A stretch of DNA of 64,000 bases from Chrysochromulina tobinii. Taxonomy: Eukaryota; Haptophyta; Prymnesiales; Chrysochromulinaceae. Location: the NCBI GenBank assembly GCA_001275005.1, contig JWZX01002881.1:1-64000 (forward strand). The letters are read 5' to 3'. The first letter of the stretch is position 1. Every line of letters starts with the position of its first letter. Made by a program: the position numbers and the translations under genes. Shown here piece by piece: positions 1 through 64,000 of the stretch. The notes below the pieces were generated by a model, which saw nothing but the letters and a program-made list of their open reading frames with translations, did not search any database and had not been told where the DNA came from.

Positions 1-1397
1 ACGGTCAAGCCTCTTCCGTGAGCCGCGGCCGCGGCGGCGGCGGCCATCATGCCGGCGCCCATCCCGGCGCCCATCATCATGGCGGGCGTCATCATGCCTG
101 GAGCCATCATCATCTGCATGCCTGTCATAAGGGTAGGCACACGGGCGAGGTGAGAGAGGGGATGCATGCATGCTGGAGCATTCCTGTCAGGAATGCATGC
201 TGGGCGACGTGCGAGAATGTGCGGGAGTGGGCGCGCACCCGGGATGCGAATAGCAATCAGTATGCACTCAGCATTCACACAGGATGCTATCAGGATGCAC
301 CCGGGATGCGAATAGCAATCAGTATGCACTCAGCATTCACTCAGGATGCACCCGGGATGCGAATAGCCATCCGGCACAATCAGCGTGCACTCAGCGTGCA
401 CTCAGCATGCAATCAGCGTGCACTCAGCGTGCCCTCCGCGCGCACCCGGCATGCCCATCCCCATCATGCCCGCCATCGTCATGCCCATGCGCGCTCGCTC
501 CATGGCGGCCTGCACCGCCTGCTTGTCATAGGATGCCGGGGGGCCGGGGCGCCGTCGTGGGCTGCTCGAGCGCCGTCGTGGGCTGCCTGAGCGCCGTCGT
601 GGTGAGGGCGAGAGCGAGCGCGAGTGAGATCGGGAGTGACGCCGCTGCCCGCCGCCCCGCCAGGCGCGCTCGCGCTCGCGCTCGCTGTGGTCACGCTCGC
701 GGCGGTCGCGGCGGTCCCTGGTCGTCTCACGATGCCTCTCCCTATCTCTACCAAGGTCCCTCTCCCTTGCCCCCCTCTCCCTGTCCCCCCTGTCCCACGA
801 GCGATCACGGCGGTCCGGCGAGCGCCGCCCGTACCGCGAGGCCTCACGGTCGTCCCTCCGGTCCGACCGCCCAACACCGCCGCGCCGTTCACGCTCCCTG
901 TCGTGTTCACGCTCCCTGTCGTGTTCACGGTCCCTGTCGTGTTCACGGTCCCTGTCGTGTTCACGCTCCCTGTCGTGTTCACGGTCCCTGTCGAGGTTGC
1001 GCTCGTCGACGCTGGCACTCGGGCCGCGCTTGTCGCTGCGGTCGGGCTTGTCGTGCTCCGCGCCCTCCTTCTTGACGACGCCATCGGCGCTGGCAGAGCT
1101 GCGAGTCAGGGGCGCGTCGCGGTCCAATGTGTTCTTGGCAGCGGCGGCAGCGGCGCAAGAGGCGGGGCCGCTCGAGGCGACGGCAGCGCACCCCTGCGAC
1201 CGCTGCAGCAGCTTGTCGCGCAGCTCCTGCTCTCTCTGCTGGGCAGACACGCCCGCTAGCCCTTCCGGAGGAGCCTGTTGGTTATCTGTGGGCACCACGG
1301 GCGGCGCACCGGCGGAGGACACGGCGCTCGTGCACGGTGCGGGTCGCGCAAAACCGTCCAGGGGAAGGGAAGCGGGGTCGGGCTGGGCTGACGTCAT
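1..1397 (-). CDS. RD/RS-rich splicing-factor-like protein, 3' end beyond the window
   Basis: Two exons are visible on the minus strand: 446-1397 (start ATG at 1397) and 1-121. The intron 122-445 has a GT donor and an AG acceptor. Joining them gives a continuous frame through a Met/Gly-rich stretch (GMPG then GMQMMMAPGMM) into poly-Ala. Residues about 120-260 are dominated by alternating Arg-Asp/Arg-Glu and Arg-Ser dipeptides, with SPRRR repeats. These are typical of SR-related pre-mRNA splicing proteins in nuclear speckles. No RRM is visible in this part, so the exact family is open. The first 60 residues are Pro/Ala-rich. It is transcribed divergently from the cystatin gene, with about 260 bases between start codons. 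The RD dipeptides near 890-1000 are encoded by a short tandem repeat, so length in this region may vary. Confidence 0.6.
122..445 (-). repeat. Intron filled with tandem repeats (family B type)
   Basis: This intron of the RD/RS-rich gene holds degenerate tandem units carrying CACTCAG, GCAATCAG and GGATGCGAATAGC. One unit of about 60 bases containing CACCCGGGATGCGAATAG occurs three times (about 235, 297 and 350). On the coding strand the units contain CTGAT/CTGAG motifs resembling branch points. The intron is longer than the roughly 100-base average here, apparently through expansion of the repeat. Confidence 0.6.
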
Positions 1398-1654
1398 GTG
1401 GCTACGCTGCGCGCGCGCTTGCGCGTCGTTGAGGCTTGAGGGTGGCGGGCTTGTCGTCGTGTCTTTAGAGCCTCCAGACGTGGAGTGCTCAGGACAACGC
1501 CTCGAAAGTCTTCAGGGAGCCCGAGCGAGGTCCTTCAGTTCAAAAACAAAACGAAAACAAACCAATAGACGAGCGGTGTCGAGACGAGAAAGCCATGAGA
1601 TTGTGCCGATTTCGTCACGGTCTGGACACTTCCCAAACCCATCAATCCGTCCCA

Positions 1655-2571
1655 ATGCAGCCTGCCGCCCTCATCTTTGCGCTCGTATCTTCGGCGGCGG
1701 TCCAGTGCCCGAATCAGGACAACGTTCGCCTTCGCCTGAAGCTGGAGGGCGAGGAGTGCGGCGGGGCGTGCGGCTCGCTGGGCGTATGCGCCAGCGGCCT
1801 TCAGTGCATCGTGCCCAAGAGCTCCGGCATCAACTTTGCGATCCTCCTGGCGCCCGCACGCCCTGGCGTGTGCACCATGGTCGCGCCGATCGTCGAGGAG
1901 ACCAAGGGCCAGGAGGCCCGCCGCCTTGCGTCCCCCGGTGCTGGTTCCGCTGTCAACGTCACCGATGCCGAGGTGGTTGCGGCCGCGAGGGCGGGGATTG
2001 AGTTTGTCGTGCGCGAGAGGCAGAACAACGGCGAGAATGCCTTCCTCACGGTCCTCAGCGTCCGCCGGGGCACCCAGCAGATCGTGGTACGCTGAGCTTC
2101 CGCCGCCACCGGATTGGCCGCGCCCCCGCCCCTCGTGCGCCTCGGAACCCTCCCCCCCCTTTCTGCCCGCTCCCCCCCTCTCTTTCGCCCCTTTCGCCCC
2201 CTTTGCGCCTTGGCACCCCGCCCCCCCCTTTCGCCCCCTCGCGCCTTCGCACCCATCCTCCTCCCCACTCCTCGCATCTCTTCCCCTCGCGCTCATCGTC
2301 ACTCGCCCGTCTCCCGTGTCGGCCGCAGGCAGGGGTCAAGTACTCGCTCGTCGTCACGGTCACGGATGGGCAAGACCACTACATCGAGGTGCTGGACCAG
2401 CCGTGGCGCACGCCCCGCTACGCGCTCCTCGCGCACGAGGTGGGTGCAAAGGTCGTTCGCCGCCTGAAGCTCCTGGGCGAGGAGGGCCACGGCATCTGGC
2501 AGCAACGGCCCCAGGTCGAGGAGCCTGTCAAGGAGGCCAAGGAGACGGCGGCCAAGGAGATGGAGAAGTAA
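1655..2571 (+). CDS. Secreted cystatin-like cysteine-protease inhibitor
   Basis: Exons 1655-2086 and 2329-2571 join in phase 0, giving 224 residues. Residues 1-17 form a hydrophobic signal peptide ending near VQC. A Cys-rich stretch follows (CPNQ...CGGACGSLGVCASGLQC), resembling a small growth-factor-receptor or IGFBP-like knot. The C-terminal half is a cystatin fold: an alpha-helix (ARAGIEFVVRERQN), then the inhibitory QxVxG loop as QQIVAG, then strand KYSLVVTV. The intron falls exactly inside the QxVxG motif, which is complete only after splicing. The protein lacks clear paralogues in the window. It probably acts in the secretory pathway or outside the cell. The Glu/Lys-rich tail is unlike typical cystatins. 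An alternative upstream ATG at 1595 would bury the signal peptide, so 1655 is preferred. Confidence 0.75.
2087..2328 (+). other. Conventional intron with long C-rich polypyrimidine tract
   Basis: The donor is GTACGC and the acceptor GGCCGCAG. The interior is C- and T-rich with long runs of C and lacks both introner cores seen elsewhere. It has no repeat of the downstream exon at its 5' end. It serves as an ordinary-intron comparison for the repeat-derived introns. Confidence 0.7.
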
Positions 2572-3039
2572 GCGAGATATGAAGCGAGATCGCGGATACG
2601 TCTCGTGTGCGGAGTTGCACGCGCCACGTTTGGCTCGTGTCCATTCCCTGGGCTCGTTGTGCTCACCATGAAACACGCACGTACCGTGCACCCTGCACCC
2701 AATCACGGTGCGCGTGTGTGTACTATGGCGAGAAGAGTTGTATATCATTCGGAGGTATATCCAGTGTATCATTGTATTTCGGTGTCTCAGTGAGTGACAT
2801 CTCTGACTCCGCCGTTGGAATATACCGAAGGCAATTCCGTGAGTGTGAGTCCCCCCGCGCTCTACGAACCCGCCATGGAACCCGGTACCCGCGCCGCCGC
2901 CGGGCGCGGGAGGGGACGAACCGAACGCCTACCGTGCCGGAACACGAACGCGCGTGAAACCGCAACCACAGGAGCCGGTAAAGTCGCAGTTCTCCAGGGA
3001 GGAGAGACTAGATTCTTCGGTATACGCTCCCTTGCAGCG
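2572..3039. other. Intergenic, convergent
   Basis: The region lies between the 3' ends of the cystatin and glycosyltransferase-like genes. I see no gene, RNA gene or clear repeat in it. It is less GC-rich than the coding regions around it. Confidence 0.4.
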
Positions 3040-4559
3040 CTACCGGCGACGGGCCTTCGGCATTGTAAAGTGGCGTAGGTCCGAACCGGCCTCAGAGCCG
3101 CGCTCCTTCTCCAGGAGCTTCACAGCACTGTTTGCGAGTTTGTGCGACCACAGCATCCGCCGACAACTCCAGCCGCATCTGCTGCGACGTGCACTTGCTA
3201 TTCCTTCCTCATTCTTGGTTTCGTTCAAGGGCGGTAGCCAGCGGTTGGCCGTCAGCCATTCATGGCGCGCAAGCGCGGCTGTTCCGCGCGTCGCGCCAAA
3301 GGCGACCACCTGGTTTGGCTGGTCACCCATCCCCAGGAACGCCGTCCACGACGATGCGTTCCGTGCGCCATGCCCATGAGCCGTCTCAGCACTCGGATCG
3401 CTCCGTCGGATCCAGGCCAAACTGTCGGGAGAGGCGCACCTGTGGGGAAGCGCGGGCGCCGTGGTGAGCACGTGCTTGCAGGGCGAGCACTCGGATCGCT
3501 CCGTCGGATCCAGGCCAAGCTGTCGGGAGAGGTGCACCCGTCATCGGGTCTCTGTATACGACACGATCGGGCCGCACATTCGTACTCCGAGTCATACTTG
3601 CACCAAATCGCTGGAACGCCGCTGCGAATGAGAAGAGGCACCACATTGAAGCCTCGGCTCCAACGTGTGCTCTCGTTGCGTCTCGCTACGGTGAAGCCAG
3701 TGGCGGAGTAGCGGCAGATGCGCAAGGCTGGTGCGAGGCTTTGATAATACGCGTACAGCGCGCTCTCGATCCCGAGGCACTCTCGGCAGTGCCCTTGGGC
3801 GAGCCACGGAAGAACACCTAGGGCAAGGCGCCGGGCAGCGAAGGCGAACACGGCATGCCGACCGTTCAGTCCGCGCAGATGGTTGCCGTTCACATGATCC
3901 TGACCCTCTGTCACGTGGATCTCGTCAACTCGAGCGTGTACAACCCCAGGAGGGCACGCATAGAAGAAGTCGGACCGCGTCAACACAACCTGCTCGTACG
4001 CATCGCCTGGCAACGCGTCGAGCCGCCGGAGCAACATCATCCGAAGAGCCAGCACAATGGCTCCAGAGCCACGAAGGATTCGGCCCTGAGCGTCCCGCGC
4101 CCCGCCCCAAAGGCCAGTTGGCGCCGCCCAATTGGTGGTGACGGGTAAGCTCACGTTGCCACGCCACCCCTTTCCCTCCAGAAGTTCATCGATCGTCTCG
4201 TCCCAATACGTGGACTCGTTGTGTATCCATATGTGACGAGCAGCGCGCACTAAGGGACTTGCAATCGATGCATGGTGTGCAACGTCGGCATCAGATGCAA
4301 GTAACGCCAGATCTGCATGCAGCGGTCGGACAAGCTGTTGAACTGTTGAGTCCCAGGCAGCATGTCCTCCTCGGAGGTTGCCTATCATACACACGATCGT
4401 CGAGAGCGCTTTCACGCCGGAATAGGGCTGGCTAGGAGTGGCAATACCTCGCGCATCAGCGCAGCTAAACCATGGAATGCCGCCCTTAGGCAGTGGAAGG
4501 TGGCAACGTGGTCTCACGGGAGACGCTAAAAACACGAGGAACGGAAGAAGAGAACGCAT
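3040..4559 (-). CDS. Secretory glycosyltransferase-like protein (TRSD motif)
   Basis: Exons 3538-4559 and 3040-3439 join in phase 2 to give 473 residues ending in TAG. The first 20 residues form a signal peptide or anchor (LLPFLVFLAS). Conserved-looking blocks include ALSTIVCMIGNLRGG, RAARHIWIHNE, LRMMLLRRLD and VVLTRSDFFYACPPG. The last resembles the LFITRADLVF block of the protein at 25544-27163. Such blocks occur in algal nucleotide-sugar-dependent proteins of the Golgi, and the acidic Asp could bind metal. Asn-glycosylation sites are present. It is transcribed divergently from the FkbM-like gene at 4809, with 250 bases between them. Family membership is inferred from layout, not from a certain catalytic signature. 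Confidence 0.6.
3440..3537 (-). repeat. Family A introner with 51-bp target duplication
   Basis: The intron is 98 nt, GTGCAC donor and CTTCCCCACAG acceptor. Bases 3487-3537 at its 5' end repeat 3389-3439, the first 51 bases of the downstream exon, with two mismatches. Between the copies lies about 47 bases of family A core (CGCCGTGGTGAGCAC on the plus strand). Removal restores the reading frame. Confidence 0.85.
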
Positions 4560-4808
4560 CGGGGTGAAAGAAAGACGTTGGTGTCACCCGCATCGCGACT
4601 CGCTTGGGCGACGTGTCTGTCGGGGTCCTTCAGCCAGAGAGGGCAGCAGGGTCCATCCCATTCTCGAGTTCCTGTGAAGAAGTCTGTGCATGCAGTCTGA
4701 TCTCAACAAACACCGAGAGCGCGCGCGCGCAACTGCGGTAGTGTGTCATAGACCCGAGGGGATTCGCTTCGACTTTGCCTTTTTAGGAAATCGTGGATTT
4801 CTTGAGAG

Positions 4809-6241
4809 ATGTGTGCATGGCATTCACAAGTGAAGTGCCAGCCACACATGCGCTTCTCCGACAGCTCAAAATGGCTTGGGCCGCAACTTGTTGTTACCAA
4901 TTTGTCTGCTTGTGCACATGCATGCTTTGCTCACCCAAGGCGATGCTCGCACTTCCTACACAACGTGCAAAACGCCTGCTACTTTCTCGGAGCTCAGGTA
5001 GAAATCATGGAAGACGCGCCACAGCATCAGAGCGTCGCATGCCGTGTGCGCCCCAGTCACAAATCGTTCGTTTTTTGGATGCCAGCATACGTTTTTGACG
5101 ATCCAGACTGGGCAAATAAGCCGTATCCATACCTATACCGGAGAGGCGCAAAGGGCCTCACGGAACGCGATGCTGGAGGCTACGATAAGAGTCAGGGCAA
5201 TCTGTTCGCGCAAATGGAGCCACGCCTCTTTTTCAATGCGCCGCGTTTCGCTGGCGTGCCTCACCGCATTGAAGACCAAGAGTCGCATATGCCAGATGCG
5301 AAAGATAAGCCCTGCACAACTTACCAAGGTGCCTTGCAATGCTTCATTGAGCACGATGAGTGGATGATGGCGGATGCTTTCGTGAATCCGAGCCACACAA
5401 TCATCGAATTCGGCGCTCGCTATGGCACCACCTCCTGCCGTCTGGCTCGACTGACCAACAATTCGGGCAACGTCGTGAGCGTCGACCCAGATCGGCAGTC
5501 CACCATGTTTCTTCTCGCCAACCGTGAGACGCATCGCTGCAATTTTCATGCGATCAGTGGGACGGTCTCAGCTACTCCTCAACGCATCCGTGCCCGCCAA
5601 GGTTACGCTACGCGCACCGACCCCATCGAGCTCACCGGCGGCCGCGCTGGCCCGGAGGAGGGCGGCATTCGCAAACTTCCGAATTTGGGCATACTTCCAA
5701 ATTTTGGCTTCCGAGAGGTCGAGGAGCACATTGACTCCCTCATCATGATTGCCTCCCTCATCATGAGCGCCTCCCTCACCATGATTGCCTCCCTCATCAG
5801 GTCGAGGAGCACATTGGCTCCAAGATTAATGCGATCCTCATCGACTGCGAAGGGTGCATACGGTCCGTGCTCTCGATCCCAGGCCTTCTCGCGCAGCTGG
5901 AACTTGTCTTGATCGAGGAGGACATGTACATGCGTGACACAAATGGGACTTCTCCGTCCGAGGACCTGATCGACTATCGACTTTGGCACAGGCACCTCGA
6001 ACAGGCTGGCTTCCGTCAGGTGTGGCGTTCACATGACACCTTCGACCCCAAGAATAAGCCTTGGTCGCGCTTCCTCTATCACAGCGCGTGGGTGCGAACG
6101 ACCAACACAAGTTACAAGCAAGACGAGAACCAATGCCAACTCCACAAACGTGCGCAAGGGCTGTCCAACGAGCAACTGCACTGTTCGACTCTTCATGAGG
6201 GCCCCTGGGACCCTGGGAATGTGCTCGGAGGTGCGGTTTAA
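4809..6241 (+). CDS. FkbM-like methyltransferase with Cys-rich (PAN-like) N-terminus
   Basis: Exons 4809-5717 and 5801-6241 join in phase 0 to give 449 residues. The N-terminal 70 residues have regularly spaced Cys (LSACAHACFAHPRRC...NACYF) resembling a PAN/apple domain. The SAM-binding motif I is IIEFGARYGTTS, followed by VVSVDPD. Exon 2 supplies AILIDCEGC, matching the FkbM D-x-E-G block. FkbM enzymes usually O-methylate sugars. No signal peptide is evident at the chosen ATG, so an upstream exon may be missing. Confidence 0.65.
5718..5800 (+). repeat. Family B introner with 21-bp target duplication
   Basis: This 83-nt intron is on the plus strand, GT donor and CCCTCATCAG acceptor. Its first 21 bases (5718-5738) repeat the first 21 of exon 2 (5801-5821) with one mismatch. 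The rest is a short tandem array of CTCATCATGATTGCCTCC-like units. It shows that the family inserts in genes on both strands, in coding orientation. Confidence 0.88.
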
Positions 6242-6581
6242 AGCGGTTATTCCCAGGTGACGTGTGTGACGCGACGCTTAAACGTGTGACATCGGCGCGC
6301 CACCGTCGCGTGCAGAAATACGCGTATGCCCGATGCGCGCGTGGCAAATAAATGCGCGCGCCGTCCATACTGTGTGGCCAATGCGCGCCCTCTTTGAGGG
6401 CGGCCGAGGGCGTCACATCAAAATATGTTCTCATCAGGGAACCCACGCCGCCATGCGATGCATCGTGCGCCCTTGAGGTTCATGAGCATTGCATGCTGAT
6501 GGCCTCTGATGACGTGTGATGGCACGCCTCATGCGCCCTTGAGGGTCATGAGGACCCCAGGTTACGCCCATGACGGCGCCC
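6242..6581. other. Intergenic, convergent
   Basis: It separates the FkbM-like and transporter genes. A phrase containing GCGCCCTTGAGG and GGTCATGAG recurs at about 6460-6480, 6530-6550 and 6587-6605, the last overlapping the transporter 3' end. No gene is seen. Confidence 0.4.
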
Positions 6582-9206
6582 TCACGCGCCCTTGAGGGTC
6601 ATGAGCACGCCGAGCACGCCCACGACGGCGCCGATCGGCACGAGCGAGTACACCGCTGCACGCTCGAGGGCAGAGCCCGCCGGGCGCGCACGCACGTAGA
6701 TGAGGGCTGGGAAGATGTACACGATCAGCGCGCCCAACACCTGATGAAGGAGGCCATCGGAAGGCAACGCATCAGAGGTACGATCAGGGAGCGCACTCAG
6801 AGGTGCAATCAGAAGTGCAATCAGAGGTGCAATCAGAGGCAATCAGAGATGCCATCAGAGGCAATCAGAGGTGCCATCAGAGGCAATCAGAGGTGCCTCG
6901 ATCGTATCGCGATCCTCACGCACGGAGCCCGAGATGCCATCAGATGCCATCAGGTGCCATCAGTGGCAATCGTAGGCAATCAGGGGCAATCAGAGGGATT
7001 CGCACGGAGCCCGAGATGCCGACGACGAGGCCGATGTCGAGGACCGTGATGGCGATGGCGGTGATCGCGGCCAACAGGCCAATGGTCAGCACGTTCGCAT
7101 GCGTCGTCGTGAGCGCGAGCAGCGCGCGCGCGAGGAGCGTGCGCGGCGCCGTCGTGGGCGCGCCCTTGACGAGCGCCGTCGTGGGCGCGCCCTTGCCGAG
7201 CGCCGTCGTGGGCGCGCCCTTGGCGGCCGGTGCGCCGCCCTGCGTGGAGGAGGAGCGGAGAGCGGTCGAGATGAGCGACGCCGTCGACTCACGCAGCCCG
7301 AGCATCGCGAGAGGGAAGCCAAAGAGGATCGAGATGAAGGTGGCGACGCGTCCAAAGGTGGCCAGCATGTCGGCAGACGCGTAGTTGGAGAGCAAGTTGG
7401 ATTTCGTCACGTCGCCAAACGTCGCGTACCTGTGGGGAAGAGGGAGGGGGGCGCCGTGGTGAGCACTTGCATGCTGGGCGAGAGAGAGACGTCAAACGTC
7501 GCGTACCCGAGCCGCATCATCCCGAGGTAGAGGGCGGTGAGGATCCCAAAGGCATACCTGTGGGGAAGAGGGTGGGGGCGCGCCGTGGTGAGCACTTGCA
7601 TGCTGGGCGAGAGACGGAGCACTTGCATGCTGGGAAGTGAGAGGGCGGTGAGGACTCCAAATGAGGCGAGAGACGGAGCACTTGCATGCTGGGAAGTGAG
7701 AGGGCGGTGAGGACTCCAAAGGAGGCATGCGTACAAGCACGCTTTGCCCGAAGCGGGCCTCGGATCGGTGCTCGAGATGAGGGGGGCAATCAGCATGCAA
7801 TCAGCATGCGTACAAGCACGCTTGCCCAAAGCGGGCCTCGGAGCGGTGCTCGAGCGACTGATGAGGGGGGCAATCAGCATGCAATCAGCATGCGTACAAG
7901 CACGCTTGCCCAAAGCGGGCCTCGGAGCGGTGCTCGAGCGACCGGTAGAAGGCGGGCGCGTTGTAGTGGGCGATGTACGCGAGCCCCAGGTTCGATGTGA
8001 GCACGAGCGCCTGATGAGGGGGGCAATCAGGACGCAATCAGCATGCAATCAGCATGCAATCAGGTCGCGAGCCCCAGGTTCGATGTGAGCACGAGCGCCT
8101 GATGAGGGGGGCAATCAGGACGCAATCAGGACGCAATCAGCACGCAATCAGCATGCAATCAGCATGCAATCAGGTCGCGAGCCCCAGGTTCGATGTGAGC
8201 GCGAGCGCCTGAGCGTTGAGCTTCCACGTCGATGCGAGCTTGAAGGCGGGTGTGAGCGCCGCAGGCAGAGCCTTGAGCAGCTTGCCGGCCGGCAGGGCAT
8301 ACGAGCCATCGAGCGCTCGGATCGCCACAAAGAACGCAGTGTACACGACGGCGACGCACCTGTGGGGAAGCGCGAGCGCCGTGGTGAGCAAGTGCATGCT
8401 GGGCGAGCGCGCGCGGATCGCCTCCAAGAGCGAGCGCCGTATCGAGCGCCGTATTCACGACGGCGACGCACCCGAGCAGCGACGTGAACGCGAGCGCGGA
8501 CACGTCCTTCAGAAGGGAGAGAGGCGTCAGCGCTACCAGTGTGATGGCCGCGATGTTGGTCGCGCGCTCGTTGAGGCCTGCGAGCATGCGGGCACGAGGC
8601 ATTCGGTGGTCATCCGAGGCATTCGATGGTCATCAGTGGCAATCGGAGGCAATCGGCGGCGGCAATCACACCTTTGGCAATCCCCGTGAGAGAGAGAAGC
8701 TGTGTGGAAGTATCGCCCAGGATGCCTGCATAGATGATGGCCGCGCTGAAGCACATGAGCGCGATTGACGCGTCCACGATCCACGCGGTGCCTTCCCCCA
8801 GCGTGGCGGCCCACAGCGACTTGAATGACATTTGGCCGGTAAGCTCGCACGAGGCGCCGATCAGATGGAAGGTCCACCCGGAGATGATGCCGAGCGCCAC
8901 GCAGAGGAGCGTGGCGGGCACGCTGCCCACACCGCCTGCCATGCCAGCCGAGAGCGTCAGAATCCCCGCGCCCGCCACATTGTTCACGATTTGGATCACG
9001 GTGCCCATCAAGCTGACTGGCGCTGGCTCCTTCAGAGCCGGCACGGCACTCTTGCGTGCCGCAAGCAGCGACGGCGCTTGTGGCGCCCGCGGGCGCCGCT
9101 CGAGCGCTCTGGGGCGTGTGTCGAGCGTGTCGGCGCTCGTCGAGGCTAGGAACACCAGCGCTGCTGCGACCTTCAGCAGTCGCGCCATCGATCTCATCGC
9201 TTGCAA
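6582..9206 (-). CDS. SLC38/AAAP-family amino-acid transporter, 7 exons
   Basis: Exons are 8672-9206, 8472-8577, 8209-8359, 7898-8010, 7507-7557, 7006-7429 and 6582-6740. They join without frame breaks to 512 residues. A signal-like N-terminus and Pro/Arg-rich stretch precede about eleven membrane segments. AAAP hallmarks include NNVAGAGILTLSAGMAGG in helix 1, TLVALTPLSLLKDVSALAF, AHYNAPAFY, YLGMMRLGYATFGD and ISILFGFPLAMLGLRES. The family moves neutral amino acids by H+ or Na+ coupling. A loop holds a 27-bp tandem repeat encoding KGAPTTAL (7147-7220). Five of six introns carry duplicated exon sequence. The exon 3 donor at 8208 is GC. The final exon encodes the last membrane helices and ends with TGA. 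Confidence 0.8.
7430..7506 (-). repeat. Family A introner, minimal form
   Basis: This 77-nt intron begins GTACGCGACGTTTG, which repeats the start of the next exon at 7429, and ends CTTCCCCACAG. Between them is little more than the core GCATGCAAGTGCTCACC, so it approximates the smallest complete element. Confidence 0.85.
7558..7897 (-). repeat. Compound intron with three copies of an exon end
   Basis: The segment encoding EHRSEARFGQACLY is present as exon (7892-7942) and twice more inside the intron (about 7807-7857 and 7727-7776). The copies are separated by family B units (CTGATGAGGGGGGCAATCAG on the plus strand). Further in, family A cores and two diverged copies of the next exon's first bases (about 7630-7660 and 7697-7722) occur. 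The structure suggests several nested insertions or tandem duplications. The donor GTACGC and acceptor CCACAG at the outer ends restore the frame. Confidence 0.75.
8011..8208 (-). repeat. GC-AG family B introner, duplicated
   Basis: A 33-bp segment encoding ALVLTSNLGLA occurs at 7978-8010 (exon), near 8065-8097, and at 8176-8208. The copies are separated by family B arrays with GCAATCAGCAT units. Every copy starts at GC, so the donor of this intron is GC. Confidence 0.8.
8360..8471 (-). repeat. Family A introner with diverged long duplication
   Basis: It begins GTGCGTCGCCGTCGTG, as does the downstream exon at 8359, and ends CTTCCCCACAG. About 50 bases at the 5' end are a diverged copy of the downstream exon, which suggests an older insertion. 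Confidence 0.75.
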
Positions 9207-9291
9207 GTCTCGGTCGAATCTGCGTTGCGTCGTGTGGAGTGGAGATATTGACTAAACGGGAAACCCCCATTAGGAAACAGTCTGCGTAGCC

Positions 9292-11451
9292 TTATTTCCA
9301 CAGTTCTGGGACACATTGACGAGGCACGCCGAGCGACAATCGCCTAACCCACAGGCGACAGACGCATTCGACGAGAGGCACGATGCCGCCGGCCTGTGTG
9401 ATCGCGACCTTGTTCTCATCGTTGTGCGAGAGGTTCCAATAGCAGTTCCACAGCGCACCCGCCGCGTGCTCCTTTTGACCGTCTGTCCCGCTCTGCACCA
9501 GCGTCACAAGCGTCGCGATGCCGCCGGCCTGTGCGATCGCGATCTGGTTCTCGGCGTTGAACGAAAGGTTCCAAAGCGCACCCGCCCCTTGCTCCTTTTG
9601 TCCGTCCGTTCCGCTCTGCACCAGCGTCACAAGCGGCACGATGCCACCGGCCTGTGCGATCGCGACATGGCTCCCGGCGTCGGTCGCGAGGTTCTTCAGC
9701 GCACCCGCCGCTTGCTCTTTTTGGCCATCTGTGCCACGCTCCACCAGCGTCACGAGTAGCTCGATGCCACCAGCCTGTGCGATCGCGACCTTGTTCTCGG
9801 CGTTTTGGACGGCAAGGTTCCCCAGCGCACGCGCCGCTTGCTCCTTTTGGCCGTCCGTGCCGCGCTGCGCCAGCGAAACGAGCAACGTGATGCCACCCTC
9901 CTGAGCAATCGCGACCTCAAGGTCGCTGCGGACCCTTGCGATCAAGGTCGCGTTACCATCGTTAAACGAAAGATTCCGCAGCGCACGCGCCGCTTGCACC
10001 TTTTGGCCGTCCGTCCCGCGCTGCGCCAGCTCGACAAGGGGCGCGATACCGCCGGCCTGTGCGATCGCGACCTGGTTCTCGACATTGTTCGCAAGGAACG
10101 CCAGCGCAAGCGCCGCCTGGACCTTTTGGCCGTCCGTCCCGCTCCTCGCCAGCGTCACAAGCGGCGCGATGCCGCCGGCCTGTGCGATCGCGACCTGGTT
10201 CCCGGCGTCGAGCGCAAGGCTCGCCAGCTCACGCGCCGCTTGCTCCTTTTGAAAGTCCGCCCCACCCCGCGCCCGCGCCACGAGCGTCTCGATGAGGGAG
10301 GGTTCAAATTGAAACTGCACCTTGCTCACCTTACGGGTGTAGTTCTCGAGCTTCGATGGCGGCGGCGGCGACGCCGTCTGCTCCTGATTTGACGGCATCC
10401 GCGGCGGGGGCTGCGCAGGGACGGGCGGCGGTGCCATTGCCGAGACGGCAGGCAGCAGGGGTGGCGTGGGCGCTTCGTCAATCTGCACCAGACTGACGTT
10501 GTCCGGGAAGCCACTTCGCTCGAGGGAGCTCCTCTCGGCGGCGTCGATGATCATCTTGGTCGCGTGCACCACTCTGAACTGGCTCAACGGGCGGAAGAGC
10601 ACCTCGTACTCCTTTTCCATGCCCTGGAAGATGCTAAACTTTTCAATGGAGTAGGCACGGCACGCATCGATCGTGAAGATCGTGCGCGGGCCCGGACGCA
10701 TGCCGCAAAAGTGGTCGCGCGTCATCACCTCCATCGAGGTGCTCGTCGACTTGAACTCGTACCACATGACCATCTTGCCCGTGGCAAAATATCCCTCAGG
10801 GTCATGCCGCGCAGGTGATGGGTAGCACCACTGGACACCGCGGCATACCCGACCTTTGAAGACGTAGGCAGCCGGAAGCGCCTCAAGCGCCGCGTCGAGG
10901 AACTTGATGAACGGGAGGCACGCGGTGAGCTCGGCCGAGACGCGCCCAGCACCACCCACAGCCGCTGCCGCTGCCGCCGCCGCCGCGGCTCCTCGCCGCT
11001 GCGGGTTGAACATCGCCCTGTTGATCACCTTGTGCACTGCGGGGTCGGAGAGCGTGTAAAGGTGGATGGCGATCGCAAAGTCAAGCAGATAGGTGCGTGG
11101 AAGCTGATAGGAGCCACCGTCGCTGTAGAGTTCGTTGCGCCATTCGGCCCGCTTGTCCTCAATCACTGCCTCGAGGTCGGCCATGTCGATCCCCTCGAGC
11201 AGGCCGACGAGGGGCCTCAGAGCGTCGAGCAGCGATTGTTCGAGTGGTGTTTCGGAAATGGCGCATGTGAGCCGCCGCTTCCACACAGCGTCGATGCCGA
11301 CGAAGCCGTCCGACGAAGCCGCATCAGCAGAGACCGTAGGCTCTCTTCGGTCCATGAGCTCTCTTCGTGTCTTGCCCGTGAACTCGAGGACGAGTGCGGA
11401 GGACTGCTGGCTCGGGAAAGGTCCAAACCACACCAACTTTTGTCGTTTCAT
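9292..11451 (-). CDS. Arginine-ADP-ribosyltransferase-like domain fused to armadillo repeats
   Basis: A single 719-residue frame starts at 11451. Residues about 100-300 resemble an R-S-E class mono-ADP-ribosyltransferase. They include an Arg after FKGRVCRG, the STS block in FKSTSTSMEV, and an acidic E-x-E in GMEKEYEVLF. Such enzymes transfer ADP-ribose from NAD+ to protein arginines. A Pro-rich linker (about 355-395) follows. From about 400 there are seven armadillo repeats of about 42 residues, each with VAIAQAGGI..LV and SGTDGQKEQAA. The repeats are unusually similar to each other, suggesting recent expansion, and the last is cut short before the stop. No signal peptide is visible, so it is probably cytosolic or nuclear, with the repeats binding partners. 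Catalytic residues are assigned by eye. Confidence 0.7.
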   Translation of the reverse strand: MKRQKLVWFGPFPSQQSSALVLEFTGKTRRELMDRREPTVSADAASSDGFVGIDAVWKRRLTCAISETPLEQSLLDALRPLVGLLEGIDMADLEAVIEDKRAEWRNELYSDGGSYQLPRTYLLDFAIAIHLYTLSDPAVHKVINRAMFNPQRRGAAAAAAAAAAVGGAGRVSAELTACLPFIKFLDAALEALPAAYVFKGRVCRGVQWCYPSPARHDPEGYFATGKMVMWYEFKSTSTSMEVMTRDHFCGMRPGPRTIFTIDACRAYSIEKFSIFQGMEKEYEVLFRPLSQFRVVHATKMIIDAAERSSLERSGFPDNVSLVQIDEAPTPPLLPAVSAMAPPPVPAQPPPRMPSNQEQTASPPPPSKLENYTRKVSKVQFQFEPSLIETLVARARGGADFQKEQAARELASLALDAGNQVAIAQAGGIAPLVTLARSGTDGQKVQAALALAFLANNVENQVAIAQAGGIAPLVELAQRGTDGQKVQAARALRNLSFNDGNATLIARVRSDLEVAIAQEGGITLLVSLAQRGTDGQKEQAARALGNLAVQNAENKVAIAQAGGIELLVTLVERGTDGQKEQAAGALKNLATDAGSHVAIAQAGGIVPLVTLVQSGTDGQKEQGAGALWNLSFNAENQIAIAQAGGIATLVTLVQSGTDGQKEHAAGALWNCYWNLSHNDENKVAITQAGGIVPLVECVCRLWVRRLSLGVPRQCVPELWK

Positions 11452-11633
11452 CGGGGTAAGTTTCGCCTCACACGCGAATGCGGCTTAGGCCTTGACTAGA
11501 CCTTTCCGTTGAGGTCGGTCTGGAACTACCCAACGGTGAGCTGTAACATGTTGCATGAGTTTCCAGATTCATTGGTCTTTTTTGGATTGGGCGCTTCCAT
11601 ATTTGGATTTGGAATGCTCGAGCTGATCCAACC

Positions 11634-13315
11634 TTGCCTCCGCCAAAGGTGCCCTTCCCAGGGCTAAGGTGCTTTATGGCGCCCGCTCCTGCGCCCGCCG
11701 CTGCCTTGGCAGTCTCCGAGCCGCCCTCCACCCGGCCATCGGGGAGCTCATGCGTCTGGGTCGCGAATCTGCACATCCGCAAGTGCGGTGGCACGACCGT
11801 GCGGTCCGTCTTCTCCAACATGTCCAACTGGACGCAGCTTGGGGGCTATTGCTCCGCGTCCAAGTTTGGCGACAGCAGCAAGAGCTGGAGCCAATTCGTG
11901 AATAGCTCCGAACGCGACGTGAATAGCTGGATGTATCAACACTACGTCACGTCCCACAACAACACGGGCAAGTTCTGGAGCGAGGTGCACTGCGACGAGG
12001 ACGTGAGCAACTTCAACGCGGGCGTGCGGCAGATGCGCGCCATGCTTGCACCCAAAGGGTGCCGCGTGATCACGACGCTGCTGCTGCGCGAGCCGGTCGA
12101 CCAACTGGTGAGTGACTGGACCTACTTCCGCCAAGACCCGGACAAGGTACGCACGAGCAGGCCGTCCGAGTGGGCGCCGAGGAAGCCCGAGAACCTGCTG
12201 CGATGGATGGCCGAGTCGCAGCGCGACTTTTGGACCGAGTCGGATCGCTCGCCCACGGCCCCGTGGCACGAGGCGAGATGGAATCCCATCAAGTTCCACG
12301 TCAACGGCACCACCGACACGTACCCGGTGCCACAGCTCCGCAAGTCATGCGCCGAGGCGCTCGCATTCTTCGAAGCCCAGATCGCCCAGATCGACCACGT
12401 GGGCGTGATCGACACCGCCGAGCAGTTTGCACAGTGGTGGCTTCTGCTCGCAGACGATGCGGGCTTCGATGCGGCAGTAGCGACGAGCGCGAGGCAGAAC
12501 ACGCGCATGCAAGTCTCGGTGCGCGACCGCCCGCGGCCCTCCCTTGTATGACGACTCAGCCGTTGGGGGTCTGCATGCAAGTGCTCACCACGGCGCGCCC
12601 GCACTCCCTACAGGTGCGCGACCGCTCGCGGCCCCTACCGCCGAAGGTCAGCGATGCAGAGCGGCAGGTGATGGCCGCTCTGAATGCATGCTCGACTCGT
12701 CTCCATCAATTCGCAAAGGATATCCTCGCCGCGCGCGTCGATGGCACGATCGCGGTCTTGAGCGCTGCCGTGAGCGCTGCCGCCGCCGACCGCCGCTTCC
12801 ACACGCGCCAGTCCGACATAGCCATCGCCCGGTCGCTCGGCGCAGCCGTGCATGCACCGGTACCGGTACCCGACATAGCCATCGCCCGGTCGCTCGGCGC
12901 AGCCGTGCATGCACTGGTACCGGTACCCGACATAGCCATCGCCCGGTCGCTCGGCGCAGCCGTGCGTGCACCGGTACCGGTACACAAAGCGAGCACCAGC
13001 CTCGCAGAGGACGACACAAGCGTGTACGCGCGCGCAAGGCGCTTGGTGCAGCTATGGGGCGGCGAGAACCTCGCGAGCCTAGAGGCGCTTCACGTGGATC
13101 TCGATGAGGAGGAGGAGGAGGAGGAGGAGGAGGAGGACGAGGAGGAGGCGGGGGAGGGCCTGGACTCTTCCGACTCGTACTTGTACACGCTCAAGCCCTC
13201 TCACGAGATCGACCCCAGCTTGAATCCACCGTACAGCTATCTCTCCTACGGGGGTGGGCCGGAGCGTCCCCCCGGACTCGACCCGAGCTACAACGGCGGG
13301 GAGCCGCACCAGTGA
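11634..13315 (+). CDS. Sulfotransferase-family protein with coding minisatellite
   Basis: Exons 11634-12518 and 12614-13315 join in phase 0 to 528 residues. The 5'-phosphosulfate-binding loop is HIRKCGGTTVRS and the 3'-phosphate block is LLREPVDQLVSDW. This places it with Golgi carbohydrate sulfotransferases that use PAPS. The usual membrane anchor is not obvious at the N-terminus, so the start may be incomplete (a second ATG lies at 11676). Exon 2 carries a 19-residue tandem repeat (three copies) and a Glu-rich tract. The C-terminus is Pro/Tyr-rich. Confidence 0.7.
12519..12613 (+). repeat. Family A introner with 21-bp target duplication, plus strand
   Basis: The intron is 95 nt with GTGCGC donor and CCCTACAG acceptor. 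Bases 12519-12539 repeat 12614-12634 with one mismatch. The core GCATGCAAGTGCTCACC is at 12573-12590. Here the host gene is on the plus strand, so the core is on the plus strand too. Confidence 0.88.
12814..12984 (+). repeat. 57-bp coding minisatellite, three copies
   Basis: Three nearly identical 57-bp units start at 12814, 12871 and 12928. Each encodes DIAIARSLGAAVHAPVPVP or a close variant, and each contains GGTACCGGTACC or a near match. The unit length keeps the frame. Confidence 0.9.
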
Positions 13316-13658
13316 GAGCTACGTCGATCGTCGAGCGCCTCCCGGCCACGGTGTAGTAAGGGTGTAGTTGAGTGTTTTAGCGTTACTAGGGATAGCAAGG
13401 GTCCATTCCCGTCCCTTTATGCTCTAAAAGTCAAGCTCTCATCCGATCCAGTATCCTGCAACTACACGTGTCCGACTTCCTTGAAACTCACCTAATGGCA
13501 TGCCTAATGGTTGCCCATGGCCATGCGAAACCGTGTCATAACCGTGGCGGGCGTTCCTGCCTAGTGTGGGGGTGTCGTTACAGAGTTCCTCGCCTAGTGG
13601 GGGTGCCTGCTAACACTTTGCGTGCCGTATCCACAATCTTCGTGCGCATATTAGGATT
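13316..13658. other. Intergenic, convergent
   Basis: It lies between the sulfotransferase and the long glycosyltransferase gene. I see no gene or convincing signal. Confidence 0.4.
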
Positions 13659-16600
13659 TTAGCTTTTGGCTGCCGGCATGCGACGACTTCTTTCGGGCCA
13701 GGGCAGCCGATGGCACGAGCAAGTGATCTTGTCCCCGCGGTTGGGCGCCTGGGTATTGGCGGTGCCCTGGGTATTGTCCCCTGGGTATTGTTCCCTAGGT
13801 ATTGTCCCCTGGGTATTGCCGGTGCCGTCGTCGCTGCCGCCGCGCTGCCGCGAGAAGCGCACGAGCTGAAGCTGGTGATCGAGCTGCTGCGGGAGCCGCT
13901 CGAAGGCAAGCTTGGCGAGCGGCAGGTGTGACGGGATCCAGTCGAAAACGAAGATTCCGCTCACGTCGCTCACGTCATACACGGAGGCAACTTGGCTGAT
14001 GGCCCCGGCGTACCTCGCAAACGGGCAGCGCTCGAGCAAGCCAGCGTCCTCGTGAAGTAGAGCACGAAAGCGCTCTTGCTGGCGGAGCATCGATGGCACC
14101 GTCTTGAAGCGGCAGTTGGCGGCGGATTTCGAGAGCACGAGGTGGAGCGCTATGTGTGGAGGCCATTTCTCGGCCTTTGAGTCGCCTCCAGGCCATCTTG
14201 TGGCCGAGGGCACTTCGAACGAGGCATTGTTGCAGAACTGCTGGACAGCTTGGAAACGCAGCGCCGCCTGCTGACTTTCGTCTTTGCACTTAGGCCGGGT
14301 CGACGTCGTCCACGCATCAAACGCATGAGCTCCGATCACGTGCGTCGATCCGCGCAGGACAAACCCGAAGCTGTTGGCGTACGTGGCGTACTCCACGTTG
14401 ATCGAGCCCGCGCGTAGCACCGAGGTGGGCCGCGGCCCTGCAGAGCCGACCCAAGGTCCATCCCGCAGGAGGGCCGGTGAAGTCTCAGCCCGTGCGCAGT
14501 TTCTGAATTGTTGGACCCGCGAGTCGCTCGCGTTGGCCGAAGCCATCGCGAGCAGCGGTGCACCATATGCCGGCGGGTAGAAGGAGCTCGCGTGACCGGG
14601 TCCGTAGCGCTCGATGGGGAGATGCAGTGTCGTGTCATCCTCCAGTACGGTGCTCGCGTTCGGAAGCGAGGACCAGTTGCCTTCACACTCGAATGCTCGC
14701 ACGAGCATGCCTTTCGAGCGAAATTGAAAGCAGGGCTCGCAGTCAGGCGTACCTGTGCTCGCATCATGCTGTGATCGCCGCATGGCACCTCGTGGACGGA
14801 GACTGCTAAGGTCCCTGGTCAACAAGGAGATGGGCATGGGCACGGCCAAGCACAGGGGCTCGACCGGCGACGTTGACGAAGACGATCGGGACGATCCGAG
14901 TTGTAGCACAAAGTCCTCCGACGGGCGTGACGCCGGCGAGGCACCAGCGAGACCGGATGCATGCGCCGGCGAGGCACCAGCGAGAGGGTCGAGCGAGACC
15001 GGATGCACGCGCCGGAACTGCTGGTTCTCGTACTGGTCGGAGCGACAGCGCGACCACACCAGCGGCGCACCCTCGTGGATCTCGCCCTTCCACACCGAGA
15101 GGCAAAGCGGGTAGCGGTAGGTCAGCGAGCCATTCGTGCACAACCCAAAGGGAGTGCACTGCGCCGTCTCATCCGTTTCCAAGGCCCAGTCGTCCGCAGA
15201 AAGATGGCAGTGCTTGCAGCCGCGGCACTTGCAGTAGCGGCACTGGCCGAGTTTGCTCTCATCACACCAGTCCTCGCAGTCCTCGGTCGCCTTGTCGCCT
15301 CGGTTCTGGTAGATGGAGCTGCATGCTTGCCCAATGAAGCTCGAGCGCCGCTCCTGCCTATGCAGCACTCGATTCCTCCTCAGCTCTCTCGCCGCCTCTG
15401 AGAGTGGCGCCCGATGGCGGCCCTTACCCTTCCCTCGTGTATGCTCTCCACTGAACTTGCCACGGCCCATGCCCATATTAGGCAACTGACGGCCCATGCC
15501 ACCACCCTTGCCGCCGCCGCCCTTGCCGCCGCCGCCCTTGCTCTTGCCTTGGCCCTTGCCATGACCGGCCTGTTCACTGTGATTGTGGCCGGTGGCGTTC
15601 AAGCGTCTCCTGACCGCCGCCTCTGCTAGCCATGAGGCACTTTTGGCCGGGCTCTCTCCCGTGCTGACTATGACGGAACTGACGGAGCTGACGGAGCTGA
15701 CGGAACTGACGGAGCTGCTCTCTCCCGTGCTGACAATGTGGGTCTGGGCCAATCGGCCAGTAGGGAATCCACGGCCGGCGCTCGCGATGGCGCTCAATCG
15801 GCCAGTAGGGAATCCATGGCCGGTAGGGAATCCATGGCCGGCGCTCGCGATGGCGCTCAATCGGCCAGTAGGGAATCCACGGCCGGCGCTCGCGATGGCG
15901 CTCAATCGGCCAGTAGGGAATCCATGGCCGGTAGGGAATCCATGGCCGGTGCTCGCGATGGCGCTCGCGGGGATGCTGCCCGAAGGACCGTCCTCGTGAT
16001 GTTGGAAGGTAATCAGTGACTCGTCCAACAACCCAGGCCGTGCGTGGGGGTCGCCGAGGGCTGCGGCGTCTGAAGTGGGGCATGGCCAGAGCTGCGCGAG
16101 CGCCTGATCGGGCAGCCGCGGCGCACGCGAGGGGCCGACGCGTAGGCAGTAGTGCGCGCTAGCCTCTGTCGCCACGCTCGCGCCCACAACTTTTGGCACT
16201 GTGATCCTCAACTGCCCACCCAGGCCGCTCGGGAAGCTTTCATTCCGCCATACCATCCACCAATGGGCGCCCTCCGCCGGTCGATGCGTCACGGAGCACT
16301 TGACTAGCTGCACCGGCATGCCCCACAGAGCCTCCCGCAGCGCCTGCGCCCGCGCAGCACGCGACACAGCTGTTGTTGCGGCGGCGGCCGATGGGATTGC
16401 CGCGCTGACGGAACTGACGGGACTGACGGAACTGACGGAACCGGCGGCGGCAGATGGGATTGCCGTGCTGACGGTGCTGACGGTGCTGACGGAACTGACG
16501 GAGCCGGCGGCGGCCGATGGGATTGCCGTGCTGACGATGCGTGCCCACTTAGCCGCGTCCTGGTGCATGAGCTCTGCGGCCCGACGCGTAGGATGGAAGT

Positions 16601-17594
16601 CTTCGACGACGATGCGCGAGCGCGAGCACTCGGTGGAGGCGCCAAGGGCCGCATGCTGCATCGCGTAGGCTGCCTTGCGGATCAACCACTGGCGCAGCTT
16701 TGCGGTCTGATAGCGATCGACGACGCGCGAGCCACCACTTGATTCACCTGCCCCAAAGACGTCGCGCGAGCTGCTCGTCGGCTTGCGCGGTCGGCTGAGG
16801 CCCACATCGGGAACCTTGGGCGGCTGGCCTAGGGCGCCCAGCAGCGCAATCGACGTAAGCAGCGGTCGGAAAAAGTTGCGCTCGTGCTCGATGTGCACGA
16901 TCGGGTGCTCGTAGAGCGGCCAGCCGCGCACGTCGAGTCGCAAGCTCCTGACCTGCAGCCCGAGCGTGGCAATGCGCGGACCCCACGCGTGGCTGTGGAC
17001 GAGCAGCCACTGCAGCACGTGCTGCTCGTAGTCGTGCTCCGTATGGAAGCGGCCGCCGGGTAAGTGCCACCACAGGCGCAACAGACGCTGGGTCGCCGGC
17101 GTGTTGCGCCAAAAGTGCACGCCGCCATTGGGTCCAAAGCTATTGGGACGGTCGGATGCAAAGGCAGCATCCCACGTCGCACTCGCGTTGCCTGCAAATG
17201 CTCTGAGGACGCGTGGCAGAGACACTGATGCGTTTTGAAAGAAAGCATCACTGTCAAAGAATGCAACGAGCTCATAGCCGCGCGCCAGCGCCTCTGCAAC
17301 CGCAATCAACTTGCAATAGCTTGGATGTCGCTCGCCGAGCAGCAGATGATGGCACACAGTACCGCGCATGCGCAAGTACAGCAAGTCCAGTCCATGCCTG
17401 CACGCGTACCGTCGATTGATCTCGAAGGCAAATTGCGCGTACGATGGCCATGCTGTGGTAGCCGGGCGAGTGTCCATCATGACGATCGCAATCGTGGATG
17501 CCATCTTCTCGGCCGCCTGGGTGCACAGCCGCAGTGAAGAAATAACGGTTAAAAAACTACCTAGAAAGCATGCAAGCAGCAGCTCTCCGGCCAC
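13659..17594 (-). CDS. Large secretory glycosyltransferase with lectin-like C-terminal region
   Basis: One open frame of 1311 residues starts at 17594. Residues 1-22 form a signal anchor. Residues about 30-270 resemble a GT34-like catalytic domain: IAIVMMDTRP, YCKLIAVAEAL, the DxD-type AFFDSDAFF, GGVHFWRNT and HIEHERNFFRP. Long low-complexity tracts follow, including SSVSSVS repeats, a reiterated SAIASAGRGFPTGR segment, and a Gly/Lys-rich block. A Cys cluster (CEDWCDESKLGQCRYCKCRGCKHC) precedes a ricin-B-like stretch (YPLCLSVWKGEI...WSRCRSDQYENQQF). The last 30 residues contain a 10-residue NTQGTIPREQ-type repeat. It probably works in the Golgi on glycoprotein or scale polysaccharide. The C-terminus could extend by splicing beyond the stop. 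Confidence 0.65.
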   Translation of the reverse strand: MAGELLLACFLGSFLTVISSLRLCTQAAEKMASTIAIVMMDTRPATTAWPSYAQFAFEINRRYACRHGLDLLYLRMRGTVCHHLLLGERHPSYCKLIAVAEALARGYELVAFFDSDAFFQNASVSLPRVLRAFAGNASATWDAAFASDRPNSFGPNGGVHFWRNTPATQRLLRLWWHLPGGRFHTEHDYEQHVLQWLLVHSHAWGPRIATLGLQVRSLRLDVRGWPLYEHPIVHIEHERNFFRPLLTSIALLGALGQPPKVPDVGLSRPRKPTSSSRDVFGAGESSGGSRVVDRYQTAKLRQWLIRKAAYAMQHAALGASTECSRSRIVVEDFHPTRRAAELMHQDAAKWARIVSTAIPSAAAGSVSSVSTVSTVSTAIPSAAAGSVSSVSPVSSVSAAIPSAAAATTAVSRAARAQALREALWGMPVQLVKCSVTHRPAEGAHWWMVWRNESFPSGLGGQLRITVPKVVGASVATEASAHYCLRVGPSRAPRLPDQALAQLWPCPTSDAAALGDPHARPGLLDESLITFQHHEDGPSGSIPASAIASTGHGFPTGHGFPTGRLSAIASAGRGFPTGRLSAIASAGHGFPTGHGFPTGRLSAIASAGRGFPTGRLAQTHIVSTGESSSVSSVSSVSSVSSVIVSTGESPAKSASWLAEAAVRRRLNATGHNHSEQAGHGKGQGKSKGGGGKGGGGKGGGMGRQLPNMGMGRGKFSGEHTRGKGKGRHRAPLSEAARELRRNRVLHRQERRSSFIGQACSSIYQNRGDKATEDCEDWCDESKLGQCRYCKCRGCKHCHLSADDWALETDETAQCTPFGLCTNGSLTYRYPLCLSVWKGEIHEGAPLVWSRCRSDQYENQQFRRVHPVSLDPLAGASPAHASGLAGASPASRPSEDFVLQLGSSRSSSSTSPVEPLCLAVPMPISLLTRDLSSLRPRGAMRRSQHDASTGTPDCEPCFQFRSKGMLVRAFECEGNWSSLPNASTVLEDDTTLHLPIERYGPGHASSFYPPAYGAPLLAMASANASDSRVQQFRNCARAETSPALLRDGPWVGSAGPRPTSVLRAGSINVEYATYANSFGFVLRGSTHVIGAHAFDAWTTSTRPKCKDESQQAALRFQAVQQFCNNASFEVPSATRWPGGDSKAEKWPPHIALHLVLSKSAANCRFKTVPSMLRQQERFRALLHEDAGLLERCPFARYAGAISQVASVYDVSDVSGIFVFDWIPSHLPLAKLAFERLPQQLDHQLQLVRFSRQRGGSDDGTGNTQGTIPREQYPGDNTQGTANTQAPNRGDKITCSCHRLPWPERSRRMPAAKS
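15738..15970 (-). repeat. Coding minisatellite in the glycosyltransferase
   Basis: Units containing GGCCAGTAGGGAATCC and GCGCTCGCGATGGCGCTC alternate over about 230 bases. They encode repeated FPTGRLSAIASAGRG phrases. Blocks of two unit types are themselves duplicated, indicating nested expansion. Confidence 0.85.
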
Positions 17595-18361
17595 TCTATC
17601 CTACCCTGCAGGCTACCGGGGTACTCGGTTGCGCTTGTGTTTGTTTCGACGAATTACAGTACCAGGATCGGGTATCCCGGGGGGAGCCAGACACTTTCGA
17701 TGGGCCGAGGCACGGCTCCCACTCAGCGCAGCAGGCGCGTCCTCGCGGGCTTTCGTGCCAGCTTATGTTGTATGATAATTCAGGTCAGTCGTTGTCTTGG
17801 AGCATGGAGGTCGTGTGGTCGTCCTCTCGTCGCGGTGTGGGCTGTGGCGAGATATGCCTGGCGCAAGTTCTGAGGAAGAGCGCGCGGTGGGTGACGGAGT
17901 TTTTTAGAGTTTTTGCGGCGCCCTGCGAGTCATTCTGATTCCGGTTGTGCCTCTCGATCTCGCCCGCCTGCGCCTCTCGCCGGGGCCCGGCGCGGGGCGG
18001 GGCCACACGCGCACGTCAACACCGCGTGTGAGCACTGTCATGCCGCACACCAGTGCCGGGTCCAATGCAGACGCCCCGGTGCAACTCCTGGATCCCGGGG
18101 GCGTGCCCCCAAATCGAAAAACATAAACAGCCCGCTTAGGCGTGGCACTCGGCTTTGGGGTAATGGTATGGGGAGGCGCCCTTCATTCTGCTGAGCGATC
18201 CGCATGCTATCCAGAATCCACATCCCCCGGGCCCCCAGCATGTCCCCCCATCCCTTCGGCTTCGCATGGGCCGTCATTCTCCCAGCTGCTGGGGGCTCTT
18301 CATCAGGTCTTCATGCACCCTGGCCTCGTACTTCATACTTCTTCGGGATGTGTTCATGGTA
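17595..18361. other. Intergenic
   Basis: It separates the start of the glycosyltransferase from the 3' end of the type I membrane protein. No gene is supported in it. A short inverted CCCGG-rich segment at about 18070-18100 is of unknown meaning. Confidence 0.4.
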
Positions 18362-19315
18362 TCAGTCGAGGTCGAGGACGACATGATTGTGAAACACGGG
18401 TTTGCCATCGGCCCCGAACACGGGAGTCGTCGTGGGGATTGTGTTGATGATGATGGGTTTGCCATCGACCCCGAACACGGGACTCGTCGTGGGGATTGTG
18501 TTGATGATGGGGGCCTGTGATGGAGCTGCGGGAGTCGTCGCGGGCATATTGACTGCGACGACGGGGGACTGTGATGATGGCTGCGCCGCGGAAATGAAGG
18601 CTTCGTTCATCCCCAAGTCGTAAGTCGGCGCAGAAATCAGTTGGCCCCCACGCTCGGTCATCCGGGTGCGCTTGCGGCGCCAGCACACAAATCCAAGGAT
18701 GGCGACGCCGAGGACGCCGAGGACGCTGACGAGGACGCTGACGTCGATGGTAATGCCGGCGCCGACGGAGAGAGGCGGCGGCGGTCGCGGCGGCGGTCGC
18801 GGCGGCGGTCGCGGCGGCGGTCGCGGCGGCGGTGGCGGTGGCATGCATGCATCAGGAAAGAGGCGGTTTGTAGCTTGCGTTGTTCTCGACTTCATGGACA
18901 CCACTCCATTCTTCTCGACGGTGTAGTCGAATGTAACTTCCGATGCAGGAATAGCATAGCAGGAGCTGTCCCCCGAGACCGTGGGCGTTCCGATGGGGAT
19001 CTGTGTCACTTGGCTCCCCGAGTAGGAGTAACGACCGCTGCCGCAGGCGTCACAGTATTTGCGCGAGCCGTCAAAGGTTAAGTGCAAATTGGACGTCCAC
19101 GATGAACCTCCCTTAGCGACGGTAAGGCCGCAGGTAACCGAAGAGCAGGTGATCATGCCTTTCAAGATGTAGGGAGTGCACGAGCAGGGAGTGATGTTAT
19201 AGCAATTATCCGGGATGGCGCCCGTGGCGACAGAGACGCGTGTCAATAGGGCAACGAAGGGCAGCATCGCCGTCGTAAAAAAGACGCGAATCCCTAGGTC
19301 GTAACTCACGGCCAT
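18362..19315 (-). CDS. Type I membrane protein, Cys-rich ectodomain, unknown function
   Basis: The frame gives 317 residues from ATG 19315. A signal peptide (FFTTAMLPFVALL) leads into a Cys-rich ectodomain of about 140 residues. A Pro/Arg linker follows (PPPPPPRPPPRPPP), encoded by a GGCGGTCGC-type repeat near 18780-18840. A single membrane helix (ITIDVSVLVSVLGVLGVAIL) and a basic stop-transfer (CWRRKRTR) come next. The cytoplasmic tail carries two copies of an INTIPTTxPVFGxDGKP motif. An earlier in-frame ATG at 19474 would add a non-hydrophobic leader, so 19315 is preferred. I do not recognise the family; the layout suits a cell-surface protein. Confidence 0.6.
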   Translation of the reverse strand: MAVSYDLGIRVFFTTAMLPFVALLTRVSVATGAIPDNCYNITPCSCTPYILKGMITCSSVTCGLTVAKGGSSWTSNLHLTFDGSRKYCDACGSGRYSYSGSQVTQIPIGTPTVSGDSSCYAIPASEVTFDYTVEKNGVVSMKSRTTQATNRLFPDACMPPPPPPRPPPRPPPRPPPRPPPPLSVGAGITIDVSVLVSVLGVLGVAILGFVCWRRKRTRMTERGGQLISAPTYDLGMNEAFISAAQPSSQSPVVAVNMPATTPAAPSQAPIINTIPTTSPVFGVDGKPIIINTIPTTTPVFGADGKPVFHNHVVLDLD

Positions 19316-19546
19316 GGTGTGAATGTGTGTGCGTGAATGTGAATGTGTGTCTGTGTGAAATAAAACAGGACCCACAGTACAGCGGCGCTCATGCAGGCGC
19401 GTCCCCGGGGGCGCGCTTACATGACTACTGGCAATAGGCCAGCAAGCGGGGGCCGGGGCGCCGACAACGGACAACGGAAAAACTCACAGACACATGAGAA
19501 GCGCGACCACGGCGTCTCTCATCCCCTTGCTGACTGGGGGGGCTCG

Positions 19547-20874
19547 TCACGCGAAGTCTGACATGTCGCCCGTGATCGCCCTCACGAGCTTGGCAGTGTC
19601 CGCAGCAATCGACGGGTCCTCGAGCTCAAAGGCCTTGATCTGGTACATGGCCTCCATCAGGCCTTCCGGCTTGAAGCCATACTCTCTGAGCGGCACTGCC
19701 ATCATCTCCTGCACCGCCGGATAGATCTTGAACATGCGCATCATCATCCTCGACTCGGGCGGCGCGGACTCGCACTCGGCGACCAGCGCCGTGAGCTTCG
19801 CCTTGTTGTCGGGCTGCGTGCAGGTCGCGAGCACCTACCCGGGCAGCGTGCACCATGGCAATGAGATGTCATCAAAGGCAATCAGATGTCATTAAGAGCC
19901 TCACAGCCCCCACTTCAACCGGCAGCGCGCGTGACACCGATGCATCAGATGCACTCAATGGCGCTCCATAGCAATCAGATGCACTCAATGGCGCTCCATA
20001 GCAATCAGATGCACTCAATGGCGCTCCATAGCAATCAGATGCACTCAATGGCGCTCCATAGCAATCAGATGCACTCAATGGCGCTCCATCGCAATCGACC
20101 GCACTCCATCGGAATCGAACCATCGATCACAATCAGAGGTCATCAAAGGCAATCAGTAGTCATCAAAGGCACCTTGTCGAGCAGCGTGCGTCCCGTCCTC
20201 ACTGTGAGCGCGGGCGGCCCCGGAGCTGATGACGTGTCCCATCCGGTGGGGGACGTGAAGCTGTACGCGGTGCCCGCGTGCGTGTGGTTCGCGATCTGTA
20301 TGCTCGTGCAGCAGCTGCACCAGAAGCCGCAGCAGCAGTCTTCGCATGCGTTGGTGCCCGGGAGTGGATGCCCGTCAACGCCCCGGGCGTTGGTGCAGCA
20401 CCCCATCGGGTCGGTGACGCAACATTCGGCGGGGATTCCGTCAACTTCGCGCACCTTGGATCGCGTGGTGCACACGAGGTACGTGATGAGGCTCAGGTTG
20501 GCAATCCCGACAAGTTCCACGAGCGTCAGGTGGATGATCCCTACCTCGAAGATCTCCAAGTTGAAGATCGAAATGTGAAAGATATCGCAGATCGGTCCGA
20601 GGATGTTGAATACGACATGAGCAGACCACAAGCTCCACAAGATGATGGACCATTTCAGGCAAGAGCCTGCCTCGCCAAAGACGCGTTGCCACATCTGCGG
20701 GATGAAGATGCAATAGCAGCACCAGCCCGCGACGCAAGTGCAGCACGACCGGCAGCAATCGCACAGGCCTGCTCGCCATCTCTTGTGAGGCACGCCATCG
20801 ACGGCATAGTAGGCGGGCGAGCCCGGTGCAGCCGGTGTCGCGGCCACTGGAATGAGTGGTGTATTCTCCTTCAT
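19547..20874 (-). CDS. PLAC8-family Cys-rich membrane protein
   Basis: Exons 20173-20874 and 19547-19834 join in phase 0 to 329 residues. The PLAC8 signature appears as WRAGLCDCCRSCCTCVAGWCCYC near residues 32-55 and a second Cys cluster CEDCCCGFWCSCC near 175. Two or three hydrophobic segments lie between them. The second exon adds about 95 residues ending in DMSDFA, not typical of short PLAC8 proteins, so the splice should be treated as provisional. PLAC8 proteins act at membranes in metal tolerance, cell-size control or lipid biology, depending on lineage. Confidence 0.65.
19949..20098 (-). repeat. 30-bp intronic minisatellite, five copies
   Basis: Five near-perfect 30-bp units (GATGCACTCAATGGCGCTCC plus CATAGCAATCA on the plus strand) lie within the PLAC8 intron 19835-20172. 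On the coding strand each holds CTGATTGC, the family B motif. The last unit has substitutions. Confidence 0.9.
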
Positions 20875-21205
20875 GGCGCGCCTATGCGCAGCGCATGGGC
20901 AGGGGTTTGGCCTCTCATGGAGCCTATTTAGGTGCCTAGAAACATGTCAATAGATTGCCTTTTTTGGAGTAAGGTTCTGTTGTGGGTTATTGCTCAGAAG
21001 CTGCGCCCCCCTTGTCGTCTGCCTTGTGCCCGCACTTGTACAGAGACTTTTCGACTGTTTCAGACGTTCCGATTCAGGCAATTTCGTCAAAAACGAAACG
21101 AAATTAAAGGTGTCGTTGATGAAGAATCCTTCTTTGTGCTTCGGAAAACAGTGTCGGCTTCATCATTCATCGCCCGGGTGGATGCAGTCGCCCCGCAGCG
21201 TGATC
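20875..21205. other. Divergent promoter region
   Basis: It lies between the start of the PLAC8 gene and the plus-strand gene at 21206. It is AT-richer than the surroundings. The open frame extends upstream of 21206 to 20990, so part may be coding. Confidence 0.35.
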
Positions 21206-22081
21206 ATGACCCCCGAAAGCACGCGGGAGAGTCCGCCAGTGAAGCGACAGCTCTTCCTTCTCACTGCCGCGCTGAACAGCTCGTGGGACTTGACCCCCTC
21301 TCAAACCGAGGCGATGTGGGTTCACGCTGAAGCCCTGCAGAAGCAGAGTGAAGATGCTGTAGACGGCAAGCGGGTGACCAGGCGAAGATTCGCGGGCGTG
21401 CTCGCGCTCCTTGCCTGCATCACGATCGTGGCGCTTGTCGGCAGACCTCGCGATTCACTCTTGCCCATCGATTCGTCTCCAGTGGCACACCAAACGTCGG
21501 CTGCGCGGATTGATTCCAACAAGAAGCGCGACGAGGCCAGCGACGCTACAATGCAGCTGCGGCGCAAGATGGCCAGGATGGATCAGAAGATTCGCGAGGA
21601 GAAGGCGAGGTTGAAGGCGGAGAGCGAGCCAGCGGAAGAGGCCCAACCTCAGCTGCCGTCTGGATCCATCACGCGGCGCTCGAAGCCCATGGCGGCGGTG
21701 GCAAAGGCTACGCGCGTGGCCGTTCCGCTCATGGCGTCAGTGACAGTCCTTTGCCAAGCGCTCCTCCCCACCCTCATCCTGGTGCCTTCTTCGCAGTCCG
21801 TACTCGTACCGCTCGTGGCAGCGGCGCTCACGCGGGCGGCGACGGTCGGTCTGGGCGTGCGCGTGATCACTCACGGAAAGCTCGGCACCGTCTGGCACAC
21901 CCTCGCCTCCACGCCACTCCTCACGCCACAGCTCTTCATCGCCAACGTCGTCGCCACGTGGAGCCGTCAACGGTTCAAGTCGACGACGAGATGGATCGAG
22001 CAGCGGCCGCACGCGCTGAGGCGGTGGATCGACCGTCAAGCTTCGAGGCTTGTGCCGGTCGTCGTTCGGCACCACGTGTGA
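21206..22081 (+). CDS. Small predicted membrane protein, unknown family
   Basis: The frame gives 291 residues from ATG 21206. A membrane helix at about 60-75 (FAGVLALLACITIVALVG) follows a short N-terminus. A charged, coiled-coil-prone stretch comes next (MARMDQKIREEKARLKAES). Two further hydrophobic segments (VAVPLMASVTVLCQALLPTLILV, LVPLVAAALTRAATVGLGV) precede a basic tail. I do not recognise it. Starting at the upstream ATG 20990 would add 72 residues. Confidence 0.5.
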   Translation: MTPESTRESPPVKRQLFLLTAALNSSWDLTPSQTEAMWVHAEALQKQSEDAVDGKRVTRRRFAGVLALLACITIVALVGRPRDSLLPIDSSPVAHQTSAARIDSNKKRDEASDATMQLRRKMARMDQKIREEKARLKAESEPAEEAQPQLPSGSITRRSKPMAAVAKATRVAVPLMASVTVLCQALLPTLILVPSSQSVLVPLVAAALTRAATVGLGVRVITHGKLGTVWHTLASTPLLTPQLFIANVVATWSRQRFKSTTRWIEQRPHALRRWIDRQASRLVPVVVRHHV

Positions 22082-22826
22082 GCAGCGCTTGCATGCTTGA
22101 GCTATGGCACGCGGGCGCATACAGGGGAACGGCTGAGCTTGACGACGAAAAGCACATCTCGCGTCGCGTGCGTGGTAGATTCTGATAGCCAGATTCACCG
22201 AACTTGAGTGGACGCTTGAGTGGAACACATTTAGAACATAGAATTCGTGTGCGGGCCGCGCCGGCCGCGCATACGAAAAAAGTTCTCGAAGATACGAAAC
22301 ATCGTCGGATGAATGTGATTGCGGCGATCCGGCGGATCATAATCATGATCATAATATTGCGTACGTACGGGTACGCTCCGTTCTTCTCGGTTCAGCGATC
22401 TTCTGAGCGCGTGGTGATACGCGACGTGGTAAGGGGCTACCCCCTTCCCCCTTCGGCCGGCTTGCGGCTAGCGGCTTCAAACCGGCTAGCGCGTTCCTGG
22501 CCGCTGGCGGCCAAATAGAATCCCACCTACTAAACTTGGTTGCATTCAACTTCACACGCCACGGGGGCGGGGGCTGAACCTGGGGGGGGGGGGGCATTAT
22601 GAGGAGGAGTCCCTTCAACTGGTGGGCTGCGGGTAGGTCTGACCTACCCCCTTACTGGCGGGCCGGGGCGGAGCTCTACGCCCCGCCGCACGGCCCTCGG
22701 TCAGCTTGTAACGGCCACCGGTCAGCTTATAACGGCCACCGGTCAGCTTGTAACGGCCACCGGTCAGCTTATAACGGCCCTCGGTCAGCTTATAACGGCC
22801 ACCGGTCAGCTTGTAACGGCCCTCGG
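22082..22826. other. Intergenic with G13 run and minisatellite
   Basis: It holds no supported gene. A homopolymer of about 13 G lies near 22580-22594. The 3' part is the 21-bp minisatellite described separately. Confidence 0.45.
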
Positions 22827-22849
22827 TCAGCTTATAACGGCCATCGGGG

Positions 22850-22855
<6 letters not shown>
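22691..22855 (-). repeat. 21-bp minisatellite overlapping a stop codon
   Basis: Seven full 21-bp units of CGGCCACCGGTCAGCTTGTAA type plus a partial one lie at the 3' end of the polyQ gene. The last codons and the TGA stop (22827-22829) are inside a unit, so most of the array would be 3' untranslated. Confidence 0.85.
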
Positions 22856-22886
<31 letters not shown>

Positions 22887-25170
22887 CTCGACCTCTGCCG
22901 CCCTCTCCGCGGCCTTGGTGAGCTTGTACCTTTCGTACTCTGCCTCGAGGGCCGCCACTTGCTCCTGGGGTACGCCCTGCGCGGCGGTGAGGGGGCCTAC
23001 ATCCTGCGCTCGATCAGCTTCCATAGTAGGATCCGCTTCCAAATTAGGGAGCCGCTCGACCACGCTCCGGAAGGGGCGCGCGCCGCCGTCGACGCCCGCC
23101 ACGACGCCCGTGCGCGGCGGCAGCAGCTGCTGCCACCTCTGCTGCCATTCGTGCGGCACCATGCCGCTCGCATTGCCTAGATGGCCCAAGGAGAGAAGGA
23201 GCGCGCCCAAGGCACAGAGCTTGGCCGTTGCGGCGATGCGAGATCGCGATCTGGAGGCGCTCGGGGAGCACAGCCCACCGCCTCCGATGGAATGGCCGAC
23301 CGCCTGCGCCACGGCCGCCTTGGCTGCATCGGCCACGAGCTTGCCCGCGATCATAGAAGACGCTCGATGCAGCACGTCGGCTGGCGCGACCTCCGGAATC
23401 TCGCCCGATCTCCGGCGCTTCGGCTCACCACGGCGCTTCGGTTCCGGTCGTTTATTCATCGGGTTGGGGGTCGGGGGGGGGCTCTCTCGTGCACCACACG
23501 ACAAGGGGCTGCGCCCATGCAGCGCCAAGTCGCCGTAGCCCGAAACGTGCTGCAGATGGGAGTACGACCCGCCGCCGGCGCGCCCGTTGACGCAAGGGCT
23601 CCCGCCATCGCATGAGCACGTGCAAGGCGCGTCGTAGTGGGCGCCGAGCGCCTGGAAGGAGCGGCGCGCCGCGGTGGCGGAGAGGCGTTCGCTCGAGGCG
23701 CCGCGCCGTAGCGAGCACGAGGAGCATGAGGGCGACGCGTACGACGACGCGCCGTACTGGGCGCCGCACGGCGAGGCGGCGTACGAGGAGGGCGACGGGT
23801 TCAAAGGCGAGCACTTGGGCGGCGCGCCGAACGACGGTTGTAATGGGGACGGATGTGCAGTGGAGCCCGCGAAGCCGGCGACGCCGCCGTACGCGGTGGT
23901 TGAGGGCGAGGCGGTGGTGGTCGGAGAGGTGGGCACCATCACGGAAGCGGGCACCTGATGAGGGAGGCAATCAAGAGGTCCTCAGATCGATTCAGATCGA
24001 CTCAGATCGACTCAGAGCGACTCAGAGCCACTCAGAGGAGGCCATCACGGAGGCCATCACGGAGGCCATCACGGAGGTCATCACGGAGGCCGGTACCGCG
24101 ATGGGTGAGCACCAAGACGAGCAGCCCGGCGAGTCCCTAATTTGGCAAGAGTCCCTCCGTTGGCAGCCCGGCTTCTGGTCCATGAAGAGCGCGCCCGATT
24201 TCTTCGTCGCGGCGGAGTACGCGGCGGCCGCGGCGGCCGCGGCGGCCTCGGCCATGGCACGTGCCTCTTCGGCTTCAATGGCAGCCAGCCTCGCCTCCTC
24301 CGCCGCAATCGCAGCCTCCTCCGCCTGCACCCAGGCCTCAAACGTCTTCTCCTCCTCCTCCAGCGCCGCGAGCTCCTCGGCCAACGCCGCCGCCTCGTCC
24401 CTCGCCGCCGCCGCCGATGACGTGGCCGCTGACGTGGCCGATGACGTGGGCGTTGACGTGGCCGTTGACGTGGCCTGGGCTGTGGCGGCGGTGGCGGCGG
24501 CTGGTGACAAACTCCCTGGCCGCCGTCCCACATTCGGGCTATTAAAGAACGCTCGCGCTGCGGCAGGTGCGGGAGCTGCGGCCGCCAGCGCATCCTCATG
24601 TTCTGGCGTCTCCGCCGATGTGCCACAGCTCGTCTGGACGAGGCCCGTTGACGAATTTGACGAATCGGCCGCCTGCTGCCGTGAGAGCAGCGTCGGCGTC
24701 GCGAGGATGGGACTCGGTGGCCCCTCTGGCTCGGCACTAAATTGGACGATGCCGTCTAAGCTGCCGCGCCCTTCCTGCTGCTGGCCCGCTGCTGCGCCCT
24801 CGTCGTCGCCCAAGGATGTGAGCTGCTCGATCTCAAGGTTGCCCGTCGTCGACTGTCGTGAGAGCGCGGCTCGCGACAGCACGGCGGCATACTGGTCGAG
24901 ATCCAAGCTCGGCTGCCGGTGCAGCGGCCGAGAGGATGCGGCCGGCGCTGCGGCGTGCGACGGCGACCCGAGCTGCTCAACGTCTCTGGCGGGCGACGGT
25001 GAGCTGCTCGTGAAAGAGTCGTCAGAGGCCGAGCCCGAGGATCGTCGCAGCCGCAACTGTGCGCCGAGGCGCGGAGTCTTTGGCGAATCCAGCGCCTCCA
25101 GCCCGAGCATCGTCTCCGCGAGGTTCCACGGCCTGCACTGCAGGCCCAGCACTGACTGCAGGCCCAGCAC
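22827..25170 (-). CDS. Low-complexity polyQ/Ala-rich protein, unknown function
   Basis: Exons 24097-25170 and 22827-23954 join in phase 0 to 733 residues. The first exon encodes Ser/Pro-rich sequence (SASDDSFTSSSPSPARD) and then an Ala/Glu coiled coil (EELAALEEEEKTFEAW). The second exon has a Cys-rich patch (CTCSCDGGSPC), a basic nuclear-localisation-like KRPEPKRRGEPKRRR, a hydrophobic stretch (AKLCALGALLLSLGHLG), and ends in a polyQ run of about 13. I do not recognise a family. Confidence 0.55.
23955..24096 (-). repeat. Family B introner with ~19-bp target duplication
   Basis: The intron is 142 nt, GTACCG donor and CCCTCATCAG acceptor. Its first 19 bases match the first 19 of the next exon (GTGCCCGCTTCCGTGATGG) with several transitions. 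The interior holds units of GGAGGCCATCAC and CGATTCAGATCGACTCAGA. Confidence 0.8.
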
Positions 25171-25543
25171 GGCCCTGCAGCGCTTCGAAACTTCGGAAAA
25201 GGGATCTCGCGAATCACAAACTTATTTTTTTTAGATGCACAAACAAAGTCCTTTTCGAGCTCGCGCATGCTACGTGTCTCGTATGGGGTCAAGTAAGGTG
25301 TGTGCATTCTGAGAGGGCAGTAACAGTGCCGTTGCACCGGTTGTCGCGCCGTGTGTATGTATGGACACACGACACAGCTTCGTGTTTCTAACTGTTACCG
25401 TACGACCCAAGTCCCAACGACCGTAACGATCACGAAAAATTGCAATTAATTTTCTCTTTTTCCATTCACTCTATTTCCATTCACAAAAGCCACTCCATTC
25501 CACACTCTCCATGGGGCCGCCTAGAGCCCTCACATCTCCGCCC
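25171..25543. other. Intergenic
   Basis: It lies between the start of the polyQ gene and the stop of the glycosyltransferase-like gene. It has an AT-rich island near 25385-25500. No gene is seen. Confidence 0.4.
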
Positions 25544-26147
25544 TCAAGCCCAGCCTCGAGGGGGGGATACCCTAGGATACCCTATCGAGGGGGGGGATGC
25601 CCTAGAAGCACCTTTGAGGAGCTTTGCCTTCGCCCTTGCCTCCTTGGCACGGATCGCCGCTGCAATGGCCGGGTCCATCGATTTTGCCTTCGCCTCCAAC
25701 TTTGCCTCCGCATTCGCCCCCACCCTCGCCTCCACCCTCGCCTCCTCCCTCGCCTCCGCCGAACCCGCTGCCCCCGCCGCCGTTGTTGCTTGTGCCATGA
25801 ACTGTGGAAGCATCCGACTCCAGATCCCTGCGTCTGACTTGCCACTGCTCGTGCTCGTCGGTGGCGCGGCATGTATCGCTGCATGCATCGCTGCATGCAT
25901 CCCCGCGCTGCCACTGCTCGTCGGGGGCGCCCTCGACAGCGCCTTCGCCCTCGCCCTCGCCTCCTTCTCACTGATCGCCCTCGCCTCCTTCTCACTGATC
26001 GCGGCTCCACCAAACGCGGCTCCACTCGTAGACGCATCCCTAGCCGCCTCCACCTTCGCCATCACCTTCACCTTCTTGGCAAGGCTCGCTGCCGCAAAGT
26101 CTGTCGCCCGTGCTGCGGGTGACCTTGCGTTCGCTCCCTTCGGCGGC

Positions 26148-26203
<56 letters not shown>

Positions 26204-27163
26204 ATTGGCCTTCGCCGAGCAATCCGCGGGCGGCACGACCTTTGTTGACTGGTTTCGCCCGATGATGTAATAGACAGGGTTGTAGGCAAACGCGGAGTCC
26301 GGGCCTGCATTCGCCTCCGGTGCGAAGGCGCGCACCTCGGCCAACGGTATGCCATACCGGTACGCGGATGGCCGAGCTGTCGAGCGCAGCGGCATCGTTG
26401 CCAAATTAGGAGGCTTCATGCCGGGGTGAAGGTCCAGCCACTGACGTAAGGTGGACGCGGGGGCGCCGCCCTTGATGTCGGCAACGATCGTGTGCATGTT
26501 CTCGCCTTGCCGGCTCGCAATATTTCGGACGATGTCCACGAAGTCGATTTCGAGCCGCCTCGGCACATAGATGATCAGATCAGACCACATGTGCGTGCAG
26601 CGCGTCGTGTTCGTCTTTCGGTGGACCGAGCGGAACGGCAGCATGAGCTTGCCGTCCTCGTCGGGCGGCGGTGGAAGCGGCAGCGGCTTACGAAACACAA
26701 GGTCCGCGCGAGTGATGAACAACGCGGAGCGCGATCTCCACTCCGCCGGCCCAGTCTGATTCGCCCAAACGAGGGTGGCTACCAGGGTCTCAGTCTGAGT
26801 ACGATGGCGATACGTCTCCCTGATGCGCTCCTCAATAATTGCAGCGCGGAGCCCGCTTGCGCTCTTCGCTCGCTGCCAAGCGCTGTGCAGGTGAGAGGGC
26901 ATCACCACGTCGATGGCGAGGCCAACTCGCCATCCGAGGGTGCGTGCGGGCGCGATGACATTTTGCTGGAGAGACCGCAGTGCCTGGATCTGCTCATCGG
27001 GCGACGAGCTGACTCGTAGGGGCGCGCTCGGGTCTTGCGAGGCTCGTCCGCCACCGCGGAAGGCCAACCCGCGGATCACGATCAAGAGGATGTTCTGCAT
27101 GAGTACCCCTTGTTGCATTCGACGGATCGCCTCCGTCGCGTGAACGTAAAAAGGTCGTTTCAC
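25544..27163 (-). CDS. Glycosyltransferase-like secretory protein with poly-Ala and charged tail
   Basis: One frame of 539 residues runs from 27163, with an alternative ATG at 27100 that starts directly on a hydrophobic leader (NILLIVIRGLAF). The block ALFITRADLVFRKPLPLP resembles VVLTRSDFFYACPPG of the protein at 3040-4559, so the two may be distant paralogues. WSDLIIYVPRRLEIDF and YNPVYYIIGRNQ are further ordered segments. From about residue 320 the sequence is compositionally biased: a run of about 18 Ala encoded by GCC repeats (26150-26205), then Ala/Lys/Glu-rich repeats with RAISEKEARA twice. Only the N-terminal 320 residues look like a folded domain. Confidence 0.5.
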
Positions 27164-27286
27164 ACCCCAAACACGTTCCGTTCACACCATCGAGGGTCCT
27201 AAAAAAAGGGACCCTGCTCACCCGCGCCATGTAAACCCTACACACCCCACACGCCCCCCACACTGTCACCAGGGCGGGCGTGGCCA

Positions 27287-30200
27287 TCACTTCTTGCCCT
27301 TCCCCTTGTTCCGTACCTTGATGGTGATGGGCGCAAAGTCGCAGTCGGGACGCCCACAAGCCGTGCAGTACTTGACGAGCGACGTCGACTCGGTCGCAGG
27401 GATTGCGTCCGAACGCTCCTTGGCACGCCGCGCACGCTCCTTCGCCTCGCGCAGCTTCGTCAACTGCTGCACGTTCGAGCCCTGCTTCTTGAGCATCTCG
27501 CCCACGCCGGCGTCGTCGACCCCGTACTTCTGCTTGAGGAAGTCTTTCGTTCCCTGCGGCCAGTCGCGCTTCCCGGTCATCATCTGCTCAATGTCGTCGA
27601 GCTCGCCATGCCAGCCTGAGCCCATCATCGCGTCGCTCACCCACAGGTCCTCGCCGTCGCCCTTCGCCTCCTCGTCCCCATCGCCCGCCTCCTCGCCGCC
27701 GCCCTTTTTCTCGCGCACGGTGCGTGTGAGGACGTTCGTGGTGGTGCGCACCACGGGCGCTCTCTCGTACATCTGATCCATCGGGGTCGGCTCATGCAAC
27801 GGACGCTCCTCCTCGTCGACCTCGTTGCATAAGTCACCCGACGACAGCCCGTCGTCGCCGCCGCCGCCGCTGCGACCGCCGCCGCTGCGACCGCCGCCGC
27901 TGCCGCTGCCGCTCGTCGAAGGTTCGTCAATCTCTTCAATCATCGAAGGTCCGTCAATCTCTTCAATGATCGCGCCGCCACCAGTCGAGCCAGCGGCCGG
28001 CGCGAGGTTCAACCACCCACCGCTGCTGCCGTTACCGCCAGTCGTGCGGCCGTAAGACGGTGGGTGCGAGCCACCGCCTCTGCCGCCGCCGCCACCATCG
28101 GCCGGTGGCCAGACGGGCGGCGGCTGACTGGCCGCGCCCACACCCTTGCTCCCGGCGTGCTTCTTGACCATCGCCCGCAGGCCTTCTTCATCAGCGCCTA
28201 TCAGCTCGTCCACCTTGACCTTCTTGACGAACGCCTGGAAGGTGGGCATGGCCCGCACGCCGCACGCGCGCGCCGTCTCCTGGTTCTCGTCCACGTCGAC
28301 CTTGATGAAGCACGCGTGCGGGAACTCGAGGGCGAGGGCTTCAAAAGTGGGGACGATTCTCTGGGACGGTTCGCACCACGTCGCTGTGAAGTCGACAAAG
28401 GTGGTGGTCGACGAGGCGGCGCTCTGTGCGAGGACGGCGTCGTATTCCGCCTTGGTGGCGGGCTGGCGTATGGGTGGCGAGCGCTGGCTCAGCGTCGGCT
28501 TCTGTGAAGCTGATCTCTCCTCCGCCGCCGCCCACTCGTCCGCAGTTTCGTCAAAGGGCGCGAGATCACGCACGGCGGCGTACAGATCGGCCACCTCGTA
28601 CACGCCGAGCAGCTTGGACGTCGGTTTGGCGGCGGCGCCGCCGCCCGCCGCCGCTGCCGCCGCCTTCACCTCCTTCATGCGCCGCGTCGCGCGCTTCTTG
28701 TACATGGTCGCGACGAGCGTGCCGACCGTGCGGCCGCACGCCCAAGCTGGCCCGAGGCCGCGCATTAGCTGTCGCATGCAAGGCTCGAGGGCGGCCGCCG
28801 CGTCGGGCGAGAGGCTGAGCTTCTCCTTGGCGACCATCGAGCTCGTCACCTGGGTGAGGGAGAGGGGGAGAGGGGGAGGGGGGATGGGGAGGGGGTTAGG
28901 CATGGGGTCAGGTTCGTCAGCCGTGGGTTAGGCATGGGGTCAGGTTCGGGTTCGGGCTTGCCCGTCACCTTGGCCGCAAGGCTCGCTGACCACACGGGGA
29001 AGTGGAGTGTCTTCGAGAAGCACGAGGCGAGCGTCGCGCTCGCGCCAAAGAGTTTGCCTGATGAGGGGGGCAATCGGCATGCACTTTTTCAGCGATGCAC
29101 ACTCAGCGATGCACTCAGCATGCAATCAGGTTGTCGCGTTCGCGCCAAAAAGGCTTGCCGATCTCGTCCTTGGTGCCAGCGACGATGACGACAAGCTTGC
29201 CTCGGTACTCTTCAGATAAGACGAGCTGCGACAGCGTGTCGCATACCTCCTTGTTGTACGATGCGCCGGCGCCGGCCCCCGATTCGGGCGCCATCCCGCC
29301 CGCATCGTCAATGAAGAGCACGCCCCCCAGCGCACTCTTGACGATCTCGGTCACCTGATGAGGGAGGCAATCAGCATGCACTCGGAGGCCATCAGCAATG
29401 CACTCAGAGATGCACTCAGCGAGGCAGTCAGAGGCCGAGCACTCTGAGGACGCTCGTTCACCTTGGCCTGCGTGCCGCCCAAGTACCGATCCTGCATCGT
29501 GCGCCCGCTCATCTTGACCACATTGTCGCTCGGGAGCAGCCCCACGTTCTTGAGGATGGACCCGAATCGGCAGGCGAGCGTCGCCTTACCCACGCCGGGC
29601 GCGCCGCAGAAGGCGAGGTGGCCGAGCATGCCGCGAGCGTCGCGCTCCTCCTGATGAGGGAGGCAATCAGATGCCATCAGAGGCCATCAGAGGCCATTCG
29701 AGGCCATCATAGAAGCCATTAGAGGCCACTAGAGGCAAATTAGACACAAGCAGACGCAGCAATCGCACGCAGACGCAAGCGGACGTACCTCCTTGGCAAG
29801 GCTGAGGCTCGCCTCGAGCTCATCAAAGTACTCGTGGATGAAATCGACGTCGACCAGGTCGTCGAGCGCCACGCGCACCTGTGGGGAAGGGGTGGAGGCG
29901 CCGCGGTGAGCACTTGCATGCCGATCCGAGTCGGTCGAGCCGCCACGTGGCGCACCTTGGAAAAGTCGGCCGGGTTCTTGTCAAAGTCCTCAGGCAGCAG
30001 CAGCGACTGGTTGACGCGCGTGCCGCCAGGGGGGGCTTCGCCGAGGTCCGCGGCGGCGCGCTCGGCGGCGAGGGTCTTCGTGAGGCGCGATTGCATCCGT
30101 TCTTTGGCGCGGGTGAGGGCGTTGTCGACCGAGCCCGCGTTGCCAAAGTTGGGCTTCATGCGCTCGCGAGCGATGATGGCGACGGCGTCCTCGGCGGTGG

Positions 30201-33200
30201 GCAGCGTGATCGAGAGACCGGCCGAACGAACCTGTGGGGAAGGGGTAGGCGCGCCGTGGTAAGCACTTCGCCCTTGATGTGTACGAGCGCGCCATGGTGA
30301 GCACTTGCATGCGCACCTTCTCCCTCAGGATGTGAACGAGCTGCGGGTCAGTGTAGTCGGCGAAGAGGAAGGCGTCCTCGGGCCGAAAGCGCCTCGCGAG
30401 CCCCGGGTTGGCATCGCGCAGCAGCGCGTTCACGTCGTCCTCGTAGCCGCACATGATGATCGCGATGTCCTCCCCGGGGGTACCTTGCACCTGATGAGGG
30501 GCGTCATCGGATGGCAATCAGAGGCGATCAGATGGCAATCCGTTCGTCATCAGATGGTCCTCAGATGGCAATCAGGGTACCTTTTGCACAATGGTATCGA
30601 CGACATTCGCGCAAAAGGAGTTGGACGAGCGCTTCGGGTTGAGGCCGTAGCACTCGTCGATCAGCAGTACCTGGTGAGCATCGTGGTGAGAGGGCGTCGT
30701 GGTGAGCATTTGCATGCGCTCGGCCTGTTCGCGCCGTGATGAGCATTTGCATGCGCTCGGCCTGTTCGCGCCGTGGTGAGCATTTGCATGCGCTCGGTCT
30801 GTTCGAGTCGTCGATGAGCCGCACCTTGCCTCGGCAAGCTTCGAGAAGCTCGACCGTCTTGCGCTCGCTCTCACCGACCGCAGAGCCCAAAAAGTCCGAG
30901 GGTCCCTTGACGACCACCTGATGAGGGAAGCCATCAAGGGAGGTCATCAGGGAGGTCATCAGGGAGGTCATCAGGGAGGTCATCAGGGAGGTCATCAGGG
31001 AGGTCATCAGGGAGGTCATCAAGGAGATCGCACCTCGCCGTTCGAGAGGAAGCCGAAACGCTTGAGGAGTCGCCCAAAGAGCTGTGGAAGGAGGGCCAAG
31101 CGCCGCGGTGAGCACTTGCATGCACGGTAGGGGTCCTGGGTTGAGCGCTCCGCGTACCTTGGCGACGGTCGTCTTGCCAGTGCCGGGCTTGCCGTAGAAG
31201 ATCCGATGGAGAGGGACATAGAGAGGCTTCTCGCCTCGAGCCTCGCGCTCCCAGTTGCCCAGCTGGAGGTGCATCAGCTCGCGCACCTGATGAGGGATGC
31301 AATCATATGCAATCAGATGCAATCAAGGGGTGCAATCAAGCTGGAGGTGCATGAGCTCGCGCACCTTGGCCTTCACCTCGTCGAGGCCGGTGAGTGTCTC
31401 TAGCTCCTTGAGCTCAGGCGAGTTGTCGAGCACCGGCTTGGCACCCTGATGAGGGGCGCAATCAAGAGGCGTCCTCAGAGTTCATCAGAGTGCTCATCAG
31501 TGGGATCATCAGCGCTCATCAGCAGGATCATTAGTGCTCATCAGTGGTATCATCAGTGCTCATCAGTGGCCTCCGTACCAGCGCATCCTCCCGCGAGATG
31601 GTCGTCGCCATCTCAGCGCTCGGCGTCTCGCCTCCGTCGATGAGCATCGAGAGGCGCTCCTCTTGTCGCTTGATAGCTTGCTCGATCTGATTGCGCACCT
31701 GATGAGGCAGCCAATCAGCATGCACTCAGCCACGCAGCATTACGAGGTTGAGAATCTGGCGGCAATCAAGGGTTGCAATCAAGGGGTGCAATCAAGAGGC
31801 GTCATCAGAGGTCATCAGAGGTTGAGGATCTGGCGGCGGCGCACCGCGCGCGCGTTGCCAAAGCCGCGCTGCCCCGCGCCGTAGGCGAGGCGCGAGGCGA
31901 CGATCGACGCGACCGACGGGCTTGCCTGATGAGGGGAGCAATCAGCATGCACTTTTTCAGCGATGCACACTCAGCGATGCACGCAGCATGCAATCAGGTT
32001 GTCGCGTTCGCGCCAAAAGAGCTTGCCGACTCGACGACCATCTTGCGGTCGCTCATCATCTTGTGATAGATGGCGCGCAGCTCGGGCTCGAGATAGTCCT
32101 CGAAGACCCACCTGATGAGGGGCGTAATCGGAGGTCATCAGTGGCAATCAGCTGGCAGGTAGCATGCACTCAGAGGCGCACTCACGTGTTTGGGAAGCGC
32201 GACGCGAGCCCCGGGTTGAACGAGAGTAACGTCTCGACTTCATCACGGTAGCCCGCAAGCACAACCGAGCACTCGCCACGCTTATCCTCCGCAAAGGTGA
32301 GCAGCAGGTTCATGATGTCGGCGCCGTCCTTGTTGTTCTTCGGGTCGAGCTGGTACACCTCGTCAATGAAGAGCACGCCGCCGTCGACCTGCTCGAGCAT
32401 CTTCTTGAACTCGTCCGCGCCGTCCCGGAGCAGATTACCGCCGGTGGTGCTCCGTATTTCGGAGCTCGAGCGCAGCTTGAAGTCGTGCAGGATCTTGGCC
32501 ATCAGACGCGACACCTCCGTCTTGCCCGTACCTGATGATAGAGGCCGTCAGGCGTCATTAGAGGCGTCATTAGAGGCAATCAGAGAGGCCACCAGGGGCC
32601 ATCATTAGAGGCCATCAAGGGCAATCAGAGGCCATCAGACGTGCCCGGGTTGCCGATGAAGACAAAGTGGCGGTTCACGTCGGCGGTAGCGTCCGCCGGC
32701 TTCAGGCTTGCAAGCTCGACGGAGTACGCGACGTTGAGCGCGTCGCGCTTGATGCGCTCGAGGCCGACCATCGCCATCAACTTGTCCATCGCGCTCGACT
32801 TAATCTCGGGGTGCTTGAGCTTGTACCTGATGAGGGAGGCCATCAGCCATCCTCAGAGGCCATCAGAGGCCATCAGAGGCCATCAGAGGCCATCAGAGGC
32901 CATCAGAGGCCATCAGTGGTCATCAGAGGCCATCAGAGGCCATCAGAGGTCATCAGAGGTCATCAGAGGCCATCAGAGGCCATCAGAGGCCATCAGAGGC
33001 CATCAGAGATCATCAGACGTACCGCTCCCACTGCGCCTTCGCCAGCGACGCGGATGCCGATTCGAGCGGATCGTCGTCGTCGTTCTCCATCAGCTTCTCG
33101 ACCGTATCCTTATTTGGGTCGAGCCAGAGCGCCGCCTCTGCCTCGAAGAGGGCGAACGTGCGCAGGTACAGCGATGCACGCAGTCGGTGCTCCTTGGCGG

Positions 33201-36200
33201 GCTTGAGCAGCTTGTGCGCGAGATAGCACCCGTAGAGTACGACGGGGTCGAAGGCGGCCTGCGGCATCGGCGTCTCGAAGGTGCGCAGGTACACCTCGAT
33301 GCGTCGACGCGGCTCGACTGGGTCCCAGCCCTGAGGAAGGAGGCCATCAGGCGTCATCAGGCGTCATGACAGCTCATCGATCGACATCAGAGCTCATCAG
33401 AGCTCATCCGGCTCATCAGTGGCAATCAAGGTACCTCCTTGAGCTGCGAGAGTGCGGAGTAGATTTGGCAATCAGTGGCAATCAGTGGCCATCAGTGGCA
33501 ATCAAGGTACCTCCTTGAGCTGCGAGAGTGCGGAGTAGATCTGGCCGCGCGGATCCGCCGTCTGGTCGCAGAGCTCGTACCTGATGAGGGAGGCAATCAG
33601 AAGGGTCATGGCATGGTACACGGCGGCAATCAGAGGATCCTCCGCGGCAATCAGAGGCAATCAGAGGCAATCAGACGTACGCCTTCTGGTACTCCTTGCG
33701 CAGTAGATGGCACACGCCCTGGCGCAGCTGCGCGTCGGCGCTCTTGAACTTGTCGTCGATCCGAGACGTCGCGTCCGCACCAAACGAGGCCTCGAGGGCG
33801 GTGTACATGGCGCGCAACGCGATGGGCGGCAGCAGTCGCGCCGCCTCGAGCGTTGGGCGCATGGCGCGCGCGCGGGCTGCTCGCGGCAACGGCTGTGCCT
33901 CGCCCTCGGACGACGGCGTAACCACCAAGGGCGGCCGGAGGTCAGAGGTCGAGGCGGGAGGGGCGGTGGCCTCCGCCCCCGCCCCCGCCGATGCCGCCGC
34001 CGCCGCCGCCGACCCCGCCGCCGCCAATGACGACGACGACGCGGACGATGGCATCGGTGCAGACGCATTCTTAGCGGCTGCGGGCGTGCGCTCCATGAGG
34101 AGAGAATCGAGCTCATCGACGGCCGCACGGCGCTCGGCAGAGGCGGCTGCCTCGGCCGCCCGCTCAGCCGCCTGCTGCTCCTTTTGCAGCCGTGCGGCGG
34201 CTAGGCGCGCATTGACGACGTCGAGTGCCTCGACGAGCACCTGATGAGGGGTGCCATCACGAGGTGTCATCAGAGGTCATCAGAGGTCATCAGAGGTCAT
34301 CAGGGGTCATCAGAGGGCCGTGTAGATCGGTCCGAGCGCCGTAACGAGCACCATGTCACCGCTGACCGGTGTGAAGTGCTTCACGTGGAGCTCCGTCGCC
34401 AAATGATACACCTTCTCACCGACGCCATCGGCCACATGCCCGCCGGAGCGCCCGGCAAGATCGATAGCCTTCAGAATGCGCGTGGGCAGCCCTGATGAGG
34501 AAGGTCATTAGAGGTCATAGAAGCCAAATGAGAGGCAAGTAGAGGTCATGAGAGGCGAACAGCTTGCGTACCGCACCCCTCCGCCTCGGCTTGGAATCAG
34601 AGGTCATCAGAGGCACTCATATGTCATCGGAGGCAATCAGCGTACCGCACCCCTCCGCCTCGGCTTGGAATCAGAGGTCATCAGTGGCACTCATATGTCA
34701 TCGGAGGCAATCAGCGTACCGCACTCCTCCGCCTCGGCTTGGAATCGCTGCCCTCGCTCACCACTGGCCGAGAGGAGTTTGAGGAGGCCTTTGAGTGCGA
34801 TGAGCAGCGTAGGCATCACGTACGCCATGTCGGAGCTCGAGCCTTCGCCCTCGCCGCTCACCCCGCCGCTCACCTGAGGAGGGAGGCCATCAAGGCAGCT
34901 GATGAGGGCGGCCATCAAGGCAGCTGAGGAGGGAGACCATCAAGGCAGCTGATGAGGGAGGCCATCAAGGCAGCTGAGGAGGGAGGCCATCAAGGCAGCT
35001 CACTGAGATCATCCTTGCAAAGAGTTCGACCGGCTTGATCTTATTGATTGCCGAGAGCATGAGCAGGCCCATCGGCAGCAACCCCTGCTTGCCCTTCACC
35101 TCGACCTGCACCTGCGTCTTGTCATCGCTCAATTTCGTCACCTTCCCAATGTCGGAGGCAGACTCAAACGGCGCGAGCACCGTTGGGGCCTTCTCGCCCT
35201 GAGGCTTGTCCGAGAGCATGACCTTGTCGCCGACCTTGGTCGACTTGACCTTATGCGCCTCCTCCCACTTGGTAAGAGACAGGCACAGGCTCTCGACCTC
35301 ACCATCTCCCGCGCAATTCTCGAGCGCGACCGCGAGAACACCGCCCGCCGCGGCGCGCACCGTCGTCGGACGCGTCTCGTCGATCGAGATCGCGTAGATC
35401 GGTCCTGATGAAGGAGATTATCAGGATATTATGATACTACGTACTATGTCATCAGAGGTCATCAATAGGCCATCAATAGGCCATCAGAGCACCGTACACC
35501 TCCGGGTCGAAGGCGAGCTCCGCCCGTAATCAGAGGTCATCAGAGGTCATCAGAGGTCATCAGCGCACCGTACACCTCCGGGTCGAAGGCGAGCTCCGCC
35601 CGATGCTTCTCAAAATGGCAGAGCGTCCTCGCGAGCAGTACGAGCGCCAGCTTGCACACGGGCTCATCGTCGAGCGCCGCCGCGTCGCAAAAGTGCTTCA
35701 CGATGCTCCCGTTCTCCTTCATCCGGTTGAGGACCACCGCGCCGGCCGTCTCGCCGCTCGCCGTCGCTGCTGCCGCGGCGGCGGTGTCGCCCGTCGACTC
35801 CGGTTCGTCATCCGTATTAGGCAAACCCATGCCTGTGCCTTCGGCCTCGGTGACCGTGTTGAGCACGTCGAGCGGCCGCAGCAGATGGGCATGTCGCGCC
35901 GGCGGCGTCGCCGGATCACCCTGTTTGGCTTTGAGGTACTCGGCAATGCGCTTGGTCGCCTGCTCCACCTGATGAGGGAGGCAATCAGTCGCGCTCAGCT
36001 CGCAATCAGGAGACCATCAAGAGGCGACGGCGCTCGATCGCCTGCTCCACCTGATGAGCTAGGCAATCATCGTCATCAGAGGCAATCATCGTCATCAGAG
36101 GCAATGCACCTCGCTTGGCAGCCACTTGGCCACGTTGTCGCACAGAGCTTGCACCGGCGCCATGCCACCCAGCGTCATCGCCTTGATCAGGTCGAGCACC

Positions 36201-37630
36201 ACATCGCGTAGCGCCGCCTCGAGCGCCTCCATCCCCTTAGCTTCCTTCTCCTTGTCGCGTAGGGGCTCGTCCGTCACCGCGAGGAGGAGCATCACGATGT
36301 CCTAGACGACTTCTCGCTCGAGAAAGGCGCCGAGGGCGGTCGCCTGCTCGGCCGTGGCGGCGGCGCCGAGTTGGGCGGCCTGTTTCTTGTCGATGCGTGC
36401 GGCGAGCGCATGCAAGAGAGTACCGGCCTCGACGAGGTACCTGAATGAGGGAGACTATCCGAGGTCATCAGAGACCATCCGAGGCAATTAGAGGTCATCC
36501 GAGGCCATCGAGGCCATCCGAGGTCATCCGAGGCAATGGAGGCCATCAGAGGCCACATCGGAGGCCATTACTAGGGGATTGGAGGCCATCAGAGGTCATT
36601 AAGAGGCCATTAAGAGGCCATTAAGAGGCCATCAGAGGCCATTAAGAGGGTATTAAGAGGGGATCGGAGGTGATTGGAGGCCAGCCGACGTACTGGAGGG
36701 TGGCTGGCGAGAGCTTCTTCGTGCCCAGCATCGCCTTCGACTGCAGCGAGCTCGAGAGCGAGAAGGTGCACTGTGGATCGATCTGCAGGGGCGGCCGCAG
36801 CGAGGGCGATGCGCGCAGCATCTTCGCAAGCGTTCCGAAGAGGCCAGTGAGGTTCCACTTGGGGAGGAGCTCGCAGAGAGGGTTCTTCTTCTCTGGATCG
36901 AGCGCTTGGCTCATATTGGCCCGTGAGCGTTGCACGCTGCTCTCGCCCCACGTGATGGCGAGCGACAGCACTGGCCCCATCGATTCGGCAGCTCGAAAAT
37001 CGATGCTCGTCGAGATCATCGAGATCGTCGCGTCGGCTGTGTCGCCGCCGCCGTCGGTGCCGCTCTCGGCGAGGGCACGGCAGATGCGCTCGCACGCGCT
37101 GAAAACCTGCAGCACGCTCATGCCGCGCATGAAGATGTCGGTGAGCGTCTCGGCACGCGCCTTTTCGACGCCCTCAAACGGCGGCTCCGCAAGCAACGAG
37201 CGATCCGAGCTCTTCTTCTTCTGCTCATTCTCCATCTTGCGAGCACGTATCGTGCTGAGCAGCGCCGCGCACTCGTCAAAGAGGACCTCGAAGCTCTGGC
37301 GCGCGCCCTCCATGGCCTCCATCAGCGTCGCTCCCTCCGCCGAGCGCAAGAAGCGTCCCCACAGCTCGCACACCTGATGAGGGACGCCATCAGCATGCAC
37401 TCAGAGAGGCAATCAACGGCAATCGAAGAGGCCATCCAGAAGCGTCCCCACAGCTCGCACACCGAATCCAGCGTGCTCACGTAGCTCGCAAGCGTCGCGA
37501 GCGCCGTGACTGCATGCAGCTGCACCCGCTCCGTGCGCATCGGATGGGAGAGCACCCACGAGATGACGCGCAGCGACGGCACGAGGATTTCGTCATTGGG
37601 CGAGTCATCGGCGTGGAACACGGACTCCAT
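27287..37630 (-). CDS. Giant triple AAA+ (CbxX/CfxQ-type) protein with thioredoxin-like domain, 27 exons
   Basis: Exons: 37463-37630, 36694-37373, 36110-36440, 35569-35968, 35004-35404, 34720-34873, 34352-34491, 33681-34240, 33511-33580, 33023-33330, 32645-32826, 32186-32531, 32027-32111, 31845-31925, 31579-31698, 31365-31445, 31158-31286, 31034-31081, 30825-30917, 30590-30670, 30317-30490, 29956-30231, 29789-29878, 29462-29650, 29159-29354, 28969-29057, 27287-28849. They keep phase over 2344 codons. The N-terminal third is helical. AAA+ 1: GNPGTGKT, GGVLFIDEVYQL, NPGLASRF. AAA+ 2: GKPGTGKTT, VLLIDECYGL, NPGLARRF. AAA+ 3: GAPGVGKAT, degenerate LFIDDAGGM. A thioredoxin fold follows, with monothiol WCEPSQ and cis-Pro AMPTF. 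The C-terminus is CxxC-like and Lys-rich. An in-frame TAG at 36302-36304 interrupts the model. The start is the first ATG after the RPB1-like sequence and is uncertain. The role could be a remodelling chaperone. Confidence 0.7.
29058..29158 (-). repeat. GC-AG family B introner (copy 1 of a transposed pair)
   Basis: A 101-nt intron with GC donor and CCCTCATCAG acceptor, phase 1, lies just after AAA+ 3. Its first 26 bases match the first 26 of the next exon (29057 downwards) with a few substitutions and an indel. That long match marks it as the probable original insertion relative to its twin at 31926-32026. Confidence 0.85.
29879..29955 (-). repeat. Family A introner
   Basis: This 77-nt intron begins GTGCGCCACGTGGCGGCTCGAC. 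The next exon begins GTGCGCGTGGCGCTCGAC, the same string with two small indels. The core and the CTTCCCCACAG acceptor are intact. Confidence 0.75.
30491..30589 (-). repeat. Intron with two in-frame alternative donors
   Basis: The 5' end GTGCAAAAGGTACCC repeats the downstream exon start GTGCAAGGTACCC. Two GT donors (30589 and 30580) are both in phase 0. Use of the second would insert Val-Gln-Lys into AAA+ 2. Confidence 0.7.
30671..30824 (-). repeat. Family A introner triplicated; target copy spans Walker B
   Basis: The intron begins with a copy (GTGCGGCTCATCGACGAC) of the Walker B coding sequence that starts the next exon (GTACTGCTGATCGACGAG). Three tandem family A cores of about 40 bases follow (GCGCATGCAAATGCTCAC type). 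Confidence 0.8.
30918..31033 (-). repeat. Intron made of a 12-bp tandem repeat
   Basis: Seven copies of GGGAGGTCATCA (plus strand) fill most of this 116-nt intron between about 30941 and 31024. The acceptor is CCCTCATCAG. Confidence 0.85.
31287..31364 (-). repeat. Family B introner with 26-bp target duplication
   Basis: The 78-nt intron begins with a copy of the first 26 bases of the next exon (GTGCGCGAGCTGATGCAC...) with one mismatch. It lies just upstream of the exon carrying Walker A of AAA+ 2. Confidence 0.87.
31926..32026 (-). repeat. GC-AG family B introner (copy 2 of a transposed pair)
   Basis: This 101-nt intron is in phase 0 after AAA+ 1. Aligned base by base with 29058-29158 it shows about five differences and no gap. 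It includes the old exon-derived 5' flank of that intron, although the exon that follows here shares only the first six or so bases (GCAAGC). Confidence 0.85.
32827..33022 (-). repeat. Intron composed of 10-bp branch-point-like repeats
   Basis: About seventeen copies of GAGGCCATCA (plus strand) run from about 32837 to 33012. On the coding strand each unit reads TGATGGCCTC and, in tandem, provides a CTGAT motif every 10 bases. Donor GTACGT, acceptor CCCTCATCAG. Confidence 0.9.
33331..33510 (-). repeat. Intron containing a second copy of the upstream exon end
   Basis: A 48-bp segment encoding IYSALSQLKE plus the donor GTACCTTGATTGCC occurs at 33498-33545 and again at 33421-33468, with one mismatch. 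Either donor could be used. Confidence 0.8.
34492..34719 (-). repeat. Intron with three copies of exon end and donor, 74-bp period
   Basis: The segment encoding FQAEAEEC plus GTACGC occurs at about 34714-34746 (exon), 34640-34674 and 34566-34600. The intervening bases are family B units. Three potential donors therefore compete. Confidence 0.82.
35405..35568 (-). repeat. Intron with an identical 38-bp exon copy
   Basis: Bases 35489-35526 are identical to 35565-35602, which encode ELAFDPEVYG and the donor. Three family B units (CAGAGGTCAT) lie between them. Perfect identity suggests very recent duplication. Confidence 0.87.
35969..36109 (-). repeat. Intron with duplicated acceptor and exon start
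   Basis: About 36020-36055 repeats the acceptor TCATCAG and the exon start GTGGAGCAGGCGACC found at 35968. This creates a possible alternative upstream acceptor. Confidence 0.7.
37374..37462 (-). repeat. Family B introner with perfect 25-bp target duplication
   Basis: The first 25 bases of this 89-nt intron (37438-37462) are identical to the first 25 of the next exon (37349-37373), encoding VCELWGRF. It is among the youngest-looking insertions in the window. Confidence 0.9.
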
Positions 37631-37639
37631 AAGAGTCCT

Positions 37640-40106
37640 CCAAGAGTGCTCGTACTTCGAGAGCAGCTCACCCTGCTTGATGCCGATGTGGTCAATCTTG
37701 GAGCTCTCGAGTTCCTGAACGGCGTCCATGCCGTCCTCACCGTAGAGGAACTCGAGCACCTTGCCGGCGTTACGCACGGTGTCGTCGTATTTGACGATGA
37801 TGTCCTCCATCGCCTTCACGAGACGGCGCTGGATGTAGCCCGTCTCCGCCGTCTTGACCTTGTTGAGCACTTGGTTGACCGAATGCTCGAACGACTCCAT
37901 CATCGTCTTGCCGGGCTGGCACTCGAGCTCGGCCGACTGGGCGCGCTCGACGAGCGCCTTCACCTCGCGCTTGGACGCCTCGATGGTGGCGACGATGTCG
38001 TCCAACGTCTTCGCATCAGCGATCGTGTCACCGATCCCGATCGAGTACGAGCGCTGCAAAATCCTGTGGTTCACGACGCGCTGATGGCAGCCCAAAAAAA
38101 CGCGGGCTGCCCTGCGGCCCGTGCTCGAGCCAGATCGTGTGCACGATCGCACCGCCGCTCGTGCCAAGCATCTTCTTGTCGAGCATGCCTGCGAGCAGTT
38201 CGCCGCCGTCGGGTGAGAAGACAATCAGAGGCCATCATCGGTCGGATGCAATCAGAAGCCACCAGAGGCCATCAGAAGCGAGCATGCCTGCCAGCAACTC
38301 GCCGCCGTTGATGATGACCTTCGTGTCGGTGGGCGACATATCGTCTTTCTCGTCGTCGGGGCGACCGTTGGATGTGCCTGAGAGGTAGATGTTCGGCAAA
38401 AAGAGACCCATGATCTGCTTGCCCGTCCAGAGCGGCTTGGGCTTGAGGATGGCGGGCGCGGGCAGCTTACCCGAGAACGAGTCGAGGTGCAGGATCAGAT
38501 TCATCACGAGGTCCTTCTCGAGAAGCAGTCGGGTCGCGTGAAGGCACGCAAGCCGAGGAGGGTATCCTGCACGATGCCCATGACGAGCTTGTTCGACTGT
38601 GGCGACACGATGCAGCGCGGCGTGAGCATGATCTCGGAGCACTCGGCGCGCGTCTCGTGCGTCTGCAGCACGTGCGTGTTCATCTTGTCGCGTCAAAGTC
38701 GACATTGTACAGCGAGGTACAGCTGAGATTCATCCGGAAGGTGGAGTAGGGCATGATCTTGATGCGGTGGCCCATGATCGACATTTTGTGCAGCGACGGC
38801 TGCCGGTTGAACATGAAGATGTCGCCGTCTTGCACATGCCGCTCCACCTTGTACCCGGGCTGCAGCGCCTTTTGGACGTTTGGCTTCGACAAGCCGAGAC
38901 GCAGACCGTCGTTGCGGATGATGTAGCGTGCGCCGGGCAGCGTCGACGGCCCATTTTCAAAGAGCTCCTGCAGCTTGGCGATGTTGAAGGGCGTGACCAC
39001 CTCCGGGTACGTGAGCGTGCGTGCGACCGTGCGCGGAACGCCCACCTCATCGATGGCGAGATTCGGGTCGGGCGTGATGACCGAGCGAGCGCAGTAGTCA
39101 ACTCGCTTGCCCATGAGGTTGCCGCGGATGCGGCCCGCTTTCCCTTTGAGGCGCTGCGAGATGGACTTGAGCGGCCGACCCGAGCGTGTGGTCGCGGGCA
39201 TCATGCTCACGGAATCTGATTCTCCACCATCATCGCGATGCGGTACTGGAGCAGCCGCGTCGTCTGCAGCTGGATGTGGTTGGGCGCTCCATTCTTCTCG
39301 AGCTCTCGCAACGACTTATTGACGCGCACGATGTCCTGGAGCATGAGAGTGATGTCATCCTCGGCGCGCCCGCCCGTCGAGTCCATCTAGACCGACGGGC
39401 GCACGTGCGGCGGCGGGATCGGCAGCACGGTGAGCACCATCCAGTCGGGCCGCGCGTAAATTGGATTGAAGCCGAGCCGCAACGCATCCGAGTCGGTGAT
39501 GCCCTTGAGAATGCTATGCGCGCGCTCGGGCTGCACTTCCATCTTGCGCTCGTGGTCGTCCGTAGACTCCTTAAACTCGGCCGCGATCGTCAGCCCGTCG
39601 CGCTTGAAGTTCGGTTGCGGCGCCGAGCACGACCAGCACGTCTTCTTCGTCTTCGCAAAGTCCATCACGGCGCGCAGCCGCTGCGCCGGGTTCTTCTTGC
39701 GCGTGGCAGCGGCGAGGCGTACCCCGTCGGGGTTTGCCTTGCCGTCTTCGGCTGGCTGGTCGCCAAGGATGGCCGAGCACGAGAAGCAAACGCAGCGCAG
39801 CACCTTGAGCGTCGTGTTGAGGAAGGAGACGTGGTACATGGGCTTCGTGAGCTCCAAGTGCCCGAAGTGACCCGGGCACTCAGAGGAGTCCATGCCGCAG
39901 CTCGCGCAGTTCAGGAGGCGGTCGATGGCGCCGAGCGCCGGGTCCATGAGCCCGCCAGGGATGGGCTTGCCATTCTCAAAGGTGCGGTCAGTGACGATAT
40001 TGCACACCGACGACGCCTTCAGCTCCTCGGGACCGAGGATGCCAAACTGGACGCGGCGCACCTTGCGCACGCCCGCCTCCGAGTAGCGGAAGCTCACGCC
40101 GCTCAT
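37640..40106 (-). pseudogene. RPB1: Broken copy of RNA polymerase II largest subunit
   Basis: From ATG 40106 the frame reads as RPB1: the zinc-binding clamp (CASCGMDSSECPGHFGH), then [25 protein letters not shown], then [16 protein letters not shown]. Lesions accumulate. There is a TAG at 39387-39389, a frame change near 39198-39215, and a frame change at about 38681-38700 that destroys the catalytic DFDGD motif (DFD then out of frame). Further frame changes lie near 38520 and 38112. About 100 residues are missing near 37860, where the helix KTAETGYIQRRLVKAMED directly follows QVLN. Homology ends near 37640 and runs in frame into the AAA+ gene. No CTD is present. Family B intron relics sit near 38220-38285. 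It shares a divergent promoter region with QSOX. Some single-base changes could be assembly errors; the deletion and truncation could not. Confidence 0.8.
38180..38310 (-). repeat. Family B introner inside the RPB1 copy
   Basis: The segment encoding GGELLAGML occurs on both sides (about 38180-38208 and 38277-38310) with several differences. Between them are GAGGCCATCA-type units. Splicing GC to AG between the copies restores the RPB1 frame. Confidence 0.75.
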
Positions 40107-40336
40107 GGTGGCGGCCGACTCCGACGCTGCCGGCGGCGCGGCGCCTTGCACAGGCAGGCAGGCAGTGGCAGGGCGCCAGCGCGCACCAGCGCAGAGTGGC
40201 TCATAGGGAGACTCGCAAAGACGTGTCGAGGCCCACGACGGCGTCTTCGCGCGAACCCCGGTTCGACTGGCCAAGTGTGGAGGATGTGTGAACAAGTAAG
40301 GACGAACTGTTATTCACGACGGGCATCGGCTCGGAG

Positions 40337-41947
40337 ATGCCGCTATCCCTCCTCGTGCTCGCGAGCCACGCGCTGTACGAGCGCGACCCGCACATCGTCC
40401 AGCTGACCACCTCCAACTTCCAATCCGTGACCGAGCGCGGCACCATTGCGGTCGAATTTTTCGCGCCGTGGTGCGGCCACTGCCAGCACTTTGCTCCGAT
40501 CTGGAGCGCAACGGCAGCCAGCGCGTGCGCAGCGGCGCCGGCGCTGCTGCTCGCCGGGCTCGACTGCGTCGCCAACGACGCGACCTGCAGGAAGATGCAG
40601 ATCACATCTTTTCCGACGATCCGCCTCTTTGTGCCGGGCCGAACGCCAGCACTCGGCCAGAATCTCAACAAGTGCAAAAATGGCTGCAGCTCGCCACGAG
40701 AAATGATCCAGGCCATTTTGGGCGCGCTGCCGCCGCAGCCGACGCCCGACCTGCAGGAGCTCATCGATCAAGGGGCGGAGCGGGTCCTGAACCGCTCGCG
40801 GGCGTGCGCTACGCAGTGTCGCACGTCGCAGTGCCGCACGAGCTTCGCGTCCGCCCAGCAGCAGCAGCAGCAGCAGCAGCTCGGGTATACGAGGGTGCTC
40901 CGACGCGGCGAGGCACCGAGTGAGCTCGCGCTCCGCCCATTGCCCATCGACGATGCCGCCGGCGCGGCCCTCTACTCGTTCCGACATGAGCTCTACACCG
41001 TTGCTGCCCCGCTCGGCTCGGAACGCCATGAGGTAATAGAGAGTTGGCTGACGCTGCTCGCCAAAGCGCTGCCAGGCGCCTCGCGCCGCGCCGCCCTGGC
41101 GCGCCTCGCGCACGACGCGCGCACCGTCACGACGCCTGGGGCGTGGCAGGCGCTCCAGCAGCCTCCGCTCGCGATGGCGCTGCTTCCACAGCCTGCATGG
41201 ACGCCGTGGCTGAGCGGCCACACGCCCCGTTGGCTCGCCTGCCGTGGCTGGTCGACCGAGAGCCGCGGCTACCCATGCGGGCTCTGGACCCTCTTCCACA
41301 CGCTGCTCGCCCACAGCGACGACCCGACCGCAGCGCTCCACGCCATTGTGGGATACGTGCATCACTTTTTCGGGTGCCAGGCGTGCCGCGAGCACTTTGG
41401 TCAACTCGTTGCATCCACCAACGACCCGCCCCCCGATGGCGTTCATGCGCCGGACGCGGGGCCGGGGGGCGCACAGCTCTGGCTTTGGCGCGCCCACAAT
41501 GCTGTCAACCGCCGGCTCAACCAGAGCAGCGCGTCCGACGTACTCTCGTTGGGACTCCTCAAAGTGGATTGGCCCGATCAGGGGGCATGTCCGGGCTGCC
41601 GTGACGTGGCTGGCCGTTGGCGCAAGAATGCGGTGCTGCGCTATCTGCGCGCCACGTATTGCCGAGACAGCCTCTCGCCGTGCGCACCCTTACCTGCGGG
41701 CAAGGGGGCAGACCGCGGGAGCGGCATGGGCGGCGGCCGTGCTGGAGGGCGCGGCATGGCAACGAACGTCGAGACCTCGGAGACGTTACGGGAGACCTGG
41801 ATGCTCAACACGGTAGGCTATGCCCTCGTGCTCGCAGCCGTCCTCTTCCTCGTCGTGTCCCGTGCACGTTACCAGCGCCGCCGCATCCCGGAGCCCGTCA
41901 ACGTAGTATGCACGTACTCTCAACTGCGCCCGGCGAGAGAGGACTAA
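40337..41947 (+). CDS. QSOX: Quiescin sulfhydryl oxidase
   Basis: One uninterrupted frame of 536 residues. Residues 1-12 form a short signal peptide. A thioredoxin domain follows, with FFAPWCGHCQHF at about 41-52 and cis-Pro in FPTIRLF. A linker with polyQ (about 8) leads to the Erv/ALR flavin domain: PCGLWTLFHTLL, FFGCQACREHF (the CxxC next to FAD), LWLWRAHNAVNRRL, and a distal CPGC. A membrane helix (YALVLAAVLFLVV) and short basic tail end the protein. The enzyme oxidises thiols to disulfides with O2 in the secretory pathway. It has no introns, unlike its neighbours. Only 230 bases separate it from the divergent RPB1 copy. Confidence 0.9.
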   Translation: MPLSLLVLASHALYERDPHIVQLTTSNFQSVTERGTIAVEFFAPWCGHCQHFAPIWSATAASACAAAPALLLAGLDCVANDATCRKMQITSFPTIRLFVPGRTPALGQNLNKCKNGCSSPREMIQAILGALPPQPTPDLQELIDQGAERVLNRSRACATQCRTSQCRTSFASAQQQQQQQQLGYTRVLRRGEAPSELALRPLPIDDAAGAALYSFRHELYTVAAPLGSERHEVIESWLTLLAKALPGASRRAALARLAHDARTVTTPGAWQALQQPPLAMALLPQPAWTPWLSGHTPRWLACRGWSTESRGYPCGLWTLFHTLLAHSDDPTAALHAIVGYVHHFFGCQACREHFGQLVASTNDPPPDGVHAPDAGPGGAQLWLWRAHNAVNRRLNQSSASDVLSLGLLKVDWPDQGACPGCRDVAGRWRKNAVLRYLRATYCRDSLSPCAPLPAGKGADRGSGMGGGRAGGRGMATNVETSETLRETWMLNTVGYALVLAAVLFLVVSRARYQRRRIPEPVNVVCTYSQLRPARED

Positions 41948-42738
41948 CTTGTCGTCCAGTGCGCTCGTGTGCGGGTTTGACAGGTGACAGGACGTCGTGT
42001 CGGCCGATCGAACACGCGGCGCGGACGTGAGAGGCGCTTCAGAGAGATTTTGCCAACCTCTGAGAACCATACACGGCGTGATACGGAAGCAGCGTAATCA
42101 CAACGATCAGTAACGTTTCATTACCGGGTTTTCGCAACGTGCGGTACCGCGTACCGCCACAGGACCAAACCGAAACGCCCTACGCCGGGGGCGGGCCCGC
42201 CCCGGCTCCGCCTTGGCGTGGCCCTGGCCGCCTCCGCCGCCGCTGCGCGCTGCCGCTGGCTACAGAGACCCTCGCGTCACTAGGGTCTCTAGGCGCTCGC
42301 GTCCTCTTGTGAGTTGGCGTGACGACGATATGCCCGTGTTTTTCACGCTGACTGGCGGTTGAAATATGTAGAAAAATCACATTAGGCGTATCGTGGCTCT
42401 CGAACTAGGGATACAGTATACGGGTGTGCTACACACGCACTCGAGAAACTGCGGTTCTTGGGTTTCGGCACCTAGAGCGAACAACCGTCCCTCGCTCACA
42501 TCTCATCGCAGCCACAGTTGACGCTCGCGCAAGGCCGCCCACGTACCCGCCACACATGACATGCACGGCGGGCCCAGGTTCACCCCTCTGCCGCTCTGGG
42601 GCGGCGACACGTACGAGGAGGGGTGAAAGCCGGGAGAGTGTGCTGTCCCCGTGCACGCGTGCAGCGACGCGTGCGCGGCGAGGGCATGCGATGGCGGAAG
42701 GGCACGCGCCGCAGCTGGCGCCGCTTGCCACGAGCTGA
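41948..42738. other. Intergenic, convergent
   Basis: A GC-rich inverted segment (GGGGGCGGGCCCGCCCC) lies at about 42186-42205. An AT-rich stretch follows near 42360. I see no gene. Confidence 0.4.
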
Positions 42739-43143
42739 TCACCCAAGTCTGGAGTCGTAGCCGCCGCCGCCCGCGTGCCATGGCCTTCTGGGCTGGAAGG
42801 GCGCCTTGTTGCACGGATTGTCCACATCATTCTTGATCACTTCCTTGACTGACACCTGTTGGCTCTCCGCCGTGGGCCGCCAATGCAAGCCCTCCCCCCT
42901 GAAATGGCTCTCCACCTGCCGCGTCTGCTCGGGCGTCGCGTCGTAGTACTCCGTCTGGATCTTTTTGGGCGCGGGGAAGAGGATTTCTGAGCGCTCCTCC
43001 TCAGACAGCTGGTACCACTTTGAGCGCTCCTGGGAGCGCTGCAGCCGCTGCTCGGAGATCTTCTGCGCGTACGACATATTGGCGAGGCGCGCGTCCGCCG
43101 CGGAGACCGTCGTGTTGAAGCGCACCGCCATGGCGAACGACAT
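42739..43143 (-). CDS. Small conserved paralogue 1 of head-to-head pair
   Basis: The frame gives 134 residues from ATG 43143. It begins MSFAMAVRFNTTVSAADAR and contains SKWYQLSEEERSEILFPAP and a C-terminal RPWHAGGGGYD. It is strongly similar over its full length to the product of 43401-43808 (roughly three quarters identical by eye). The N-terminal half is charged and helical. I do not recognise the family; a structural or axonemal role would be a guess. Confidence 0.7.
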   Translation of the reverse strand: MSFAMAVRFNTTVSAADARLANMSYAQKISEQRLQRSQERSKWYQLSEEERSEILFPAPKKIQTEYYDATPEQTRQVESHFRGEGLHWRPTAESQQVSVKEVIKNDVDNPCNKAPFQPRRPWHAGGGGYDSRLG

Positions 43144-43400
43144 GTGGCCCGACGCCACAGGGACCAGCGCTCTAAAATGCGTGTCGTTTTCCAAAAGTGT
43201 CGAAACTTGGAGCGAAAAGAAATTCCGAAACGCGCCTTTTGCCGCAGTTCCTCGCTTTGGTCGAACCGGGTGTGGACAGATCCACAAAGCTGTTTTCTGG
43301 TGCCGCTCCAAATCTCATAAAACTTTGTCGGCTTTTGAAGCCCCGGAACACACGCGCTCGTATCGCACGGTAACGCGAGAGGAGACGCACGGGCACCGCC

Positions 43401-43808
43401 ATGTCGTTCGCCATGGCGGTGCGCTTCAACACGACGGTCTCCGCGGCGGACGCGCGCATGGCTAGTATGGCATACGCGCAGAGAATCGCTGAAGAGCGGC
43501 TGAAGCGCTCCCAGGAGCGCTCAAAGTGGTACCAGCTGTCTGAGGAGGAGCGCTCAGAAATCCTCTTCCCCGCGCCCAAAAAAATCCAGACGGAGTACAA
43601 CGACGCGACGCCCGAGCAACAGCGACAGGTGGAGAGCCATTTCAGAGGGGAGGGTATGCACTGGCGCCCCCCGGCGCAGAGCCAAAAGGTGACGATCAAT
43701 GACCTCGTCAAACTCGATCCAGTCAATCCAATCAACAGGGCACCCTATCAGCCCAGAAAGCCGTGGCATGCGGGAGGCGGCGGCTATGACACCGCCATGG
43801 CGTGTTGA
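43401..43808 (+). CDS. Small conserved paralogue 2 of head-to-head pair
   Basis: The frame gives 135 residues. Its first 19 residues are identical to those of the minus-strand twin, and the SQERSKWYQLSEEERSEILF region is also identical. Differences cluster in the last 35 residues before the shared PWHAGGGGYD end. The two genes share a 257-base divergent promoter that is not itself palindromic. This suggests an inverted gene duplication with constraint on the protein. Confidence 0.7.
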   Translation: MSFAMAVRFNTTVSAADARMASMAYAQRIAEERLKRSQERSKWYQLSEEERSEILFPAPKKIQTEYNDATPEQQRQVESHFRGEGMHWRPPAQSQKVTINDLVKLDPVNPINRAPYQPRKPWHAGGGGYDTAMAC

Positions 43809-44380
43809 CGCGCGTGGCGCACAACTTCGCGCTGCAGTAGTCTTGGCCACAAGCAGCATTCGTTTGAGGATGCAGCCCTGCTCTGGGAAGTGGGAACAGA
43901 TGGAAGATGCCGAGATGATCTTCCTTTAGAGATTTCACGTGGACCGTCACCTGGGGGGGCTTCTTCGTCCGGGGACTCACCCAATAGTAGCCCAGTCCTT
44001 TCATGCATGCACCGAGCGCCGTACATGCACATGTTCGTGTAGTCTGTAGATCGGCTGCGGTCTGAGTCGTCAGGACCGGGACCGACGGACCGCACACCCG
44101 CGCGATTCGGTTCCGGATGTTATTTTATTCAATAAACGTATTCATACGATATATTTGTTCATCCCCCGACCGCGCGCGGCGACGACACGCGGCGACTAAA
44201 GACGTGACTGTGGGCCGCGCCGACGGGCGAGCACACTTGAGCACACGGACCGGTCCGCCATCAAAAGACCTGACGTCACCCCGCAGTATCTACATCAGCG
44301 GTTCGCCGGGTCCAGAGTGACTCAGATGTGAGATGAGATTTCCCCCGCCGATCACCACGACTCCGATGTCTAGAGCACTC
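43809..44380. other. Intergenic, convergent
   Basis: An AT-rich segment with AATAAA (about 44130) lies about 320 bases past the plus-strand gene. No gene is seen. Confidence 0.4.
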
Positions 44381-45430
44381 TCACTTTGGCGGGAACAGCC
44401 CATCCAAATATTTTGCCACGCTCTCGTCCACCTGATCCACCTTGGTTTCGGCGGCTAAGGGGTCGGCCTCGACGGCCGTCTCCGGCTTGTAGAACCAGTG
44501 CATGAACCCGGGCAAGTTGTCCCCGGGCAGGAAGTAGGGCAAGAATGTCAGGGCAAAGAAGGCGCGCGTAATCGAGCGACGCCCACCGAGCTTTGCAATG
44601 ATCTCCTCCTTCTTTGCTTCCGAAGCACTCTCCAGAGCGACGATCTCGAGGTCGAAGCGCAGGTTGGGCTCCTCGCTCTCCTTGTCCTTGTAGGACGCCA
44701 CGTACACGCGCCTTCGCCCTCCGATCCGCATGCCAGCTACTGAGTCCTCCCAGCTAGTGCGCTTCCCATCCGGTGCGCCCACCAAATAGCCCAGAGGGCG
44801 CCCGATGCCTCCGGAGCGCGTCGTCTCTAGGACTTGGCCTGTGCTGAGCGCCGTGATCGAGTAGTGCATCTGCACAAAGTCGCCCGGCACGACCAGCTTA
44901 CCGTCGCCAACGACATCGTCGAGATACTTCGCGCCCGCCTCCGTCCTGCGCCACTGGCCGCCGACGCCGAGATCGCTGATGAGCCCCTGTATGCTGAAGA
45001 GGTCGAAGAAGCTCTTGAGAACGTCGGGCACGCTGCCAGGCGACATCTTGAACACCGCCTTGAACTCTTCAAGCGAGATCTTCCCATCGCCTTTCGTGTC
45101 AACTTGGTCAAGGATCGTTTTCGCCTCTTGCATGGAGACGGGTTTGCCAGCTTTGGCGAGTGCCGCTCGCAGCTCTTCGACATCAATGAAGCCGTCACCC
45201 GACGTATCGAACTCGTAAAAGATCGCGGATAGTTCCTTGTCCGAGCGTGGCCTGCCACTGCCCTCCTCAAAGGCCACAATGCCACCTGCACGCAGCCGGG
45301 TTGCCACCGCGCGCGGCTGCAAGATGTTGACTGCCTGCGAGTTTGACCATATCCCTCGTGTATATTGTGCAAGCCTCGCGCCCGGCGTGAACGTCAGCAA
45401 GACGCAGCAGAACAGCCCGAGCATTCGCAA
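44381..45430 (-). CDS. EF-hand plus FKBP-type peptidyl-prolyl isomerase, possibly plastid-targeted
   Basis: One frame of 349 residues. The N-terminus has a signal peptide (MLGLFCCVLLTFTPG) followed by an Arg/Ala-rich, acid-poor stretch, which together suit a bipartite plastid leader of a secondary-plastid alga. Two EF-hands follow: DTSGDGFIDVEE and DTKGDGKISLEE. The FKBP domain runs about 180-265, with VVPGDFVQMHYSI, VLETTRSG and SWEDSVAGMRIGGRRRVYV. The C-terminal region has one hydrophobic segment (FALTFLPYFLPG). The enzyme would isomerise Xaa-Pro bonds, with calcium as a likely regulator. The targeting call is inference. Confidence 0.75.
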   Translation of the reverse strand: MRMLGLFCCVLLTFTPGARLAQYTRGIWSNSQAVNILQPRAVATRLRAGGIVAFEEGSGRPRSDKELSAIFYEFDTSGDGFIDVEELRAALAKAGKPVSMQEAKTILDQVDTKGDGKISLEEFKAVFKMSPGSVPDVLKSFFDLFSIQGLISDLGVGGQWRRTEAGAKYLDDVVGDGKLVVPGDFVQMHYSITALSTGQVLETTRSGGIGRPLGYLVGAPDGKRTSWEDSVAGMRIGGRRRVYVASYKDKESEEPNLRFDLEIVALESASEAKKEEIIAKLGGRRSITRAFFALTFLPYFLPGDNLPGFMHWFYKPETAVEADPLAAETKVDQVDESVAKYLDGLFPPK

Positions 45431-45688
45431 TCAATCTTTGTGGCGAGGGACGAATCCCGCCCCACCCACTCATTGAGTGTCAATGACGAGATTTCCATGA
45501 AACTTCCTTTGGCCACACATTCATTTTCAGCAAGCTAACAACAACCAAGCAAACAATAGTACATGTATCGGTTGCGCTTGTTTAGGTACATGTGTTGTGT
45601 CGACTAATTACATAGCTTGCTTGCCTCCTTGCTGATTCGCAAGTCAAGTCAAGTTACAAGTAAGACTCAGCCCCCTCTAGCCTCTTCA

Positions 45689-46402
45689 CTACCTCAAATT
45701 GAGACCTGCCCACTGGATGGCCACCGTTTCCAACTCCTCGGCCGCCGCCCCCATTCTTCCGAGCCAGTAGGGAGGCCCGTAAGACATGTAAATCTCTTCG
45801 CCTTTCTCAACACGCCTCGCAGCCACGGCTGCTAGATGACACCCTTCGATTGAGATCGTGTGTGCATTCGCCTGTGTGATCGCAGCGGCTGCGTATTCTG
45901 CGATGTCATCTAACGTCGAGCACGTGGCGCAGTCGTTGATCACATGCGCCACGTATGCCGGATCGTTGATCAAAATCGGATCTCCTGCCACGCTGATCCC
46001 AGAGTCACCGCCAATCACAGGAATCACGTCCAGCTCCTCCGGACCCGCCTCGAGAAGTGCGTGGCGTAAAAAGTCTCGACGAGCCGTCGCGACGTGGGCG
46101 CCAAAGGCGAATCCCACGCCCTCGACCAGCGAAAGATCTGAGCGTTGCCATCGTACACGAAGATCACCAGGGTAGAAGGTAATCAGCTCGCCTCGCTCCA
46201 ACTGCCGCGCGGCAAAAAGCCCGTTGCCAGCTCCGTTGATGAGCGAAGCGCGCACGCTCACACGATTCAAATTCCAGTCCAGCCGCGTGCCAATCAACTG
46301 GTCGCGCATCGCACACGCATCCTTGGAACTGTCTATCAGTTCTTTCAATCGCTGCGCAGCCCCGTCCAGGGTGCTGCCATCCTCAATACGATGCTCTGTC
46401 AT
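45689..46402 (-). CDS. SET-domain protein
   Basis: Starting at ATG 46402 the frame gives 237 residues. SET motifs are GAGNGLFAARQLERGELITFYPG, then PAYVAHVINDCA (the NHxC-like pocket with Asn-Asp in place of Asn-His), and EKGEEIYMSYGPPYWLG. SET enzymes methylate lysines of histones or other proteins. The altered pocket makes activity uncertain. The frame stays open to 46492, but 46405-46425 contains GCATGCTGATTGC on the coding strand, a family B intron phrase, so the 5' end may be misread. Confidence 0.65.
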   Translation of the reverse strand: MTEHRIEDGSTLDGAAQRLKELIDSSKDACAMRDQLIGTRLDWNLNRVSVRASLINGAGNGLFAARQLERGELITFYPGDLRVRWQRSDLSLVEGVGFAFGAHVATARRDFLRHALLEAGPEELDVIPVIGGDSGISVAGDPILINDPAYVAHVINDCATCSTLDDIAEYAAAAITQANAHTISIEGCHLAAVAARRVEKGEEIYMSYGPPYWLGRMGAAAEELETVAIQWAGLNLR

Positions 46403-47204
46403 GCACGCAATCAGCATGCGGCCATTGCTGCGGTGTGCAAATGCGTCGTGGGCGGCGCAGAGACGCACCGGACCTGAACATGTGCCGAACATGCGCCGGG
46501 GAGGCGAAGGCGTCTGTTGTGAACACTGGCTGTGAAGAGGAAAAACGTGTCACCTCATTATGGACCCCCCACCGCGATCTCCATCGACGCCCGTCCTCCC
46601 CTGCTGGCTTCCGGAGCACATTCGATAGGCTTCCTTAAGACTTGACTTGCGAAAAAAGCGCCACCAAAGACGCCGAAATTGTATATCGTCATACTGTAAT
46701 GTATAGTGGTGTGCCGTCATAGAACACCAAAATAGACGCCTGCCATTGAAGAATGTCCCCGAGTGGCACGTGACATCAAGAGGCATTTCACGCTTTCGGT
46801 GCCCACCCCACTCAGTTTGTAATCAGGGTATGAGGAAGGGGTGCAAATCCAGATATTAATCCCTCCCCTACCCCCTTGGGTAAAACTCACCCGCCGTAAC
46901 AGACTTAGTAGCCGTGAGCGTGCGCCAGATGAGAATCTGCTCCAAAATGCGCGCCCGCGAGTGCGCTGCTCGCACTAAACATGACGCTGCTTCTGCGTTT
47001 CAACATAACGCGCACGACCTCCGGACAACCAAGCACGAGGGCCTCTATGGACGGAGGTGTGGCCGTGCCGCCTGCAGTGTTTCTTACCCCCTGACAGTGA
47101 CTCGCTCCCCGGCTGTGCGTCGCACCGCGCGCACTCAAACGATGATTCTGAGGCGCATGCCGTTCAGTCTCATAGGCTTGGCATCTTTTCCAAGGCTGAG
47201 CGTC
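46403..47204. other. Intergenic with dispersed repeat
   Basis: It contains a copy of the dispersed repeat at 47001-47065. The rest shows no gene. Confidence 0.4.
47001..47065. repeat. Dispersed repeat, copy 1
   Basis: This segment with AAGCACGAGGGCCTCTATGG and ACGGAGGTGTGGCCG matches 60952-61023 and 61040-61113. Copies also share the flank CGCGCAC.ACCTCCGGAC. Confidence 0.75.
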
Positions 47205-48571
47205 TTACTTCTTAGGCTCGAAGAGGCTGCGCGCCTGCTCGATCAGCGGCTTGACGACGCGTGGCGCCGCAAATGGAGGCGATTTTGAGGGCTCCGCTGC
47301 GGGCGTGCTCGGCGGGAAAGGGCGGGAAACGCCGATAGGCGTGGCTCCGCCTCGCGCCGCCGCGTCGGCGTCGTGGTGGAGCGTCGGCGCCGCAGCCCCC
47401 TCACGCGCCGCCTCGGGCGCTGCCTCGGGCGTTGTCTCGGGCGCTCCCTCGCGCGCTGCCTCGGGCGCCCCCTCGGGCGTTGTCTCGGGCTCCTCGTCGG
47501 AGTCGCCCCATTTGGATCGTGCGCGGCTTTGGATGGGCGGCATAGCCGGAGCGGCAGCGCGCTCGGGCGGCTCGAACGGCGGCGGCGGCGGCGGGGGCGG
47601 GGGCGGCTGCGGCGGCGGCGGCGTAGCCAGGGCAGCTTGGCTGGTGAACTTCTTGCCGGTCGTCGAGCCCGCCTTCTCGACCTCCAGAGCGGCCGCGGCG
47701 GTGCCTTCGCTCATCACGGCGCTCGGCGGCGGCTCGACACCGTCGATCGGGCCGGGCATCGGCGACTCGGGCCGTTCGCTCAAGTAGCGCATGCAGGCCG
47801 GCCAGAGCGCAGGCGGCACACGCGCCGCCAGCCCATACTCGAGGGAGACCATCGGCAGCTCCGATGGGTCATCGGCGAGCACTGCGGGCGCGAGCGGCGG
47901 CGGCGTGCCGACGGCGGCCTGGGTGGTTCCAGCGGCCTGGGTGGTTCCAGCGGCCTGGGTGGTTCCAGCGGCCTGGGAGGCTCCAGCGGCCTGGGTGGCT
48001 CCAGCGGCCTGGGAGGCTCCAGCCTGGTTCGTCGTCCCGACGGCGAGCGACTGCGTCTTGAGGAAGGTGACCAGGTGCTCAGGCGAGAGGCTCGACGAGA
48101 GGATGCGTAGATTCACAGGCTCGTGCAGCACCGCACAGAGCAGGGTGGGCAACAGGACTTGGCGGCAGCGCGGCTCGCAAAAGTAACGGAAGGGCAGCTC
48201 GACCAGCCGGTGGAGCATCGTGGGGTGGGCACCCCAACGCCAGCGCAGAGCCTCCGCATTCCGCGGAGAGTGCAGGCAGAAGAGGCCAAGGAGCAGCAGG
48301 ACCTCATGCAGCAGCAGCCGCAGCTCAGCGGTCACGGCGGCGTCGTCGGCCGCAGGCGAGCTGGACGGCCGCGCGGCGAGCGGCGAGGCGCGTCCGCTCG
48401 CGGGACTCGCGAGGCCCACGCCGGTGCCCGCGCCGCCCGGCTCCGTGCGCACTTGAGCCTTCTCGACGGCCCCGAAAAGGGAGAGGGTGAGGTGCGCCAG
48501 CTGGAACGTGTGCAGTCGCAACTCTTCGGCGCCCAGTGCGCGCCGCAGGAAGCAGTCGTCGCCGCCCCCGC

Positions 48572-48610
<39 letters not shown>

Positions 48611-51600
48611 CAACAGCCCAGCGAGCCCACGTGCACGAGAAGCTGGATGGCGGTGCGACACACCTTGAGGACCGCCGGGGTGAGGCCCGAGGCGATGCCC
48701 GAGGCCGAAAGCTCTGCGGTTGGCTGCGGCTGCGAGCCGGCGGGCTGCGTCGACTCGAAGAGAATGTTCTTGACCATCTCCGGCACGCCGCTCAGCCCAG
48801 ACTCTTCGAGGTACTCACGGAGCGGTGTGGCGCACGCCGCGCTGCCATCGGCATGGAGCGGCAGCAGCAGCGCGTGCAGCAGCGCAAAGTACTGGATGAG
48901 CAGCGGCTGGTGGCGCGCGGCGCCCGAGAGGGTCATCGCACACGCACCGCAGTAGTCGCGCAGCATGTGCAGCCCGCCCGAGAACAGCACCACCACGACG
49001 AGGTCCGCGCGCAGCTTGCGGTGCGCCTCGGCCACGGGCGGCGTCGCGATGACGAGGCGCAGCACCTTGAGCAGCGGCAGCAGCAGCGCATCGGGCGGCG
49101 CGGAGACCGCGATGGGTGACGACAGACGCCCATCGAGCGCCTCTTGTCGGGAGTCCAAGTCGACCGCCGCCGGCAGCAGCCCAAAAGCGAGCTTCTCAAC
49201 CGTGGCCGTTAAGAGCAGGTACGCGCGGTTCTGCGGCAGGGCGCACGCCGCGAGCAGCGCACGCGTGGCCGCCGTCTTGGTCGAGGCGCGCACCGCCGGC
49301 GGCGTCGTCGAGGCGGTTGAGAATGGTGCGGCCGTGCCTGCCGCGTCGGCGACACCGGCCATCGCGAGAGTGACAAGAGATTCGAGTCCGCCCTGCGTGC
49401 GCACGGTGTGAAGGTCTCGTTCACGCCCTGTCTCGAGGAGCCTGCACAGCTCCCACGCGCACGTCTCCGCGCCGTCGCAGTTGGGCTGCGAGGCGAGCGT
49501 GGCGAGCTCGCCGAGCAGCTTGAGCGTTCGCTTGGAGCCTTGCGCCGAGCCGGGGCCGCCCCAGAGCTGCTCCAGCTGCTCGATGTGAAGGCTGCTGGCT
49601 GTGGCCGCCATGCGCTGGCGCACCTTTTTGGCGCGGGCGCGCAGCTTGCGCAGCCTCACGCGCTCCGCCTCGCGCACCTCGGCCTGCGCCGCCTCCACCT
49701 GCGCGCGCAGCGGGGAGCGGAGCAGGTCGTGGACGCGGGAGCTGATCTCGAGCTGATCTCGAGGTGTGGTCGTCGAGAGGGCCGCGAGGTGGCTGGCCCA
49801 GGTGGAACCGCCGCCCGACGTGGCCAAGTTCGACGCCTCGTCGCCTTCATCCTTGGCGGCGAGCGCGGCGAGCGTGGGGGGCACGGCGACCACTGCCCCG
49901 TCCGTCGCGGCAAACTCGTCGACCTCTTCACAATCGGCCTCGGCGCCTTCGTCGCCTTCGTCATCCGTCGTCCTTGACGTCCTTGACCTTCGCGCCACCG
50001 CCGAGGCTGAGGACGGCGTTGGCTCCGCCGCCTCAGCCTCGGCCTCGGCCTCCTCGTCCTCGAGAAGCTCTCCGCCGCCGCCGCCCGTGCCTCCACCGCC
50101 ACCGCCGCCGCCGCCGCCACCGCCGCCGCCACCGCCGCCGCCGCCGCCGCCCTCGTCGCCCGAGACGGAGTAGTAGCCCGACTCCGAGGCGCCGCCTATC
50201 GAACCGCCCGTCGAGTCTGCCCTCGAGTGACCGCCGCGCTTCCGCCCATTGCGCTTGCCGCCGCCGCCCTTGTTGCGCCTGCCGCCGCCGCCCACCCAGC
50301 CGCCGCCGCCGCCGCCGCCGCCCACGACGGCGCCCTCGAGGGCGGCGAGGATGGACGGGTCGATCAGCTCCGACTCCGACTTGGACGAGCGCCTCTCCGC
50401 CGTCGAGACGCCATCCGTCGTTGAGTTGGCCTCCTCGGCCAGCGTGGCGCGCCGCGCCTCGCGAGTCTGCTGCGCCTGCACCGTGCGCTCAGAAGCCACG
50501 TGAGCTTGCGACATGAGCATCCGAATGTGCAGCAGACGGCGCTCGTTGGCCTCGGTAATCTTGCGCTCGAGCGCGCGACGCTTCTCCGCCTGCTCCGCGA
50601 GAGCCGAACGCGCTGTGGTGAGCACTCGCATGCAGGGCGAATTCTCAGTGGCAATCAACGCGACTGCTCCTCGAGCTCAAGCCTGCTCGTGCGCGCTGTG
50701 GTGAGCACTTGCATGCAAGGCGGGGCATCAGTGGCAATCAACGCGCCTGCTCCTCGAGCTCAGCCTGCTCGCGCCGCGAGATGACGTCGAGCCGCTTCTG
50801 GCTCTTCTGCGCGGCACGGTCGGCGACCGACTGCGTGAACTCCGTCCAGCGATGGTAGGCCTCGTCCACCTTGGAAGTGTGCACCTCGGTGCGCGCGTCA
50901 TCCATGCGCTTGCGCTCGAGCAGCCGCTCATTGGCGGCCTTCTCGCGCTCCGCGTTGGCCGCGGCCTGCTTGCCCAGATGCAGCTTGCGCCGCTCCTCCG
51001 CCTCGTTCATCTTCAGGGCGAGCTGCGCCTTTCGCTCCTCAGCCTCCTCCACCGCTGGGTCAGTGCTGTGGGACTTGATGAACGCCACCTCGTCCACCTT
51101 GCGTGACTCGAGACGCGCCTTGGAGGCCACCTTGCCGATGTGTGCCTCCCGGTTCGCCTCAGCCTTCTTATTGCGCTCCTCGATGGTGGCAGCCTTTGCG
51201 GACTTCATCTCCTCCTGCCGCTTGCGCACCTGCGGAGCGGGCGCCGTGTTGAGCACTTGCATGCGAGGCAGGGTTGGGGCTCGCGGACTTCCTCCTCAAC
51301 ATGCTTCATCAGAGGTCATCAGAGGTCATCAGAGGTCATCAGCGGACTCCCTCCTCAATACGCTTGCGCACCTGCGCCTCGTGCTCCCGACGCTGCTGCA
51401 GCCGCTGCGCCTCCTCGGCAGCCTTGCTCGCGCGCAACGCCTCGGCGTTCTTCTCGCGCTGCAGCTGGAGCTCATGCAGCTCCTCCGCCGTGCGTCGGTC
51501 GGGCGAGAGCAGCTTCTCTCGCTTCTCCTGCCGGCCAGTCGAGTCGGCAGACGAGCCCAGCGTCCCCACGCTGCTCCGGCGACGGCTCGGCGACGGCACG

Positions 51601-53472
51601 TCGTCAGAGGCGTGGAGCTGCGGGTCAAAACTCGACGCGGCCACGGCGCCACCGGCGCCACCGGCGCCACCGGCGCCGCCGGCGCCGCCGGCGCCGCCGG
51701 CACCCTCGGCCTCCTTGCCTCGCACGACGGCAGCAAAGGATCGTCGCGTCGACCATGCGGTCGCGGGCACGTCGAGCACGCACGAACCACCCGACTTTTC
51801 GATCGCCGAGCCTGCGGACGAAGAGGCAAGCTCGGCGGTGGCGGACGCAATCTCCTCAGCAGAGATCGCAATCTCCTCAGCCGAGGCCTCCTGCACGCAC
51901 GCCGCAGGCGCAGCCGAGGCCGCTGCCTCCGCCACCGTGCCCGCCTGCGCCTCACTCTTCTCCTTGGGCGGCGACACGGACAGGAAAGAGGGGGGCGGCG
52001 GGCGCTTCTTCTTCTTCTTGAGGAGACGCTCATCAGAGCCGACGCCCTCGTCGACGATCGTGACGCTCAGCCCTGGCTTGCGCACGCTGACGCCGGCGTT
52101 GCTCTCCTCCACGCAGTCCGCCCACGAAGTCCACGCAGGCAACGGCGCGTCGGAGTCGCATGCAAGTGCTCGTGTTGTGACGTCGGAGTCGCATGCAAGT
52201 GCTCGTGTTGTGACGTCGGAGTCGCTTGCAAGTGCTCGTGTTGTGACGTCGGAGTCGCGTGCCATCGGCGGCGGCGGCGAGACGCCCAGCTCGGCGCCCA
52301 CGCCGCCACTTTCTTCGGCCGTCTCCACCGCCAAGGACGGCGAAGAGGCCGCGGCTGCGGCTGCGGCTGCGGCTGCGGCTGCGGCTGCGGCTGCGGCTGC
52401 GGCGGCGGCGGCGGCGGCGGCGGGCGGCGGGCAGGTCCCGTCTGGCGACCCTTGGGCTGCCGTCAGGTGGGGGCTGCTCGTCGCCATCGTCCCACAGACG
52501 GCGACGGCGCGAGCGGCGATTCTTCTGCCTCGGCTGCTCCCATCCATCCTCGCCATCCTCCTCCCCTGCCTCCTCGTCGCGTTCGCCAGCGCCAGCAGAG
52601 GCGCCGGCGGGCATGATGCCCTTTCGCACCGCCGCGTCGGCACCCGCGCCGACCGATGGTGGCAACGCAAAGGGCACGGCGAACCGGCGTGCGGCGGCCG
52701 TTGCGTCCGCCGCGCTCGCCGCGCCGTCGACCGTGCCCGGCGCAGCGCTCTCCTTGGCGCGCCGAGCCTCTGCCGCCTTCATCACGCCCGCCATGGCGGC
52801 CGTTGGTGCGCTCGCCGCGCCGCCCTCGCCGTGCGCTCCGCCCTGGCGACGCTGCGCGTTGGCAGCGGAGGCCATGCGCCCGAGTGTGACCAGGAAGCGG
52901 CGTGCGGCCGGCTCGCGCCCCTCCGCCTCCGCACGCTCCAGGTAGAGCGCCTCGTGGGCCTTGCGCGGAAGCATCGGCGGCCCCGCGACCTCAAAGTAGC
53001 GCGATGCCTCCTGCAGCTCCTCGAGCTCGAGCGCCTCTAGCGCCGCGAGCATGCGCGAGTTCGATTCGGGCGAGTTGAGCTGTGTGAGTGGCGACGCGCT
53101 CGGCGACACGCTCGACGACGTGTTCGGCGCACCGAGCGAGACGGAGAGCGGCGTGCCGTCGCCGGAGCGTCGCCCGCCGATGTTCGTCGCCGCGGAGGAC
53201 TGCGCGCGCAGCCGATCGGTGAGCACTGAAAAGTCCTCCTGACACATGGAGAGTGCGTCCACCACTTCGCCGCCAATGTCGGCGCGCTCGTGCTTCTCGC
53301 AGAAGACGTAGAGCTCGCGCAGCGAGGAGAACATGGTGGAGAGGAGGTCCTTGCAGCGCTCGGGGATGTTCTCGTCGTCGGGGATTCCCGCCCGCAGGCT
53401 CGCTATAGTCGATTCTGAGGTGGGCGCCACCTGAGCGGGGGCGCTGCTGGGCACTGGTGTCGTGGTCGCCAT
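47205..53472 (-). CDS. SCAPER: SCAPER homologue
   Basis: Start ATG 53472, stop TAA at 47205. The N-terminus matches the SCAPER N-terminal domain in pattern (STMFSSLRELYVFCEKHERA...ALSMCQEDFSVL). A long central part is Glu/Arg/Lys coiled coil (EEMKSAKAATIEERNKKAEANREAH). The C-terminal part has the SCAPER blocks LVELPFRYFCEPRCRQVLLPTL and, near the end, LEYGLAARVPPALW. SCAPER is an ER/ciliary protein that binds cyclin A. A clear intron lies at 51230-51371. Another spans about 50613-50745 but its splice sites are ambiguous. The frame changes without an obvious intron inside a GGC repeat at about 48560-48605, and somewhere in 52250-52490 beside a GCC/GCAGCC microsatellite. Poly-Gly and poly-Ala runs are long. 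Confidence 0.75.
50613..50745 (-). repeat. Tandemly duplicated exon end plus family A intron in SCAPER
   Basis: A unit of about 80 bases (GAGCAGGCTGAGCTCGAGG... then GCATGCAAGTGCTCACCACAGC on the coding strand) occurs twice. The acceptor CTCACCACAG is clear, but no canonical donor gives the right phase. Confidence 0.65.
51230..51371 (-). repeat. Nested family A and family B introner in SCAPER
   Basis: The outer intron begins GTGCGCAAGCG, as does the next exon, and ends with the family A acceptor. Inside it, a family B block of three CAGAGGTCAT units is flanked by copies of AAGCGTATTGAGGAGGGAGT. One insertion therefore landed in the duplicate made by the other. Confidence 0.75.
52151..52260 (-). 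repeat. 33-bp coding repeat containing an inverted family A core
   Basis: Three full 33-bp units and a partial one encode DSDVTTRALAC repeats. On the plus strand each contains GCATGCAAGTGCTC, so relative to SCAPER the core is inverted. Confidence 0.8.
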
Positions 53473-54150
53473 TCGTTGGATAGTCCGACTGAGCCAGGCG
53501 GAACTGTGCGCTGGATACGGTTGTGTCGGCGGCGGCAAGGATGGAGCGCGCGATGTTTGCGGGCGGTGATGAGAGTCGCAATCAAACGGAGCAAGGAAGA
53601 GTGGAAAACAAGCACGCGTGGAAAACAATGGGGAGGACAGCCATGTAGTACATGTATTCGAGAACTGAGCGACTGAGGACAAAACCTTAAATCTTGGTGC
53701 ATACCACACTTTACTATGTAGTATGAACCAAGCGATTCATATTTGGCAAGCACCATCCATAGACGAGCTTCACGGCGAGAGAGAGGACTGAGAATAGCCC
53801 AGGCGTCAGGGTCAGCGCCCCACCCCCCACGGCGCCTTAACCCGCGCCCCCGCCGCGCGCGTGCCGCTATATAGCCTATAGCACAGTTTTCACACAGCCC
53901 GGTAGCGCGTGCTGCGCGTGTGCGAACTGCGATCGGCGGCCACGCACGCTCGACCCCCTGGGGCCCCGTGTCCGGTGGGCCCCGTATCAAACCTTTGCGA
54001 GCGCCGACGGCGCTGTCAGTTCGTTCTCATTAAAATGACACATGAGCGTCATGAGGGCGGGAGGCGCCACTTAGGCGCCACAGGGCGACAGGGCATCGGC
54101 CGCCCCTATCCCATAAGTCTACGACATGATTCACCCTTCGCATCCCGCCC
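53473..54150. other. Promoter-side intergenic of SCAPER
   Basis: A TATATA element at about 53870 lies 400 bases upstream of the SCAPER start; its role is unproved. No gene is seen. Confidence 0.35.
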
Positions 54151-55485
54151 TCAGGAGTCGGCGTTCTCAAACGCGACGAAAGCGAGCCGTTCGCACGCAG
54201 CATCCAGCTTGGGCAGGATGGTGCCATCGAGGGCCGCCGCCCACGACTCTTCCCGCACTGGCCCGTGCAGCTTGATGTGAAAGCCCTGCAGCGCGTTCAC
54301 GCGCCCAGTGCGCGTCAAGCCGAGAGAGAGGTCGTGACGGTAGACGTAGCAGCCGCGTGGCGTGTAGAGTGCCAGTAGCAGTTCGTCGAGGCTGGCGTGA
54401 GCGCGCTGATCAGCCGTGTCGCCCGGAGCGTCGCCCTCGCCGTCGACGCTACCGCCATCGCCGACGCCACCGCCTTTGGCGCGCGGTGCGGCCGCGGGCA
54501 GGCGGATGCCCGAGAAGAGGAAGCGCCAGCGGCAGTGGCTCGCCTCCCAATTCATTTGGGCACTGCGGACCGTCACCCGTTGGCCGTCTCGCCGCCACGA
54601 GCACTCCTTCTCCCAATGCCGCCCCAGGAACTGCCCCTGGTTCGAGTCTTCGTCCTCCAGCTCGATGCTCGCGTGAGCGCGGCGCACGCGCGGCGACTCG
54701 AGCCGCCTCCTCGCGCCCTCGGCAAACGTCGCCTTGGGGTGAAGCTGACGATCGACCGTCTTGACGAGCTTGGCAAGGGCTGCGCGCCGTGGTCCTGGTC
54801 CCAACTCCGCCATCGGCGCTCGAGCGAAGGCGGCGAGCACGGGACTCTCGATGCCGCGATTGAGCGCAAAAGCGGCACTCATCCGCCCGTCCACATACGG
54901 AACGCTCTCGAGCAGCATGCACCCGCCCTGCTGCAGCTTCGGCCGGATCCACAGCTCATGAGCCGCACGCCAGCCACGCACGCCGACCTTGCCGTACATC
55001 ATGATGCGCTTGCCCTGGACGCGCTCGAGGCGGCCGGCATGGCCCACACCCGTCCGTCGATCGTGGCGCCATATCTCGATGCCGTCGGGCGTCACGACCG
55101 CTAGCTGCAGCTCATGGTGCGGCGAGTCCTCCACCTCCGAGGCCAGCCGCACGTTGCTAAAGCTCAAAACCCAGCGCCCGGTGTAGTTGCCCTGCATTTG
55201 CCAAGCAAGCTGGGAGGAGCGAACGGCGACCTTCACATCGTCTCGTTGCCAATCATAGCCTTCGCGCGCCTCGTCGTCGAACCTTGCGCCCGGGTGCGCG
55301 AGGCCATCCGCCTCGCGCAGAAGCGAGCAGCACAGTGCGTGCTTGGCTGGCCCCGACAGCGCGGCAATGCGCCGGCCGAGCAATTCGACCGACTCAGGGT
55401 CGGTGTAGACGCGGCTGGTGATTGAATGTGACGGAGATTGCCAAAGGTGCGCAAAGGCGGAGCCGGTGAGAGAGAGTGGCCGCAT
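54151..55485 (-). CDS. Protein with two tandem nuclease-like (degenerate PD-(D/E)xK) modules
   Basis: One frame of 444 residues. Two related modules are visible. Module 1: YDWQRDDVKVAVRSSQLAW...GRWVLSFSNVRL, then ELQLAVVTPDGIEIWRHDRRTGVG. Module 2: CSWRRDGQRVTVRSAQMNW...CRWRFLFSGIRL, then LLLALYTPRGCYVYRHDLSLGL. The pattern resembles algal PD-(D/E)xK-like domains where a VEVKSAQ-type block supplies E-x-K. Here the acidic residue is replaced and Lys is Arg in both modules, so nuclease activity is doubtful. No signal peptide. The family call is tentative. Confidence 0.45.
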   Translation of the reverse strand: MRPLSLTGSAFAHLWQSPSHSITSRVYTDPESVELLGRRIAALSGPAKHALCCSLLREADGLAHPGARFDDEAREGYDWQRDDVKVAVRSSQLAWQMQGNYTGRWVLSFSNVRLASEVEDSPHHELQLAVVTPDGIEIWRHDRRTGVGHAGRLERVQGKRIMMYGKVGVRGWRAAHELWIRPKLQQGGCMLLESVPYVDGRMSAAFALNRGIESPVLAAFARAPMAELGPGPRRAALAKLVKTVDRQLHPKATFAEGARRRLESPRVRRAHASIELEDEDSNQGQFLGRHWEKECSWRRDGQRVTVRSAQMNWEASHCRWRFLFSGIRLPAAAPRAKGGGVGDGGSVDGEGDAPGDTADQRAHASLDELLLALYTPRGCYVYRHDLSLGLTRTGRVNALQGFHIKLHGPVREESWAAALDGTILPKLDAACERLAFVAFENADS

Positions 55486-56023
55486 TGATCGTGGAGTACC
55501 GGTATAGGAGTAAAGTGCGGCAAAACGTGTGAAGACATGAGATGCTGTGAATATACATCCTTTGGGTCCTCGTGCTAAAGTGCCGTGCGTAATATGACAG
55601 TTCAGACTACGCCGTACTCGCTACGCCAACAGTTTAAGGGGTTTAGGGCGTGCGCAGCAGCCTCATTTTGACAGCGCGGCAGACAGAGACACTTTACAGA
55701 TTGTATCACAAGTCACTAAGGACGACGCGAACCAAACGCGAACCATACCCAACAGAATAGACGGGTACCACGGCATTCACAAGTCATTGCCCGACCATTA
55801 TGCATAACGTATAAACAAGACTGTCAGAGTTCTGAGACAGGAGCCTGCACTCATCGCGCCGAAGTGCGAAGACCCCATGCCACCGGCAAGGTTCGAGTCG
55901 CTTGAGTAGACGGTTGTAAACCGTACCGTAGTTAAAATCGGTCGAGTTGACCCTGGGCGGGTTGAGAAGCGTGCTCGGTATAGCAATACTGCTTCGCCTT
56001 CGGTTTGATCAGGTGCAATACCG
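55486..56023. other. Intergenic
   Basis: It lies upstream of the duplicated-module gene and downstream of the carotenoid oxygenase gene. No gene or repeat is seen. Confidence 0.4.
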
Positions 56024-57592
56024 CTACGGCTTGATCAGGAAAGAGTGCTGCTCCGGCACAAACAGATTGTGCAGGCCCGTATTCACCTCAATCGGTGCGG
56101 GCAGGCGCGCCAGCTCCCTCAGGTTCCTCGCGTCGAGGACGAGCAGCCAGCTCCGCTCCTGCGCGATCTCATTCGCAGGTATGAGCAGAACGCCTTCGTC
56201 CTCGGCGGCGCGATCGCCCGGGTGAGGCACCATCTGCGGCTCGCTCGCGCTGTAGCCATGGAGTGCCCACGTCACGACCTCACCGCTCGCCGTGTCCACC
56301 TTGACGACATCATTCGGCGTGAGGGCGTCGTCGCTCTCCGCATTCAACTCCCTCTGCGGGAATCGCAGCCCCCACACGTAGCGGTGCGGCCGCTGCAAGA
56401 CCTTTGGGCTACAGTGTGCGAACTCATGCACCTCGGAGCTCAGCATCATCCGCGTCGCTCGCTGTGCATGCGGCGAGATGACGAAGCGGCACAAGCCCCG
56501 TGAGGTCACAGACGCGCCCCCGTCAAAGTCGTCGCCGTTGGCCCAAGTCACATCAGCGACGATCGTCCCATCTTCGGCGTCGTACACGTTGATCGAATGG
56601 AAGATGTGCGCCGCTTCGCGAGCGCCCTCCACCATGCACGTTGCGGCGTGCGTGAGGTGGCCATCCAAATGCTTCTGGAGCACCTCGAAGCTGAGCGGCG
56701 CGTCGCGCTCGAATGGAAAGCCCGCGAAGAACCCGTGTGGGAAGACGTTCAGAGATTGGTCGTATGCCATGCGCTTGGACGAAACAATCAGGACGACGTA
56801 CGACTTCGTTTCGAGCATCGAGTGCATATACGGCACACGTTGGAGTAGCGGCACACTCGCCCGCTGCAAATAGCCAAAGGCGGCGAGTGGCTGCTCGTAG
56901 ATCTTATCTAGCGGCAGCGCGTGGCGCTCCTTGGCCCTGTAGACGACGTAGCCACTCTCGAAGCTTGGGATACAGCCATATCTTGTTTGGCTAGCCATGC
57001 GCAGATAGACGCCGGCATGGAGGTCGCTTCGGGTCGTTGGCTCCTCGAAATTGTGCGAGGCGAGGAAGACGAGGCCGGAATCTGACCGGATATTTTCAGA
57101 GCCCGGCACCATCTGTCGCAACGGTGGCATCGTCTCCAGCTGGTCGCCGAGCACAACAAGCTGAGACGTAGGGTTCTCGGGGCTCGCGGACGCGAGGCCG
57201 TCACTCATGCGCAGAAAGTTGACGTTGTGGTTCTCATACGCGCCCACATCTGACTGGCTGTTGCTCTTGCCTACAAAGACCCAGTTGCGCACGGAGCCCT
57301 CCGAGTCGACGTAGGCTTGGTGGTGCCGTGTCTCAAGGAAGCGATTGGAGAAGCTGAACTCTGAGCTCGGGGAGTTGAGGTGCCAGGCAGCGACGTGTGC
57401 CAGCCCATCAAGAAGGTTTGTGCCTTTCACAAAAGCACCACCGCACTGCCGAAAGAGAGTGCCAACCACATATTCCGGCACAGCACCCTGTGGGATGATG
57501 GGCTCCCGAGCGTGCTCCTTTCGCACGTCGCGGTAGCCAAAGGCTGTCGCGGCTTGCGCGGGCTTGACGGCTCGGCTTGCGCTGTTGCCCAT
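56024..57592 (-). CDS. Carotenoid cleavage oxygenase (RPE65/CCD family)
   Basis: One frame of 522 residues, the usual length for the family. Family blocks include AREPIIPQGAVPEYVVGTLFRQ near the N-terminus, VFLASHNF, HIFHSINVYDAEDG (iron-ligand His), YVWGLRFP, and GLHNLFVPEQHSFLIKP at the C-terminus with the last ligand His. Four His normally bind Fe(II). The enzyme cleaves carotenoids or apocarotenoids with O2. The protein starts MGNSASRA, a good N-myristoylation signal, which suggests membrane attachment instead of plastid import. No introns are present. Confidence 0.8.
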   Translation of the reverse strand: MGNSASRAVKPAQAATAFGYRDVRKEHAREPIIPQGAVPEYVVGTLFRQCGGAFVKGTNLLDGLAHVAAWHLNSPSSEFSFSNRFLETRHHQAYVDSEGSVRNWVFVGKSNSQSDVGAYENHNVNFLRMSDGLASASPENPTSQLVVLGDQLETMPPLRQMVPGSENIRSDSGLVFLASHNFEEPTTRSDLHAGVYLRMASQTRYGCIPSFESGYVVYRAKERHALPLDKIYEQPLAAFGYLQRASVPLLQRVPYMHSMLETKSYVVLIVSSKRMAYDQSLNVFPHGFFAGFPFERDAPLSFEVLQKHLDGHLTHAATCMVEGAREAAHIFHSINVYDAEDGTIVADVTWANGDDFDGGASVTSRGLCRFVISPHAQRATRMMLSSEVHEFAHCSPKVLQRPHRYVWGLRFPQRELNAESDDALTPNDVVKVDTASGEVVTWALHGYSASEPQMVPHPGDRAAEDEGVLLIPANEIAQERSWLLVLDARNLRELARLPAPIEVNTGLHNLFVPEQHSFLIKP

Positions 57593-58637
57593 GGGAGAAG
57601 TTATGTGGGGAGCTCTCGCTCGAGCACGTCCTGGTCGCGGTGGACGGTTTGGTCGTGATCTGCAACAGTCTGCTCAAAGGCTGCAACTCGCGGCACACCA
57701 GATGAAAAAGGAAATCTCGAATTTTCTCTAATTTGGAAACGGAAAATTAATGCCGGAAACTTGGGAGTAGATTCCCATGCGGGCTCGGCTTCCGACGCAA
57801 GGCGGGCTCGAGCACGCCTGACTGACATGCTCAATTCAATCCAACGAGCGAGAGCAATTGCGGGGTTTTGCACACGAGTAATTGGCCCGGCGTTACTGGC
57901 GGGGCTGGGGGGCTCCATTTGGTTTACCATTTGGTGTCGGGGGGGGGGAATCGGTTGGGGCTGGTCAAGCCTGGTCCAAGTGTCGAACAGCGAACAGGCG
58001 ATCAGTTGCGGAGCACGCGCAGCACAAGGCCGACCGGGACTTGAATCCGGAGTTAAATCCGGAGCCCTCGGCGAACCCAGCTTGCATGCCGTGTAGAGGG
58101 CCCAGCGTGTTGACATGGTTCCTCATCTCGGACGGGGCGAAGGATGAAAGAGGTTCTAAGTCGTCATACACTGGACACACACTCTTCGCTCCGCGGCGGA
58201 AACTCCGCGGCGCGGACTTACCGGGACGGCGCTTGGCGTAACCTAACGCGCACAATGCGACCGGGACCGGTTTACCGACTCGCAGGGACCTCTGCATGGA
58301 CCTCTGCTCGGACATCGTGTAGGCCGGGGAGATCGGTGGTCCCGCACACGAACCCCACACACCCCCGTATCTGAGGTTCGTACACTGGCATGTATCGCTT
58401 ATGAGTTATGAGTTCAGAGTTGTGTGCGCCGCTCAAGCGGAAGCGGACTGTCAACCGAACTTGTATGAGATGTGTACCGAACGGCGAACATGACGGCGAA
58501 CGCCAGCCCGGAGTTCCCGATGCTGTGAATAATACCTCCCGCGAATGGCGAATCCAAATGGTCGTCCACAAATACGTTCAGTTACGCGGCCGTGATTAAA
58601 TAACGCGTGAAAGACTTTAAGTGATGTGTTATAATAA
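57593..58637. other. Intergenic, about 1 kb
   Basis: A GGGGG-rich run is near 57940-57960. Several short open frames exist but none has convincing coding character. No RNA gene is recognised. Confidence 0.4.
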
Positions 58638-60845
58638 TCAGTTCAGATGCGTCCCACCGCCAAGGCTTCGGTCGGGCCAGACGAGCCAGCGATTGGGGCC
58701 AAACTGAGGGTTGGGTGAGCCCATCTTGAAGGTCTTCGAGTGACCGCTTCCATCCCGCACTGTGCAGCGATTTGAACACTCTCGAAAACCCGGCGTCCCG
58801 GGCAGGCTGAATTTGGGCCTGCCTTTTTCGTCAAAGGTGCAGTCGATCCTATATGTATCGGGTTCGATCGAGAGCTCTATGTCAGCCGCGGCGATGATGG
58901 GTCGCTCACCGAGTACAAGTGCTCCCGGAGGATAGATGACGTAGCCCACGCCGCCCAGGATGGCGGGCCACAGCGAATTGTTGCGCTCATGCACACTCAA
59001 TCCTGTGGGACGTTGTCCTGGGAGCATTGCATGCCTGCTATGAGGTGGGCCCGCGCCAAAGGAGTTGTCATTCTGAGTGTACGATCCGACATAATAGATG
59101 GTCGCATTCGCTGGCAGACGCACGCTGTTCAGATGGCCCCAAAGGTCGGGATGCAGACGCGCGTCGTCCTCGAGGACGAGGGCCGAGGGCAACTTCCGAT
59201 CCATCATGTCGATGTAGGCTGCCTTATGCTTCATCGCGAGCGAGATGGTCCCGTTTGCGATGGGCTTGCGTGTGGGATTCCAAAAGTTATCGGCGACGCA
59301 AGGATGTATGCACAGCCGCTGCTGATCCGTCAACACGGCCTCGTACTGCTCCTTCGTGCAGCAGAGCACCCACGTGACGTCGGCTGCACACATACGTTTC
59401 AATTGGGCCTCGAGAGAGACTCGACGTCTCGTCAGGTGCGCCGCGTGCAGGACGTACACAGCGGGCTGCGGCGGCACGGGCCCCGAGCAACTCGGCCCCT
59501 GTGCGTAGTTGTGGCGCTCCATGCACTCGGGCTTGAGGACGTGTGCGCGCATCACCCTCCCAAAGCAATTGTTGAGCCCACGAGTACTCAACTTTGAGTG
59601 CGCCTCCTCTTCGGCCGCAGAAGCTTCGCGCGCAGACCTGCCATGCGCCGAACCTTCCCGCGCAGGGAGGTGCTCGGGAGTGCTCTCATTGAACGCCCGT
59701 TCCTGCTCCGCAAGGTACTTCGCCTTGTGCTTGTAGCACGGAAAGTGGCCTCGATACTGCCATGGCATCACCTTTTGGGGGAACTTGAGACCCATGAAGG
59801 AGACAGCCTCGCCGTGGTTGAGCGTGCCTGCCCAAGGCGATCCCCATAATTGGTAGACTGGATCGCGCTCGACCGTGGGCTCTTTCCAGTGCGGCCACGA
59901 AGCGAACGGGTTCATCAGCGGGATGGCGAGGGCGCGCTCGCCGCATCGCTTCTGAGAGACACGAACCTGAGTGCCGTTGACGTCGACGACCACGTCGTAG
60001 AAATTCGTATTCAGTGCCGCTATCACGCCGTCGCAGCCCAGCACACCGCCTAACTTCCACCCGTACGGGTCTGGATGCTGCAGGCAAATAGCTCGCCACA
60101 CACCCGTGGAGAAGGTCTCATAGAGTTTTAAAACTCGCTGGCGCTGTGGGTTTGGCTCACCATTGGGCAAAAACATTCTGACGTGATTGTCATGCGGTGC
60201 AACGAAAGCGGCCTTAACGCGCTCCTCCATGATGCGCAGCGCTTCCGGGGTGAACGCATCGCCTTCGTATCCCTGGATATCGACGTCCATGACATCCACG
60301 TCGCCCGAAATGGATGAGAGCACGTCCGCCATGTTTCCTGAGCATGCATTCGTCGTCTTGTTGGCTGTTGCTCCACCGCCGTGGAATGAACAGGCACCCG
60401 GCGGAGAGCGCGCCTGCTTGCGCTGGCATTCGCCGTATTCGGGCCCGCTCCTCACTGCACCAAGGAACGCTCGCTGAGCTGAGAGACGCTCGGTGGGGAT
60501 GTCGAAACCGTTCATGCCTACAATCATCTGCAAGCAGTCATCAACCGTGCTGGTCCCATCGACCACGTGGACTTGCACCCGATCGAGCAGGGGCCTGTTG
60601 AAACGCCTGAGGGCCATGAGGTGCGTGCCTGTCCAATAGCCAAAACCTGCTCCCACTTCGAGCTGGTTGTACGTTGTGGCGGATTCGCATGCAAGGAAAG
60701 CGGTCAGAATGTGGAACCTGTACTCACAGGTCTCCTCGTCCTGCTCTGGCCATGATGTTTGCCACCGAATGCTCCTTTGGTCGCCAACCGTCAGGGCATC
60801 GGCATTAGCGGCCGTGCTCGTGGTGAGCATCGCAAGCGGCAGCAT
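58638..60845 (-). CDS. FkbM-type methyltransferase fused to GT25-type glycosyltransferase
   Basis: From ATG 60845 the frame gives 735 residues with a signal peptide (MLPLAMLTTSTAANA). The first half has a SAM motif LEVGAGFGYWTG and the FkbM block DVMDVDIQGYEGDAF. The second half has GT25 hallmarks: VYVLHAAHLTRRRVSLEAQL, SLAMKHKAAYIDM, LVLEDDARLHPDLW, IYYVGSY, and GVGYVIYPPGA. GT25 enzymes add galactose to hydroxylysine or LPS sugars. The fusion implies sequential sugar transfer and methylation in the secretory pathway. An earlier ATG at 60959 would mask the signal peptide. Confidence 0.75.
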   Translation of the reverse strand: MLPLAMLTTSTAANADALTVGDQRSIRWQTSWPEQDEETCEYRFHILTAFLACESATTYNQLEVGAGFGYWTGTHLMALRRFNRPLLDRVQVHVVDGTSTVDDCLQMIVGMNGFDIPTERLSAQRAFLGAVRSGPEYGECQRKQARSPPGACSFHGGGATANKTTNACSGNMADVLSSISGDVDVMDVDIQGYEGDAFTPEALRIMEERVKAAFVAPHDNHVRMFLPNGEPNPQRQRVLKLYETFSTGVWRAICLQHPDPYGWKLGGVLGCDGVIAALNTNFYDVVVDVNGTQVRVSQKRCGERALAIPLMNPFASWPHWKEPTVERDPVYQLWGSPWAGTLNHGEAVSFMGLKFPQKVMPWQYRGHFPCYKHKAKYLAEQERAFNESTPEHLPAREGSAHGRSAREASAAEEEAHSKLSTRGLNNCFGRVMRAHVLKPECMERHNYAQGPSCSGPVPPQPAVYVLHAAHLTRRRVSLEAQLKRMCAADVTWVLCCTKEQYEAVLTDQQRLCIHPCVADNFWNPTRKPIANGTISLAMKHKAAYIDMMDRKLPSALVLEDDARLHPDLWGHLNSVRLPANATIYYVGSYTQNDNSFGAGPPHSRHAMLPGQRPTGLSVHERNNSLWPAILGGVGYVIYPPGALVLGERPIIAAADIELSIEPDTYRIDCTFDEKGRPKFSLPGTPGFRECSNRCTVRDGSGHSKTFKMGSPNPQFGPNRWLVWPDRSLGGGTHLN

Positions 60846-61565
60846 GATGAGATGGCAAGCACGCCTGTTGCGCGAATCATGCGCGGTGCGTGCGCGCGAG
60901 GCGTGCCGATTCTTGGAAGGTCGAAGATGTGGGAAGTCTGCTGCTGCTGTGAAACACACACGCGCACAACCTCCGGACCCCCAAGCACGAGGGCCTCTAT
61001 CGCTATGGACGGAGGTGTGGCCGACTGCTGCTGCTGTTCAACACAACGCGTGCACACTGTCACCGGACCCCCAAGCACAGGAGCCGCGATCACTATGGAC
61101 GGAGGTGTGGCCGACACAACCCGTGGTAACATAGTGGTAACACACCAGGCCGTTCCTCGGCAAAGCGTGGGGGAAGAGAAGGCGCGGTACTAGGTCCGGG
61201 TCCACATGCGCTCAACGCGGCAAGCGGCAAGCGCGATGTTACGCCCCAGAAACGCATGATAGCGTGTGGTGAGACGAGATGATGTTACATTCTTGGAGGC
61301 ATGTCATTGGAGGTGACGTTAGGTGCTTAAGGCGCTGCTCCGTGCTGGTTAACGCTCTGTGGTGGTGCAACCGTCGGTCGGATCAGTCGCGGAAACGAAC
61401 AAGGAACATGGAACGGGAACGCTCAACGCCCAGAGGTTCTATGTTCGGTTCGGGTCACGGGATCTCCGGTCCCGTCCAAGCACTACGTACTATTCCCTAT
61501 CACATCTATACGTGTATAGTAAGACATTGCCCGATGTGAAAGAAGAAATCATGGTGAAGACGGCA
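60846..61565. other. Intergenic with dispersed repeat
   Basis: Besides the repeat at 60952-61113 nothing is recognised. The region lies between the starts and ends of two minus-strand genes. Confidence 0.4.
60952..61113. repeat. Dispersed repeat, tandem copies 2 and 3
   Basis: Two units of about 70 bases (60952-61023 and 61040-61113) share CCGGACCCCCAAGCAC and ATGGACGGAGGTGTGGCCG. They are separated by a CTGCTGCTG stretch. Copy 1 lies 14 kb away at 47001. Confidence 0.8.
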
Positions 61566-63995
61566 TCATGGTGACGGCATCGCGATCCTTCCGGACGAGG
61601 CGGCCACCGAGCGTCGCCGCATGGTGTTGAGCCTGGGCAGCGAGGCAGAGGTGCTCAGCTGGCTCACCTCGTGCAGCCAGCTCAGAGACGTGCCGCGTGC
61701 GTTCAACGCATCGGCCGCAGCTGCCTCGTCAACGTCCTGCAGCGGAGCTCCCTCCACTCGACTTTCCACTCGACTTTCCGATCGCCCCGAGGACGACGAG
61801 AAGGACACCCGTGAAGCGGACGCGCGCAAGGGTTGCTGCTGTTGCTGTGCAGGCCCGGAGGAGCTGGATGGCGCTGGCGGCAGCGGCGCTGGCGTTAGCG
61901 CAGAGCCCGGCCTGTGGTCGCGGCCGCCCGGGCGAGGCAGCAGCGGAGCCGGCGGCGGCGAGGCGAGCGAGGCCTGTTGGAAGAAGATCTCGTTCATCTG
62001 GCGCAGGCTCGCAAGCGTAGATCGTTGCACGTGCGAGTGCTGACGCTGATGCGACGCCTCTGACGAGGACTGATGACTGATGAGGACTGATGACGCCGCT
62101 GATGAGGACTGATGCGACAACGCCGATGAGGGCGTGGTGGAGAGTAAGTTGGAGAGGGGGCTGCTGGGGGACGTGAATGGGGGGTCGCTGGAGGTGGAGG
62201 CGAATGGGCCCCTCGCTGAATCGCGCAGCCCTCCCTCGCCCCGCCCCTCGCCCTGGGCCTCGCCCCGCGCCTCGCTCCGGGCCTCGCCCCGGGCCTCGCT
62301 TCGCACCTCGCTTCGCATCTCGCCAGCTGATGCGAAGAGTACGCGACGCGGTGAGGTGAGCGTTGAGGTGGGCGGTTGTGTATCGAGAGCCGTTGGCCCC
62401 TGCACCATTTGGGTCGAGAGTGCGGCGACCTCGGCGGACCTTGGGCGGACCCTTCCCACACGTGTTGAGCCCGCCGTATGTCTCGCGCCTTCGGCCGTTG
62501 ACGAACCCGACGCAGTGGTGAGCGTCGGCGTGAGCGCCGTGCTCAGCGCTTCCCCAGAAGGCGGACGGGCTGCCTGGGTGGTGAGCGCGAGCTTGCTCAG
62601 CTGCGCCTCGAGGGTGCTGTTGGCGGCGAGGAGCGAAGCCTTTTCATCTGCCCAATTCGCTTTTTCTTGCGCCCACGCAGCCTTTTCATGCGCCCAGGAA
62701 GCCTTTTCATCTGCCCAAGTGGAGGCAGCGGCCGCGAGCGAGGCGGCGTGGTCCGCCTTGAGCGACTGAATGTGTGACTGGAGGCGCTCCTGTTCGCGCG
62801 CAGTCGCTGCCTCGCTTGCAGCCGACGCGGCCGCCGCACGCTCTGCGACCGCTGCGACCGCCGCTGCCGCCGCAGCGGCCACGGCTTCGGCCAGCTCCGC
62901 CTTTGCAGCCACGGCGGCCGCTTCAGCTGCGTCCGCCTTCGCCCTCACCGCCGTCAGTGTAACCTCGGCCATCTCTGTGCCTGCCGCCATTGCAGCCTCT
63001 GCCCTCGCTGTCGCTCCCGTCAGCGCCGCCTCCGCCTTCGCCGCCCTTGCATGCGCTTCTTCGGCTCGTAACGCCTCCTGAGCCGCATGTTGCCGGGCCT
63101 GAAGCACCTCCTGCCTGGCCGCCTCCCGGGTCGCCTCCACGACAGACTCCGTGGCCGCCTCTGCAGCAGCCGTTTGCGCTGCGAGCGCAGCATTGAGCTC
63201 CTGAGAAGCCGACGCCGCAGCGGACGCGACCGCCGCCGCCACAGCCGCCTCCGTGCGAGCCGCTGCGGCACCCATCGCATCGGCCATCGCCGCCTCTACC
63301 GCTGCCGCCTGTGCCGCCGCCGCATCCGTCCCCGCCGCAGTCATCGCCGCCTCGATGGCCGCCGCACGCTCCTCGTCGGCCTCGGCGCGAGTACGCGCCA
63401 CCGCCGCGTGGACCGCCACAAATCGCGCCGCTTCGGCCTCGGCGTTTGCTTCCTCGAGGGCTTTGGCGATCGCGCTCGCGGCCTCTCTCTTGGCCACTTC
63501 GAGGGCCCTCGCCATCGCCGCATCGGCCTCGGCCTTGGCCCGCTTCATGTCTTCCTCGGCGCTCGCCTGCAGGCAGATCGCCGCCTCGCACCGAAATGAG
63601 CGGCACGCCTCCCGTGCGGCCGCCTCCGCCCTCTGGAGCTCTTGCGTCAGCTCCCAAGCTGCCTCAGCCTCCTGCTTGGCCTGCTGGAGGATCTGGCGCT
63701 GCGCCACGGAAGCCTCGGCGCGTGCCACCTCGAGCAGCGCCGCCTTATCTGCCTCGGCTGATGCCTTGGCGAGCGCCGACATGACGGCGAGGCCCTCAAG
63801 CCGTCGCTTCATCTCGTCGGTCTTGGAGAGAGCGGCATCGCGTTGCTTGGCGGCTTCGTCGACGGCGACCTTGGCCTGCGTTGAGGTGAGGTTTGCCAAG
63901 CAGCCGGAGGCAGCGCTCATGACCGTGGGCACATCGCACCTGGCAAGCTGCCGCAGCCGCTCGACCGCGCCGCCCTGCTGGAGTAGACAGGTCAC
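61566..63995 (-). CDS. Ala-rich coiled-coil protein with armadillo-like N-terminal piece, 5' end beyond the window
   Basis: The visible exon starts at 63995 after an acceptor (CACAG then GTGACC), so the 5' part lies outside. The first 50 residues (LLQQGGAVERLRQLARC...MSAASGCLANLTST) look like the last armadillo repeat of a longer protein. About 400 residues of Ala/Glu/Lys coiled coil follow (AEADKAALLEVARAEASVAQ). A Ser/Pro-rich tail ends near QLSTSASLPRLNTMRRRS. Function is unknown; the layout suggests a cytoskeletal or scaffold protein. The frame is open for 809 codons to TGA. Confidence 0.6.
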   Translation of the reverse strand: MTCLLQQGGAVERLRQLARCDVPTVMSAASGCLANLTSTQAKVAVDEAAKQRDAALSKTDEMKRRLEGLAVMSALAKASAEADKAALLEVARAEASVAQRQILQQAKQEAEAAWELTQELQRAEAAAREACRSFRCEAAICLQASAEEDMKRAKAEADAAMARALEVAKREAASAIAKALEEANAEAEAARFVAVHAAVARTRAEADEERAAAIEAAMTAAGTDAAAAQAAAVEAAMADAMGAAAARTEAAVAAAVASAAASASQELNAALAAQTAAAEAATESVVEATREAARQEVLQARQHAAQEALRAEEAHARAAKAEAALTGATARAEAAMAAGTEMAEVTLTAVRAKADAAEAAAVAAKAELAEAVAAAAAAAVAAVAERAAAASAASEAATAREQERLQSHIQSLKADHAASLAAAASTWADEKASWAHEKAAWAQEKANWADEKASLLAANSTLEAQLSKLALTTQAARPPSGEALSTALTPTLTTASGSSTAEGARHTAGSTRVGRVRPRSAEVAALSTQMVQGPTALDTQPPTSTLTSPRRVLFASAGEMRSEVRSEARGEARSEARGEAQGEGRGEGGLRDSARGPFASTSSDPPFTSPSSPLSNLLSTTPSSALSHQSSSAASSVLISHQSSSEASHQRQHSHVQRSTLASLRQMNEIFFQQASLASPPPAPLLPRPGGRDHRPGSALTPAPLPPAPSSSSGPAQQQQQPLRASASRVSFSSSSGRSESRVESRVEGAPLQDVDEAAAADALNARGTSLSWLHEVSQLSTSASLPRLNTMRRRSVAASSGRIAMPSP

Positions 63996-64000
63996 CTGTG

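What the first reader, a model, noticed from the sequence alone, without database searches (positions are those of the whole stretch)
3389..51371. Introner-like elements whose target duplication supplies the splice donor
In many introns the bases after the acceptor are also present at the 5' end of the intron, starting exactly at the splice site. Examples: 3440-3537 (51 bp), 5718-5800 (21), 7430-7506 (14-17), 8011-8208 (33), 12519-12613 (21), 29058-29158 (26), 31287-31364 (26), 37374-37462 (25, perfect). The element core supplies the branch-point-like motif and acceptor. Target duplications of 17-51 bp are much longer than the 8 or so bp I know for algal DNA-transposon introners, so the mechanism may be different (for example repair-associated tandem duplication).
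Basis: partly seen in the sequence, partly recalled or inferred. Interest (0 to 1): 0.95.

Follow-up and report, generated by a model that had tools for sequence, protein, structure and literature searches.

The report
Introns built from copied exon ends
In this unnamed eukaryote many introns consist of a short repeated branch-point module plus a 12-53 base copy of the neighbouring exon that supplies the missing splice site, which points to introns spreading by copying and repair and not by a classical transposon, in a form that the stated filter of a major survey would remove.

Summary
Observation confirmed. In the window plus 41 loci of the same genome (316 kb; 37 loci picked for family A, 4 random), 71 of 105 family-A intron ends carry a copy of the downstream exon at the intron's 5' end (63 of 2100 mismatched pairings score as high). 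The copy is 12-53 bp (median 27), starts exactly at the junction in 52 of the 71, and begins with GT in 49 of those. Protein homology supports splicing: a PRP8 gene carries four such intron units, and with them removed 895 residues match human Prp8 end to end. A 94%-identical environmental PRP8 has one copy and no intron at all three sites. The inserted part is short (39-112 bp in family A), without detectable inverted repeats; its splice-site end is exact, the other end ragged, with microhomology at testable junctions. Nearest core relatives tend to lie on the same contig. Individual mirror cases have the copy supply the acceptor.

Best reading: one end of an existing intron is copied into a staggered lesion, and fill-in duplicates the exon piece. 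DNA or RNA template is unresolved. A published survey required similarity within 10 intronic bases of both splice sites and would miss these. No RNA-seq or whole-genome scan.

The parts
3440..3537 (-). family-A intron; intron copy of exon 3486-3537, exon copy 3388-3439 (52 bp, 50 identical), core with CTCAC and CTTCCCCACAG acceptor
5718..5800 (+). family-B intron in an FkbM-like methyltransferase gene; intron copy 5718-5738, exon copy 5801-5821
   Evidence: homologues with one copy
7430..7506 (-). family-A intron in an amino-acid transporter gene; intron copy 7493-7506, exon copy 7416-7429
   Evidence: Pfam Aa_trans aligns across the junction
8011..8208 (-). family-B intron, GC donor, two tandem (33-bp exon copy + decamer core) units; intron copies 8176-8208 and 8066-8098, exon copy 7978-8010
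8360..8471 (-). family-A intron; intron copy 8456-8471, exon copy 8344-8359 (16 bp exact); same transporter gene
12519..12613 (+). family-A intron; intron copy 12519-12539, exon copy 12614-12634
29058..29158 (-). family-B intron, GC donor, gapped copy of about 25-26 bp
29879..29955 (-). family-A intron with gapped exon copy, below the score threshold, judged by eye
31287..31364 (-). family-B intron in a gene with an AAA-like P-loop (Pfam AAA hit below its cut-off, and not across the junction); intron copy 31339-31364, exon copy 31261-31286
33435..33510 (-). mirror arrangement: about 35 bp of upstream exon (33511-33545) repeated at intron 3' end (33435-33469), supplying the acceptor; decamer core supplies the donor; the next unit repeats GTACCTTGATTG
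35969..36050 (-). family-B intron, 21-bp copy (19 identical)
37374..37462 (-). family-B intron, perfect 25-bp copy; intron copy 37438-37462, exon copy 37349-37373
50664..50746 (-). mirror arrangement, class-C core starting GCGCGTTG and ending near CACAGCGC; upstream exon end repeated at intron 3' end
50590..50663 (-). second class-C unit directly behind 50664-50746; its 3' part resembles that of a unit in L010
51230..51371 (-). family-A variant core with diverged exon copy

Best explanation
These are spliceosomal introns, many of them young, made by copying one end of an existing intron into an exon at a staggered lesion. The copied piece is short: branch point plus acceptor (A and B), or donor plus branch point (mirror cases). 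At its splice-site end it is exact. At the other end it joins the target at a variable point, with microhomology where this can be tested. Fill-in of the stagger, or a template switch that returns to an earlier point, duplicates 12-53 bp of exon. If the copy starts with GT/GC, or in mirror cases ends with AG, it provides the missing splice site, the mRNA is unchanged, and selection keeps the event. No dedicated transposase is needed: introns seed further introns, often with relatives on the same contig. Shown: anatomy, end precision, microhomology at 17 junctions, local relatedness, protein-level support for splicing, one copy in related proteins. Inferred: the lesion, the fill-in, and the selection step. 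I lean slightly to a DNA template (local microhomology-guided template switching); excised intron RNA as template is nearly as likely.
For: Copy length varies (12-53 bp, n=61) and 19 of 46 ungapped copies are perfect. In the 43 family-A elements printed the ragged end lies from 0 to some tens of bases upstream of the shared core; the inserted part is 39-112 bp in 52 offset-0 cases. At 17 readable junctions (14 family B of 28 copies, 3 mirror of 7 that I gave) mean microhomology is 1.82 against 0.71 expected, 10 of 17 with at least 2 bases, resampling p 0.00035; the other junctions had no readable period or failed the start rule, and 2 of the 3 mirror ones show none. For family A only a 5-mer enrichment near the copy end was seen (0.072 against 0.028 per position). 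One family-A intron (L009 5077) carries 24 bases, 21 of them identical, resembling the exon-derived part of the window 3440-3537 intron, next to TGGATCCGA, which is present in both. Nearest core relative on the same contig: 21.4 of 58 against 2.2 permuted, largest of 2000 permutations 8.8 (A); 15.1 of 73 against 6.6, sd 2.6, largest of 1000 18.2 (B). No inverted repeats detected in family A. Splicing support.
Against: No RNA-seq, and no pair of strains with and without an intron. End precision (52 of 71 at base 1) fits an RNA end or a true element end just as well; a few elements have extra bases between acceptor and copy (L020 4087: six). The DNA-template hint (similar exon starts in related pairs) is weak: p 0.003 and 0.018 become 0.04 and 0.08 when one possibly paralogous pair is dropped, and a Mantel test on the smaller set gave p 0.099. 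Mean similarity within contigs (not nearest neighbour) showed no effect (p 0.54). The mirror scan shows no overall enrichment. Class C cores look fixed at both ends by eye, as a true mobile element would. I did not search copies systematically for exon sequence flanking a source intron.
Confidence: 0.62

Rival explanations
1. Excised intron RNA is the template: a reverse transcriptase (or a repair polymerase) copies the intron RNA from, or to, its exact end at a nicked exon, as in target-primed reverse transcription, and the other cDNA end is joined by microhomology.
For: Exact splice-site end, ragged other end, variable duplications and microhomology at the ragged end are the pattern known (recalled) for truncated LINE insertions.
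Against: The mirror cases need the opposite polarity (exact 5' end, ragged 3' end); strong same-contig relatedness needs a cis effect; no reverse transcriptase could be looked for genome-wide.
Confidence: 0.25
2. A non-autonomous DNA transposon (introner in the classical sense) with an unusual integrase that makes long variable target-site duplications.
For: Families of similar cores; class C cores end at about the same place in several copies by eye; splice-site recruitment from the duplication is known in introners (PMC9860276, first part of the Results section read).
Against: No inverted repeats detected in family A; duplications of 12-53 bp instead of the 3-9 bp cited there; ragged ends with microhomology.
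Confidence: 0.1
3. Plain tandem duplication of an exon segment with AGGT, with later decay of the 3' half into a branch-point region.
For: Tandem (copy + core)n arrays exist (L010, L022, L045, third PRP8 site), and tandem duplication is a described intron-gain route (PMC3443670 passages).
Against: Family-typical cores stand beside 19 perfect copies, so the core did not decay from the same duplicated exon.
Confidence: 0.02
4. Assembly artefact or retained coding repeats, not introns.
For: No RNA data were available.
Against: An environmental protein (P0001, 97% identical) reads into the same intron with the same residues, so a second assembly holds it; unspliced reading gives stops or frame shifts at the introns tested; spliced PRP8 matches human Prp8 over equal lengths of 895 residues.
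Confidence: 0.01

Closest known systems
Introners (Gozashti et al. 2022, PMC9860276; passages, first part of the Results section and one Methods section read)
   Same: Families of similar introns in many genes, with one splice site carried and the other recruited from a flanking duplication (their Fig. 2B and 2C, legends).
   Different: Duplications cited there are 3-9 bp (4 and 8 in the figure legend); here 12-53 and variable, with no inverted repeats detected and a ragged end. Their pipeline required similarity to begin within ten intronic or five exonic bases of both boundaries, which introns starting with 12-53 private bases fail.
Amoebophrya introner elements (PMC7789003, passages read)
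   Same: Repeated introns with direct repeats at the boundaries in a marine protist.
   Different: There direct repeats are 3-5 nt with 8-20 nt inverted repeats and mostly non-canonical splice motifs; here GT/GC-AG.
Intron gain in double-strand break repair (Daphnia type, reviewed in PMC3443670, passages read)
   Same: Direct repeats from staggered ends filled in around an inserted piece.
   Different: There short repeats and ad hoc fillers; here the inserted piece belongs to a repeated intron family.
Direct repeats near splice sites (Rogers and Bendich 2025, PMC11782384, abstract and passages read)
   Same: Direct repeats at intron borders, some with one copy in intron and one in exon, 4-30 bp.
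   Different: 213 assorted introns of several classes, mean repeat 11.4 bp; in the passages seen, no shared core and no tie to one boundary.
Small tandem duplications at staggered breaks (PMC8355091, abstract start and passages read)
   Same: Fill-in at complementary 3' overhangs followed by end joining duplicates the overhang.
   Different: No inserted intron core and no splicing; induced breaks in mouse embryonic stem cells.

Membership tests
Introner (broad sense: intron family that creates new introns by insertion) | Many introns in different genes share a core | tested here: met
   105 family-A cores with an acceptor, in 40 of 42 sequences; 131 family-B acceptors in 25 sequences searched; 37 of the 42 sequences were chosen for family A
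Introner (broad sense) | Insertion absent in relatives, coding sequence otherwise intact | tested here: met
   caveat: protein sequences only. P0049 seems to read through an intron of its own, so its contig is probably unspliced
Introner as detected in Gozashti 2022 | Similarity beginning within ten intronic bases of both splice sites | tested here: not met
   the first 12-53 bases of the intron are a locus-specific exon copy in the 61 measured; criterion read; their pipeline itself was not run
DNA-transposon (MITE-like) introner | Terminal inverted repeats | tested here: not met
   family A only: longest complementary run mean 3.29 against 3.31 shuffled
DNA-transposon (MITE-like) introner | Short target duplication of constant length | tested here: not met
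   12-53 bp
DNA-transposon (MITE-like) introner | Related autonomous element in the genome | not testable with these tools
   The genome search gave no further answer
TPRT-type retrotransposed intron | Exact 3' end, ragged 5' end, variable duplication | tested here: inconclusive
   met by A and B; opposite polarity in mirror cases
Tandem genomic duplication intron | Whole intron derives from the duplicated exon | tested here: not met
   shared core beside perfect copies
Break-repair intron gain | Flanking direct repeats and microhomology joins | tested here: met
   repeats; microhomology at 17 junctions, 14 of them family B
Spliceosomal intron | Removed from mRNA | tested here: inconclusive
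   protein homology supports it; no RNA data

The most novel reading that the evidence does not exclude
A transposase-free mode of genome-wide intron gain: intron ends are copied by break repair or template switching into exons, the repair duplication itself supplies the missing splice site, and the long direct repeats would also allow scarless loss, so introns multiply as a by-product of DNA repair plus splicing.
Probability: 0.45. Interest if true: 0.93.

Novelty: new variant of a known kind. Interest (0 to 1): 0.82.

Why it matters
How introns arise in bulk is an old open question, and the current answer leans on DNA transposons. Here young insertions preserve their junctions: exact at one splice site, ragged with microhomology at the other, long variable duplications, and in one case a trace of a source intron. 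That makes break repair, transposition and RNA templating separable in one genome. The stated filter of a main survey removes exactly this architecture, so it may be overlooked elsewhere. The long direct repeats also predict easy, scarless intron loss.

Tried and rejected
Chance or low complexity: rejected for family A by mismatched-pair controls and perfect copies. Decamer satellites as the source of the repeats: satellite-like repeats were filtered out. Searches (general boundary scan, exact boundary only 7 of 239; score test for family B) are weak or negative on their own; see the observation check. One search's microhomology control was one-sided and is replaced. Acceptor choice as the cause of the GT excess: ruled out. 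Rfam scan of the window at gathering thresholds: no hits. Taxon: not identified; the listed Prp8 relatives of 93-94% identity are unnamed environmental sequences, two from JGI and one from a Tara collection, which suggests, but does not show, a marine organism. Nine paper searches listed no title or abstract start that describes 12-53 bp splice-linked duplications in introners; most papers listed were not opened, and the library lacks most subscription papers and all preprints. Huff 2016 and Roy 2023 were seen only in reference lists. A point that does not help a splice-site homology model: the last two bases of the upstream exon are AG in only 20 of 58.
Full report
WHAT WAS CHECKED. The window is the first 64 kb of contig C1722 of an unnamed assembly of 53.15 Mb in 2253 contigs. 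In each, the exon behind the acceptor is repeated at the 5' end of the intron, beginning at the splice site. A scan of the window found more. I then used 41 further stretches of the same genome (L009-L049): 37 around hits to the window's own element, 4 (40 kb) random. Together with the window this is 316,463 bp in 42 sequences.

FAMILIES. Family A has a core close to GCATGCAAGTGCTCACCACGGCGC followed by a pyrimidine tract and usually CCCCACAG; CTCAC fits the general branch-point consensus (recalled). Family B is an array of about 10-base units such as CTGATTGCCT ending in CCCTCATCAG. Class C begins with a donor (GYRCGTTGATTGCC) and ends near CACAGCGC, sharing its middle with A.

COUNTS. With up to 5 substitutions the family-A core has 115 hits; 7 are class C, 3 have no acceptor within reach, and 105 were analysed. 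Of 105, 71 have an exon copy of score 12 or more; 63 of 2100 mismatched pairings do. Of the 71, 52 start at exon base 1, and 49 of these 52 start with GT. The 61 copies that start within 6 bases measure 12-53 bp, median 27. Of 46 ungapped ones, 19 are perfect. The 52 introns are 60-142 bp long and the part that is not copy is 39-112 bp. A neutral acceptor rule gives 72 of 105 against 48 of 2100, and GT or GC behind 85 of 105 acceptors. Several of the 34 misses look like gapped or decayed copies by eye. The 5' splice site reads mostly GT[AG]CG[CT]. For family B, 131 acceptors were taken from 25 sequences; 60 reach score 14, and 33 of the 60 start at exon base 1; for 66 of the 131 the best of ten mismatched pairings also reached 14, so the score alone proves nothing there. 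Twenty-eight pass a filter against decamer sequence inside the copy (18-40 bp, median 26; 27 ungapped, 11 perfect).

MIRROR CASES. In others the end of the upstream exon is repeated at the 3' end of the intron, so that the copy supplies AG and the core supplies the donor. Examples: L014 6396 (17 bp perfect), L029 6919 (30 perfect), L029 300 (34), L019 3954 (22), L026 7754 (25), L032 7307 (22) and window 33435-33510 (about 35). By my reading 9 of the 20 hits are of this kind; the rest look like coding repeats, satellites or antisense images. The arrangement as a whole is not enriched in that scan (ratio 0.7), so it rests on the cases. In PRP8 and in L034 a mirror unit stands directly in front of a family-A unit, so separate use of its acceptor is not proven there.

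SPLICING. The methyltransferase-like gene with intron 5718-5800 becomes one open frame when the intron is removed. Environmental homologues P0002-P0008 run through the junction with one copy; P0001, 97% identical, reads into the intron with the same residues. The amino-acid transporter matches Pfam Aa_trans above its cut-off over 65 residues that span the junction of 7430-7506; the other two fragments tested there stayed below the cut-off. Locus L013 holds PRP8. Between positions 3590 and 8342 of its reverse complement five intron units were seen: a mirror unit (24 bp, 22 identical) stacked on a family-A unit (34 bp perfect), a family-B unit (36 bp perfect), a family-B intron made of three tandem (exon copy + core) units, and one decamer intron without an obvious copy. 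With the introns at the first three sites removed, query residues 1-895 match residues 415-1309 of human Prp8, equal lengths from end to end (the alignment printed is to another Prp8 entry, shows no gap, and is cut near its end). P0049, a 94% identical environmental protein, has no intron and one copy at all three sites, and seems to read through an intron of its own near residue 1156, which suggests that its contig is unspliced. On that reading intron and duplication arose together in this lineage, or were lost together in the other. Whether the contigs behind P0002-P0008 are DNA or RNA is not recorded.

HOW IT WAS MADE. (1) The splice-site end of the core is exact in most cases while the other end is ragged. 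(2) At 17 junctions where the decamer period allows a prediction, microhomology with the target is 1.82 on average against 0.71, p 0.00035 (14 family B, 3 mirror; two of the three mirror ones have none). In family A only a motif enrichment near the copy end was seen. (3) The intron L009 5077 carries, between its own copy and the core, 24 bases resembling (21 identical) the exon-derived part of the window intron 3440-3537, next to TGGATCCGA, which both share. I read this as a trace of a source intron; it is one case. (4) Cores have their nearest relative on the same contig in 21.4 of 58 cases against 2.2 in permutations, and for B 15.1 of 73 against 6.6, where the largest of 1000 permutations was 18.2, after removing copies with similar downstream exons. 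A test on mean similarity within contigs showed no effect (p 0.54). (5) Related cores sit before slightly similar exon starts (p 0.003 and 0.018, 0.04 and 0.08 after dropping one pair, Mantel 0.099), a weak hint of a DNA template. (6) No inverted repeats were detected in family A. Together this fits copying of an intron end into a staggered lesion better than transposition. The exactness of one end is the best argument for an RNA template. I leave DNA against RNA open, with a slight lean to DNA.

KNOWN WORK. The first part of the Results section of Gozashti 2022 describes 3-9 bp duplications and splice sites recruited from them. Its Methods require that similarity between two introns begin within ten intronic or five exonic bases at both ends. 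Introns that start with 12-53 bases of private exon copy fail that rule. Staggered-break fill-in with small tandem duplications, and intron gain in break repair, are described in PMC8355091 and PMC3443670 (passages). Short direct repeats at intron borders in general are reported in PMC11782384 (abstract and passages).

LIMITS. No RNA data, no whole-genome scan (genome search was unreachable), taxon not identified, most loci chosen for family A. In the random 40 kb there are 3 family-A cores and 21 family-B acceptors, 16 followed by GT/GC, 5 with a copy at offset 0, all in L029; genome-wide numbers are not claimed.

Noticed in passing
L013, reverse complement 3590-8342 (PRP8 gene): A core spliceosome gene itself carries these introns, one being three tandem (36-bp exon copy + decamer core) units.
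   Followed up: yes
L010 3602-3894; L045 398-558; L022 977-1070 (minus); L017 4713-4861 of the reverse complement: Tandem (exon copy + core)n arrays, for example about five units of 73 bp in L010; the same repeats would allow scarless intron loss.
   Followed up: partly
family-A introns with copies (58): 5' splice site is mostly GT[AG]CG[CT], with C at +4 in 41 of 52, unlike the usual GTRAGT (recalled); the U1 snRNA of this organism would be worth reading.
   Followed up: no
window 50590-50746; L034 474-542; L013 reverse complement 4768-4956: Two intron units stacked at one site with no exon between them, which suggests repeated use of the same spot.
   Followed up: partly
P0049 near residue 1156: The related environmental PRP8 seems to have an intron of its own where this genome has none.
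   Followed up: no
window 9409-10239 (minus): Coding repeats of 123 bp in one long open frame, ARM-like by eye (recalled label).
   Followed up: no
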